Origin: Effrenium voratum
Lineage: Eukaryota > Sar > Dinophyceae > Suessiales > Symbiodiniaceae
NCBI GenBank assembly: GCA_963377175.1
Contig: CAUJNA010000857.1
Location: forward strand, 382,501-446,500
Length of the DNA stretch: 64,000 nucleotides
Reading direction: 5' to 3'
Shown: positions 1-64,000 of the stretch, piece after piece
How the letters are laid out: each line of letters opens with the position of its first letter
Numbering within the stretch: position 1 is the stretch's first letter
Translations under genes and position numbers: made by a program
The notes under the pieces: model-generated
Told to the model about the DNA's origin: nothing
Databases searched by the model: none
Seen by the model: the letters and a program-made list of their open reading frames with translations, nothing else

Positions 1-1581
1 TCTATGTTATGGCCCTACCTCGTTTCTGGGGTGCTCCTACCTCGTTTTGCTCCGGATTCAGTATGTTACCAAATGTGTCCGCCCCGCCTTGACTGTAGTT
101 TGAAAATAAAGGCAGCAGCTCATGTTGGGAAACAATGTACCTTGGTTGGATACCCCACCCCCAATTTCACCATAGTCCCTCATCTGCTTCCGGCATCCCT
201 GCCTTCCCCCCACTTCTGTGCCTCTCTGACACACCCCTCCCTGCTGCAAATGGAATAAGTCTATAGCTCCAAGCCACCCAACATGCTCTTCTGAACAGTT
301 AGAAATAGTCATGCCAGCGACTGAACAGCCGAGGATTCCCTCCGCTCTTTCCCCGCCTCCGCATCAGAAAGCACATCAAAGACGCCGTCCGAGCCCAAAA
401 CAACCACAGCGTCCTGGAGAGGTCAACTGCTTTCAGTGCCAAGTCAGACCCATTTGCAGGATGGCGCGGTAGGCAACCATCAGAAGCACTACGCAAACTA
501 GAAAATAGCCGTTTCTTGGCCCGGACAAACCTTGCAATGTGCAGGTGGCTCAAGTACATGAGTTGCATCAAGAGGCCGCCCCAGGCACTTGGAATGTCTT
601 GCCATGGACAATGTCGATCCCCGTTTCATAACCTTCCAGGTATTAACAGTGGTTTTGCTGGCGCACGAATGGCCCTGAAAAGATCGAGAAACAAAAGTCG
701 CGGGAATACTAAGCGGGGATGTGCGAGGATTCTGAAAATATTACCCGGCAAAGATGGGTTTCTGAATGAGCGGTCGACCTTCTCGCTTCATTGGCCTGCC
801 AATGAAAAGGGCGATCCGTTGTCGGACCTGATGCAAACTTACGGACATGGGTTTGTCAACAAAATCCTGGAGAGGTCGGACACGCAAAAACAATCCAAAC
901 AAACGTCAAACTCATACAACACACATATAGAGGGGAGCTGCAAATAGAGCACAACCCGCCGATGTCAGGACAGCGCTGCCTTGCAGGATTGATTCGGTAA
1001 ATCCTGTGGTGTGAAGCTCAAATGCAAATCTGACGCCGGTATGCATTGCTCCGGGATTCCCCCCTTTCGCTTTTCTTGAAGGCGTGTTCCTGATTTTGCC
1101 CCAAAGTGGGCTTACCAAATTCGCCTCGGCGGCCTCTAGAGCGATCAAAACCCTTTGTAGAGGTCTTCCCAACCCTTCCGACCCCCCCAACATGACCCTA
1201 TCCGTCCTCCAGCCAAGTCCCCACTCCTGAATTCCCTTCGACTGCGGCTGTAGCTCTCACACTCAGACCCGGCCATTCGCGCCCCCGGAGACGACCGCAA
1301 AACATGGGGTGGAACATTGGTTCGGTTTTCCCTTGGCTTCCATTCTGCGGCCAAGTGCCTACCCTTGTGTCAGAGTCTTCGGATTCGCCCCTGGAATCTG
1401 CTCTCCTTGGCCGGGGCCTACTTACTTTCGAGGTTTCCTTTGCTCTCCGTTCTTACCAAGAGAAAGGTCGTTTCTGCCTGGCCGTACGTGGTTGTATCAG
1501 CTGCGTGAAAGCATCTGCTTGGCAGGGTTGTTTTAAACGAAGAAGCTCCACCAGCTTTGGGGAGCAACCATTCCTCTTTTG

Positions 1582-1680
1582 ACTCAGTTGTTCAGTGACC
1601 CTGGAGAAAAAAAAGGAGAGCCCTTTTTGGGGCTTGGACCATTTTTAGTGGGGCGGCCACCAAAAGAAGAAAAACAAAAC
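1582..1680 (+). repeat. Partial copy of ACTCAGTTG MITE-like element
   Basis: This stretch begins ACTCAGTTGTTCAGTGACC and resembles the left two thirds of the element at 14021-14133, including the A-run, the run CCCTTTTTTGGG-like and the segment GTGGGGC-GCCACC. The matching right terminal repeat is not seen, so the copy looks truncated or diverged. Confidence 0.55.
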
Positions 1681-3002
1681 AGGAAAAGGGTGAGCCCCAT
1701 ACCGAGGCCAGCTTCACCGCTCCTCCAAAGTTAGCTCCATGTCCAGCGACGTCGCCTTTGGCGAGAGGCCGCACGCCTTGCCTCAGCTTCTTTCGCGTAC
1801 CCATGCCAAGGAGTGCAAACCACCCCTGGGTTGAACACCCTGCTCCCAGGGAGTGCAAGAATCCATGAAGCGTCAAACTCGAGTGGGCAGAAGAAGTATT
1901 TCTGTTTGGCTCTCTTCCTCCATTTCAACCTGGGAGACTGCAGAGTTGTTTTTACCTTCCACCCCGACGAGCGTTCTGCATGGACAACCCTGCTGCCCAA
2001 GCCTTTTCTTATCGCAGCACAGCTCACAAAGCTCAAGGCTCCGCAACGACGGAGCGCGTCATTTGTTCCCGATCCAACATCTGCAACCAAATAAGGCATG
2101 TGTTTTCGTTCAACAAAACTAGTCAGACCCTGAGAAGCAAAAAAAAAAAACTCCCGCCAACAGACAGCAACCTGACAGGTCCCTTTGAAAGGACGATGGT
2201 CCAGGTCGGTGCCCTCCGAAAGTCAGGTGGGAGGCTAGCTCCAAAAGTCGTCACCCGAGCCCAGGGAAGTCCTGGAGCCATGCAAACAGATTGAAGCGTA
2301 TCACAGTAAGCACAACCAAAACGGGGCAACGAGACAACACATTGGACGTAGAGTCATGAACATACATACATATATACATATATACAGGAATACTATACAG
2401 CAATACCACAGAGTGGGAAACAATACACAAGAGACTAGCAAATCTACCATCAGCAAAGTCCAGGAACTCAGGACGTGAGTCTCAGTTACAGATTTGGCGG
2501 ATGATGTCCATCCCTGAATAATAAATATTGATGGAACTCCCCATCATGTGGATGAATGGCCCGAAGTTCCTGCCTCCATCCCAGTTTAAAAGAGTCAAGC
2601 GACGGTCACTACTTCAAGTGGTCAGAAACTCATTCCGGATCACCAGAACCATTGTCTAAATTAACTAGCTCATCTCCTCGGGATGCAGCTGAATGCCTGG
2701 TCAAACAATTGTCTGCTGGAACCGGCATCTTGGCTGATGAAGTTGTAGCTTGCAAGGGAGAATTTGGTATGACAAGGATTTCCCAAATCCTAGTGGCGAA
2801 GGTGTTACCACCCATACGCTACTACGATCATTGCTGGCGCTGTTTGGCTGGAGGAATCAGCCAGAAGCCACCAACTAGTAGCTAGTAATTTTGTCTACTG
2901 CCCACCAAATCTAGGAACTGGAATGAGAGGACTCTCGACGAAACCCTATGTGAGCTGACAGTCAAATTTCGAACAGGCAAACCAGCACATCCACTTACTC
3001 AA

Positions 3003-3155
3003 TCCCCTCCCGCTTCCTCCGCCCCCCCCCCCCCCACCACCACCTACCACCTCCCACCCCCACTCCCCCTCACATCCACAGAATTACGCCCCCCCTGCTT
3101 CCTCCGCCCCCCCCCCCACCTCCCCCCACCACCCACTGTCCGTCCATTTCCCCCA
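3003..3155. repeat. C-rich low-complexity tract
   Basis: Plus strand is almost pure pyrimidine with two C runs of more than ten bases. The unit CGCTTCCTCCG followed by a C run occurs twice (about 3011 and 3096), suggesting a local duplication. No coding content. Confidence 0.7.
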
Positions 3156-3540
3156 CTGGGCTCCCGCGCCCAAGGTATCCCCCAGCCCGCGGCTCATGGC
3201 CAGCCCCGGCGCCTGGCCCCGCTGCCGGTGCCAAAGCCTGCCGAAGCTTCGGCGGGCTGGGCTGGCTGGTGGTGGGGTACTTTAATGCCGCCCCTGAATA
3301 TACCCCCCGCAAAAAAAAGAAACTACAATCTTAGTGGGGATTCCTGTCTTCAGGCGCAGCTTTCCGAGGAGTTGGGTGGACATCATGGGGGGAAAATGGT
3401 CCACTACGTTTTTTTCGGTATGTCGCTGCCAAAACTTCCTAGCCAACTGCGCCTTGTTTTGGGGTTGGCTTCAAGGGAAATGTTCAACCGAAGCCAGAGT
3501 TGGGGGGGGGGGGGCGAATACCCAAATCACAAGACCCCCA

Positions 3541-3661
3541 AGGGTTGATTCCCCATTCTTTCCAACCATCGTTCTTTTCGAAAACCGGCCGTTTCTATGG
3601 GTTTCCGGAGGTTTTCTAGAAAGAAGGATCCCTGGAAAGAATGGGGAAGGCAGCACTAGGC
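3541..3661 (-). mobile_element. MITE-like element, CTAGGGGT family (diverged copy)
   Basis: The sequence runs from AGGGTTGATTCC to CACTAGG and shares the blocks GTTGATTCC, CATTCTTTC, CCATCGTTCTTTTC, TTTCTAGAAAG and GATCCCTGGAAAGAATGG with the clearer copies at 18726-18862, 24158-24300 and 58939-59071. Its ends are degraded. It is in the same orientation as 58939-59071. Confidence 0.6.
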
Positions 3662-3961
3662 TAATTAGTTGATGGCTGGATCGGCGGTTGGAACCCCGCC
3701 CCCAAACACTAAGAGGCCCACTTTGTTTGGTCCAAATGTTTACCCACTGGGCGCAGAGTCCAAGGGCTAGAGGGTCCTCCCATTCGTGTCCAGTCCGAGT
3801 CACCCAACAAAAAACCAGGGCTTCGAGCCAAACAGCAATCGAACTTGGAAAAAAATGGAAGTCGCAAGCCGGGAGCTATCCATTCCACAGTAAAGGACCT
3901 TCGTGGTTGAGCCTGGTTGAAGCCCCAAATAAGCTTGCTTTGCTTTGCCCGGATCGATTCG

Positions 3962-4102
3962 AAATCCGTTTGGGCCGGCCAAAGTGCCCCTTGAAAACCA
4001 GGCTCAACCAGGGCAAAACCAGGCTCATGTTGGCCGGTATCAAACCGGCCTGGTTGTACCCCAAATCCATTTGGGTCGGCCAACATGCCGGTGAAAACCA
4101 GG
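3962..4102. repeat. Pair of direct repeats (about 45 bp)
   Basis: Two copies of a segment beginning AAATCC-TTTGGG-CGGCCAA and ending GAAAACCAGG occur at 3962-4010 and 4062-4102, about 100 bp apart, with a related GTTGGCCGGTATC segment between them. Function unknown. Confidence 0.55.
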
Positions 4103-4296
4103 ATTGCAGCCTTATTTGTCTGTATGTCTGGCTTTGCGGAGATCAAGGGCTGTGTCCCATGCTAGGTTCAACTCCCTGGGCTAAGATTGCTTTTGGCCTC
4201 ACCGAGTACACCAGTACAACCTCCCCCAAGGTGTCCAACATGGCGCAGTGAGGCCGCCATGTGGCCTTTAGTGTGTGTTTGTGCGTGTTCTTCTGC

Positions 4297-4868
4297 GTGT
4301 GTGTGTGTGTGTGTGTGGGTGTGTGTGGGTGTGTGGGTGTGTGGGTGTGTGGGTGTGTGGGTGTGTGGGTGTGTGGGTGTGTGTGCGTGTGTGCGTGTGT
4401 GCGTGTGTGCGTGTGTGCGTGTGTGCGTGTGTGCGTGTGTGCGTGTGTGCGTGTGTGCGTGTGTGCGTGTGTGCGTGTGTGCGTGTGTGCGTGTGTGCGT
4501 GTGTGCGTGTGTGCGTGTGTGCGTGTGTGCGTGTGTGCGTGTGTGCGTGTGTGCGTGTGTGCGTGTGTGCGTGTGTGCGTGTGTGCGTGTGTGCGTGTGT
4601 GCGTGTGTGCGTGTGTGCGTGTGCGTGTGTGCGTGTGTGCGTGTGTGCGTGTGTGCGTGTGTGCGTGTGTGCGTGTGTGTGCGCGTGTGCGCGTGTGCGC
4701 GTGTGTGCGCGTGCGTGTGCGTGTGCGTGTGCGTGTGCGTGTGCGTGTGCGTGTGCGTGTGCGTGTGCGTGTGCGTGTGCGTGTGCGTGTGCGTGTGCGT
4801 GTGCGTGTGCGTGTGCGTGTGCGTGTGCGTGTGCGTGTGCGTGTGCGTGTGCGTGTGCGTGTGCGTGT

Positions 4869-4940
<72 letters not shown>

Positions 4941-4957
4941 ATGTGTGTGTGTGTGTT
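4297..4957. repeat. Compound GT-type microsatellite
   Basis: About 660 bp of almost uninterrupted GT-type repeats arranged in homogeneous blocks: GTGTGTGG-type (to about 4378), GTGTGTGC (about 4379-4620), GTGTGC (about 4680-4868), pure GT (about 4869-4923), GTAT (about 4921-4943) and GT again. Because it has no stop in several frames it produces long spurious open frames rich in Cys-Val or His-Thr/Ala; these are not genes. The alternating purine-pyrimidine sequence is of the kind that can form Z-DNA. Confidence 0.97.
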
Positions 4958-5489
4958 GATTGTAAGATTATCGCATGGCATCTTCACTGACATGAGTTGT
5001 CGTAAGCGTGTTTTCTTGGGTTTGCTGTTGTTGTGTGGTTTGATGGAGTTTGGTTCGGTTTCAATCGCACATATTGTGTTGAGGATGTCTTCAGCGGCAT
5101 GATGCATGATGCGCAAATGCGTTCAATGGGATTCATGATGAATGTTTTTCTTCATAGAAATGCTTGGGGTGAAATGGCGTAAAACCAGGTGTTCGGTGAA
5201 GAAAAAAACTAAAACAAATGTGGCATCTTCTCGTGAGGACACATCGTGGAAAACTCAAACCAGTGGTGATTGCAAACATATTATAAACATGGGGTTCAAC
5301 TCTAATGATTCAATCTGTTTGGAGCAGCTTGCAAAACACGATTGGCAACGCAGCATGGTGGACTCAAACGTCACACAATGTTCAAATCCCAAAACCACCA
5401 ATCCAGGGTTAGCTGAAAGAATGTGGGGGTATGGGTGGGTGCTTTCGCGAGGGTACCATACATGGGCGTCCAAACAAGTGGCAACTTGA

Positions 5490-5608
5490 CTAGGTCCTCC
5501 AGTAGAGAGGTTAGCAACTTTCTTTATCTTTTTCTGTGGTCTAAAATTTTAGTAGGGAACCCTCTCAACCACAAAAGGGGAAAGGGCACCCTTTCGCTGG
5601 GGACCTAG
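5490..5608 (+). mobile_element. MITE-like element, CTAGGTCC family
   Basis: The element starts CTAGGTCCTCCAGTAGAGAGG and ends GGGGACCTAG, giving an 8-bp terminal inverted repeat CTAGGTCC/GGACCTAG. The interior (TTTTTCTGT-GTCTA, TAGTAGGGAACC, GGGCACC) matches the copies at 7711, 15030, 15509 and 53824. Flanks TTGA and CTGA could be a decayed 4-bp target duplication. Confidence 0.8.
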
Positions 5609-5748
5609 CTGATGATTCAAAGCGCGACCACGGCATTCGACTCCGTATAGAAATACAGCGATGAGTCATACGGATATCGTTTCCCTTTCAAACCATCCAA
5701 GAAGGGGACCTTAAAAAACACACACGCGAAGAAACAAAATGGATGTTG

Positions 5749-5866
5749 ACCCCATATTAATCAACCCCAGTTTATTACTACGGGGCGGATTTAGTGGTGA
5801 AGCATCACTTTTTGAGGGGAACGCCCCCCTATTCATAAACTGGGGTTGATTAATTATATATGGGGT
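5749..5866. mobile_element. Palindromic MITE-like element (ACCCCATAT ends)
   Basis: The ends form a long imperfect inverted repeat: ACCCCATATTAATCAACCCC then AGTTTAT at the left, with the complementary ATAAACTGGGGTTGATTAAT and TATGGGGT at the right. The central part is about 60 bp. No open frame of note. Confidence 0.75.
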
Positions 5867-6961
5867 TAATTGTCGCAACAAAACCATTCCTGGGCATTCG
5901 GCGGGACATTCCAGGACTGTTGCGGGCGCACGGAGCTGTGGAATCGAGAAAGGTACATGTCGACGGTCATACCATTCAACACGAGGGGACCTTCTTGGGA
6001 TGCCATGTGGCCTTCCGAGGAATCTCATCGGATCCCGAGGAATACGAGTGCACCAGGGGACCGCAGATTTTGGTCCATCTTTCCACTTACCAGGGCAACC
6101 CATTTTGGAATTCCGGTTCTTTGACCCACAGCCATATGGGCACCCTGTGGACATTGACATCATGCTGGAGATTCACGTGGCCATGGGTCAAAACCCAAAG
6201 CCCGTACCGCCAGTGAACATCCGATTCAATCCAACCACTAAAATAGGTTCTAAACTGGGTGTTGAATTCACCCACCCCAAAACGGGATCCCATTGGTGAC
6301 AACCACAGCCACATGTCCATATCCACTAAACCAGGTTCTAAACTGGGACCATTGGCTCCACAGCCATGTCCACACCCTTTGGAGTGAAGCATCGGACATC
6401 GCCTCGGAGGGCCGAGGTTGGCAGGGTCCACTTGCGCGGGCCCCGGCATCTTCTGCCTAGCGGTTGCGGCAAGCGCTCCGGTTTCAGGGCCCAGGGCCTT
6501 CACCTTTTGAAGGCCCTCTTCGCTACCTCCGGTTGCAGGGCCAGTTTTTTTGAAGGCCCTCTGGTTTGCTTTAACCTCACCTTGGTCACCTCCCAGGCCA
6601 TGTCATTTTTGTTTTTCCTTCCTTCGGGCCAGGTAAGGTTTCAAGGGATGTGTCGTTTGTTGCGGGTAGCCCCTTGGGCCTGGAGAAAGACCACAATTCC
6701 TAAACCGGCGGGGGTCACCTGCATGTCCTCCAACCGGCGGGGGTCATGAGGATTGGGGTGGATGCCAGAGATGAGGATTGGGGTGGATTGCAGTGGGATT
6801 GCACAGGGTCCAAGCTCCTGGTACAAGTACGAGCAAAAACGGTGAATCTCACGAGGATTCCGAATAGGAGCTCTGCAACGTGAACTGAGGGCCCAAGCTT
6901 TTGCAACGTAAAGGATACACACCCCAAACGGCGAAGGTCCAATTCAGTCATCAACTTAACT

Positions 6962-7050
6962 TGGTTGACGTTGGAAAGCAGTTAAGTGGGGATTTCAACC
7001 ACTAAACCACAAAAAGCAAAAATGGACAAAATGTTTCCCAACAACAACCA
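6962..7050 (+). mobile_element. MITE-like element, TGGTTGACGTTGG family
   Basis: Ends are TGGTTGACGTTGG and CCAACAACAACCA, imperfect inverted repeats. The interior (AAGTGG, TTTCAACCACTAAACCACAA-AAGCAAA-ATG) is shared with copies at 8809, 12463 and 62938. Confidence 0.7.
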
Positions 7051-7710
7051 TGTTAAGGTTGAAAACCAATCAACTACATGGCAAAGGAACGTGGAACAAT
7101 CCCTTTTCGTTCCCATTGGTCTACAACAAACTTGTTCCTCTGGCCCTGGGGCTTGCTGGAATGGACACCCCGCAACATCCATCCGTAAATTTGTGCTCAA
7201 GGACCCACCTTTGAAGACCTCGTTTGAAGACATGTCAGTTTTGAGAGGAGTATCTAGAAGTCACCTGTGTACACATTGACCCTGTGAAGTGTCAAAGCTG
7301 GTCGGGAGGCAGCCGAGTCGCTAGTGTGCTCTGTGCCCATGCGGGTGCGTCTTTTTGTTAGATACCTTTTTCGGGGTTTCAAGGGAACCAAAAGAAAACC
7401 ACCCATCTTTGTGGTTTCCCCGATCGACGCGGGCCGCAAGCAATATGCAACGGCCCGTGTGCGCCGCACCATGCTAGAGCACAAAGATCATTATGTTCTG
7501 CAGTCAATGCATTATGAAAACTGGATCATAAGATAGTTGACAGTGCGCAATGCGGTATTGGTTGCACAACTACGTTCAGAGGGTGCGGCTGGCATCCCTT
7601 GTTCATGCAAAAAAACACAATCTGAGAATGGCTGCAAGGTCTGCGTGCATACCCAAAAGCCAATGCGCCAATGCGTATCTTCTCTTGAAGGATGATGAGA
7701 CTGACGACAT

Positions 7711-7835
7711 CTAGGTCCTCCAGATTTGAGAGGTTAGAATAAGGGTACCAGCTTTTTTCGGTTTGGTCTATTTTACTAGGGGAACCCAAACCCCCAAAAA
7801 AGAAACGGTAACAGTTGGCACCTAGCGGGACCTAG
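7711..7835 (+). mobile_element. MITE-like element, CTAGGTCC family, with 4-bp duplication
   Basis: CTAGGTCCTCC at the left and GGGACCTAG at the right form the terminal inverted repeat. The flanks are ACAT on both sides (7707-7710 and 7836-7839), a likely 4-bp target-site duplication. The interior matches the other four copies in this window. Confidence 0.85.
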
Positions 7836-8808
7836 ACATTGTCCGGCCGGCAAATTCATGCATGTCAAAGGACACTCGGCTGGCTTCACCAAGCTTTTAG
7901 CCCACAACACCTGAGGGGTGGCTTGGTTCTACTAGACCTCAAATATCACAAAGGATACCAGCCCCATGAATCTTCGTGTAACGATATAGCCGTATAGCCG
8001 CACGAAGGAAACAAATCCATTCTGGGTGTCATCTTCTTTTGGGAATGATGAACAGTTGGGGGTTTGGCGCGTTTGGCTTTCATATATGTTATCTCAGTCC
8101 TGCAACATGATGACTGGCTATTGTTTTCATCTTGAGATCCTTCCTTGCCAATCGTCTTGGCCAATTTGGTTCTACCTTTTGAAAGGAGCGTGCATTGCTT
8201 ACTAAATCATTGCAGCGTTCAAGTTCGGGCCAAGAAACAACACGCATCATGTTGGTTCTTGTTCGCACCTGCCGACCTGGTAACCGTTTCTTCTTGGCGG
8301 ATCCTTTAAGGAAGCCTGTTTTTGTTTGTCTCAGTTGCCCAACGGACCCGGAAACAACAGGTGATCATTTTTGGGGGCCACTCCCCAAATTAGGGAACAG
8401 GTCAAAAGGGCGACTCGCTTTGGGCAAGTGAGAGCAATCTCCAGCATGCAACCTCAACCGTTTGGGTGTAACAAACCTCTGCCCCTGTCTTTCAACCGTT
8501 TGAGTTGTGAGCATAGCTGCCCTTTTGGAAAAAAGGCACTGGTAGATGAGAAAAGAGCCAAACATGAAACCAGCGGAACCCATCTATTTTCACTCACAAA
8601 CTCACCTAAACCAATAAAAGCCGGTGGAACTTAGTGGAACCCCCCCGTTGAGTGGTGAGTCTCGCATCTTTCGCCGGTCTCTGCGGTCGGTTTCTGGGCT
8701 GCCAGGCACGCGGCCACCGCAGGAGATGAGCCGCGCAGCCTCGCCGCTTCGCTTCGCTTCGCTTCGATGGGGGGCGGTAGGCTGTGAAATGAGTTGGGGG
8801 GGAAGGCT

Positions 8809-8905
8809 TGGTTGACGTTGGGTTTGGGGAGCAAAAAATCTCAAATAAGCCAAACCACTAAACCACAATAAGCAAAGATGTGAAAAATGTGCCCCAACAA
8901 CAACC
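8809..8905 (+). mobile_element. MITE-like element, TGGTTGACGTTGG family
   Basis: Left end TGGTTGACGTTGGG, right end CCCCAACAACAACC. The interior GGGGAGCAAAAAATC, ACCACTAAACCACAATAAGC and AAAAATGTG is shared with the copies at 6962, 12463 and 62938. Confidence 0.72.
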
Positions 8906-10865
8906 GAGAAGGGGGGGAACCTGTGAACCAAAAAGGAGTGGATTCATTTCTGGATTCGTCTAGAGCCCAAGGGCATTCCCGAACATCCGACAGGCCCAAC
9001 CGCCTGGGTGAATTATAATATCTCACCGCCCTGAAATAAGGTGGTTGGGGGCTGTTCCCTAAATAAACCACCATTTGGGGTGAGGTCGTGTGAGGTCGTT
9101 ATAATTCACCAAGAACTGCTAATTTATCTGATCAAATCTCCACGCATGCCTTGAGTGCTGGAAGAAAGAGCACTGCGATACACATACGCACATGTGAGCT
9201 CTCCCGTGAATAGCTGCCTTGCTTGGAAGCCATAGCTGCCCCTCGGCTTGGCCACTCTCAACCCACTCAAGGCCACTTCTTAAGAAACATGCAAAGCAGT
9301 GATAGCAGCACAATTGAAAAGCGCATAAAGATTATTTTAGTGCAAACAGTTGAGGCCAGAAATATGAGACTGGGAACCATGAACAATTGAGAAGCGTCAA
9401 CGCTTCTGGGAATCTACTCTGGGCCAGAAACCCTGCAACTCAACACATCCTCCTGAATCAGATCCTGGTCGCAAGGTAAGCAACCCACTGGTTGTGAATG
9501 CGCCAATTTGTCATGACACAATGCTGCGGGACAGGTCGGGTACAACATACCAGGGATCGTGAGTAAATATGAATAACTTCATGATACATCCGCGCTGGAT
9601 TCTGCAGCAAGCGAGGCTCTGAACATACATCTCGCCACAGTTAGATTCTCCTTGGCATGGTATCAACAACCATGACCCAACCTCATGGAAACAAAACATG
9701 GCTCTCCCTGGCCACCTGACTTTGTCCATCAGCACGGAGAACGGTGCTTCGTTAGAAGAATTCAACCATCTGCAAAAACCAAAATCAATAATCTGCGTCG
9801 GGGGTATGTATCGCTGCCGTCGAACTTCCTGCCCTTACTAACCTGGACACACGCGAAAGAAGAAAAACAAACAAAGAACATATGGCGCATCGTCTTTCGG
9901 CTTCGTCTCGAAAGGAGGGACCACTCGCCCAATGGATGCTCTCGTGACTCTCGTGTGGTGGTTCCTCGCAAGGCCACCACGCAGAACGGATCGCAGCTTC
10001 AGACACCTGTCCATTTGTCTTGAGGGTACCCATTTTGGGGTTTGTTTACAAAGACGCCAAAAGGAAACCACCCACTTTGGAGGTTTCCCTTTTGAGACAA
10101 AGCCATCTTCACCCTGAACAAAGGTTTGAAGAAAGGAGCGCCTCGCATTGTCACAAACTGGGGCTTTTGTTTTCTTGTTTCCTTTGCGGCCGCAAGAAAC
10201 TTACCCCCAGTTCTTCTGTGACTCTGGTTAGCCAAATAACATCGAGGCCATGGAAACGACCACTAAACCCTACCGAACAGAGGATGGCACTAAACCAACT
10301 AAAAACACTAAAACCCTAAAAAACGAACCGGATGGCTGGGAACCACCTATTTGTTGAGGGTTCCATTCGTCCCGACTGCCGGATTTTGGTCCATCCACAC
10401 TATAGGCCATCCTCAGCTCCCCTGCTGAAAGTTTAACTTTTGGGTTACATTCGGGAAACTACCAAAAAACTGTACCTAAAAGTAACCTACAAACCTAAGG
10501 GGATGCACTAAACCCTACCTGAAAGCTACTAAAAACCGAACCGGATGCACTCGATTTTTTCAGGGGGCTCTATTCATCCCGACTGCAGGACTTTGTCCGT
10601 CCACACCAACCCATGTTACGAGAAACTCCCAGCGCCAGCTCTACAAACGGCGGTCCGGGACGCAGTCGTCGGGCTTCACCCGCCTCCAAAGCCTCTCCTG
10701 GCCGATGATCCTCCGTGAGCCGCAAGGTTGTCCAACTGGGCCTGGGGCGCGAGTTTCTAGGGCCCAAGGGAATATATATGCTGCATAAATAAATACATAA
10801 ACAAGATGAATACCTAATTATATATATTTTATGGATGCGCATATGTGGTTGTTACAATATGTGTA

Positions 10866-10887
10866 CATATATATATATATATATATT
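10866..10887. repeat. AT microsatellite
   Basis: Run of about eleven AT dinucleotides in an A/T-rich stretch. No gene features around it. Confidence 0.9.
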
Positions 10888-11039
10888 GTATATTGTTATA
10901 GATGCAATTTGAAGGGAAAGCAACAGGACAACCACAATGTTAAGAGTCAATTATCTCAAATTAAGCGTCCACTAGAATAAAGGAGGGTCACTCCATTGCT
11001 GCCCTTGCAAGGCTCACCGAGTGGTTTTGGAGCAGTAGA

Positions 11040-11077
11040 ATCTCGCTCTCTCTCTTTCTCTCTCTCTCTCTCTCTGA
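11040..11077. repeat. CT microsatellite
   Basis: Interrupted run of CT dinucleotides (CTCTCTCT with TTTC interruptions). A similar CT-rich stretch lies at about 19998-20033. Confidence 0.85.
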
Positions 11078-11640
11078 GATGGTGCCTGCAAAGTTCCCTA
11101 CGCAGTTGTGACCAGGGTTGCTAAGCACGTGATAGGCCACAACGGGTTCCCATTCGTAAACACACATTGACAGCTTGAAACACGCGGAGGAGCGTTTGTT
11201 TCGCAAATGCATAAGGATCTATAGAGCTGAACATTGTGCAGAACTGCTTACTGCCCGCCATTCAGAATGACAGTGCCCCCTATTTTTCACATAGGAAAAC
11301 TCATCTGCCTGCAGCAGCTGATCTGAAAATGGAGCTACCTTGGAATGGCGTAGCCATTCTCAAGAAGGACCCTGATGCAGCTTCGAAAGGAAACTCACTG
11401 GAAACTGGCGTGACGTGTAAAACCAGCAAATAGGAACTTATATGGACCCTCACAAAGACAACTGCGGTGAACCGTGCGATTCACGTTGCTTCAAAGGAAC
11501 TTGGCGCGAGCTTCGACACTGAAGAGAACCACGAGAGGTGTTGCTGAAAATTCCTGAGCTGGCCTCAAAGTCGTGAGGCATAAGTTTCTTTCCGGTTGCA
11601 TGTGTTCGATCTACTCAAAGGCCCAATCACGGTTCTACAG

Positions 11641-11722
11641 GGCTATATTTCCCCTTAAACATCACCGCCACCAAGGGACACTCACCTTTCATGAGCCAAA
11701 GCGGTGATGTTGAAAAGCCACA
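11641..11722 (+). mobile_element. Partial element of the CCCTATATTTCCCC family
   Basis: Starts GGCTATATTTCCCCTTAAAC and contains CATCACCGCCACCAAGGGACACTCACCTTTCATG and GCGGTGATGTT-like blocks also found at 14320-14430 and 59904-60023. The right terminal repeat is missing. Confidence 0.65.
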
Positions 11723-12462
11723 AAAAGTGAATGTAGGGGCCCTGTTCTGCACACTTTGACGGGCTTGAGGAAATACACTTAAGATGTTCTTCGGGAGTTC
11801 ACCCTGAGCTGCCGGCTGAGACTCAGAGCCGTGCCTGGCGGTAGGGACCACTCTGCTTGCCACCACACGAGTGTGTTTTATGGATTTCCCTAAAAGCACC
11901 TCACTTCATCCGTGGGTCTTCATTTCAACTTCCATGTTGAACAGCTAAGCCGGGCATAGTTTGACTCACCATCGTCGGCCGCAGACTCACTCAAACCCGA
12001 AGTGTCCCTGTTGCCAGTGGAATGCCCATATCTCACCTTAATCTCACCTCAGTTGGTGCTCGCAAGCAAACTTGGCAGGCTGTCGATAAGTTGTGTTTGG
12101 CACCAACACCTTTCCCACTTTTTCACGCGACACAGAATAAGCTGCCCCGTTAAAAACAGAATAACAAACGATGAAACACAACACACCCACAGACACACAA
12201 AAGACAAACTCCCCAGTCAAAATCCACTCCTTCCAATAAAGCAAAAGAGACAACGCAAAACAACAACTAACAACAATTGTTTAAACAAAAAACAAAAAAC
12301 ACTAAACAACAGAAGCGGGTTTGGACAATTGGGCTCCCCTGCGCGCTGCCGTTGGAGCTCTTGATCCTTCCAAGGACCTCGGCGCCACGTGGGTCCACGA
12401 GGCGACGGCACTCCAACTAACACCTGTGGGGAGGTACCTGGAAGATCAATTTCCTTATGACT

Positions 12463-12559
12463 TGGTTGACGTTGGTTAGGGGAGCAAAAATCCTCAAAAT
12501 TTACCAGTTAAGTGGTTGCCATAAGCAAAAATTGGAAAAATGTTTCCCAACAACAACCA
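12463..12559 (+). mobile_element. MITE-like element, TGGTTGACGTTGG family
   Basis: Left end TGGTTGACGTTGG, right end CCCAACAACAACCA; the interior shares GGGGAGCAAAAATCCTC and ATAAGCAAAAATTGG-like blocks with the other three copies. Confidence 0.7.
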
Positions 12560-14020
12560 TGATGAAGGGACCCAACATGTCAGTTGCCATGTTAGTGGGA
12601 GGGTAAGCTTTCGGCCCATGACTCAACATGGACCAATGGGGAAACCAAAAGGTTAGAAGCTCGGATTATTCGCCTTGGCCAAGTCAGGAATAGGGCAGAG
12701 CCATGTTGTGGCAAAACAGCGGGCATGCACAGCTTGATTGAAATCGATAGCATGCACATCTTGAAATGCGTCTGACATACGCTTTCCGAATAATGATTAA
12801 TGAATAGAACACACACGAAGGCTTCGTCTCACACGCTGTCGCCAATCATGTCCCTCAGATCCCTTCATGTCCTTTCCTGACTTTCTACACCACAAGTTCG
12901 GATGGGGAAAGAATACGATTACGAAGTACTTGAGAAGTCAAGCTAGACCTGACTGGACCAAACATGCCATCCCGCATCTACTCCACGGTGAACATTTAGT
13001 AACCTGTCGTGTGTTTGAAAACATCCCCTGGTTGCTACTAGTAGTTTGCCGGTTGGTGTTCAACTTGGAGCATGACGACCCCACCCAGGAAGCGAGCCAG
13101 TTGATCGTGCTCCTCACCTCTGCATACTGCATATTGGGAACTAGCGCGCCGTGCCTTGTCTCGGCAAGAGTTGCCCTATCCCATCCGCATACCAAAATAC
13201 TGAGCCCTCTGAAAGGGGGAGCTTCCAAGCGGCCTTCCAGCTTCATGAGTGACAATCAAAACCGATCGGTACAAAAATGGTGAACCCAGAACCATGAACA
13301 ATAATTATAAAGGCGGATATCCGCAGCTATTTTCGGCTGGGACAGCCCCTTAGTAACCTTCATCTACCCGGGTTTTGAGCACGTGGCTCATGTCAGCTCT
13401 CCCTCTTTACACTCAGGGGACTCCAACTCCGAGACGACTTGGCCCTTGCGGGTCCCGGCCGCTCGGCAGTCGCCAAGGTGTGCTACTGCCAACCTGGACG
13501 TAAGTGCAACGGGAAATGCCAATGCCAACCAAGCACCAAGCTGCGATAAAGTACATTTACCAAAACGGAAAAAATAAGAGGTCCAAAAAACAAGTACCCT
13601 GCATCTCTGCAGTGGCTCAAGTCGGAGTGACACGTGAGGCAGCCAAAGCCCACAGCATCGCTTGAATAGAAGCGCTTGTTGAATCCAGGGGGAGCCTCCC
13701 GTGTTGCGTATGTCGGCTCAGGAAATGCAACCCATGGAAGGCTGCTACAGAGGCAAACAAATGTATCACGACAATGCAGCAGACCGACTCATCAATCGGA
13801 GTCAAGGGTAAAGACGAGGATCCTTGTCCCCGCCCAGTACATTGTCAGGATGCAAGAAACTGCGCGACTTCAATGATTCAACGGTCAATGCAGAGCTATG
13901 AAGCCCAAACGCAGAGACTGACCAGCGCCTAGCTGTAAAAGTCGCCGCGTCAAACCTGTAATCTAGACGGAGTCCAATGGAAACCTCGCGGAGACTGAAG
14001 GCGGCCTGCCATGTACATCA

Positions 14021-14133
14021 ACTCAGTTGTTCAGTGACCCTGGAAAAAAAAGGAACCCTTTTTTGGGACGACCATTTTTCGTGGGGCAGCCACAAAAAAA
14101 AGGGACTATAATGGTGCCACTGAACAACTGAGT
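14021..14133 (+). mobile_element. MITE-like element with ACTCAGTTGTTCAGTG inverted repeats
   Basis: The left end ACTCAGTTGTTCAGTG is matched exactly by its reverse complement CACTGAACAACTGAGT at the right end, a perfect 16-bp terminal inverted repeat. The interior contains a second fold, TTTTTTGGGACGACC and GTGGGGCAGCC. A partial copy lies at 1582. Confidence 0.85.
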
Positions 14134-14319
14134 CAATGACGCACGGCAAACGCCCTGAGGCCATGCGTGGGGAGGCAAAGCACCTCCCCAGCCCCTGAGC
14201 AGAGGCCGCTGCACCGCCAAAAGGCAGACTTTCCGAGAAATGACCTCGCTTGCATGAGGGATCACGAGGCGGGCAAACAAAACGTGGAGGAAGAGAAGCG
14301 CCCCAACCACCAACAGGGC

Positions 14320-14430
14320 TCCCTATATTTCCCCTTAAAACATCACCCCCACCAAGGGACGTTCACCTTTCATGGCCCGAAAAGGTGATGTTTAAAACAT
14401 TTAAAACCACCAAACAGGGAAATATAGGGA
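14320..14430 (+). mobile_element. MITE-like element, CCCTATATTTCCCC family
   Basis: TCCCTATATTTCCC at the left is the exact reverse complement of GGGAAATATAGGGA at the right (14 bp). A second internal pair, ATCACC and GGTGAT, makes a nested hairpin. Further copies are at 59904 (complete), 11641 and 20858 (partial). Confidence 0.85.
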
Positions 14431-14747
14431 CCCCTGACCAAAGAGGATGACAAAGAGCCAATCAAGGCGATCACCGTGCAGGAATGCCAATTGCAGTCCT
14501 GGTACGTAAGCCATGAAACCACCAAAGAACTCATCGACCACTGTAAGCGAGATTCCGAATTTGTGCCACCAGCCTGGCCCAACTGTGTTTAAGTTGAACG
14601 CTGCAAAGATGTGAGCATGATGGAGAGCAATGAGAGGAGAGCACAGAACCAAATCTCGTCTCGAGAGGTGGTGCACGCAGGAGCAACCGCACGGTGCAAG
14701 AGCATGAAGCCGGAGAAGCGCGAAAACGACATATGTCTGAGCGTGAT

Positions 14748-14872
14748 TGTATTACACCCTGGGATTACACCCTTGGAAATGACCCAGAATGGTTCAAAAT
14801 AACACGGTTTTATCCGCAAATGTGCCTAAATGGGGTCAATACCCAGTGGGTGTATTCCCAGGGTGTAATACA
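14748..14872. mobile_element. Palindromic element with TGTATTACACCCTGGG ends
   Basis: The left arm TGTATTACACCCTGGGATTA with ACACCC following is matched by the right arm GGGTGTATTCCCAGGG followed by TGTAATACA, an inverted repeat of about 25 bp with one or two mismatches. It encloses about 75 bp. Confidence 0.82.
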
Positions 14873-15029
14873 AAAACCCTTAGAATAAGCCACTATCCCC
14901 AGCTCAACAAAAACTAAGTCCTCTGCCCCCTGAAGGAACAGCAGACAGCGATGCGCCTATCCGACGGAAAATATGACCTGCGCCTATCCGGGAATTAAAG
15001 CGGGGCCATGGGGAGCTGCCTTTAGAAGG

Positions 15030-15138
15030 CTAGGTCCTCCAGTAGAGAGGTTAGAATAAGGGTACTTTTTCTGTAGACTATGTTACTAGGGGAACTCTCC
15101 TCCCAAAAAGTGTAAGAGGGCACTACTGGAGGACCTAG
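15030..15138 (+). mobile_element. MITE-like element, CTAGGTCC family, with 4-bp duplication
   Basis: Starts CTAGGTCCTCCAGTAGAGAGG and ends GGACCTAG. It is flanked by AAGG on both sides, a likely 4-bp target-site duplication. It lies about 370 bp from another copy of the same family. Confidence 0.85.
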
Positions 15139-15508
15139 AAGGAGTCCAAATGGGGTCCATGACAACCCACCAAGGCAGAGCCCGCAAGGCACAAGACGAA
15201 GCCGCAATGGACGCCTGCAAGTCAGTTAGCTGACTTGCGCCCGGCGACCGCAAGGCAAGGGAAGCCTGCCAGTCAGTTTTTCCGAGTCACCACGTCAGAC
15301 CCCCATTTAACACCATGAAATATGGGGGGTGATCAGAAGGTCAGTAAAACAGGGGTTTCCATTGGTTGGAAAACCCAATAAAAAGGTCTGATATTTCCAA
15401 CTAAATGAAAAAGTTAGCCATGGTCATTTAGGTGCCGAACGGAATCTTGATCAAGCCCCATATGAGAAATTCCAAAGGGTTCGACTGTATGCTCCCCCAT
15501 TAAAGCCC

Positions 15509-15631
15509 CTAGGTCCTCCACTAGAGAGGTTAGAATAAGGGTACCAACTTTTTCTGTAGTCTATGTTAGTAGGGGAACCCTCCCAAACAAAAAAGGTTGG
15601 GTTAAAACGGGCACCTAGCTGGGGGACCTAG
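15509..15631 (+). mobile_element. MITE-like element, CTAGGTCC family
   Basis: Starts CTAGGTCCTCCACTAGAGAGG and ends GGGGGACCTAG, with the family interior (AATAAGGGTACC, TTTTTCTGTAGTCTATGTTAGTAGGGG split here into parts, GGGCACCTAGC). No clear target duplication. Confidence 0.82.
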
Positions 15632-17594
15632 TTGATACTGCTTCGACCTGTATCGTAGGTGTCCTTTTGGAAAATAGATGGCCCTGGTAAATGGAACAAA
15701 ACCCATCTAAACCAGTGCCTTCTATTTTTGACCACACTAACCTAAAAAGGACACCTATGCCCTGTATCTTCCCTCTCGCCCGTATTCTCCCCCGCGAGCG
15801 CGAGATCTCGATCGATCTCTGGCCTTCGCGCGGCCTGGCCGATGCCCTCGATGCGCATGACGATGCCTCGTTGAACGAGCGCCCGAGACATGGCCCGTTG
15901 ACTGGTACTCGCCAGGGTTGAGATGGTTACCCTCCCTCCCACTAACGTGGCACTTGTCGGAGGGTACCTGGAAGACAAATGTTCGGCCCCTCATAGGTGT
16001 CCTTTTAGCGGAAATAGATGGTTTTTTTCCCTGGTAGATGATGAAAAACCACCAGGCAAACCAAAAAGGACACCTTCCCTCCAATCAGAAGGCAACTGTG
16101 GGAGGCTACCTGGAAGATGGGTGTCCTCTTCATGGTATCATGTGTCAGTTGCGTCAGTTGCGTGGGAGGGAGCCCTTTCTTCAACGTATGTTGCCAGAGG
16201 GCTTCCGAAAGGGCAGCAGTCCCAAACCGCCCTTTTCAGCTTCCACGATTTGGAGCGATGGTCACATGCTAGAACCACGAAATTAACCACATGCCCAATA
16301 GGGTTGGTAGGGCCCCTATGAAATCGGGATAAACCCTTACCTCCAAGGCAATTCGAGCCACCACCCCCCCCCCAAATCGAACATGGGACCTGACTGGAGC
16401 TGCTTGAACTATGTTCCTCCAGGGACCCTGTGCGTGTCCATGGTAGTGGACAGGAGGTTGGCCCATGTTGGCCTTTTGTCAGTTGGATTGGAAGGACAAC
16501 AAAGTCAAACCATCTGCCCGGTCTCCCTTCTTAAGCAACGGTACAAGGCCGCGGGGTAAAAATAGGTGCCCACAATGGAACCTCATAACTGGAAACGTTG
16601 ACTAAAACCTGCGGTCCCCTGGCGGTTTAAGTTTGACCTATCCACAAGGATTGCTACAATCATCCCCACTGCGGTAATTCATGACCCCTATTGCAAATCC
16701 TTATCCAAGGCCTTCTCCCAAGGCAAAGAGCACTACATTGCGTGGTAGAAATTTGGGTATGTCTCAACATACCAAGCCCCCCAAAATGGTGGCCTTTTCT
16801 TTTGGCTTCCCTTCAAAAACCCACACACACACCAAAAAAAAAAACGGGAGCCCTCAACGAAAAACCAACAGAGACCCATGTGGACGTGTAACCACTTCCA
16901 AGCTTCCCACATCCGCCCGAGCCCTTGGGTCGAGTTGCAGGTCCCTCCGGAGAGCTCGGCCTCCACTTCTGCCTGAGGAATCGCCGCGTTTCAATCTCCC
17001 ATGGCAAAGAACTACAAAGGCGGAGAGGCGCGTTTCTGATTCTGGCGACTTTCCCTGCTAACCTCCACTTGCCCGGGATTTGATTTTGGCTCATATGAAT
17101 TTCAACCAACCAGTTTATTCATAGGTGGGGCCCCTCCAATAGCGGTCTGATTCCCCCACTAAACCCAGGGAGAAGCACCCCTCAATAAATACACCTTGAT
17201 TCATATGGTGTCAACACTAACCGAGCAGAAAAAACGGCTCGGTTGTTTTGAGGCCTGGTTCTCAGGGAATGAGAAATGGAAATGACCCCGAGATAAACCA
17301 TCCAATTGGTGGTGTCCTATATTCGGGAATCCCAAAACGGTTCATTCCCTCATTCCCTACTGAGCACCAACAAGCAAAGCTTTTTCAGGCGCAAAGGATG
17401 ACCTGGTGGAATTTACGTCTTGGATGGAACAAAATGATGACCTGGTGGAAGTGTCCCTCTCTTTGGCAATCAGGTTCAATGCCAAGTGGAAAGTGAACAA
17501 CCATTGAGTACCCGCAACTGCTGAACAGCTCCTGCTCGTCAAGTTTGGGCAATGAAATGTCCCACGTGCATCATGTGTATGTGTTTACGTATTT

Positions 17595-17619
17595 TATATA
17601 TATATATATATATATATAA
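17595..17619. repeat. AT/TA microsatellite
   Basis: Run of about twelve TA dinucleotides within an A/T-rich stretch. Confidence 0.9.
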
Positions 17620-18725
17620 TATGCACAAGTATGTAGTATATGTTCTGTGTATTTGAGTCCATGGCCATCTGGGATCACCACCCTGCTCCAAATCAAAAAG
17701 TATCCATCCATTTCAAGGAGATTCCGTTCCTCATTGATCCAAGGTTGACGCTTTGAGCAACATGAGCTGGCCGAACCCAGGTGCATCGTTGCGAAGACCA
17801 TCTCCCCGATGCGGCCCTTTCCGCGATACTCATATGCGTCTTTCCCATGGGGAATTAGCCACTCACAGAAAGTGGTAACCAACATCCCCCCTCATGTCCC
17901 ACGAAGATGGCAGCACACCCCTGGACATCAATGGAGCCCCAGTTTGGTCAATTTTCGAAAAAGCAACCTGAAGCAACCTGGCTATGGGTCAAATAACGTA
18001 CCCCCAGTGAACATCCCAATCCCCACTAAAATAGACTAAAATGGGTACCCCAAAATGGTACCATTGGTTTTGACCCACAGCCACCTATTTCCCAAAACGA
18101 CGGCACCGCGCTCCCGGTGCCAGCTGCCACCAGAAATTGGGCTCACCGCGCCTTTTCATGGATCAGAAGCTCAGCATCTACGGAAAGGATGACCTGCGAG
18201 GCACAAGATCCGCAGCACCCCTGATTCACATGGAACCATGTTGGGGGGGAGTGTTCTCAAAATAGTGGACCCCCTTTTTGTGTGGTTGTTCAGGGACACC
18301 TCAAGGAAACCAAGCTTTGTGGGGGACCATTCTTAGATCACCCGACCTGGCGAGCGTCGCAATGTTGTGGACACCCAATGGCGAAGATTTCTCCGCTCCT
18401 GCCGGCCCGAAATTACATATTTGGCTGTGGTTGTCAAAAATAGTTGGTAACCCCAACATGGCCTGCCCTGGTAAATGGAAACAAGGATTAAAACCTGTGG
18501 TCCCCTGGTTTAATTTTGACCCATACCCATTTCTCAGTTGCCAGGAACTGGGACTAAAAGGTGATCACCTTCTGCCATGACGAATTTATGAAAACCAAAA
18601 GGTCAGATCAGGCCGATTCGCGTCGCTTTGAACTGAGGTTTAGATCTTGGACCATATGTTTCTAGTACCTAAGCGGCCCTGCGGATTTGGAGATCTGGCT
18701 GGTGCTTGAGGTTTCCTGCTTGCTT

Positions 18726-18862
18726 CTAGGGGTAACTTCCATTTCCATTCTGAACCCAGGGATCCGAATCTTTCTAGAAAACCACCAAAAACTCTGCGGA
18801 AATGGCGATCGGCGTTTGAAAAGAACAATGGCTGAAAAGAATGAAAAGGAATCAACCCCTAG
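18726..18862 (+). mobile_element. MITE-like element, CTAGGGGT family
   Basis: Starts CTAGGGGTAACTTCC and ends GAATCAACCCCTAG, with the terminal inverted repeat CTAGGGGT/ACCCCTAG. The interior (CATTTCCATTCT, GGGATCCGAATCTTTCTA, GAACAATGG) is shared with 24158 in the same orientation and with 58939 inverted. Confidence 0.82.
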
Positions 18863-18954
18863 ATTGTTTGTCACTTGGCAAGGAATATCTCAAAACAGAG
18901 GCCCCTCCCGTTTTACCATGCGGCTAACCACAAGGAAACCAATCATTTTTACTG

Positions 18955-19325
18955 GGCTGTCCTCAGATCCCCCGCTAAAAGTTTGACTTTTAGTGAGTTA
19001 GATGGAAATCCCCACTAAGCACCAAAAAGCTGGATGGCTGGGAACCACCAAGTGGTCCGATTCTGAGAAACATACATTTGCTCCTTGGTCTTCCCCTTTT
19101 CTCGTGGCCAGACCTTCAGGCAGCTCCCGACTCGCCTCAACCAACTCTTGGGCACTGCCAAGGCCGCCCTTGAGCCTCAGAAGATCGAATGCGCCCATGG
19201 AGTGAATTAAGCTGGGCTGTCCTCAGATCCCCCACTCCAAGTTTAACTTTTAGTGGGTTAAATGAAAATCCCCACTAAACAACACTAAAAAGCTAGAAAG
19301 CTGAGGGGATGGCTGGGAACCACCA
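18955..19325. repeat. Direct repeat pair containing CTGTCCTCAGATCCCCC
   Basis: Two segments of about 95-110 bp (about 18955-19050 and 19213-19325) share GGGCTGTCCTCAGATCCCCC, TTTTAGTG-GTTA, GAAATCCCCACTAA, AAAAAGCT and GGCTGGGAACCACCAAGT. More distant relatives (TTTGACTTTTAGTGGGTT-type) occur near 10410, 21040, 22450, 24340 and 56930. A short dispersed repeat of unknown type. Confidence 0.65.
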
Positions 19326-19379
19326 AGTGAGCTTGGATATTGCACTCTCTTTGGTGAACACCATTCTGGTGGGGATCTA

Positions 19380-19458
19380 CTGTGGACGAAATCCTGCACC
19401 ACTTGCAATAGTCACGATAAAAACCACCTACCAACTGCAGGAATTCGTCCATCCACAG
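19380..19458. mobile_element. MITE-like element, CTGTGGATGGACGAAATC family (short copy)
   Basis: Left end CTGTGGACGAAATCCTGC, right end GCAGGAATTCGTCCATCCACAG: imperfect terminal inverted repeats. Longer copies at 53129 and 58702. Confidence 0.75.
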
Positions 19459-20857
19459 TCCACTAACAACTTTGAGGTGGTCCTCTATTGAAATTCATGG
19501 CCTGGTAATCATGTCAACCTTCAGCGATCTTGCCATTCATTCGGGTCAGTGTAACACATGGCTGTGGCTCAAAAAAGTGGTACCAACATGTACCAACCTT
19601 TGGGCTGCTTGGATGGAAACAAAAACCAAAACCTGCGTAACCCCGGCTCTTTAATTTTGAGCTACACCCACTTGACTCCAAGAAGCGATCATGCTCCGCC
19701 ACCTTTGTCGACAGCGGCATTGAATTGCCCGTGATCAAAGCAGAGGCAGCGAGATAGAGAAACAAAGTGACAGAGATGGGAAGGCGGAAAGCAAGACAGG
19801 CAAGCAAGCAAACAAATCAAGCCAACGAACAAACCAATTAACCAAACCAATATTGCTAGCAATTGCATGTTTATCTGGATCCCTATCCCTCACTCTCTCT
19901 CCATTCTCGGTCTGTGCCTTTCCGGACCGGCAACTCGCGGCATAAATAATCTCTGAGCGCGAGGAAAAAGAGAGGAGAGTGAATTAAGGCACCTCTGTCT
20001 CTCTCTTTCTCTCTCTTTCTCCCTCTCGCAGCCGCTCTCCCTGCTCATTTGTACTCCAGGAAATGGAGTTTTCAAGGGTTAATAGATGAAGCCCATGAAC
20101 GAAGATGGAGGTGAGACGGAATTCCAAGAGATGCCAAGGGATTTACATAGGCGAGAGCTTAAGGTGTCGGGAATCCCAGTTCTCTCTCCATGCCGCGCCA
20201 TAATCTGCTCGCGGGTGAGAGAGAAGGATAAAGATGAGAATAGAGGGTGACCAGGATCTCTATTCTAACAGAAATTAACTGGCTATTTGAAGATCGTGGA
20301 TACCCATCCCTTTCCCTCTCTTCCAATCTCAGGAATGACATGATGGAAGAGGTTCTAAGTGGAAAGGGATCCATCTATATCACCCATCACAATACGTTTA
20401 ATCATCGGCTCAAAAATAAGTAATTAACCAAAATGAAACCCTCGTAAATGGAAGCATGGACTAGAACCTGCGGTCCATATCCTGGTGCTTCAATGTTGTC
20501 CCAAGGTTTTGGGTAAAGAGAGTCAGATGAGCAAAGCGAGGGCGTGAACTGCCAGTCTGTTAACCCGTGACTACCTAGGGTTGGAGGCCATCCCTGTCCA
20601 ATGGTGCGAGCAAATGCAGCGGATGAAAGGGAACGACAAGGAATGGATGACGACAGAGGTTAACCGTGCACTCTCTCCATTCTCGCCTTCCCTTGCCTTG
20701 TCTACTCGCTCTTGGATTTCTGGCTAACACGGAGAAGGGAGAGAAGCGAGTCTTTCCTTCGTACCCTTTCTCGTCCAATATACACAGAACAAAGAGTCTG
20801 ACTCTGTTCGACTCCGGTCCATGCTTAGCTGGTGTTCAGCAGGGTATGAGGGAATGA

Positions 20858-20955
20858 CCCCCTATAAACAACCCAACTCCCGTTAAAACACCGCCCCCAC
20901 CAACAAACACTCACCTTCCATGGGCCGAAACGGTGACGTTTCGAACCGCCAAAAC
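20858..20955 (+). mobile_element. Diverged copy of the CCCTATATTTCCCC family
   Basis: Contains CCCCCTATAAACAACCC, CACCGCCCCCACCAA, CACTCACCTTCCATGGGCC and GGTGACGTTTCGAACC, parallel to the better copy at 14320. The ends are degraded. Confidence 0.55.
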
Positions 20956-23900
20956 AAGGGACTTAGAGCTGGATCCCTGGGTGATTCGCAGCAAGTTAGT
21001 GTACCTATGTCTACCCTATGTAATCTCGGTTGCTTCCTGCTCCCCTGCTAAAAGCTTCACTGTTGGTTTAATGGAAAACCCATTAGTTGGCAACAAGTCC
21101 TAACATCCCTTGGCAAAATGCGCCAAGAAGGCAAAAACATATGACTCTGTTCGTTGCTCCTTCGTCTACCCCATCCACCCTTCCACCCTCTGCACAGACC
21201 TTTGCGCGGGCCGTTGCACCGGCGCCGCCGGTCCGTGGCCATTTCTTCGCGCCCCAGGCCTCACTGAGCGCCCCGGCCGATGCAGGGCCGCAGCAAAGGA
21301 GCTCTTCGCGGCAGCCGACAGGTCCTCGGGATCGATCCCAGCGGGCTCCATGAAAACGGGTGTGGGGGTTCAGGTGTCCCATGCCTTCCCACAAAAATCA
21401 CGGGTCTGGGTTTCACAGGGTTTCCCTTTCCAAAAACGGGGGGCCTCTGGATATTGCCCAAAAAGGGGGGCCTCTGGGTATTGTGTGGGAGCTGGCAGTC
21501 CCAAATACCTTTTGAAGGAGAGAAGGCAAGCAAAAGGCGAATCACTATTTTGGGATTGCGAATATAGAGACACACCCATTTGGCTACTTGCAGTGGAAGC
21601 CTTTTTCAATGCTGCGGTGGTTCTCTGTGTCCTATTGAGTCATCCAAAAGTGAACCCAACTCATTTTGACCATTTCTCATCTGGTGGCTAAACAGAGATC
21701 TTCTCCGGATACTGTCCTGCTACTGGAAGGCTTGTGGCTATCGACAAACTAAGACAAGGGTAATGGGGAAGGACATAGGGCGGTCATCTTGCGCCCGCTT
21801 TCAGCTCTAGGGTCGCTATTACAGAGTGTTGTCCCAATTCAGAATCCTGCGACTGTTTTGAGGGTCGCTTCAATGGATATGGCTTTCAGAGAAAAACGAA
21901 CAACAGAAACAACACGCTGCCAAAGAAAGAAAAACGATACCTGAAGCAGTTGGAGGAGACACGAAGTACTGCCTACAAGGGCTTAACGGAAATAGAATGG
22001 GGTTTGAGGGTGAACTTACAAACCAAATCAAACCATGATCAGAATTTAATGTGTGCAAGTATCTAGACCCTTATATGGGTATGAGTCAAAATTAAACAAC
22101 CAAAAAAAACACAGCATTTACTCCATGCTTCCTACCAGGTTTCCATTCTGGGTACCTTGTTTTGATTCACAGCCATATTGTTCTGGGAACAAAGGGAACC
22201 AGAGTGTACCATGATCAAAACATGATGTGTGTAAGTATCATAAGACCCACATATTGCCTGGGAATGCTACCCATAATGTTACAACCATGATGGTCACAGA
22301 TATTACCGTCAACCAAATTTGATGTGTGTTCCTTGGGAGCATAATTACCATAATGGTCTTACGTAATTACCATTCATTGGAGGTCTAATTAAAGCATATC
22401 TAGAGCGTAAGTATGATAAGACCCAAATCTTCCCCTGCATATATCTCGTTGCGTTCTGCTCCCCTGCTAAAAGTGAATAACTTTTCGTGGTTTAGTGGAA
22501 ACTCCAAAGTTGTTAAAAAGTTAAAGTCCTAACATCCCTTGGCAAGATGCAAAGATATAATGAAACCCATTGGTTGGCAAAAAGTTGAAGTCCTCCAAGC
22601 AAGATGCGCCAAAGATGTAATGTTACAAGCATCATGGCCATAGACCCAAGAATTTTCCCCTGGGAACCATGGCGCTCTGAGGCCAGCACCCCGCCCCGGC
22701 GACCATGGCCTGCAGGAGCTGATCCCACGAAAGGAAAGACCAAAAGCTGAGCGCGTCATAGGGCGTCCGCTTGGAAATCGATGGGCTTCCCTGGGTGGTG
22801 AAAAACCATGTGAGGTTTTCCCAGGAATCGATTTTTCGAAACCAAGACTACCAAAAAGGACACCTATGGTGATCGCCTCTTGGGTTGCCATGACCAAAAA
22901 TAGAAAAACCTACAAAAACGTGTTTGGGAAACTAGAAGGTCCAAAGGTCGATTTGCTCTGGAGAAGTGAGTATGACAAAATGCGGGTTGGCTCACTTGCA
23001 ATGTATACAGGCCCTCTATACCTCCATGCCTCCATACCATGAAGCACGCCAATGTATGGGGGCCGCATGCGAGGCCCACCCCACTATTGACATGAGCCTT
23101 TTGCAAGTGCAATATATATAATCATGAATCGATGTGCGACAACGGTCGTTCGCATGGGCAAACTGTCGCGATGACAGGGGGACATGGTTGCCAAAGGCCA
23201 ACGCAGTTGACAAAAACTCTATCTGTTCAAGGAGACGGAAACCACGATGCTTCTCTCCCAGTGAACTGTCAGCTAGACTTGATTCAGAACCAAACATCGG
23301 ACTCAGCGAATGTGCATCTGCTCTATGTGCCAAATGCCCGGTGGGTTTCCCAAATTTGACCCTGGGGGGGGACAGCAACGCATATGTCCAAGAGTGATCG
23401 AGTCCCTTCAAAACCAACAGGGGAAAAAACAACTCTTAAGCACATGGAAGGTGTTCTCGGATGGATTCCTCCGCGGGCTTCCGGAGGCCCAAGACTGAAG
23501 CGCGCATATTTTGGGGCGTTTTTCCCCCCCCCCCCCCAACCAATTCACCCCACACGGTTCTGGGTGGGTTTGGGGGATCCCGTAGTTCAGAAGTCTGACA
23601 TGGGTGTGAGCCAGCTTGGTCCAATCAGCTTGGCTTCCGTCAAGACCTCACCACGGGATTTGGCCCAAGTGTGGGGTGATTCCCCCCCTCCCTGGGACCC
23701 TCCCCGCGGTTTTTTGTGTTTTGTGGAAATATAAGAGGGATGTGTCAGGCAACATTTTGTGATTTGGACCTTCCAGAGACTCAAGTCGAGTTGTTTTCTC
23801 CGCAAGGACCCATGCATGTGCGGCCCAGAGGCCTTCAGCGCTAGCCTCCCCCAAAGAAGAGTTTTGGTGGTCGGTCCTTCTTCCCCTCAAACCAACCCCG

Positions 23901-24157
23901 ATGCCCAGTGTCACACAAATTCCAAGGAAAAAAACACAAACATTGGTCGAACCCTTACCCAAAAAAAAATGAAAAAAGGGCGCCGCTGGGCAACTGGGAC
24001 CGAGTGGCAGCCCTCTGCTTTGGGCTCCCGCCGTCCACGATGGCCACGCTGGCCACGGAGCCGTCCACCACGGCATGCCAGGTGTCCTAACCCAAACGGC
24101 CAGTTCAAAACGGAGGGCTTGGCCAATCCCAAGCTTTCACGGGGAAAACCGCTTTTT

Positions 24158-24300
24158 CTAGGGGTACCTTCCATTTCCATTCTTTCCAGGGATCCGAATC
24201 TTTCTAAAAAGCCACCGGAAAAAAAGAAGAAAAAACACGGGGAAAAAGATTCGGTTTTTGAAAGAACGATGGTTGAACAGAATGGGGAATCAACCCCTAG
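24158..24300 (+). mobile_element. MITE-like element, CTAGGGGT family
   Basis: Starts CTAGGGGTACCTTCC and ends GAATCAACCCCTAG. The interior matches 18726-18862, with an extra A-rich stretch of about 10 bp. Confidence 0.85.
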
Positions 24301-25352
24301 ACTTTTGACCTGGGATGTCCCTTTTTCTGGTCCACTTATAAGTTCACAACTCTTAGTGGGTTAAATTCTGAACCAAACCACTAAACAGAACAGAAACAAA
24401 TACAAGCCTAAGTTGAACCGAACTCGGCTGGGAAAGCTACAGGGACCGGAACCTTTCGTAATTCAAACTAAATGTCTTGCACTGAGAACTCCAACAAACC
24501 TCCGGTAGGATACCTCCAGAGTCAGGATTTGGATCATGGACCAATTCGATTTGGTGCTCCAAGAATGCCTGACATCCCCTTCATAGGCTGGCACAAGGCG
24601 ACAGGATCCGAATGCGTGTCTGTTAGGGGACGCCCCAAAATGGTTGTCATTTCAGGTTTCCTTTAAAACCACCAAACAAAGGGACCCTCAAAGAAAGATA
24701 GACCCAAATATTTCTGACAACCCCCCAGTTTTGCTGGTTTGTGCGCATGATTCTCTGGATTGGGAGTGTTTCTGTATAGGTAAAGAAACCAACAATGTCT
24801 CTGGCAATGTTGGGCGTTGGTCCTCTGGCCCCCGGAATTGTTAGAGTCAGTTTGGGTGGCTGAAGCTTTGCAGCTTGGGTCGTGTCAGCTTCCATCTGGG
24901 CTATAGGCTTGAGAGACCTTTGGTCTAGAAGCGATCAAGGGATGGAAACAACGTGGCAAGTGTCGGCCCAGAAACGGAGTGTTTCCCATCCACAGTATGC
25001 AGCCTTGTCTCCTCGGCTGACTTGTCTCCTTCTAAAGGCGCTAATATTTCGGCTGAGACCCCCACCCCAATACCATCAACATGACGATCTAGATGCACAC
25101 TTGGGCATCGCCCGAAAATCCATGATCTTTTCCATCCAGCCAGCTGAAAATTGCTATCAAAGCAATTCATCTCGGTGACTTCAAACAATGGTCGCCTGAC
25201 AGGAAGGACAGCTTTGAGAGCAACCGACATTGGTCTAGCCCAAGGTACACAGGGTGCAAAGCCTCTTGCGCTGTAAAAGACCTCTCGCGCCAATAAGCAG
25301 ACCTCCACTGTTTGCCTACCCGGTAGCCTCGAACCCAGGGATGGGTTGAAAA

Positions 25353-25492
25353 TGTCCTCCAAAAAACGGAGCCCTGGGTTTAAGCCCAGCTTGCAGTCAA
25401 AAAGTGGACTCTCAATAGGGATGGTTCATGTCCTCCAAAAGGAGAACCCCTGGGTTTAAGCCCAGCTTGGGGTAGTCAAAAAATAGACCCCT
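25353..25492. repeat. Local duplication (about 60-75 bp unit)
   Basis: The sequence TGTCCTCCAAAA followed by CCCTGGGTTTAAGCCCAGC and AGTCAAAAA occurs twice, starting about 25352 and 25428. GGGTTTAAGCCC inside the unit is itself a short palindrome. Confidence 0.75.
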
Positions 25493-26246
25493 GTCAATGA
25501 GACACTCTTTGACTCTTCGTAGTTAGTGGGGCCTGACCCAGCAAGCCCAGTTACTCACTTCACACTTCCAGAGTGGATTGGCCAGTCCAAACAGCTCCTA
25601 TACCACTAAATTGGTCTTCACAAAGCTTTAAGTCCAGGAACTCGGGGAGTGAGGCAAAGCTTCGCCTGCAACCACTTCGGGAGTTTTGGAGTCCAGGAAT
25701 TCGAAAATCTGCGCACACCAAAACAGACTCGCAGGAGCTTCATGGCTCCAATCACATGATCTCCAATCAACGACTTAGATAACCATTTCCTAGGTTCTGG
25801 AAAATTGGCACTGGCAAAAAAAACCAGCCGTGCAGGATCAACAAGCAACCGTGATTCTAAAAAAAACACATGATTCAAAGTTGCTGCTTGGAATCAGAAC
25901 CCTCCGAATTGGGCCTAGCTCTTTCTGTGCCTCACCAATCTTTTCAGGCCAAGCTGAGCAGAACCAAAACCTGTATCGCCCCGTGGGGAAGAGCAATGAA
26001 TCATACGCATGGTCCAAACTGTTTGCAGATGGGAAAGAAAGAGCCACAGTTCCCTACACACGAATTTACGGTAACATTGAAGGGTAATGGCCACACCAGC
26101 AGTACCTATTGACCCTGAATATTTAATCAGGTGCTTTGGACATCGCACACATGAACAGTAGTTGCCCGGTAGAGTATGCAATTCAGGGAGGCAATCAGCC
26201 AGATCATTGCAAGTGCTGCCGCGAATCGATCAGCAATGAAATAAAA

Positions 26247-26625
26247 TGTGATTCGGGCACGAACCTGTGCCCAGGCAATGGGTAAGTTGGGGTAAACAAG
26301 CCACAAAAGAAAGGTTCCCCAAAAGCAAACCAATCCCCGGTCCCAAAGATCAGGGTTTCCCACACACCAGAGAACAACAACCAAAGGAAAACAAACCAAA
26401 CCAGAAAAGGATACCCGCAACCTAGATCGACGATGAACCGCACGGGCGATCCCCACCAACCTACCCCGGGCCGAAGTCTCTTTCTCCTCCGACACGAAGG
26501 CGGTCGACGTGAGGGCCCGGCGACGCTCATCCGAGGCGCGCCGGATCCAAAACTTGAGCCAAAACACCACAGGTCGGTCACTAACGCGACGTCCCTGATG
26601 ATGATATGAACCATGGCTAATCACA
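26247..26625 (-). repeat. 3' LTR of the retrotransposon
   Basis: 379 bp, matching 49740-50123 end to end with small length differences. The plus-strand left 150 bases and right 73 bases are almost the same in both; the central part is strongly diverged, which is not what a single simple insertion followed by uniform decay would give. Confidence 0.95.
26553..26573 (-). promoter_or_regulatory. Spliced-leader-like sequence in 3' LTR
   Basis: Same 21 bases as in the other LTR, including TTTTGGCTCAAG, inside the 73-base stretch that is identical between the two LTRs although the adjacent LTR middle has diverged. Conservation at just this point suggests it matters to the element. Confidence 0.6.
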
Positions 26626-26632
26626 CCCCCCT
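26626..26632 (-). promoter_or_regulatory. Polypurine tract
   Basis: In the sense orientation GAGGGGG directly abuts the TGTGATT start of the 3' LTR. This is the position of the second-strand primer in LTR elements. Confidence 0.7.
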
Positions 26633-27210
26633 CACGAGGAGCCCGTCATATGACGGGCGGAGCGTGCCATTTACTGATAGGATTTAACTGCTCGCATGCG
26701 TCCGCAAACAGCTGGACACTACCGCCGTCAGCGGTGGAGCAAACCCACAAAGGCAGTTGCGCGACATCCCGGGCATTAAATTCCCGCCACCACCCCGAAT
26801 TAATCGGGGTAACGCTGTCCAACAAACCTTGTGGAAAAGTCCACATGACGACACTAGGTCACAACTGTTTGCATCAACAATGCAAGAAGTTTAATTCTTA
26901 TCAGAAGCCATGAAATAAAAGATAACGTATGTCCATTAGTACCCTCGCCTAACGGCAAGAGGTACTCCTGACCATGCGTACCTGAATAAAAATGCTTGAA
27001 TTCAGCAAACCCGGGAGTAACCCCCCATCAGTTTGCTTTCCCTCTCACTCACACTGCTCCCTGATGAACACGTCCAGCAGCCCAGCAGCGGTATGGGAGA
27101 GACATGACCTCCGCGCCTCAGCGGTCCGGGAGGAACATCACCACCTCCGCACCGCGCCGACCATTGGAGAACGGACGCAAGCCTATCGGCCGCAATCCTC
27201 GTGACTCAGC
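26633..27210 (-). other. 3' untranslated region of the element
   Basis: About 580 nt between the ORF2 stop and the polypurine tract, without coding content. It contains a perfect 18-bp palindrome next to the polypurine tract and an extended imperfect hairpin at about 26938-26968, centred on a TAAC mini-hairpin, with AGTACC and GGTACT forming its base. Confidence 0.6.
26641..26658. repeat. Perfect 18-bp palindrome beside the polypurine tract
   Basis: GCCCGTCATATGACGGGC is its own reverse complement. It lies 15 bp inside the 3' LTR edge. No repeat copies were noticed elsewhere. Confidence 0.85.
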
Positions 27211-29173
27211 CTACCGGCTATCGTCACGTCTCCTCCGGTCACGTCCGCCCCGCGCACGGTCCCTATCACGATCCCTCTCGGATCTCCTGCGATCATCTCG
27301 CCTTCGATCTCGCTCCCGATCGAGTGATTCATCATCACGACGATCACGAGCATCGTCCCTCCTCCGGTCTCGCTCATCCTCGCGCCGTGGACGGTATCTG
27401 CGCCTCCTTGACTCCCTGGAATCCCTGGTGTCCACGGTCCTAACGGACCTCCGAGAAGGAGTACGGGAAACATCCGATTCCCTACGCCTCCTCCCAGATC
27501 GAGAGTTCGTCACGATCTGGTTGAGAGCCTCCAGTGCCGACGCGTCCTCACCATTCCTGATGAAATCCCTGACCTGCTTGTTCAGCACTCTGTTGGTGGA
27601 GATCGACAAGAAAGCGTCCACCACCGAACTCTCAGGCAGCACCAGAAAGTGACCCTCCACCGGGCTCGCCGCGGCCCGCTCAGCAGACTGCAGCCGGATC
27701 TCCCCGCCTTCAGGCTTCTTTGCCATCGCCTTGGAGGCCGTCAAAGGCGCTACCGCATCCTTTGCCGAAGATCTGCCAAGCGCGGAGTGAAGATCATCCC
27801 CGCTAGCTTCTCTCGCTGCCGCACCTGGTCTGCTGTCGACGTCGCCAGGCCTCGTGGACGCCTCCCGCTTTGTCGACTCCTTCGCAGCCTCGTCGGGATC
27901 CCAACGGGATTTCCTTTCTCTCTTCTGCCCTTCGGCCGACCCGCGGCTACCGCCGGGAGCGTCACCTCCGCCTGTCTTCTCCTTCTTGACCTCAACCTTC
28001 GGTTCGGCCTGCTTCGTCTCCTTAGCCACAGCTTTTGGAGCCGGAGCACTCTTCGCCTCAGATGCTGAAGCAGCCTTCCCTCTCGGCTCGGCCTTAGGAA
28101 CCGGGGTCATTTTAGCCTTAGCACTCGGCCTGGCCCCTTCAACCACCATCTCGGCCCAAGACTTCTTCGGCTGAGCTGCTGCTGTATCAACCTCCATTGG
28201 AGCAGGTCCAGCATCATCCTTCGCCTTTGGGACAGATGGGCTACCGCCCTTACCAGATCCTTTACCTGGCACTTCACCTGATTTTGGTGGTGGGCCGGAA
28301 GGACTACCGCCCTTACCGCCCTTTTCCCCCTTCTTCCCTTTTCCTTTTCCGCCCTTGGGGACCGGCTCCTGCTTGGGACCAGGACCCGGCGCAGCATGAT
28401 GCACCGATTGGAGTCCCTCGATGTCCACGTTCAATGGTTCGGGTTGACGACCGTCAAGAACCGTCCTCACCCTTTCGTCACTAACGTAGACGAACGGGTC
28501 ACGGAAGGGTGCGGGAGGCTCCGACTGTCCGGCGCTGATCGCCTTCTGCACCTTGGCTATCGCCTCCTTCAACCTCTTCTTCTCATCGTACCCTGTCTCC
28601 GATACCATGTACTTCCTGAGCTGCGAGATCAACGCATGACTCTCCAGGATGTCCACGTCCTTTCGATGGGTCGGGTACAATGGGGTCAGATGACCAGCCG
28701 CGGAACCAATCACGTATGCCATCGGAATATAGAATGACAAGTACGTGTCATGACGAGCGAACTTCCTAACGGAAGTCGTCATACGCCTACCCCACTGAGC
28801 AGCGTGTCTTGGGTTGGCCCGGAAGTACTCCGTGACCGACTCAAATTTATCGACTTGGTTGGTCTTGATCAGGTGCTTCGCCACCCACTTCTCCACAAAC
28901 GCATCCGAGGCCGAAATCCCGGACACATAGGAGAATTGGAAGAGCACCTTCGCCAGCTCATCCCACGCCGCATCGACACCTCCCTTGTCTTCACCAAGAT
29001 AAGGGGGAAGTCTGATGCCGCTCTGCACCGTCATCCTTAGATCGGATGCCATTGAATAGGAAATCAAATTCCTCTTGATGACTCCGACCACTTCGGAGGG
29101 AATCCTCCTGGGCTTGAACTGCCCCATGGTCCTCACCCACTCCGGCACGATGTGGCACTTTCGAAGTCCTTTT
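27211..29173 (-). CDS. ORF2 segment 3: Lys-rich linker, KSRWD motif and Arg/Asp tail
   Basis: 683 codons if counted from a GTG at 29262; the first in-frame ATG is at 29127, and the natural reading is a continuation of the zinc-ribbon segment. Residues 36-250 are folded-looking (KCHIVPEWVRTMGQF onwards). About 295-345 is a Gly/Lys linker with GKGKGKKGEKGGKGG. At 447-455 KRERKSRWD fits the U2AF-ligand motif (basic run, then S-R-W-D) known from SF1 and SF3B1. About 530-590 may be a short helical domain. From 590 to the end the chain is an alternating Arg/Asp/Glu tail like that of U1-70K or SR-type splicing factors. The function is unknown; composition suggests RNA or spliceosome contact in the nucleus. 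Confidence 0.78.
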
Positions 29174-30020
29174 CCTCCGCGTTGGGGATAAAGTTCGGGT
29201 AAAAGACCGGGAGCGCGCACCCGGGACACAAGTGCATCCCATTCGGCATCAATTCTGCGCACCTCAAGCAGAACGTGGCAGTCACATTCAGCCTGATCTC
29301 TTCCCGTGATCGCCTGTGCTCTCCCCTAACGGGGGTGAAGTCACCGTAGTCCCATGCCCGATGGTACACTATCGTGTAATCATCGTACATATACGCCGCC
29401 TTCCAAGCCCCCATGTGGATCTCGTTCCTAACGGCAAGAGTCTTCCTTCTCGTCAAAAACACGGGTCCAACCAAGGACCAGTGCACCCGAAGATCCACCA
29501 TTACCACCACGTACCTACCGGAGTAGTTCCGCAGCCTGTCCCTGACATACCACGAAGGCGATACCTCAGCATCCGGCGCCATGGCTCCCACAAGTGGGAT
29601 CAGGCCCTCATCCTGCCTACCATCCCCAATGGTCTCGTACACATCGGGCCTCGTGATCAATATCTCGATCATGGCCTTTCCATTTCGCCTCACCCTTTGG
29701 AGCTGAACCGCCTTCCGAAAGTCCGAGAACTTCATGATGACGTATCCCACCATGGGGAGTTCATTCCAATGCATCTCATACATCAGAGATCCGCCAGGTG
29801 CATCTTCCTGAGTATACCTGTGCCTAACGGCACTGTAACTCAAGTCGCGTCCGATCCGCGTGTGCCTAACGGCAACCAACCTGGTGCTCTCTTTGAGGAG
29901 AACGCCGTCCCCGTCGTACATGACCATGAGCATCGCCTCCACTTGCCCTATCGGGAAAGCTTTAAGCGTCGGAATGAAGAACTTCCAAGACATCTCAGCG
30001 TTCTCCATGCCCGAAATCTC
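29133..30020 (-). CDS. ORF2 segment 2: zinc-ribbon segment
   Basis: Same frame as the preceding segment, separated from it only by TAG. An ATG occurs 12 nt after that TAG (30008), giving 291 codons. It looks folded and basic to neutral. A zinc ribbon, C247-x2-C250-x10-C261-x2-C264 (CLRC ... CPGC), lies near the end. After FIPNAEEK the frame loses its character while the frame one base back continues sensibly, so I place a one-base break at the A4 run (plus strand 29170-29173). It may be a separate product by re-initiation, or part of an ORF2 polyprotein by stop-codon readthrough, or the TAG may be a mutation. Confidence 0.7.
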   Translation of the reverse strand, partial: EISGMENAEMSWKFFIPTLKAFPIGQVEAMLMVMYDGDGVLLKESTRLVAVRHTRIGRDLSYSAVRHRYTQEDAPGGSLMYEMHWNELPMVGYVIMKFSDFRKAVQLQRVRRNGKAMIEILITRPDVYETIGDGRQDEGLIPLVGAMAPDAEVSPSWYVRDRLRNYSGRYVVVMVDLRVHWSLVGPVFLTRRKTLAVRNEIHMGAWKAAYMYDDYTIVYHRAWDYGDFTPVRGEHRRSREEIRLNVTATFCLRCAELMPNGMHLCPGCALPVFYPNFIPNAEEKDFESATSCRSG

Positions 30021-33000
30021 CTACAGGAACCAGATGGCCTGGTCACTTTTCACCCAGTTTCCAGCCTCGCGTCCGGTCTCCTTCAGCACACGTTCCTCGA
30101 ATAACTCCGAGACTCTCTTTGAATTGATGACCAAGCCGTCGAAATCGCACGAGAGCAGTCTCATCAACTCCTTCGCCGCCTCCCGTCCTGCAACAGTACC
30201 CACGGTCTCCTCGTAGTTCGGGAGGTATTCACCCAACCTCGTCTTCGAGGGAACCACAATCTGGCAAGTGACGGCCTCATCAGGGATAACTCCCGTTTCC
30301 CTTAACTCTGGATTGATCTCTCGCCTATCGGCAAGATAATCCTCCTTCCCATCCAGTATCACAAGATTGTAGGTCATCTTGCTCGCCGCCCCACTAGGCC
30401 TGAACTTCCTGCTATCATCCAACTGGTCAGGAGCAAAGGGTCCACTAGGGGCGGCCGCACTCACCAGAGGCGCTCCTCGCCCAGAGCAGAGGTGCTTCTT
30501 GTGAAAGTTCACCATCTGATTCAGCTGCGATAGTGCGTAGGCACGATCCTCCAATGACGCACTCTTCATCCCAGCCTCAGTCAGAGGAGCCTCAGGCTTG
30601 TCATAACTCGCCTTTCCGCCCCATCTCGCCGCGACCAGCTCAGCAGACTTCGCAGGGTCGATCATATTTCCCGACCACTCAGGCATGTTGCTCAACCTCC
30701 TAGTCAACGCGTCTACCGACGCAGCCAAGTCTTCGTCCGTCACGGTGTAAGGGTCGACCTTCTCCCTGTCCTCTTGACCCACATCCGGAAGCCTATAATC
30801 CCCGCGGATAGCCTCCAGCGCGGCCCTCTCGGCTTCCTCAGCCTCCTTTTGCGTGGCCACTGCCCTCGGAATCAAGAGCGCTACCTCGGCCGGCAACGAC
30901 TTCTCCATGTCTATCGGAGTGTTCTTGGGAAGGATCCTTCGATCATCTCCCTCCCCGCTGTACTCATAGTCAGGAGCAGTCTTCCGGTACTCCTCGAAGG
31001 TAGCCCCTTTGAAGTTGGTAATCTCACTCGGGTCTGTCTTCCCAGCCTCAGTACCCCGAGGCGTGGGCTCCTTCGTCCCGGTGGAATCCTTCTTGGAGCC
31101 TTCCTGATCCACGTCCATGTCGTCCTTCTTCTTCTCCGTCACGGACAGCTTCCCAATGTCAGGAAGGGTCACATCATCATCCTTTCCTGACCCGGCGCCC
31201 CTATCGGGGGCCGGCTCGGTCCTTGGTTGCCCCGAAGAGCTCGCCCCAGGATCCACATCGCCCTCGTCGTCCACATGTGGTCGCTTTCCCCACACGATCT
31301 TCGTCTTCGGCTTCAGCGGGACGGCGACACCTCCAGCCATATGGTGTCCAGGCCAAGTGGCTCCTTCAGGGTCATCCTCGAACCATGATTTCCCGAACGG
31401 GAACCCATCCCTTCCGATGATCTCCTTCCTATCGGAAGTAGATCCCGAATGGGACAACGCAGATACATGAGACAGCATGATCTCAGCCGCCGATTGCGCC
31501 AGCGCATCGGACATCTGCTCCCTTGTCGGGATAGTCCGCAGCTCCGGAGCGAGGTGACCGGCAATCATGCTGAAAGGCGCAGTCCCCAGCCGCTTGCCCA
31601 ACACCGCCTCATTCAGCGCGTTGAAATACTTCTGCAGCTTCTCCAGCATTGCCGTCGCCGCCATCAGCTGGGGATGAAACATGGGCATCCGCCACGCGCG
31701 CCCAAGGGCGGAATCCACGTGCGATGCGATCGCAGTGATCGTCCCTACCAGCAAGTGTGACGATGCAATCTCCGGCACCCAAGTCGGGTCGTCCAAAGGA
31801 ATGCATTGTCCCGTCTGCGCGTTTAGCAAGGTAGCCCTCACTCCCGGCGCTCGAAGACAATCATACGCCCTGCGGTTCGGGTCACTAACGACACCACGAA
31901 CCATGTAATCATCCCGATCGGGCATATCTGCCCAGTCCCCCGGAGGTGCCCACCCATGATGGTACTTCGCCTGAATGTCCTGCCTCATCCCTAACGGGAT
32001 ATGGGCAGCCTCGGACGCCACCTTCTTCATGTTCCATTGCTGATCACCCCACGGCGTAGACTTCCGATCTCGAGGATTGATGTACTCCTGATCGATCCTT
32101 CCAGCAGCTCGGGAAGCATCCAACGCCCCGTACATGAAATCGTTATGCACAGCCCTCTCCAATACCGCATTCCACTCGCTATCGCGATTCGGGAACACAA
32201 TGTGGCTAGTCTCGTTCGCCTTCCTCCACTCCTCCGCGGTAACCCGCTCTTGAGTGATTGCCTTGTTCCTGATCACAGCATAGATGAAGGGCTCACCAGC
32301 CTCCCTAGCCAGGACATGCTGAACGATGAACCTCCTATTCGACCTGCTTTCCGCCGGTCTTGCTGATGTCCGCGAGCCCCTCGTGGATTGATATGAACCA
32401 TGCTCACGGTGATGCCGAACTTCCGCTGACTCCAACTCGGGCGCCTCTCCCGGGTGCTCCGGGTACGGCGTGTTTGCATAATTGTGTATGCCCCCTCGAG
32501 ACTCCTGGGTTGAAGCCGCCTTCGGGGTCGCTGCAGTATCCCGCAGGTCCCCGTCGTCGTCCGTGTACTTCGGAGCATAGGAGATTGGCACACCCGGGCC
32601 ACATGCACCCGACGCCTCCTCCTTCTTCTGAGCACCAACAGGTTCTCGAGCCCTGCGTTCCTCCCTAACGGGCGATGCCGCTCGCTTTGCCGCAGGCGAT
32701 TCCACCGACGGCTCTGTCGTAGTCGTAGTGGCCTGAGGCACCTCAGCTTCCCTACCGGGAGTCTCCTCCTCACCTGCAGCGGGAACCTCGGCTTCCTTCT
32801 CCGGCTCCATCTCAACGTCTCCGGTGAACTCTAACACCTCGGCCTCGGTCGGACCCCCACCATCGTTGAAGGTATCCGTAGGGAGATCGACCCCTTCCCT
32901 ATCGGGTAGGAGATCATCGACCTCGGCGGAGCCACCCGTGTTCTCCTCCTCAATCGTCGCTCTAGGCGTTCGAAGATTCGATGACCATCGATTCCCAACT

Positions 33001-36000
33001 TCGGTCGCCGTGACCTGGGGTGAAGAAACCCTCGGACTCCGAGGTGGGTTCGGCGGAGATTTCGGTCTCACCGATGCCAGCATCTCCTTCGTGACTAACG
33101 CCTTAGGAGGCGCTTTCGGGGCAGCGGTCTGACCTACCGCATTCTGACCTGCGTCAGATGACTGCCCACCAGGGGTAACGCCTACCGGCGGTCCTCCCAG
33201 AGCGGCACCTGTCATGTCGACATCCTCAGACTCAGACATCGATCCGCCATCACCCATCTTCGAAGAAGTACCCTCCTTCAGAAGCTTGAGGATGTTGTCC
33301 CTGATGTGCAACGTGACAGAACCAGGCCATGTAGTCCTGGTCAGGGAGAAAAAGTCCGGAACTGCCGCAAGGTAGGGCGGCACCACGGCCCATGCTCTCT
33401 GGACCGGCCGGTTCCTGCCGTAGCTGTCAACTTCGCTCCCCCCTGACACCGCGTCTGCTGAAACCACTGGGATCAGGTTCGCACGGAGATCGCCCATCTT
33501 ATGCTGGATCTCCTTAGTCATGTGAACCCCTTGGTCACCCTCTCGATCTAACGATCGCCCCGGACCACAAACCATCACCTTGACCTTGTTGTTGAGTGCG
33601 ACCAGCGACGCCACGTCCTTACTCCACACGGTCGCCGCGTCACTTCTGGCCTTCCATGCGTTCCTCTCCCACCTATACAGGTAGGAGCCACGGAGACCAA
33701 AAACATACAGGTCATGCTTGGCAGCATCCGCGTTGCCGTACTTCTGGACGCAGTCGTCCGTCCGCTTGTCCATCAGCTCGTACGCCTTGTCAATCATCAT
33801 CCGAAGGGATGTCTCCTCGTTATCACGAGTGCTGGTCACGTAGTGCACCTCACAGTTCTTGAACGGCCGGTTATCTGGGGAACCCCTCAACCGGTCATTC
33901 TTTGTCCTGCACTTGAGGATGTCCTCCGCCAACGTTGCTGGGTCCATCCCTTTCTTGTTCTTCGTGGATGCAGTGTTGAACGTCTGATCCAGCAGGTAGA
34001 ACACAGTCGCATCCGGAGCCGCGGACTCCTCTTTGAACACCGGAGGACCGTATCCGGCCGCTAAGGCCGCAGCAATCCTCACCGCAGCGCCCGTCCCACT
34101 AGCCGCCAAACACCGAAGCAAGATTACCATCTTGTCTTGGTAGCGACTCATCTCGTGCAGAACGATGGATGGGTAGATAGACAGCATCACATCCGCTAAC
34201 ATAGCAGCTGCCCATGCGTCCCACTGCCTTTCCAGTTGCACAGAATCAACCGCCACACGGGAGTATCCTCCCCTCGGCAGCTCCACTGTTGGCGGGACGA
34301 CTTTCCCACTCCTGATCAGGCGCATCACCTTCCTAGCTTGCTCAAAACATTCAAGCTCCTTCGGGAATAGCGCTCCCCGCCCAACGGCCTTTGCCTCGTC
34401 CTTGATCTCGGAAAGGTATCCCTTCGTGAGGGTGAGCTCAAACGTTTCACCCCGGATGGCCTCAAGCATGTTCGACTTCGGCACGATCCTGGCGTATAGC
34501 GCCCCACCTTCTGCCTCGGCAGCCTGAGGGGTCCCTGGAGCAGCACGCATGTTCTCCTCTTCAACGGAAAGACCTATCGGTCCCATGTAGTTCTCTGGGA
34601 AGAACTTGTGCATAGCCCACACTACCGATGGAGCATGCGGATTCCATTCGACGAATGGGTTGTAGTACTGCAGGGTGCTATCGCCCCCTGAGTTACACAG
34701 CTCCACATATTGTGAGTCCGCCGCAGGCTTCTCAAGCTTGATGCAGATCCCACAGATCCCCAACCTCGCGTTCGGGAACACTCGTTGGGCTCCTCGCTTG
34801 ACACCCTTCAGGTGGGGATTGTCGCTGAACAGATTCTCGGACTCGTCTGGTTGCGCGATGCAAATCGCGACCCTCGCCCACGTGTTCTGACCGTAGTGCG
34901 ACAGAGTGCTGTATCCCAGGGCCTCGACCGCCTTCAAAGATGTCCACACACCTACCGACTCATCGCTCGCGGTGGACGCAGTAACCTGCATACCACCCAG
35001 AATGCTCCACAATGAAGATTGCGAAGTTCCATGGATGAGGACCTTTTCAGTGTCCGTCTGGCCCCTGAAATTGATGGCCAAATCGAAGAATGCCCATCCA
35101 TCGTCGGGACCAATCTCCACGTCAGTGGCACTCGCCGGGTTCTTGGGCGAGATCCTCAACACCTGTCTACGGTCCCAGTCAAGGGCATCATGCAGGGACG
35201 TGACCACACCTGACATCTGTCCCATCGCGTGCAGGTACCCCCGCATCCCTGGCTTATCAGCCGACGCGAACTTCTTGACCGACGGGACCGACGAAAGCCT
35301 TCGACCCGAGGAACATCTAACGATCTCCTCCCTGTTTCTCCCTTCCGTCAGCATCATCGCGTCCACGACCAACTCCGGAGGCGTGAACAGTGCGTTCGGC
35401 CTCTCGCTCATCCAGGCACGGATTGCGTTGAAATGGTGCTCCGCATCACCGAAATCATCTCCACTATACAGAGGGTGATCTCCGAATGCCGCCTCTGCCT
35501 GATCAGCTACCGCCTTTACCAAGGCAGTCTGCGGGTGAACCGTCTTCCACTCCGGCCAGCCCTTCGGGTCTCCAACCCACATTCCTCCGCATGGTTCAGC
35601 TGCCGGCTCCGTACTGCTATCCATAGGTAGCGCACTCTTGCCACTTTCAACGCTTTCCTCAAACACGAACGCGATATGGTAGGGAAGCAAGAAAGCAGGG
35701 TCCGTCGGAACCGCAGCGCAGAGGATGGCCGCCAAGTGCACGGCGTTCATCTCCGTAACCTCCACTCCCCGGCGCTTCATTTCCGCCACTATCGCAGCAG
35801 TCCTGACCGCCCGGTACCGGATCAGCTTTTCATGGTCCGTCACCGGCATGTGGGACTTGTCGAGCTTGTCCTTGCTGATGTGGGATACTCTGCCAACCAG
35901 TTCGTCGAACCTCGCGGCACTGTCATCCTCAATCAGCTGATCAGCCTTCTCCATATCTGGATCAATCGTGGTGAACTTCGGATCCTGTCCCCTAAACCCC

Positions 36001-36146
36001 TTAATCGTCCACTCGCGGTACCCCGCAAGCAAACAACTGGCCACAGCCTTAGGCTTCTCCATACCCAGCCCCATCTCCAGGTCCCAGGACGGCCGCGGAG
36101 GCGTCGCCATGCAGCGCCCCAGGCCCATTCCGCCAGCTGCCGCCAT
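30021..36146 (-). CDS. ORF2 segment 1: large protein of unknown function
   Basis: 2,041 codons from a true ATG at 36146, in the position where some LTR elements carry env, but there is no signal peptide or clear membrane segment. It has an Ala/Gly N terminus, then a mostly helical region. At about 369-413 the text LIHGTSQSSLWSILGG followed by GVWTS and EALGYS resembles the His-Gly-Thr, Ser-Ile-Leu and Tyr-x-Ser pattern of the PARP/ADP-ribosyltransferase fold; this is a weak, motif-level match. Around 700-960 lies a compact Cys-poor region of unknown type. About 1000-1270 is disordered, acidic and Pro/Ser-rich. About 1290-1600 is folded-looking and unassigned, followed by a second disordered, Lys/Asp/Glu-rich stretch and a C-terminal region ending SDQAIWFL. 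Ends at TAG (30021-30023), after which the same frame stays open. Confidence 0.8.
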   Translation of the reverse strand: MAAAGGMGLGRCMATPPRPSWDLEMGLGMEKPKAVASCLLAGYREWTIKGFRGQDPKFTTIDPDMEKADQLIEDDSAARFDELVGRVSHISKDKLDKSHMPVTDHEKLIRYRAVRTAAIVAEMKRRGVEVTEMNAVHLAAILCAAVPTDPAFLLPYHIAFVFEESVESGKSALPMDSSTEPAAEPCGGMWVGDPKGWPEWKTVHPQTALVKAVADQAEAAFGDHPLYSGDDFGDAEHHFNAIRAWMSERPNALFTPPELVVDAMMLTEGRNREEIVRCSSGRRLSSVPSVKKFASADKPGMRGYLHAMGQMSGVVTSLHDALDWDRRQVLRISPKNPASATDVEIGPDDGWAFFDLAINFRGQTDTEKVLIHGTSQSSLWSILGGMQVTASTASDESVGVWTSLKAVEALGYSTLSHYGQNTWARVAICIAQPDESENLFSDNPHLKGVKRGAQRVFPNARLGICGICIKLEKPAADSQYVELCNSGGDSTLQYYNPFVEWNPHAPSVVWAMHKFFPENYMGPIGLSVEEENMRAAPGTPQAAEAEGGALYARIVPKSNMLEAIRGETFELTLTKGYLSEIKDEAKAVGRGALFPKELECFEQARKVMRLIRSGKVVPPTVELPRGGYSRVAVDSVQLERQWDAWAAAMLADVMLSIYPSIVLHEMSRYQDKMVILLRCLAASGTGAAVRIAAALAAGYGPPVFKEESAAPDATVFYLLDQTFNTASTKNKKGMDPATLAEDILKCRTKNDRLRGSPDNRPFKNCEVHYVTSTRDNEETSLRMMIDKAYELMDKRTDDCVQKYGNADAAKHDLYVFGLRGSYLYRWERNAWKARSDAATVWSKDVASLVALNNKVKVMVCGPGRSLDREGDQGVHMTKEIQHKMGDLRANLIPVVSADAVSGGSEVDSYGRNRPVQRAWAVVPPYLAAVPDFFSLTRTTWPGSVTLHIRDNILKLLKEGTSSKMGDGGSMSESEDVDMTGAALGGPPVGVTPGGQSSDAGQNAVGQTAAPKAPPKALVTKEMLASVRPKSPPNPPRSPRVSSPQVTATEVGNRWSSNLRTPRATIEEENTGGSAEVDDLLPDREGVDLPTDTFNDGGGPTEAEVLEFTGDVEMEPEKEAEVPAAGEEETPGREAEVPQATTTTTEPSVESPAAKRAASPVREERRAREPVGAQKKEEASGACGPGVPISYAPKYTDDDGDLRDTAATPKAASTQESRGGIHNYANTPYPEHPGEAPELESAEVRHHREHGSYQSTRGSRTSARPAESRSNRRFIVQHVLAREAGEPFIYAVIRNKAITQERVTAEEWRKANETSHIVFPNRDSEWNAVLERAVHNDFMYGALDASRAAGRIDQEYINPRDRKSTPWGDQQWNMKKVASEAAHIPLGMRQDIQAKYHHGWAPPGDWADMPDRDDYMVRGVVSDPNRRAYDCLRAPGVRATLLNAQTGQCIPLDDPTWVPEIASSHLLVGTITAIASHVDSALGRAWRMPMFHPQLMAATAMLEKLQKYFNALNEAVLGKRLGTAPFSMIAGHLAPELRTIPTREQMSDALAQSAAEIMLSHVSALSHSGSTSDRKEIIGRDGFPFGKSWFEDDPEGATWPGHHMAGGVAVPLKPKTKIVWGKRPHVDDEGDVDPGASSSGQPRTEPAPDRGAGSGKDDDVTLPDIGKLSVTEKKKDDMDVDQEGSKKDSTGTKEPTPRGTEAGKTDPSEITNFKGATFEEYRKTAPDYEYSGEGDDRRILPKNTPIDMEKSLPAEVALLIPRAVATQKEAEEAERAALEAIRGDYRLPDVGQEDREKVDPYTVTDEDLAASVDALTRRLSNMPEWSGNMIDPAKSAELVAARWGGKASYDKPEAPLTEAGMKSASLEDRAYALSQLNQMVNFHKKHLCSGRGAPLVSAAAPSGPFAPDQLDDSRKFRPSGAASKMTYNLVILDGKEDYLADRREINPELRETGVIPDEAVTCQIVVPSKTRLGEYLPNYEETVGTVAGREAAKELMRLLSCDFDGLVINSKRVSELFEERVLKETGREAGNWVKSDQAIWFL

Positions 36147-36440
36147 GCGTCAGCAGGTTCGGGCCACCGGCCACAGAACCACGGATGAACCGGGAACCCA
36201 GCCTACCGGCCAGAGTCCCCTGTCCCTCAGAAGGCTCAGCCTATCGGCCAGAGACCCTCTCCCTAGAACAAGAACCTAGAAAATGAATAATTGACAGATT
36301 CCGTCCTTCACGAAGCAGAAGAAAAACCTTAGTGACAGGCATATCTGCCTCATGCTTTTGTTCTGGTCAGTAAGCGCATTGAGTCGCCTGTGAATGTGGT
36401 GCGGTTGCCCGCGGGGTGAGCCAGCTTGATCAAGCAAAAG
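36147..36440 (-). other. Spacer between ORF1 and ORF2
   Basis: About 295 nt with stops in all relevant frames, including TGA two codons before the ORF2 ATG. The sense strand has pyrimidine-rich stretches ending in AG (TTTTTCTTCTGCTTC; CATTTTCTAG; GTTCTTGTTCTAG, AGs at about 36263 and 36276), which would suit a trans-splice acceptor for a separate ORF2 mRNA. Two loop-TANC mini-hairpins (36201-36210, 36239-36248) lie between these AGs and the ATG. Confidence 0.45.
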
Positions 36441-39298
36441 CTACGCGGCAACGAAGTTGTTCAACCACTTCCCAACAGCAAGCAATCGATCGTGCTGAGA
36501 GAGAGTATCCCCTCCTCGCATCTTGCAAGTACTCCAAAACGAATTGAAAGACTTAGAAGAAAAACACCTAAACACGACCCCATGCCTCTTGAGACCACAT
36601 TGGCAAGCGCAAACAGACCTGCAATCAAACCCATGCGTGGTGGCGATTCCTTCAGCCTCACCTTCCTTCAAGATATTGCATTTAGGTCGATAGAGAATGA
36701 TCGGAACGCATCCACTGGTCCGAGCATCACAAGCCAAGTTGAACCTTTGCCTAACGGCAGCCTCGGTCCTATCCCTAGGCTTTCTGGTCTGTCCCCACTT
36801 CCCAGTCCTGGAATCAACCCTATCGGGTGCAAGATCATTAAGAACAAGCACAACGTAACAAAGGCTATCGCCTTCAATCCTACCAGATCGTATGATGTGA
36901 TTCCTGTAACCAGGAGCAACTTGAAGCGTGACAACCCTGCAAAGATCACTATAAGCAAGAACATCGGCTATCGCCTGGTCCGCAATAATAGTTTTCTCGC
37001 ATCTTTTCCCTCCTTTTTCCTCGTCAATCACGATTCCCTCGTACTCAGAGAGTAACCTCTCAATGAGCCGATTGAAACCGGATTTTGCACCTGATTCCAT
37101 GCGTACCCCCCTAAGCGGGGGCAGTCCAGGAGCGGCAGGGGCCTTAAGACAGGGTTGGGTGGGTTGGGCCAAATATTCCTGCAGGTATCCCGGCAGAAAC
37201 ATACCAAGGGTGTGCAGATTTCTATTCCACACGACCTTGTCAATGCAGGCCTTAGTGAAAATGTCTGCGCCTTGGTAGTGAGACGGGCACGCGACGAACC
37301 GAAAAATTCCAGCATTAAAACGTTCGTTGAGCCACGAGATGTCAATGCGCTGCGTCCTTGACATATAGCGCATGTTGGGATTATTCCCAGTTATAACGAT
37401 CCGGCATGCCGATTCGTTATCCTCCAGCACGTTGATAATAAACGGCTGAGTCTCCTTTCCCTTCCCAATGGCGTGCTGCCAGAGGGTAGCTAATGCCATT
37501 CCCTCCTTGGACACTCCATGGTCGAGAGCAACAATCTCTGCTTCAGGAGTCGACTTCGAAACGGAAGTCTGTTTCTTGCTTACTCCAGTGATGGGCATGT
37601 AGGTCCTAGGACCCACAAGACAAATAAGCACTCCCGACGTGCTCTTGGAATCAGTACGATCCCCAGCCAGTTCCGCATCACAGTAAGCAACCAGCTCAAT
37701 GAACTCTGGGCTATCGCCCACCCAACCGTACAAATGAAGATCGAGCGTAGAGTTCACATATGAGATTAACCTGTGGAGCTTGCGGTCACAAAGATGATTC
37801 CACTTCGTGACCCGGCTGGCTAACGCCTGCACGGGACGAATTAGGTCATATCTGCCCATCCGAGCTCCGTAGAGAACCTTCATCAACACCGCCGCCGCGT
37901 CATTTCCGAGGCATCCTGGCTGCGCATTGACGGTCTCCATGTCCATCGCCTGGTTGAAGAGTTTGTCAAATTCAGGATTGACGGAATTCTCGTCAAACTC
38001 CGGCTTGCTCTCGTCCAGGAACGGAGTTTCAACCTTCTGCAGCTTCTTCGGGTACTGTCCCTGACACAGCTCAATGTATCTATCGACACACGCCTGCATG
38101 AAGCTGCTCTCGCTGTACTTGATGAACCTTATCGTGGTTTCCGGCTTGGGGATGTCCTTAGAGAGTAACCCCTCTGGACCAAACCTCAAGTCGGGTTGCT
38201 CCTTATCAGGAGGATTACCGACCGTCCACGCCAGTCTCGGGTCAAAGTGACCCTTGACCGCCTGTTGCGTGAATTCGTGCTCGCAGCCAAGATATCTCTT
38301 GAGCTGCCTTGGCTCCTCCATCTTGATGACCTTCGAGATCAGCGCCCATCCTTCTGCGATATTCTTCGCCGGCCCACTCATCTTGAAGTCATCCACGTAC
38401 ACGACAAGGAAGAGGTCGAGCTCCTCATGCCTAAACACGCTGGCCCAATCCTTCACCTTGACGTACCCGACTTTCTTCAGCATTGCCTCGCAGTGCTGTT
38501 CCCAAAAGGTACCAGCGTCCGGATGTCCATATAGTGCGAGCACGAGAACAACGACTGGATCCTTGTATCTGGGATTTCCGCTGCCGTCGAACCACTCAGG
38601 TGGCCACTGGTCACGAGGAATCCTCACCCAAGTGTCCTTTCCCTTCAAGCGGGCCTGAGTATATGCAGACTCCCCATCACTCACTTCCAGAAGATTCCCT
38701 GGGAGTAACCCGTGAGCATCACCCATTTTACCCGCCGCCATAGTAGCGGGGCAGGAGGTGTTCTCGGAGAACAGGGCCCAATGCCCGATCTCATCACGAA
38801 CGAAACATCCCTCGAACACGACTCGCCCTTTATACTTGCGATTTGGATCTGGCCTAGCGACACAAGCGTACAAGGGAGGAAAGACACCCGAGCTCTTTGG
38901 CCGATGAGATAGGGATATCTCCCCCCTGGGCATAGAGAACTCAAAGGTCTTTCCGTCAGATCCAATCGTAGGGGCAGCAGCAGCTATACCAGTGCTTCCG
39001 AAACCCGCGGATCCCCTATCGGTTCCCCGCTTGGCTTTCCTAGGGACGATCGACGCGTCTATGAGCATAACACGCTCCAGTACGATCTGCGCAATGCGGT
39101 CCGCAGGGTTTACGACGAAGTCCTCATCCCCATGATTAAAGAGGATGACCTTGATCTCTCCGTCGTAGTCGGGATCAATGACCCCACCGCCTACAGCGAT
39201 CCTGTTCTTCACGGCTAGTCCTGACCTGGGAGCTATCCTAGCATATACCCCAGCGGGCATCTCTATCGAGATTCCGGTGTTGACCAAGCCTGACCCCC
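36441..39298 (-). CDS. pol: ORF1 Pol segment 2: rest of dUTPase, reverse transcriptase, RNase H
   Basis: The only early ATG (39311) lies inside the dUTPase and is accidental; the segment continues pol after a one-base shift. Numbering from it: dUTPase motifs APRSGLAVK (27-35), [12 protein letters not shown] (42-53), DRIAQIV (71-77) and [14 protein letters not shown] (95-108), so dUTPase motifs 2 to 5 are all present. Reverse transcriptase about 150-400: [33 protein letters not shown], catalytic YVDD at 305-308, YLGCEHEF. RNase H of copia type about 480-700: AYCDAELAG (Asp545), [15 protein letters not shown] (Asp631), ADIFTK. About 250 further residues, unassigned, follow before TAG at 36441. 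dUTPase would lower dUTP and uracil incorporation during reverse transcription. Confidence 0.92.
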
Positions 39299-42200
39299 TG
39301 CGGGAATACATGCTCCCTCAGAGGCATAGGTATCCAAACCCGCACTCCCCGAAGTAGCCCGCGTCGGGATCTTGGCAGTTTCACTGCTAAGACTAACGTA
39401 CAAGGTATTCGGCTTCTTCTTCCATCGCTGTTCAATCGGGTCAACCTCGACCGGCATTGCATTCGCGACCTTCTTGAAAGTGCCGTTCGGGTACCATGCT
39501 CCAACGATTGCCTCGCACATTTCACTCGGATAGAGAGCAGTCGTTGGGGTGACCGACCCCTCAATGCGTGCATGAAGGTATCCCTTCTCGTGCTTGCATT
39601 TCCGACCTGACAGCTCATCAATGAGCTCCTTGGAGGTCGTCGCAACCTTCCACTGCTTCCTGATTGGCACACCGTCCTTGTCCTGCATCCCGAAATCACA
39701 GCCGTCGAAATCTACGGTCTCGACATCAGGATCAGCAAGAAACCTCTGCATGAACGGTTGCTTCCATCCAAGACAGTGTCTAGGCCACTCAAATGCAACC
39801 CTGCCCCCTCCTCGCCTAACGGCTCGGGAGGCCCGCAGGAACGCCGCAAACATCACCTGAGAATTCCTTCTAAGATCGTTCAGGTGTGATGCAAACTCAG
39901 CACCGTGAATTGAAAGGTTGACATACTGCCATGTACTCCACGGTCCGCACGGAATTGACGCCCACAGGTCACACCCAGGATTATCCTCGATGATCCCAAT
40001 AAGCCGACTAACGTCTTTGGCTTTGGTGATGTCAAATGAGCCAACGTGAACGCGAATTGCATCGCCTCCACACTCCATCATCACTGCGGACAAACGCGAG
40101 TCAGGTTCACACGCAAACTCGATGAGGAGCTTGCGGCCAGGCGCTGGAGCAGCCGGGTCCCTCTCAGGATGTTCGCGGCGTCTTTCTTCCCTTAGGGATA
40201 ACTCCCGTTCGGTTTGAACATATATCTCCCGAGACCGGGTGGACATCTGTCTCCAACTATCCGCATCAATTGAATTGGGTTTTCCGGTGCCTGCGTATGG
40301 CCGCTCACGCCTATCGGCGGATTGGCCATAGTCGATCCTGTCTCCGTGCAGCTTATGACCCTTCTTCGGACCCCCGGCAGGTTTGGCTCCTTCTTCCTTT
40401 GGCCTAAACCTACCGTGGGGAGCACATCCCTTATCAAAAAGGATGGTCACACCAGTCCAAAAACCACGCGTGAAATGCCGATGATTGGGAGCATCGTGAT
40501 GACGATCGTCTCTCACCCAATTTCCAACGGCATCAAGCCCCCGCATGTGCGTGACCCTAACGGTGTCAAGCTCCTCATGCGAAGGACCACCTGGAGGAAG
40601 GTCCTCGTTCGTCGTCCCGAAGAACTTCTTCCGCACCTCAACGTGGATGCGATACCAGGCGCTGTCCTCGTCGTGCCGCTCCCAGTAATCTGAGACGCAC
40701 GCGTCACCACTCCCTTGGACAGCCTTGCTCTGAATGGCCCCATCAGACTTGGAAGAGCTACCGCCCCCCTCGTCCTGTTGGTCATCGTCATCATCATCAG
40801 GATCATCAAATCGACCTTCATCAAAGTCGAATTCATCCCTGATCTTCTTACTCGGCTTTAGGTCGGCCCTTCGGTCAGCTAACGCCTCCCGAATGGTCCG
40901 AGTCCTAGCATCATAGGATGCCAACATCGGGAACACGTAGGGCTCCTCAGGGTTCTTCCAGATACGTTTGACCTGGTGTATGCTTGGTTTCCTGAGACCC
41001 CTTTGGATGTGCTCGAGATCAGCAACGAGATAGTCGCCCTTCCACAGGCCCCCTGGTTCTAACCGATAGCCCAAAAATAGGCCTGGCTTGGACGATGGGG
41101 CGAACTTTGGGTCTTCCTCAATTTTGATGAAGTCCCGCTCTTTCTTCTCGGCGGGCAGGGCAGTAGTGACGCTTGTCTCTTCAACCTCTACCTCATCAAT
41201 GGGAACAAAATCCGGCTCGTCGTTGCACTCGGGTTCATACTCCTCGTTCTCATAGATCTCGGCCTCGTCCTCATCGATCTGATCAAAATCACAGTCGAAA
41301 TGAGTTTCTCCAGTCCATTCGTGGTTACCTCCACGGTCGTTTTCGGCCTGGAGCCAGTTTTCGTCAACAACGAATTCGGTCGATCCGTCCAGATAGTTGA
41401 GGACTGTGCTCCGCCTCCTGCCAAGGTCTTTGATCTTGACTGGACAGCTCGTCCCTATCGGGATAAAGAGCTCGGTTCGCGCTTCAACGTGGACGCGAGT
41501 GAGAACCTTCTCGTCTTCATTTGCGATCCAGTGGTCTCCTCCTTCATCAACGTCCTCTGAGTCGATCTTTCCAGCATGTCTGAAGTCGTTTTGGGCGTTT
41601 TGAACCCCCCCCTTTCTATCCCTGCGAATCTTGGGAGCAATGGGGTAGAAGTCGACCAGACAACCAAACGGCAGAATGACTCCGCTGAAGTTCCCGTTAC
41701 CGTGGCGTCGCATCCACGGTGATCCCTCACCGCGATTTTCGATGTTCCTTGCCATGGAAAAATGCCTAACGGCAAATGGCCACCATCGAGGTTCAAATCC
41801 AGCTTGACGCAGGAGCACACGTGCCCCATGGAGAACAAGCTTAACCTTGTTCTCGATCAGGCCATTGGTCTTGGGCATGCCCGGTGTAGAAAGCCGGTGC
41901 AATGCTCCAAGCGTAGTGACAGCATTCTTCAGCTCTGGGGCCTGGTCGCTGTACACTAACTTCAGAGTTTGCCCCCCTGCAAACCTGCGAAATGCCTCCA
42001 GCGTATTGCTACGGGATCTGGATTGCACAGGAAGGACTTCGAGGTAGTCAGTAGCGAGGTCATAGAACACTATCGCGTCTGCTTCGCCATGAAAGCCTCG
42101 ATCCTTCAATCCTCGCAACACCATCGTGTCAGCAGTGGTTAGGTCCCCGAAACTTACCACGTCATGCGCAGCAGCACCACCTTTGCGGCGAAGCTTGACA

Positions 42201-43888
42201 TTCTCCATTTTCGCACGCTGGCAGTGCGGGCAATAGGGGTTCTTCGGGAGATGGGTGAGCATATGGCGAAGCGTCTTAGCATCTGCCCGCCATTCAGCCT
42301 CTGTGCGGAGTCCGGAGAGAAAGTTTATCTCGACAATGTCACCATCATCCCCTTCCCCCGGGCCAGGAAAAGGTGGTGAGTGGCTATCGCCCTCACCCCC
42401 CTGTTCCGCCTTTCCGGGAAGAGCAACGGTCTCGCACTTGACCCGAAACCACGTTTCACCCGTCCAAGGGACATCAGATGCTATCGCATGCTGATCTCTT
42501 TCGGATAACTCCCATAGACTATCAACCAGCACCTCATGGGTAACCCCATTTCGATGAACGACAGTTTTCCTGTAGTTGTCCAATCGATCAACTCCAACGG
42601 GGCAATCATCGCCTATCGGCACAAACTTTGCTTTGCGCGGAAGCCGGTGCTCCTTCACAACATGGCCCGACCGCTCAGTGCGCCAGGTGTCCTGTAGCTC
42701 ACTCTTGGCCGCAAGCTCAGACCTACACAGCGGAATCTCGCTGGCTTCAAGCCCTCGATACGCCGCCCCGGGGGCAGGCATAGCAGGGATTGGCTCAGCA
42801 TCATCAAGAGTGGGAGAAACGAACTGAGTGTCACCATGAGGAAGATATGGCACGTTGTTGATGACATCCAATGTCACCGTCCGGCCCGAAGGACACGTGA
42901 GAGTAGGCTTGCAACCTGCAGCCCATACAAACGAATATCCCATATCCATACAACGCTTTCCAACGGATATGATGGATGGAGTGGACTCAAGGACGTGTGC
43001 CTCAATCACCTCGTCCAGGTTGCCAACATCAGCATCAACACGACCAGCGGTGCGAGTCGCCCCGTTGGCAGTGTGCAGCGCATGAGTGTGTCCGCCTTTG
43101 GCAATCAGGGCCCTATCGGGTCCTTTCAAATCACCGAGACCGACCAGATCCATTGGGCAACCAGTATCTACCAGCCACCTCACCCCATCGTATCCAACAG
43201 GTGCAGCAACCTTCTGAGTGTACTTCGGCTTTCGTACAACGCGATGTCCCCGCACATCACCAGGGTTGGTATCGATGTCCTCGTCATTGTCTAGGAGCAC
43301 TTGGGCGTGAACAGCCGCTGCTCTTATCAGAGCACTTTGAACTTCCCTAGCAATTCTCTTGCGCGAAGGGAACTTAATCGCATTTGGATGGCTGTATCCA
43401 GCCTCACGGCAACGATTCACGACCCTACCCGTATTGTCATTCTCAATCGAGACAACAAACACATCAGGAAGATCGGGAATCTTGACCCTGAGAGGTTCCC
43501 TACCGGGACCCTTCGGGAAGTACTTGTTCCTCCAGGAGAGTACAGCCTCCGCATCATCGCAATACCAAAACGTCGTCTTGGTATCACTTCGTCTTGGGAG
43601 TCTCCCGAACAAGGTTGCTCGGCGATCACTAAAGTTCACCCCGACATCCTCGATTACGGTCCCATTTGCGTCAACTGTCCGTCTCCAGATGACTTGGTCC
43701 CATTTAGGACCCCCACCGGTAGTGCCGGAGAAGAACAATGCGCCTCGCTCGCTTTTCTCCCAACTGCTAACGCAAGGAGGGAGGCAACCCGGTGCAGACC
43801 CACCGGTAGCTGGGGCAACAGCCCACATAGCTGGACACGCCACAACAACACGGTTGGCCTCAGGGTAACGGCCCGCCCCGCCTAAAAA
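39263..43888 (-). CDS. pol: ORF1 Pol segment 1: protease, integrase, methyltransferase-like domain, start of dUTPase
   Basis: About 1,526 codons from a GTG at 43843; the frame is open back through the Gag stop. Numbering from that codon: aspartic protease WLVDTGCP (Asp226); a short H527-x3-H-x6-C-x2-C541 motif, compact for an integrase zinc finger; integrase core Asp567 (GDLTTAD), Asp633 (YSDQAPE), Glu664 (GLIENK); copia-type linker [12 protein letters not shown] at 921-932; acidic linker to about 1025; methyltransferase-like domain about 1238-1410 with [22 protein letters not shown] (Cys1299), FEWPRHC and KQWKVATTS; then the first dUTPase motif, [11 protein letters not shown] at 1500-1510. 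The frame is lost at a G5 run (39294-39298) inside the dUTPase. Protease and integrase would process the polyprotein and insert the cDNA. Confidence 0.88.
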
Positions 43889-46800
43889 TCCGTCAATCCT
43901 TGAGCGGGGCTGTCGAGACGCCTCGCCTCCCTATCGGGAGGACTGGGCGTAGGCGATCTAGGGGTATCCCCCTCTTCATCCTCAACAACCGGACCAGCAG
44001 TGGAACGAGGCGTAATGGGCTTCGTGCCTGGTGGTGGCTTCTGATGCAGGTACTTGCACGGCTGAGCTGTGCATTTGCCATACATCCAGTCGTAGCAGTA
44101 TCCGAAGAACATAGGCTTGTCCCTAACGGGCCTATCGCCAGTCCTCGGCGTAGAGGGCGCAGCGGGGTTCCTTGGGCTCTTGTCGTGCTCAAACCTGCAT
44201 TCCCGACCATATTGACACTTCCCAGTCTTCGTATACTCCCAGCACGCCCGATCAGCAGGCCCAGCAGGGGACTGTCTTCTCGGCGACTTGGGAGACGGTG
44301 TGCGCTTATCCCTCTGACTGCCTCTTCCAGGAGAAGCTCTGTCTCTCTGACTGCTCCTTCCGGGCGAAGATGATCTCGGCTTCCCGTCAGGTCTCCCATC
44401 CCTTCCGGACCTAACGGACCTTGAAGGGCTGGGATCACTCTTCCTGGCAAGTGGGTCGTACCGCCGCACTACACCGGGAGCACCAGGATGTCGATCCCTT
44501 TCACGGGATTGAGAGCCCGATCGTGACCTCTGCTCATGAAAGGTCTGGTACATCTGAAGCGTGTTCTGGCGCTTTTGCCATCGTTCGACACAGTCCTGAC
44601 AAGCCTTATAAAGCCACGCGAATGACCTAACGGTCACATCGCGATCCCACCTCTCGATGTCGGGCCGCATACAGCGTAGATGACGAACGTTCTCGATGAA
44701 CACAGCTAACAGTACCCCATCATCGATCTTCTTCCTAATCCCAGAAATGAGATTGTCCCAGGTGCTCAGATAACTCCGGAGCCTTGCTTCATCATCAGAG
44801 TGACCCGTCTGCCGGCACTTGAGACTGGTCAACTCAGCAATCTTGAAGGTCTGGTCGTCCTCGACTCCAGTCTGCAGGTGGTTCAGCAGAAGCTTCAAGA
44901 TCTGCCTCCCCTTGATACCCTGAGGGGGATTCATATTCTGAGCGGCTTCGGTCAGGCGATTCATCTTGTCCCTAACAGCCCTGGTCTTGATGCACTCCCT
45001 GATAGCACTCGTGAAGTTTGAATCCAAAATCGGGTACTTGCATGGTCCGCCAAGAGCATCATAGTCGAGTCTCTCAGTCTCTGAAATCCACGCTAACGCG
45101 TAGTCAGAGTCAAAGCTGAAAGCGTTCCTGACCCTTTCTTTGATCTCTGAAAGCCACTCCCGCAGCTTATCAGCTGTCGGCTCAGCAGGCAGCACGATCG
45201 TGTTGCACTTGTGATGGAACCGGTCCTTATCGACAACGGTGGAAATAAGAGCCCCTATCGGGGTACACGAGGTAATCCTGCAACTTTCACACAATCTAGC
45301 AGGCATAGGGCAGCAAACTTCACACGCCCTCATTCCACAACCAACGCAAGGAACAAGAGGGAAACCAGGCTCAGGGATCCTGTTACACTTAGTGCACCTG
45401 TCCCGTCCATCATCTCCCCTCAAGGCTTCAGGGAGAAGACCACCATCTCCCTGCCTACCGGCACCATTCACACTATAGCCGAGGCTAAGACCCGGCCCAA
45501 GGTTACCACCGCTCGCAACACTTGAGGGGTAACCCGTGGCATTGCTAGACTGACTAACGCCAGCGCCAACCCCTTGGTGACTAACGCCACCTCCGTAGGC
45601 AGGACCATAGAAACTGGAACCACACAAATTGTTCCCAATTCCATGAGTATCCGCAGCACTACCATGGAATTCGGGCGCCCCACCAGGGTAACCCCCGGTA
45701 GGAGCCCCTCCATTCGGGCCTCCAGAAGGCCCAGCGGGACCTTGGCCTCCACCATAATGCCCAGGACCTGGTGGTGGAGCTGGGGCATGTCCATGACCAC
45801 CACTTCCGCTCCCACCTTGACCAGGTGGTCCGCCTTGCCCACCACCTCCCCCGGGAGGAGGAGGAGGGGGCGGTCCAGCTTGCGCGCGCTCATGCCGAAT
45901 ATTGCAGCGCGCACATCGCTCAAGGCCGTCACTTCCAAAGTAGCTGTGATTCTCACAGACGTGAGTCCCACAATCCGTGCAGAAATACATGGAGACCTCC
46001 TGAGCATTCTTGCGACATGCCCAGCATTTCATTTTCAAGAACTGACAATTGTAACAGTCCCCGTCGTCACCACGGCAAAGCCCGCAGAACTCACGACTGC
46101 ATGTCACACACGAGAATTCAGCGTTCGGGTGCCTACGGTCGTTGGGATCATCGAGGGCACAAATCTTTGGCGCGTCTGGGCCATCGCCGCCGGGAGCCCC
46201 TCTTGCAGCCGGCGCTGAGGCCTGTCCACGATCCGACGGATCTCCAGCGGTCCCTCGCCTATCGCCGGGACTCTGGGTGTCGGCGCTGGCTCTACTCCCA
46301 GGAGTCCTCCACTCATCACCAGGACTCTGGATGTCGGCATGAACCCTATTACCCCCACCACCTCCTGAATGACGACCTGGGTTCGGAGAGACGTTCCCGC
46401 TATCGCGGATTGGCCTATCAAAACTCGGAGAGACGCTCCCGCTATCGCGGATCGGCCTCTCCCCCCTCGATTGTCGACTCCGGGCCTCAGATCCCCTATC
46501 GGGGACGGCAGCAGGCCTCGGGCTCCTATTCCTACCCGCATCCCTATTGGGGGAAATAGAAACGTCCCCCCTTGCGCGCGCGCGGGGACCACCCCTTGCA
46601 CGCTCCGGTGGCGAATGCGACCTGTCAGGCAACCCCCGAACCCTCCTGCTCCTGCTGTCGGACCTCTCCCTAACGGGATTGATGGGATGCCTGTCTGCGC
46701 GAGAAGGATCGACCCTATCGGGCACATTCGGCAAAACATGATCAGGCAAAACGACGCCTCCGCCTGGTCTCACCGGCAGGCCAGTACCCCGGCCGTCACC

Positions 46801-48494
46801 TTCCCCAGGTGTAGGCGTCGGTGACCTGATCCTATGTCCTTGCCCCGCAAATGCATGGTAACCAACATTCCGTCTTTCTCTGGGTTGTGGAGGAGCTTCA
46901 TTAATCTGCTGGACACCCTGAATAATGCCAGCAGCCTCGTCAAATTGACCCTCCATCTCAAAGAGCTGGGACATGATTCTGTTGTTCGCGGCGCTAAGGT
47001 TACGCACGTTGCCATCGATAGCGCTGACTCTCCGCATAACACCTTCAAGTGTACTCCGGAATGTGCCGAGTTCTCGCCTAACGGCAGGCTGCACTTGGTC
47101 ACTGCTGGCAGGAAGATTACGGATCTGTCCTTGGATGCCATCAACGACCCGATTCACAATTGCCGATCTCGCTTCATACTGTTCAACATGTGACTTCACG
47201 GTCTCAAACCTCGAAATGATGTCGTCATGATCCCGACGTTGACGTTGAATTCCTCGAGCCAGATCCTGCATCTTCCGATTGATCTCGTCAATAGCCTCAT
47301 GCCAGTCCTGCGGGGAATCACGTTCTGATGGTCTATCGACCTCCTGAGAACCCCTTCCACTCTGCAGTCTCGACACTCGATTAACAAGACGAGTGTGCTC
47401 TTCTTTGATCCCTTCAATAGATTCAGAGGCCCACTTGGCAAATGTCTCGTGTTCAAGGAGAGCTTTCTCGATCTTCAGGTTTAACTCCCTGAAATTTGCA
47501 TCCACTACACTGCCGCTGGCCCTATCGGACGGATGCGCGACAGGATTCGGGTTCCATACACCTGCTGGTGTCCGCATCCCAACGGTTTTCTCTACCGAGA
47601 ACATCCGTTTCTCAAGCTTGTCCAAATCCTTAAGGATCTCGTCCTCAGAAGCAGCATGGCTTCTGCGGGCAGCCTCACTATTCTCCTGAATCATCAGGCG
47701 AAGCCGATCAGTCGATGCCTCATTGTCCTTGACAGATTCATGGACCTCGTGGGACAGTAGGTTAATCCTCTGCTCCACGACCTCGGCTTGCTCATCGATG
47801 GCTTGCCTCACAATGGCCCTGCTATCGGGAATAACTTCCCTTGCGAACCGTTGAACTATCATTCGCATCCTCCCGGCATCAGATTGAGTCGCAACCTCAG
47901 CTGCCAGTCGATCGACCTTGTACTTCGTCTGTTGATTCTCGTCGCTCCATTCCCTTCTCATGGAACTCACTTGACCGTTCAGTAACCTGATCTGGTCAGC
48001 AAAAATATGGAACGCTTTCGCGACTGAGCCAGAAACCTCACCTCTCTCGAGCATCTCCTGGATGTGCAAATCGAACACCTCCTTTGCCCTAGCGTCACCT
48101 GATTCACCGGAAGAATGAGACCTGAGTGCTGGAGGAGTCGATATCTCGATCCTCTCAGGAGCCCCACTAGCTCTAGCATATCTTCTGGGGTCATCCACAG
48201 GACTATCACCAACCCCAGATGGCCTGCTAGGGGTAGAACCCCTTCTACGGCTATCGCCGGAACGGGGATCAACATGGGACGCACGAGACTCGGGAGTAGA
48301 GTGGATGTGAACATCAGCAGGATCAGGCATCTCCTCATCCTGCGGAGTTGAGTCCATTGGTGAGGGGCTAGCCCTCCTCGCCTTCGACCTATCGGTCTCA
48401 ATGGCCAGGGGTGACGGTCTCTTCGCAGAAGCACTACGTTCCCTGGCGGTCGAGCCCCATGAGGTGTGAACTCGTTGCTGGACCTTAGCGTTTC
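43882..48494 (-). CDS. gag: ORF1 Gag segment: coiled coils, Cys clusters, capsid-like region, CCCH fingers
   Basis: Open frame with ATG at 48357 (1,491 codons to TAG at 43882), but open back to 48494. Residues from that ATG: predicted coiled coils about 97-260 and 280-480; Ser/Arg/Pro-rich disordered 500-730 with repeats of RDSG-VSP; Cys-rich cluster 733-818 (many CxxC pairs, B-box- or RING-like but not assigned); Pro/Gly-rich 827-960; second Cys cluster 988-1026; helical region about 1060-1270 (LREWLSEIKERV, ALAWISE) that I take as the copia-type capsid; RS-rich 1275-1365; two CCCH zinc fingers, C1372-x8-C-x5-C-x3-H1391 and C1421-x7-C-x4-C-x3-H1438. Copia Gag normally has a CCHC knuckle; here CCCH fingers occupy that place. 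The role would be particle assembly and RNA binding. Ends one base out of frame with the pol segment. Confidence 0.85.
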
Positions 48495-49685
48495 AAGGTC
48501 ACTGGTATCTCGCCCTAACGGGCTAGCGATCGACGGACGATCCTCGATTCCGAGTGCATCGGCAAGCCGGCCATCTCTTGCACCTCTCCCAACGACATCG
48601 GCAACCCGCTCAGTGACTCTCGGCGAACCAGTAACCCGGTTCGAGTTCACGTCTCTCTGATCTAACGGACCCCCAAACGTAATGTTGGGAAAAGGGGGAA
48701 CATTCGGGGTATCACCAATCGCCGGGGGACCTACCGGTCCCTCACGGTCATGGATGGCCTCCAATCCCCGAAGAACTTCCCGACTGTCCCTGGCTCTCTC
48801 TCTCTCGCTTCGGGCATCCCTGTCAACGCGAAGGTCCCTGGCGGCTCCACGAGAGAGGCTCCTGGGCCTCGCAGCATCACGGATCCTAGCATTTCGTCGT
48901 GGTTGGTCCTCCTCCTCATCACGGCGATCCGCAAATGCGGCATACTCGTCATCATCATCGACCTCAAACTTGGCAGCGGCGGGACTAGTCCTTGCAGTCG
49001 CACGGCTGCCTGCATTTCGGCGCGAATGGCTCTCCTCCTCATCCGCAAAATTGTAACCTTCGCCATCATAAGACTCAGATTTGGCAGTATTAGGGTTGGG
49101 CCTACCGGCATCAGATCCCTGCTTTGAGCTACTGCCCCAACCTGCGGTTGATTTCAACAGATCATCGTATCCGAAGTCCGTGAATTTCCGCTCCTCGTGC
49201 TCATCAAACTGACCTGGATTCTGAGAACCAGTGGATCGGCCCGGGATGCCTCCCGGAGCCAGAACCATAGTCCCTGGTCCCTGCGGCCTATTCTCAAACT
49301 CATCCGAGACCTGCGACTCACCTGGAACAAGAGATCTCGGAGGTCGAACCGGCATGGCCTCCGGGCGGGCCATGTCCATCGCCATGCTGATGAAGTCAAA
49401 ATGTCCACGCCTGTGACCTGATTCAGAGCCACTCCTATCGGAGTAAACCCTTCGTGTCTGCTCGTCATCAGTGGCCTGGCGGAAAATACGATCGTCTCCA
49501 TCGTCGGCGTACCTGCCACGGCCCCTGGGTGTATCCCTACCGGGATCTTCACCCCTGCGGTCCTGACCTGTCGAACCTGCTTCGAAATCCTCGTAGTCAT
49601 AGTCCGGTAGGTCCTCACCTGAGCGGAGGCCACCTAGGATGGCCTCCTCATCCACGACGCTCCTTCGAGATCGTGGGGTCGACAT
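48455..49685 (-). CDS. ORF1 leader segment: N-terminal disordered Gag region
   Basis: First ATG of the element, 54 nt downstream of the 5' LTR edge; the frame can be extended upstream only from a TTG. About 410 residues, rich in Arg, Asp, Glu, Ser and Gly, with no hydrophobic core: almost certainly disordered. Two related charged blocks are visible (RRNAGSRATAR and RRNARIRDAAR, each next to a D/E-rich run). The frame stays open to 47979 but after the sequence LRSSNEFTPHG it turns Leu-rich and loses character, while the frame of the next segment takes on the same Ser/Arg composition. I therefore place a one-base break near the G4 run at 48455-48458 (or the run at 48408-48411). Joined to the next segment it would form the N terminus of Gag. 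Confidence 0.75.
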
Positions 49686-49708
49686 AGAGCTTGTAGTTGA
49701 TGGTCTCA

Positions 49709-49739
49709 AGCGCGTAGGAAAGTCCTACGGCTGATAACC
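49709..49739 (-). promoter_or_regulatory. Candidate primer-binding site and adjoining hairpin
   Basis: Immediately after the 5' LTR the sense strand reads GGTTATCAGCC. This resembles the TGGTATCAGAGC-type site that pairs with initiator methionine tRNA in many copia elements, but with a mismatch at the start. It is followed at once by a perfect 7-bp hairpin, CGTAGGA-CTT-TCCTACG (plus strand 49713-49729). Confidence 0.5.
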
Positions 49740-50123
49740 TGTGATTCGGGCACGAGCCTGTGCCCAGGCAATGGGTAAGTTGGGGTAAACAAGCCACAAA
49801 AGAAAGGTTCCCCAAAAGCAAACCAATCCCCGGTCCCAAAGATCAGGGTTTCCCACACACCAGAGAACAACAACCAAAAGGAAACAAACCAAACAAGAAA
49901 AGGGTTAACCCGCAACCTTGGTCGACAACAGGCCGCACGACTGGTCCCTACCAACCTGGCGGCGGCCCGAGGTCTCTATCTCCCCCGAGATGCCGTCGGT
50001 CGACGCAGGGGTTCGGCGACGCCCATTCGAGGCGCGACGGAACCCAAAATCTTGAGCCAAAACACCACAGGTCGGTCACTAACGCGACGTCCCTGATGAT
50101 GATATGAACCATGGCTAATCACA
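49740..50123 (-). repeat. 5' LTR of the retrotransposon
   Basis: 384 bp, with 7-bp inverted ends TGTGATT/AATCACA. On the plus strand the first 150 or so bases and the last 73 are nearly identical to the other LTR, while the middle (about 49885-50050) differs at many positions. In the sense orientation it reads from 50123 down and carries TTTTGGCTCAAG about 60 bases from its start. Confidence 0.95.
50051..50071 (-). promoter_or_regulatory. Spliced-leader-like sequence in 5' LTR
   Basis: Read on the minus strand the 21 bases start with CC and end with TTTTGGCTCAAG. The dinoflagellate spliced leader is 22 nt, ends in the same 12 bases, and also has CC near its 5' end; about 15 of 21 positions agree from memory of that leader. 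This could be a leader relic fixed in the LTR, marking where transcripts once began or were trans-spliced. Confidence 0.6.
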
Positions 50124-51300
50124 TATCATAAAACAAACAACAACGGTGCCATTCAGGATAGATCCCCAGGGTTGTACCCATATTCACCGAGCAACCTGCT
50201 TGTTGGCTCTGCTGTAATTTTGCTGTTTGGTTTTGCTTTTTTTTGGGGGGGTGGGGTAAAGTTTGTTTATTGGTTGCATTGTTTTGCCAGCGCCTTTGCA
50301 GTCACAGAAGACCTCCAGCTCTCCTTGCTCATGGCAAATGCGGCAGGCTGCATCCTAGCGCAGCGGCAACAAGTCGGGCCGCTGTCTGTCAAGTGGACGA
50401 CGCGTTTGGCGTACGAGGCAACCAAAAAAGGTAACTGGAGTCTCCATGACCCTTGAAAAATGGGGTCATTACCCAAAATAATGGGGTCATGGACCCATTT
50501 TTACAGGGTCATGTAGACTCCAGGTATACCCAAAATGGGTTGCCTGGTAAATGGAAACATGGACTAAAACCTGCGTTTTGTTTTGTGCTTTCATTTCCGT
50601 ATAGTCAGCAGGGACGAGTGAACCCATGGCCACCCTGAAAAAACGAGAGTGGGACAACTACTGACCTGGATCATGGATGCTTCGTTTGCCGGAGTTTGGC
50701 TTCGGAAAGAACCATCGAGACCTCCAGTGGCTCCTAAATAAATCTTTTGGCGCTTGGTTTCAAAGCTTTCCCCCCAACACAGAGCTGTTGCAGGAATTTC
50801 CAAGGTCTGGGTACGAGGTTTTCGAACCACCGGGCAGCCCTGCGAACCCCGGCACGTTTCGAAGCAAAAAACTGCCTCCTCAGCTCGCGGCTTGCTCCGT
50901 GCGCTCAAGGGCGCCAAGAGCAAGCACCTCAGAAAGCGAACAGCAAGCGCCCTGCGACCAAAGACTCCGAGTCCCCACTAAACAATAGAAAGGTGTCTAG
51001 GCCTCCGTTGCTTAAGATAGGGATCCTAACGGGGACAGCGGTGAACCTTTGGGGTCCATGGCTTCAAAGAAGAAACCATCATGCAAACCAAGAAACAATG
51101 ACACAACACTTGCATTGAGAGCAAGGCAAGCCTTTTTTGCGGAATTCTCAAGACCTGTTTGGGCACCTGTTCTGTCACCGGGTCACAAAACGCCGTTTCT
51201 CTCGTTCGCGTTCCAAGGGGCATGACTCGCAGCAAACTGGGCTGATCGACGGATCGATCCCGCCTGGTGGTTGAAAGGGAAACTGCCGTCTTTCTGGTTC

Positions 51301-51433
51301 ATGTTGACCCTGGAGTAATAAACCCCTGTTTCTGAATATGGGGGTGCTCCCCTCCAACAGCGCCCAATCCCCACTAAAACCAGAGACACCCCCCATATGA
51401 ATCCACAGGGGTTAAGCAATCCGGGGTCAACAT
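51301..51433. mobile_element. Palindromic element with ATGTTGACCC ends
   Basis: Left arm ATGTTGACCCTGGA ... AACCCCTGT ... ATATGGGGG is matched in inverted order by CCCCCATATGAATCC ... ACAGGGGTT ... CCGGGGTCAACAT. The arms are about 45 bp, imperfect. It ends 2 bp before the next inverted-repeat element. Confidence 0.75.
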
Positions 51434-51435
51434 TA

Positions 51436-51555
51436 CCTCTAACATCCAACGCCTCTACAAATAAGATCTCTTTTGATTTAGCTTAAGCTATCCTTTTAAC
51501 ATGCGGATCGATGTTGAATGCATGTTAAGTCTCTGCAGGCGTTGGATGTTAGAGG
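51436..51555. mobile_element. Element with perfect 19-bp inverted repeats
   Basis: CCTCTAACATCCAACGCCT (51436-51454) is the exact reverse complement of AGGCGTTGGATGTTAGAGG (51537-51555). The 82-bp interior is A/T-rich with AGCTTAAGCT. The perfect ends suggest a young insertion. Confidence 0.85.
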
Positions 51556-53128
51556 CAGCGCAATCAATCAACCCAGTGGCTTTGGGCAGGGCGAAGAAGG
51601 TCCAGTCTGGCAAGGCGCTGCTTCGTGATGCCAACTGCCAAACCGGTCGACGCTAGCAGGGCCGCCAGGATGGTGTACACCAGCACGATGAATTCCTCCC
51701 GTGAAAACTGGGAATGCGGAGCCGAACAACCGGACGAGCAAGTCATTCGTTTTCGTACTTCCATTGGCTTAAGTCCACTGAAAAAACAACAACAACACAC
51801 ACTTCCAGTGCAAAAAACAACAATCCAGCAGTGATAGATTCCCTTTTTAAACCAAGGGCAATGGCACTTGCCCCAAACCTCCCTTGCCGAAGCTTAAAAG
51901 GTCCACTGACCTCGAATGGCGCTTCTCCCGTTGAGGATGCTGGAGGGACCAGCCTGACACGATGAGTTTGGGTCTCAACAGCTTTTGCTCTGGTGACTCT
52001 CCTAAATGGTTGGTGGTTGGACCAGAGTGCGCAACAAATACACCAACAGTCTCTGCAATACCGAAATGGGATTCCAATCTCTACGACTCTCTTCAAAAGG
52101 GATTCTTCTGGCATCACGGAAGGCGGAAACCTAATCCTCCTTTCTTGTCCGTAATGCTCCTGCTTCCACTATACAAACACACATTGAACATTGGGCCCTG
52201 TCCTCACCCATTGCCCGTTGTTGAGAGGCGGCAGGGGCCGCCAATGGACTACCCTCCCTCCAGCAAACATGGCTTGGTGCACAGGCCAATTCTGGAGGGT
52301 TCCCATATACCAAACCATGCTGGGAGGGGAATGATTGAACGTCTGTCTAAAACTCCTTTCAAACCGGGGAGGTAAAATGGAACACTAGCAATGCACCTTG
52401 GATTGACATAGTGTGACAATGGTCGTACCGTATCACAAACGGTGGCTTTGGTTGAACATCCAAGTACAGTGTTCCGAGGGTCAGCTCAGCTTTGGCGCAT
52501 CGCCCAATTGGAAATAAGCGCCAAATCTATTGAAAAGAGACGGGAGTGAGTGTATTTCCGAGCTGGGTGACCCGTACCTTCCCGTTCGACTTCTGTTCAA
52601 AACCAGCCCAACAGGGGACCCTCAAAAGACAACATACCTATCACACCATGACATGCCCTTTTCCCGACAATCGTGGAAGTCGAACAAGGGGGTCCTTGTA
52701 AGAGGGTAGTAGTGACTAGTCGTAGAAACCCCTCCTGTCCGCTTCTATTGTTGGAATAAGCTATCCACACACAAACCCTGTGCCGCGTGGAGCCCGTCCT
52801 TGCGATCGGGCTCGGGCCCCTCACTTTCCATCGCCGAATCGAATCGGAGGAATGGCTCCTATGCCCTTTCTTATGAAAATCAAGGGGTCCAGGTATCCTT
52901 TCATGATGAGCTTTTCAGGATGAAAAGGGGTCAACTCCTTAGATGGCGGCCCATAGAAAAGGGACCTCGTTTTGGGATAGATTCTATGTTTACAGGGGAA
53001 CACACCAAACTGAGAAGAAACTAGAGGCTGGGATTTTGTCTAATGCAGCGCGGTGTTCTGAAAGTGAAGAGTGTTGTGTTTCGTTTCACACAAAGTTGAG
53101 GTTCTTCCATCACCCATGTTAGTGCTGC

Positions 53129-53257
53129 TGTGGATGGACGAAATCTCTTTGCACCACTTTGAAACCACGGTTGACACCACTGTGTTGGTATTTACAGGGG
53201 AATCGAATCCTTCAAGAGTTTTTGAACAGTGGGGAAATGGAGTTCGTCCATCCACAG
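53129..53257. mobile_element. MITE-like element, CTGTGGATGGACGAAATC family
   Basis: Left end CTGTGGATGGACGAAATC, right end GAGTTCGTCCATCCACAG: terminal inverted repeats of about 18 bp with few mismatches. The interior has GTGTTGGTATTTACAGGGGAATC, shared in part with 58702-58818. Confidence 0.8.
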
Positions 53258-53823
53258 TGGGGAATTTATGTTCTGCCTTGCGCAAAACGCGACTCTAACA
53301 TGTAACTCAAAACAGAGCAAATTGTTGGTCCTCAAGTGCCTACCGCATTGCTGGACACTTGGGCAGCATTCATACCTGCCCACACTTGGGCGGTTGCTGC
53401 TACCAAGACAGTGATGAAGGTTTACATAGGCCTCACTATCTCCATGAGGCCAAGTACGGAAACAATTGTCTATGGCGAAGGAAAGGTAAAACCGAGTTAA
53501 TGTGATGCAACCTGACCGTAACTTGGAGACATTTCGATACGGGCGCAGCTCGAGCCGCAACGCAGCGAGACGTGCACGGCGTGACTCAGACATTGCCCTT
53601 CTCAGGGTGCAAAGACAATCCACCTTTTGCTTGATTGACAAGAAACCTATGCCGTTTTTGAACCCGTACGACGGTGAACAAGACACAACCGAAGAACCCG
53701 CTTTTCCAGGCAATGATCCACGTTGAGGGATCCAGCCTTGCAGGTGCGACGCAAACTTCAGGACCCCAAGAATAGTCGGCTTGTTTGAGCCAGCTGAGGG
53801 CTCACTCATGGGATGGACCAAGA

Positions 53824-53946
53824 CTGGGTCCTCCAGTAGTTTGAGGCTAGAATGGTACCAACTCTTTTCTGTCTATCTTAGTAGGGGAACCGAATCTCCC
53901 AACCAAAAAAGAAACCGGTGAGGAAGGCAATTGCTGGGGGACCTAG
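53824..53946 (+). mobile_element. MITE-like element, CTAGGTCC family, with 4-bp duplication
   Basis: Starts CTGGGTCCTCCAGTAG (one change in the end repeat) and ends GGGGGACCTAG. Flanked by AAGA on both sides. The interior matches the four copies in the left flank. Confidence 0.82.
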
Positions 53947-54520
53947 AAGATGGAGCCCGGTGGCTGGAGTCTAAGTCCTTAGGCTCGTGCCGAAAAACAA
54001 ATCGGTCGTACCAAAGGAGTCTTCGGGGCGAGAGCGCTAACCAAAAGACCTCAAAAACAGGACCCCCCACACCCAAAAATATGGGTGCGTCTTTTTCGGG
54101 GGACCCCAGAAATGGTGGTTTTCAAGTTGGTTTCCATTTAAAACCACAAACACAGCAAGGCACCCTCAAAAAAGAGGATGCTGTCTTGTCTCACTCATTC
54201 CATTCGGGATTCCCGGGCTTTCGTTTTGACGGGAGACCACGGGGTGCTTCTTCGTGGGATTGTTGCCTGAGGCCTGAAACACTGCCGAACCAATCCCGAC
54301 TGTGGAAAAGCTCATACCCAGAGGCTCCTGGGCTTTCAATGGAAGACCCGACCCCTGCATTAGACACCCCGGAGGTGTTTGGGGGTCTCAAAACCCGGCT
54401 GTTTGAGGGCCTGGGTAAACAATCTGCACGTCTCCTGAGAATATCCGTGCGCTTCGCTGGGCAACTTCTGATTGGCATGCTTGCTGCTTAGTTCGAAGTC
54501 CAAAACGTGAATATGGGGGC

Positions 54521-54592
54521 CACCCCCCCACTCCACCCCACCCCGCCCCGCCCCGCCCCGCCCCGCCCCGCCCCACCCCGCCCCACCCCAAA
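54521..54592. repeat. CCCCG/CCCCA pentamer repeat
   Basis: About twelve tandem copies of CCCCG with a few CCCCA variants. Confidence 0.95.
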
Positions 54593-55696
54593 CGAGACGA
54601 CCCCCATCCGCATCACCCATCCGATCCACCCACGTCCTCCTGCACCCAGCTGAGTGCAGCCTTGCGCTGCTCCTCCAGCAGCCGCCAGAGCCGCGCGAAG
54701 GTGAACCTGCCAAAAAACTGCCAGGAGGGACCCGTCCCTCAAAACCCGAAACCCAGAAAATTCTCGGCTCCCATTTTGGATGCTACCCATTTAGGGACGG
54801 ACCTCACCCAAAAACCCGGAGCCCCGTCTCGTGGGCGGCTCTAACCATTTTGGAGTTTGGCCTAAGTGAAGCCAGCGGCGTTTCAGGTGAATTGCGAGTG
54901 CTTTTTTGTGCGTGGTCTAGAGGCAACCAGGGGTCTTCTGTAAGTTGGTACCTTTTTTGGGCTTGGCCTAAAGGGAAATTGAAAGTGAAGGGACGCCATT
55001 TGCAACACCCAGGGTCTGTCTTTTTCGGAGGTACCAGTTTTAGCCGTGTTCCAACGAGACACGCTCATTTTTTTGGCGGCTTTAAAAGGACTCCCAAACC
55101 AAAACCAACACCCATTTTGTGGGCAAATGCACCACCAGGTGGTCACCACCATTCCACCCATTGGCTTGGGGAAACCCGCTTAGCCCAGCCACCGAGGGGA
55201 AATCTCCATCCCAGTGTGTTGACTTCAGGACGGCAGTCCAAATGTAAATTGCCTCGGCTGGGTGGCCGACCACTTCGAACCATTTGCCTCCTTCCCACAT
55301 GGCAACTGACAGACATGGGCCCGGTCCCTTCAAAAGGAAACTCAGCTTGAGTTGGAGGAAGCTAAGCTCGTAGCCACTCGCGCGTTTTCCTGGGGAACCA
55401 GCGCAAATCTGGATTCAAGCATGTTTGGCTGTTGCGGCGGCTTCTCGTGACACAAATGTATATAATTAGGGAAGGTCCAGGATTGTTTACAGTCTCCTTT
55501 TGGTTTCCCTTAGGGGGACAGCGTCTGGTTGGTTCAACAAATGTTGATAGCTGAACCTCGTATTGGTACGCATCCGTTTGGTGTCCTGTTTTGATGGGAC
55601 CTTCAATCTGTTTGGATCCCTGTCGGCTCCTGGACTTTTCGAGAAAAGCAGATTGACAACGCCCTGGTCGATGAACGGTCGGCCGATTCTTCACTT

Positions 55697-55830
55697 TTGG
55701 GGGAACTCCCCCTTTTGGTGGCTTTTTTGACACCTGCATGGGCCACAAAACATTCCCAGATCAAACAAAAGAGCGCCCGGCCCCCCTCTTGGTGGCTTTT
55801 TTGAAACCCGCATGGGCCAGAGCCCGGGTG
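55697..55830. repeat. Direct repeat pair (about 45 bp)
   Basis: CTTGGTGGCTTTTTTGAAACC-type sequence followed by GCATGGGCCA occurs at about 55710-55744 and 55788-55818. Local duplication, no coding evidence. Confidence 0.65.
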
Positions 55831-56991
55831 ACTCATCGGGGGTCAAGATTCGTGGGAGAGTCGGACATCGGACCTCGGCCCCACGATGTTGATGTCTGAC
55901 TGCAGGAACGCGCCGAGGTCTGGCCCCTGGCGAACGGATTGGATATACCACCGTTCTGGTCATGGAGGATATATGCAAACCCTTTCCCAGGGTTTTCCCC
56001 TGCAAGGTAGTGGTGTGGCCGGGCAGGGGGGGAACCGTCTTGGATCCAACGAAAAAAATGGGGGGGGGGGGGGGGAAACAAGCATCTCGAAAGTTGCCAG
56101 TTGCGAAATCCCTTTTGCAACCAGTGATCCAATTGTAGAAAAAAACGCATTCAGCTTGGTTGACCGTTTCTGGGCGACCACCAAAAAAAAAGCTGCCGCA
56201 ACTGGGAAGTGGGAGAACTGTCAAAGAGTTGCCACAGGGTTCCCTCAAGAACCGACATACCCAAATAACATGGGGGAAGGAGCTCCACTGAATTCTGCCC
56301 ATATGCCAAATATCAACGGGTCCAACGTGGTACAATGAATGCCTTATTGGGTTCGCTTCATTGTCATTCGAAGCAACCAACAGCTCAACCCAGCCTTCGG
56401 TCATTTTCTACGTCACAGCAAGCATCCAGACGCACGTCGCTCCATGTGTGCGAGACAACATGGTTCCAGAACCTCTACCCCAGCCAAGCGCACGGGACAG
56501 CTCTTTACCCTCCCCCAGGCTAACACGGAAGCTCCCAGGACCCCTTTGGCAGATTTGGTAACCCATGTACAGGATCGGCCTTCTGCGAGCTTCTAGCTGT
56601 TCGTCTGAGGGAGTGAACTAAAGTCCGCGCAGACCAAGCCGGGATGCGTGGACTACAGTGGGCCGCCGGCTGAGGTGAGCCGCCTCAAAAAGGAGAGAAA
56701 GAGAACAGGAGAAAGTGAAAAAGGGAGAAAAGACGGAAAGCGCTGAGAGAGGGAGAGAGAGATAAGTATAGTTCTCATGTTCTTGAAACTTCCGCCCACC
56801 AGCTTCGCCGGCTCTACTGGTATAAGTAAACCAGGCATAACATGTTTGTACAATCAATATCACTTTCTATGGCCCTTATCAAAATCGTTCGTAGAAAGCG
56901 ACAGCTCTGGTCTGGGCGATCATCAAAACCCTGCTAAAAGTGTAACTCTTAGTGGGTTGAAGGGAGCCTGCCTAGACTCCTCAAACACGTG

Positions 56992-57249
56992 TGGGTTTGT
57001 CGATTTTTGAGTTGGTACCCTGGAGGGGTGGGGAAAAAAGGGAAACCCAAGGACAACCGTTGCGCCGGCGACCAAGGAGTGCCCAATGTTAAGACGAGCT
57101 ATCGAGGTTGAAGTCTATGCTGATCCCTGCAAAGCTCTAAGCAACCTGGGTGGCTCGTCTTAACATTGGGCACCGGCGCAACGGTTGTCCTTGGGTTTCC
57201 CTTTTTTCCCCACCCCTCCAGGGTACCAACTCAAAAATCGACAAACCCA
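56992..57249. repeat. Long near-perfect hairpin (arms about 97 bp)
   Basis: Left arm 56992-57099 and right arm 57153-57249 are reverse complements, base for base as far as I can check by eye, except for an 11-bp insertion in the left arm (CGACCAAGGAG, 57066-57076 or equivalent). They enclose a loop of about 53 nt. Such high identity indicates a recent foldback or inverted duplication. Confidence 0.88.
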
Positions 57250-58701
57250 GATAGACCTTAAGAAAGCTGGCAATGGCAGACCTTAGAAAGCCGGACTCCC
57301 CCGCCACCAATGGTGTCAACCAGTATACAAACTACATGCAAACCCTCGAATGTCCTTTTTGTCCAGACCCATTGAACATGGCGATAAGACCCCGATAGAT
57401 GTGTCAAAACTCCGAGCCCTCATGGGCTCCGTGTGAGTCTCCTTTCCAGCCGTCCAAAGGGTCAGCTCTGACACCTTCTCAAAAGGCCTGAGGCATATGG
57501 CCATGGGTTGCACAACCTATGGCTTTTTTTGGGGTGGATGAACATCCATTTGCCAGCTATTTTGATGTTCACTAGGGGTACAGGGTTTTGACCCACAGCC
57601 ATATGAGACTTTCACAAGAATCCTCCTCAACCATTGACAACTCAACTTGCATTGAGGCACGCAGCGCAAAAGTTCTTCAGAGCGATGGTCGCTTGGGGTT
57701 ACTCACTGTCTTGGGGGGAGGAAGGCAGCCTGAAAAACGCCGGCTTTGCGAGATTGTCTTTTTGCAGTCGGGTGTTTGCGGTGTTTGTACGGAACACGAT
57801 TGCGTTGTTTTTTTTTTGTCACTTGCCCAACTTCGAGAAACAAAAAGGTTTTGCTTGCCAGAATCAGGCTTTTCGGAGAAAAAAACGAAAACACAACACG
57901 TACCATTTTGGCGGTCCCCTAAAAGGACACACCCATCCCATCTTCAAACCTTCAGCATTACCCCGAGTCAAACTAGCGACATTGCTCGGAGGGTGGCTGA
58001 CCTGGATGGCCACTTGACTGGTCAGAAAGGCTTAAACTTTTCGTGGGATGAACAATCACATACAACAACCACCTGCAACAAATCATTATTTCCTACCAAC
58101 TAAAGAGGCAAGTGAAGCAAGCAAAGCGAGAACGAGGAGCACCATTCTTGCAAGCTGCAAAGGTAGAAAGGGAGACAAGAGAGAGAAATGCTGTGGATGG
58201 GCCACCTCCTGCAGCATTTTCTCCATATAGGTCACTGATACGCGTAGGGATTTGGAGCCCCCAAAACTGGAGGTTTTCCTTTAAGCCAACTGAAGGGCAC
58301 CGTAAGCGTCGCGTTCCGCGCGTTCCGCGCGCCTGGCTGCTGGGCAGCTTGCCCATCTCCTTCAGCAGCCGCTTCACGCTTTCCTGCGGCAACGACCACG
58401 CCTTATTGAGACCTGGGAAGGTCGGGGTGAAGGGGGGGCGGGTTGGATTCCATCTGCCAAGCTGTGCAGAAATGCCAACACCTGAAATAAGAATTTTGTT
58501 GGCTTCTTGGTTCCTTTTGCCTCCCCTTTGAAACCCAACCAGGGGTTCCCCTACTTGTCCCGCATACACAACCTTCTGTACCCCGAACACAGACTCTTCA
58601 AACCTTTGGCACCCCGAAGGCAATGTTTGACAGACAGCTAGGGCGAGGGGCGCCCTAGGATGTTGAACCTAGTTGCTGCTTGAGTAGGTGATGTCAACAT
58701 G

Positions 58702-58818
58702 CTGTGGATGGACGAAATCCTGCGCCACTTTGACACCCAAAAAAAACAAAAACGTCGGTATTTACAGAATAATCAATCCAGGGTCTCTGAGGTGGTGCAG
58801 GATTTTGTCCACCCACAG
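58702..58818. mobile_element. MITE-like element, CTGTGGATGGACGAAATC family
   Basis: Left end CTGTGGATGGACGAAATC, right end GATTTTGTCCACCCACAG. The inverted repeat extends inward through CTGCGCCAC/GTGGTGCAG with few mismatches. Confidence 0.82.
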
Positions 58819-58938
58819 TGGCATTAATACTCAAGGGTTGTCATCACTGACAATCATGGTGAAATCACCTGCGAGCCCCGACGCGGTCGAGGCACAATCA
58901 AGTAGGACACCTTGGAATCGTTGAGTCGAACCGGTTTT

Positions 58939-59071
58939 CTAGGGGTTGATTCCTTTTCCATTCTTTTCAGCCATCGTTCTTTTCAAAAACCGGCAGTTTC
59001 CCCTAGGTTTTTGATGGTTTCCTGAAAAGATTCGGATCCCTGGAAAGAATGGAAATGGAAGGTACCCCTAG
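58939..59071 (-). mobile_element. MITE-like element, CTAGGGGT family (inverted copy)
   Basis: Starts CTAGGGGTTGATTCC and ends GGAAGGTACCCCTAG, the reverse orientation of the copy at 24158-24300. Interior CAGCCATCGTTCTTTTC and GATTCGGATCCCTGG are shared. Confidence 0.85.
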
Positions 59072-59265
59072 AAGTTTGAGCCTTGCGACACCAACAAACA
59101 AGTACAACCTTGCAGCCAGTCCGGCCACTTCCCTTCCTTTGGCGGGCACGGCTGCACCTATGAACTGAACGAGGCAAACCAACATCCTGAGATGGTGCGC
59201 GTGTCCCCCACAAACATGCATGTTCGGTTCAGAATGCTTTCCAACAAAGGTACAAAATCCTGCAG

Positions 59266-59420
59266 CAGTTGGTATGGATGAACCTGATGAAACCATTAAA
59301 CAACAAAAAGTGACAAAACACCACCCAGTTGGTATAGATGAAACCACTGAAAGAAAATACAATTGATAAAATCAGCCACCAGGTTGGTATGGATGAAACC
59401 ATCAATCAAAGAAGAAACAA
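59266..59420. repeat. Three spaced copies of GTTGGTATGGATGAA
   Basis: The block GTTGGTAT-GATGAAACCA occurs at about 59268, 59329 and 59384, separated by A-rich sequence (AACAACAAAAAGTGAC, AGAAAATACAATTG, AAAGAAGAAAC). An irregular tandem duplication. Confidence 0.7.
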
Positions 59421-59552
59421 AAAGCGAGAAGCCACCCACCAACTCGCAGATTTTCTCCGTCTCTCTCCAGGTCCTCAGACATCACCTTCAAGCCCTCTGT
59501 CCTGCGAACGGAAAAGCGGGTCTCGACCAAACAAGGAGCACCAGGTCTGGCC

Positions 59553-59690
59553 ATTGCTTTAAAGGTGCCTCCCACAATCTCCGCAATTTATGAGAATCAC
59601 AAACAGGACAACCCAGAAATGATTGCTTTAAAGGTGGTTTCCACAATTTCCCTGTAAACAAAAAAACACAAACAGGACAATCGCCCAGAA
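59553..59690. repeat. Tandem duplication of about 65 bp
   Basis: Two adjoining copies of ATTGCTTTAAAGGTG-, then TCCACAAT-TCC, CACAAACAGGACAA and CCCAGAA. Confidence 0.75.
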
Positions 59691-59903
59691 CTGATGATTG
59701 AGTTTATACTTGTAGGATTGAGCATACTGTGCATGGTTGCGACCTGATTATGCCAACCAGCAACGATGCTTAACATCCTAGGGCGCCCTTCGCTCTAGGT
59801 GTCTATTAAACATTGCCTTCGGGGTGTCAAAGATTTGATGTAGGGCGAAGTAGGCTTTGAACCCCTGGTGTTTCAAAGGGGAAGCGAAAAGGAACCAAGA
59901 AGC

Positions 59904-60023
59904 CTCAGGGCTCCCTATATTTCCCCATCAAACATCACCCCCACCAAGGGACACTTATCTTTCATCGGCCAAAAAGGTGATGGTTTAAAACCACCAAAAA
60001 GGGAAATATCTCGGGACCCCTGA
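59904..60023 (+). mobile_element. MITE-like element, CCCTATATTTCCCC family
   Basis: Left end CTCAGGGCTCCCTATATTTC, right end GGGAAATATCTCGGGACCCC followed by TGAG. The interior matches 14320-14430. It sits inside the inverted duplication of 58372-60560. Confidence 0.82.
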
Positions 60024-60622
60024 GCCATGTGAAGGGGAACACCCCCTTCGTTTTGAGAGAACCTGCTGAGTTCTAAGTGGAGCGATTTGAAGCATCAAGG
60101 CCTACCGGGTGGGTTGGATTTGTTTGGGGAGTTGAATCCCTGGCTTTTGTGGTGGGTTTTACTGCGAGACCCCTACTCAACCAAACCAAAAGGGAAGCTG
60201 ACCGTATACTTGAATGGCATGAGACAACCTCATGGTTGAAAACTTGGCTTGAAACAAGGGTCCCATCATTTCAGGGCGAATCTCTGTCAGCCAACTCCTG
60301 TTGTCTCTACCTGACCGTTGAACAAGCTGGGCATGGTTCTGCCCATCTTATGGTAAGCTCGCCTGGGGGTAACGAGCTTGCTATGATTCAGGTCCTTTGC
60401 TTGGGGAGCCCCTCCTTATTTCAGGTGTTGGCATTTCTGCACAGCTTGGCAGATGGAATCCAACCCCCCCCCCCTTCACCCCGACCTTCCCAAGCTGGTT
60501 TCCTCCAATATAAGGTCTTAATAAGGCCTTGGGTCGTTGTGGCCGCAGGAAAACGTGAAGCGGGTTGTTGCTTTCCTTGATATGTTTGAGGAATATGCTT
60601 GAAACGCAACGACCCGCTTTTG

Positions 60623-60676
60623 CCATCGATCCATCGATCCATCGATCCATGGCTCGAATCGATCGATCGATGGATC
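60623..60676. repeat. CATCGATC short tandem repeat
   Basis: Repeats of CCATCGAT and CGATCGAT, interrupted by GGCTCGAA; the whole is nearly palindromic. Confidence 0.85.
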
Positions 60677-61755
60677 AGTCTTCTCGGGCTCGCAGTAGGC
60701 TTGGAAGCGGAGGTGAAGCTCCAGCAGCTTGGGCCTCCGTCGATGGCTTTGGTGTTGCCAACAAAGGCTTGCCGACGGCTTGACCACGGGGAGTTCAATG
60801 ATTTGGTGGCCTGTTCATGGCTGAAATATCATCTTGTTTCCGTGGTTTTTCCCCAGTACGTCATGCCATGAAAGGGTTGCAACAAAGATAGTCTTGCTGG
60901 TTCGATAGGCGATAGCGGCGATCAGGGTCCCTGAGAAATGGAATGCAAGATAAACCATCCCCAATTTGTTTCCTTGCGGATCCCAGAACCCGGTTCATTC
61001 CAACACCGGGACTCGTGGTCATTCCCTAGCAAGAAGAGTTTCCACTGGGCTGTTTTTGTTCTTTCGTTTTTCCTTTCTGGTCCCCTAAAAACTGGAAAAC
61101 CTAAGGAACCCGACGGCTGGGCACTGAGACCTGGACTTGTGAAACGGACCCCAGGTGCTGATTGGCTCTTGGTGAAGGGAAACCTGCACATCATTCCAAG
61201 CTTCCCGGGTGACTTCTCCTTCGAGAGCTGAATCCTTGATCGCCAGGGACATGTCCGTCGCTTGGCTGGAGCGAATAAATACAGAAGGACCAGCACGATC
61301 TCGAGAAAGAAAACAAAACATGGGAGTGATTTGCAAAATATGAAGTCCAGGTGAAACGTCGCCTCAAAACCGCTTTGCTTTTTGTGGGTCTAGGGACACT
61401 ACCTCCGTTGCTTACATTCCCCCACGCCATTCCCGCCACCGCAGAAACATGTGGCAACCAAAAGGTGATTCGTGCAACCACGGGGCCGTCCTGGCGCATG
61501 CAATCGGCGCTTACCGTTTCAAAATCAGGTCCAAAAAGGGTATGGCTCGAAAGCTCACAATAGAAAACCGCCAGAGGAATCTGGGGGACGTTTTTGGGTC
61601 TCCGTCCTTTCCATTCGGGGATGAATCGGGTGCCAACCCATGGGTCCACGACCCAAAAGGAGAGAAATTCCCCGTCTATAGCGCGGGCCATGGGAGGCCA
61701 CCTGGGGGGAAAAATTCGGCGGATGCGGCGCAGGCGCGGAGTGAAGATTCGGATC

Positions 61756-61796
61756 ATGGGAAGGGGGGGGGCGAGGGGGAGGGGGGGGGGAGCAAC
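61756..61796. repeat. G-rich tract
   Basis: Several G runs of five to ten bases separated by CGA or A, of the type that can form G-quadruplexes. No gene next to it. Confidence 0.75.
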
Positions 61797-62937
61797 CGGG
61801 ATCCTTCTGCATTTTAAATTTTGCTTTTGAGGGGGGAAACCAGAATCCTTGAGCTTTTTATGTTTATGTTTTGTCTTTTGGGGGGGCATTAAGGTGATTT
61901 TCCTGGTAAAGTTTGAGACTGAGCCCCAGGAATGACTGAAACTGTGGGAAGAGTCTGCTTGCTCGGATGATACGAGCATCTGTCTAACATGGCTTCCATC
62001 AGTTCACATCTCAGCTCCACTCTGCTTGATTGCTACGTAGCACCTTGTGGGAGCCTTTCGCCGTACTCCAACCCCATTCCTCACCGGACTGGCCAGAACA
62101 TGTTTTTGAGCTGTTTGGGCGGGCCGGCCAAGAGAACCGGTAATCCAACAAAACCTGGGAAAGCTGGCCGTGGCTGGCCCAAGGATCCCTTTGAGGAGGC
62201 CTTCCAATGGCATCAACCAGTTCCTGTTTGGGAAACTGAAACGGGAGGTCCAACAACTGTGCTGGACACATTTCCGCCTTCGAAACTCTTGTCACGTTTG
62301 AGGAGAATCCTTACAATTTGAACTGTAGTCTATTCTTCCATATTCTGCGGTTAAGCAGCTCTAGTATATAAACCCAAGCAAGGTCTGTTAGAGGGAACCA
62401 GGACAGGTTCTGCAGACACCTTCTGAGAAGGTTTTCTCATCGAACCTTTCTGCAAAGCAGGGACCCGGGTCTGATATCGTCTCTCCTTGAATCATTGAAC
62501 ATGCATGGCTTCTCACCATGGGGTATCCTTGAACCCCCAATAAACCCCAACCCCAGTCATTTCAGGGTGTAGTGAGGAATCAGACCACTTTTGGAGGGGC
62601 CAAACAAAAATAATCACAATAAACTGGTTCCACTTTTGGTTGGGGGCCAAAAACCCCACCCTATTGCTATAACCTGGTTGCTTCATTTCGGCCAAAAACC
62701 AAAAAACACCTGCAGCCTCCCAAAACCTTCGGCTCGCCCGAGTCCCCGCGGCTCGGCCTGGAGCTCATGACTTTGGCCTCGGTGAGGTACAGCTCCTGGC
62801 GAGCCGAGGCGGCGAGCCGCGTAGCGTTGGCTGCTCAAAGAACGTAGGTACCAATACTTGGCGATGTTTATTCCATGAATGGCCCAAGGGGACCCAAGTT
62901 GGATGAAAGTCCCGAACGGCAAATCTTGGCGGTTGCT

Positions 62938-63053
62938 TGGTTGACCTTGGGCTTGGGGAGCAACAAGCAAAATTGTAGCAGATAAGTGGTTGGATTTCAA
63001 CCACTCAACCGCAATAGGCAAACATGGTAAGAAATGTGTCCCAACGACAACCA
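62938..63053 (+). mobile_element. MITE-like element, TGGTTGACGTTGG family
   Basis: Left end TGGTTGACCTTGGG, right end CCCAACGACAACCA. Interior GGGGAGCAACAAGCAAAA and TTTCAACCACTCAACCGCAATAGGC split by changes; closest to 6962-7050. Confidence 0.7.
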
Positions 63054-64000
63054 TGAATATGGCACCAAAAGGGAAATGGAACCCAAGCCTAAAACCTGCG
63101 TTTGGCCCTGGCTCTTTAATTTTGAGCCATACCCACCGAGGTTTTCCAGGGTCCAGAGGCAAAACCCATCGAAGTAGTAGGTAAACACTTCGAGGTTAGC
63201 ATGAGTGGATCCCAGGCTAACCCATCGATCGTAGGTAATTAAACCAGCTGTGGTTCTTTATTTTGCTTTTCGTTTCTTTCTCTGTTGGTGTTTAAAGGGT
63301 GGCAAGTTCTTGGTTACCTAGTATGCGGGAAAATGGATTTACTGGGATGAGTTGTAGCAAATACCACCGATTCTTCCTTTGATGCGGGCAGCAGTTCTAA
63401 CCTTTGACGCGGGCCCCGAGCACCCCGAGATGGTACGGCACGTTCGGCAGAACCGGTTCTCCCGCACAACACATCAGCCGAAACAACACTCCAGCCCAAT
63501 TAAACCATTTTCCTTGTTAAGGGACCCTCCGGTGGGGTCCATGTTAATTGGTAGGAGGGTACAGCTTTACCTCATCCCCACACAGCCACCTACACACCTT
63601 CCCCCGACCTGCTCCCCCACCCGTCCACTCCGAGGTTTGGCCTTCTGGGGATACAGGGTTTATTCGTCCGACAATAGCATTAACCACAAATCATCGGACC
63701 CTTGGACCCAGTCTTGTGACCTCCGACCAGATGGTTGTTTCAAGCCACGGCTTCGCTTGCTGCCGTTGCTGCCAGCTTTCTGGGATAGAATATCCAGACC
63801 AATGTGGGTTCTCTTTCAAATATCTGCGACTCAAATCACAGCTGTTCTTACCTTCCCCTCCATTTGCTTGTTCGTCCCCTGGAATAAAAAAGGAATATTT
63901 CCAGTATTGATAGATTCCCTTTAAACCAACAGGGGGACATCTATAACATAATCTTAAGCCCCGACACTCGCACAGCAACCCTGCTTGGGCGTGGCAGTCG

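Follow-up and report, generated by a model that had tools for sequence, protein, structure and literature searches.

How long retroelement RNAs are distinguished from cellular RNA is an open question. Dispersed packaging signals, to which papers on STNV and parechovirus are reportedly devoted, are usually loose, which makes the idea hard to test. In PMC6281560, such signals of ssRNA viruses and of the HBV pregenomic RNA are described as many short stem-loops with a common loop motif. Amongst LTR elements, Ty1 has a Gag that selects its own RNA (PMC8396678), and Psi-type packaging regions, retroviral or Ty1, are situated close to the 5′ end. According to PMC5890265, Copia is the most abundant retrotransposon superfamily of Symbiodinium genomes.

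Here, a 64,000-nt stretch of the Effrenium voratum genome (the window) was analyzed, in which positions 26247-50123 of the minus strand constitute a Copia-type LTR retrotransposon of ~24 kb. Its sense RNA contains 99 hairpins (stem of at least 4 pairs, one G-U allowed) with the loop GDUA, where D is A, G or U. As in the dispersed packaging signals of PMC6281560, many short stem-loops share a loop motif through the RNA, and the MS2 motif (x)xYA and GDUA both end in pyrimidine-A; the element differs in having 99 or more sites, in being a 24-kb retrotransposon, in its nearly invariant tetraloop and in a protein partner that is putative. Unlike those of the Psi-type region, its sites span the whole RNA, LTRs included. 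With the Symbiodiniaceae Ty1/Copia of PMC5890265 it shares LTRs, abundance and reverse transcriptase (RT) homologues named Symbiodinium, whereas its 24 kb size, several extra ORFs and the hairpin series set it apart. The following features were distinguished:

49740..50123, minus strand: LTR at the sense 5′ end, with inverted ends TGTGATT...AATCACA
26247..26625, minus strand: LTR at the sense 3′ end
26577..50088, minus strand: series of 99 hairpins in sense RNA, with 4-8 pairs, at most one G-U and the loop GDUA
50075..50088, minus strand: hairpin of the 5′ LTR, GUCGC-GUUA-GUGAC, one G-U pair
26577..26590, minus strand: hairpin of the 3′ LTR, identical to that of the 5′ LTR
47982..49724, minus strand: ORF1, 581-residue open frame with no family match; 9 hairpins
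43885..48492, minus strand: ORF2, Gag-like (by eye), with coiled-coil and Cys-rich parts; 24 hairpins
39266..43930, minus strand: ORF3, resembling protease and integrase in motifs recognized by eye and in a tblastn alignment with another Copia element; 13 hairpins
36444..39317, minus strand: ORF4, encoding a dUTPase and a Copia-type reverse transcriptase; 13 hairpins
30024..36149, minus strand: ORF5, 2042-residue open frame, two homologues found; 28 hairpins
29136..30020, minus strand: ORF6, 295-residue open frame with no family match; 5 hairpins
27214..29325, minus strand: ORF7, with no family match and a C-terminus rich in Arg; 6 hairpins

The element has LTRs at both sides, and ORF4 was counted as a Copia-type reverse transcriptase on the basis of an RVT_2 match (E 6.9e-6) whose 26.3 bits lie under the curated cut-off of 31.6. 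Many RT homologues contain PF07727 (among 120 of 207 homologues listed), and at least four, among the matches listed, bear the name Symbiodinium. No 5 bp identical at both element ends were recognized by eye; decay or recombination could hide a target-site duplication. In ORF3, DTG and HH-CC motifs were found by eye, and the protein aligns (tblastn) with that of L010, a second Copia element of the same genome; it gave no Pfam match and a weak match to IS481 (E 0.03). Near the C-terminus of ORF2 there are two CCCH motifs, for which the Pfam CCCH matches were under their cut-offs, and the structure prediction for the Gag region (mean pLDDT 36) yielded no usable fold. ORF5 had no family in Pfam and NCBIfam, and one match amongst solved structures (E 0.39).

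The first-pass annotation had reported about 60 hairpins, one per 400 bp, with a TANC loop on the plus strand, confined to the retrotransposon and all in one orientation. The series itself stands, while the numbers had to be raised to 99 hairpins, one per ~240 nt, with one G-U allowed. Confinement was borne out, since 74 of the 76 TANC sites of the window with stems of at least 4 pairs lie within 26577-50088, as do 102 of 112 with perfect stems of at least 3 pairs and 67 of the 68 C-G-closed ones (stem of at least 3); the C-G closing pair, regarded earlier as a fixed feature, is not one, because other closing pairs also occur. The single orientation was likewise corroborated: the opposite strand of this region has three such motifs with stems of at least 3 pairs and none with at least 4, i.e., the strand counts are far from equal. 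GDUA hairpins (stem of at least 4) number zero on the antisense strand and five in the 40-kb flanks, and 19 further 10-kb stretches sampled from the genome hold few of them (19 in total, both strands summed); a twentieth stretch (L023), tandem-repeat-rich and with 11 hairpins, was left out. Within the element, the hairpins occur in LTRs, noncoding parts and coding parts, in every codon phase, thus independently of coding. As 4-5 of the first five positions are paired (G-U counted) in 138 of 271 sense GDUA words versus 9 of 122 antisense ones, the true number of hairpins may be, by our estimate, ~130-150. No Rfam family matched at the gathering threshold.

The loop follows a strict rule. The 99 hairpins use GAUA (46), GUUA (33) and GGUA (20), and perfect stems flank 38 of 110 GAUA, 22 of 81 GUUA and 14 of 78 GGUA sense words but 0 of 47 GCUA words (one GCUA hairpin under the looser rule with one G-U), so that C is nearly excluded from loop position 2. 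In the perfect-stem scan, no other tetraloop exceeded four hairpins; compared with five block shuffles, tetraloop hairpins number 176 instead of 92, a surplus about as large as the GDUA class, and other loop lengths gave no comparable class save the same sites minus one pair. GNRA and UNCG are stable tetraloops. GDUA shares with GNRA the four-base length, but has U in place of the purine at loop position 3, and therefore falls outside that class. Since GNRA (14 hairpins per 1030 words) and UNCG (3 per 365) are not favoured, the loop appears, judging from sequence, to be read rather than to be merely stable. Concerning stems, each site was counted once per position when the other four of five pairs were Watson-Crick: the remaining pair was G-U 30 times and A-C 8 times, which upholds the proposal of G-U pairing in sense RNA. 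Stem position 2 is exceptional, with G(5′)-U(3′) 14 times and neither U-G nor A-C.

Synonymous-codon shuffling, named earlier as a check that could refute the series, failed to do so: the coding parts have 81 hairpins, whereas 500 shuffles gave a mean of 3.3 (surpassed ~25-fold) and a maximum of 8. Pieces of nine other genomic copies (divergence 1-10%) were compared for 65 hairpins, which contain 13 variable positions where 62.4 would be expected (none of 4751 shifts gave so small a number), while neither GDUA words outside hairpins nor other tetraloop hairpins are depleted in variable positions. Four loop changes were found, all at position 2 and all among A, G and U, and in pieces 90-99% identical 204 of 207 hairpin instances are retained. 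Natural selection thus keeps the hairpins intact in other copies, in a purifying manner. The check for compensatory stem changes gave half an answer: stems are strongly conserved and five of nine stem substitutions keep the pair (four of these via G-U), but at 1-10% divergence the changes in the 65 hairpins are single-sided only, with no two-sided ones. The hairpins are also predicted to form in their RNA context, where predicted pairing is 0.80, compared with 0.58 when the sequence around these 14-base hairpins is shuffled. The mean z of folding stability against shuffles is −1.09 in windows with hairpins, −0.49 in those without, −0.55 in antisense, and −0.17 and −0.23 in 16 kb of the left flank. 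Codon shuffles, G-U asymmetry, predicted folding and conservation in copies support the suggestion that a fold is maintained and that it acts in the sense RNA.

Relatives differ in this respect. In L001, a distant relative, the sense strand has 13 hairpins with the loop c(UMMG)g (null mean 1.5, maximum 6 in 500), where UACG, UCCG, UCAG and UAAG are in use and UUCG and UGCG are absent; UACG and UCCG fit UNCG, but UCAG and UAAG do not. A different loop in L001 would be expected if reader and loop co-evolve. L010 encodes a Gag with tandem CCCH motifs and lacks the hairpin series, hence CCCH motifs alone do not imply a hairpin code. No series was found in L002, a further relative (3 kb).

In our opinion the chances are about even that the hairpins are element-specific dispersed recognition sites for the element's own RNA-binding protein, Gag being the first candidate, which mark and condense the RNA for packaging. 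Short stems would each present a GDUA tetraloop along the full-length sense RNA, and an element protein, most simply the RNA-binding part of Gag (ORF2), would bind these loops. With ~100 or more sites over 24 kb the binding would be multivalent, by which the element RNA could be told from host mRNA and other retroelements and the long RNA could be condensed into the particle where reverse transcription occurs. Two features of dispersed signals, i.e., stem-loops with a shared loop across the genomic RNA and conservation beyond coding need, are found here. We infer a protein reader, Gag as this reader and packaging as the outcome; the reader could also be another protein, because the CCCH-containing Gag of L010 comes without hairpins. 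Several points speak against this reading: L002, too, has no series, two-sided stem changes were not found, and the packaging signals known from other systems are less numerous and less strict.

The same loop rule, wobble and conservation would fit any loop-reading factor equally well, and L010, in the same genome, manages without hairpins; it is conceivable, though on balance unlikely, that they serve a task other than packaging and are recognized by some factor of the host or of the element, be it one that acts in RNA export or stability, controls translation, cleaves at specific sites or modifies bases. If this factor were of the host, host genes might carry hairpins as well, but the flanks and the 19 genome stretches show a low background, and the loop of L001 differs, albeit in a different host. 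Less probable still is a general structural role, in which stable short hairpins compact or protect the long RNA with no specific reader. The greater stability of hairpin windows and the loops of L001, which we take to be part of an unusually stable set, would suit it, yet stability cannot account for the use of GAUA, GUUA and GGUA with GNRA and UNCG unfavoured, and it leaves unexplained the avoidance of GCUA and the restriction of the four loop changes to A, G and U at position 2.

The wobble asymmetry would also suit sense-strand DNA, as G-T wobbles are tolerable in DNA, and the hairpins might then act in reverse transcription or integration; we regard this as very unlikely, since sense-strand DNA is single-stranded just briefly in reverse transcription and a role in RNA requires no added assumption. 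The sequence evidence would look alike for a role in sense DNA and for one in RNA. Practically negligible is an origin by mobile mini-hairpin insertions or by chance or composition. In the ORF4 alignment, some sites do fall where gaps and variation are frequent (gap rate 0.18 for hairpin residues vs 0.08 elsewhere), but stem sequences differ among sites and other hairpins are made from codons of conserved, (nearly) ungapped blocks (CVDRYI, VGDSP, LKRYLG), for which reason insertion was rejected; chance is refuted by the codon shuffles, and composition and codon effects were rejected as well.

Returning to recognition sites for packaging, the idea may tentatively be extended, with somewhat less confidence than the packaging reading itself: giant protist Copia lineages might each have their own tetraloop barcode (GDUA, UMMG), repeated about a hundredfold in all frames and used by a lineage-specific reader in self/non-self packaging. 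To our knowledge, a genome-wide RNA address code is known from no retroelement, and in the open-access papers searched (titles and abstract openings of the matches listed) no hairpin series in a retrotransposon was found described. The GDUA signal is strict enough to show in raw sequence, with selection visible in other copies, and it would offer a clean test system for multivalent RNA recognition, as well as a marker for finding more coded elements.

The search of viral contigs with ORF4 of the window, A1, A3 and L001 confirmed no relatives. Phage (20 of 1024 listed) and plasmid (20 of 252 listed) matches to ORF4 all fell within the dUTPase part of the query, and residues 1-999 of the L001 frame had no plasmid match. 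In the genome contigs, 54 stretches were matched, two of which were relatives.

Read in the sense RNA of the Copia-type retrotransposon (minus strand), the C-TANC-G mini-hairpins of the first-pass annotation are stems with a GNUA loop. Among the 176 tetraloop hairpins with perfect stems of at least four pairs, GAUA (38), GUUA (22) and GGUA (14) predominated and every other tetraloop occurred in four hairpins or fewer; GCUA had none, though 47 GCUA words are present. Allowing one internal G-U pair gave 99 sites (GAUA 46, GUUA 33, GGUA 20) and a single GCUA hairpin. The restriction to one orientation and to the element was borne out, as 99 sense sites stood against 0 antisense and the same rule found 3 hairpins on one strand of the flanks and 2 on the other. 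A data-driven search over 5504 loop classes, each with no more than four members, placed GNUA at the top with 108 hairpins (highest count among 20 dinucleotide shuffles, 16); the antisense top class, UANC (75), is the mirror of these sites, because Watson-Crick stems pair on either strand. Top classes of the right flank lay inside the null, and RTRT classes of the left flank (22 and 20) slightly exceeded null maxima of 19 and 17, by the look of the loops an AT-repeat effect.

The sites occupy all seven stop-free frames between the LTRs (ORF1-ORF7; 581, 1536, 1555, 958, 2042, 295 and 704 residues, minus strand), noncoding parts (6 in 1664 nt) and the LTRs:

26247-26625, minus strand, LTR
49740-50123, minus strand, LTR

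Most computations used the span 26247-50124, which includes one extra flanking base. Spacing averaged 240 nt (sd 192), and the loop G fell in the three codon phases 55, 15 and 28 times (98 memberships, overlaps counted twice). Stem position 6 was near random, so the hairpin unit comprises 4-5 pairs.

The series withstood codon-preserving shuffling: 81 hairpins were observed within six ORF segments (ORF6 and overlaps excluded), compared with a mean of 3.3 and a maximum of 8 in 500 synonymous-codon shuffles. In ORF4, the dUTPase and reverse transcriptase (RT) frame, sites in conserved blocks coincide with CVDRYI (0 gaps), VGDSP (1 gap) and LKRYLG (10 gaps) across 59 alignments, and others lie in variable, gappy stretches; hairpin residues had a gap rate of 0.18 vs 0.08 elsewhere and an identity of 0.45 vs 0.49.

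An ORF4 search of the genome (1.16 Gb, 3699 contigs; the window is G000:C857:382501-446500) returned 5593 first-look candidates, and the 55 scored, window included, were all 98-100% identical; the family is apparently abundant and young. Eleven pieces of nine other copies, few and 1-10% diverged, all from this one genome, were compared (RT 3, ORF5 2, Gag region 6; two copies supplied both RT and ORF5). One Gag piece, L036, includes 5' LTR and flanking sequence; its LTR was aligned to the 3' LTR of the window as well (383 positions, 89%). Of 14,256 covered positions 1029 were variable, and the 65 covered hairpins (862 nt) held only 13 of these, compared with a mean of 62.4 and a minimum of 23 under circular shifts (0/4751 as low). 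GDUA words outside hairpins (D = A, G or U; 123 variable positions vs 90 expected) and other tetraloop hairpins (113 vs 115) were undepleted, so conservation attaches neither to GDUA words in themselves nor to hairpins in general. Within the RT pieces, none of the 88 variable positions fell in a hairpin (5.6 expected; 2/801 shifts also gave 0). Summed over pieces, 204/207 hairpin instances were kept, including 23/23 in a piece of only 90.5% identity, and three sites had hairpins absent from the window. All four loop changes were at loop position 2, within A, G and U. This conservation supports the proposal of a maintained fold. As to compensatory stem changes, five of nine stem substitutions keep a pair, but no pair had changed on both sides among the 65 hairpins at 1-10% divergence. 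The four pair-breaking substitutions affect the outermost counted pair (three) or the closing pair (one).

The copy represented by L032 (G000:C3017:399891-404490) is 90.5% identical in Gag-region DNA and 99% in RT protein; it may be a mosaic.

The claim that imperfect stems are wobble-paired in the sense RNA was likewise supported. When each of the five pairs was taken in turn and the other four were Watson-Crick, it was Watson-Crick in 175 cases (a perfect stem counting five times), G-U in 30, A-C in 8 and other in 36; all 14 G-U pairs at stem position 2 have the G 5' and the U 3'. For the stems, predicted local pairing averaged 0.80, compared with 0.58 when the 14-base hairpins were set in shuffled flanks; this control truncates stems longer than 5 pairs, which may account for part of the gap. 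For 228 other tetraloop hairpins the value was 0.26, an unmatched comparison because their stability is lower too (mean -3.1 vs -5.8 kcal/mol). Overall folding energy was only modestly low, with a mean z of -0.73 for the sense strand and -0.55 for the antisense strand.

A different loop recurs in the relative L001, a single 3.6-kb contig assigned to a Chitinophagia MAG; its Copia-like open frame has 49% identity in the best segment. Its sense strand carries 13 hairpins with the loop U(A/C)(A/C)G (codon shuffle 1.5, maximum 6 in 500), and the top four-member class was YMCG (15 vs at most 8 in 100 null sets); the antisense top class CGKR (10; null maximum 8 of 20) mirrors the sense hairpins. Twelve of 17 cUMMGg words lie within hairpins (antisense words: 2). 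UUCG (0/19 words) and UGCG (0/27) were unused. Predicted pairing was 0.78 vs 0.53 with shuffled flanks; seven of the 13 hairpins have U-G exactly at pair 4, and one, closed by G-C, may be a chance hairpin. No hairpin series was found in L002 (Kiritimatiellae MAG, 38%) or in a second Copia of the same genome (L010; RT 53% over 182 residues):

G000:C857:80001-90000, minus strand, L010, tandem CCCH motifs in Gag

The series is thus a trait of particular lineages, and its loop can differ. The homologue P0079 matches L010 at 83%. L001 and L002 are contigs with eukaryote-type Copia genes filed under bacterial MAGs, probably as contamination.

A protein that reads the loop would be expected to leave a strict loop on freely varying stems all along the RNA; such a reader is suggested by this pattern together with the sense-RNA wobbles, selection beyond coding, rarity in sampled host sequence and the other loop in another lineage. 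Gag would be the simplest candidate, since it must select genomic RNA. The Gag-like ORF2 has two CCCH motifs, with Pfam matches under the cut-offs (best 23.9 vs 24.6 bits). L010, however, shares motifs of this kind and lacks the series, so specificity may sit elsewhere, e.g., in ORF1 or ORF5-7. By working, the nearest analogue is the dispersed packaging signals of ssRNA viruses (PMC6281560), a class for which the hairpins are at most candidates.

The dUTPase encoded by ORF4 matched at E 5.7e-28, and its Copia-type reverse transcriptase matched RVT_2 at E 6.9e-6, under the curated cut-off. Named organisms are few among the 120 of 207 ORF4 homologues listed, with at least four Symbiodinium and at least one Kiritimatiellae MAG; two willow proteins cover the dUTPase-sized part only. 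The C-terminal part of ORF3 (39266-43930), upstream of the dUTPase, holds a FEWPR-containing region similar by eye in the homologue P0038; the region may be loosely methyltransferase-like. ORF5, ORF6 and ORF7 (27214-36149) are separate here, and the homologue P0127 seems by eye to span the matching parts as one protein. No clear target-site duplication was seen by eye at the element ends (26231-26260, 50111-50140). At 26553-26566 and 50051-50064 (minus strand), both LTRs contain TTTTGGCTCAAG, which corresponds to the final 12 bases of the dinoflagellate spliced leader (leader sequence from PMC6050394). The match is weak alone at a chance expectation of 0.81 per window (14 bases, 2 mismatches); it might indicate the boundary of R or a 5' end produced by trans-splicing. 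The host is probably a dinoflagellate. The LTRs are nearly identical at their ends and clearly diverged in the middle (26411-26548 vs the matching part of 49740-50123), as if different templates had recombined.
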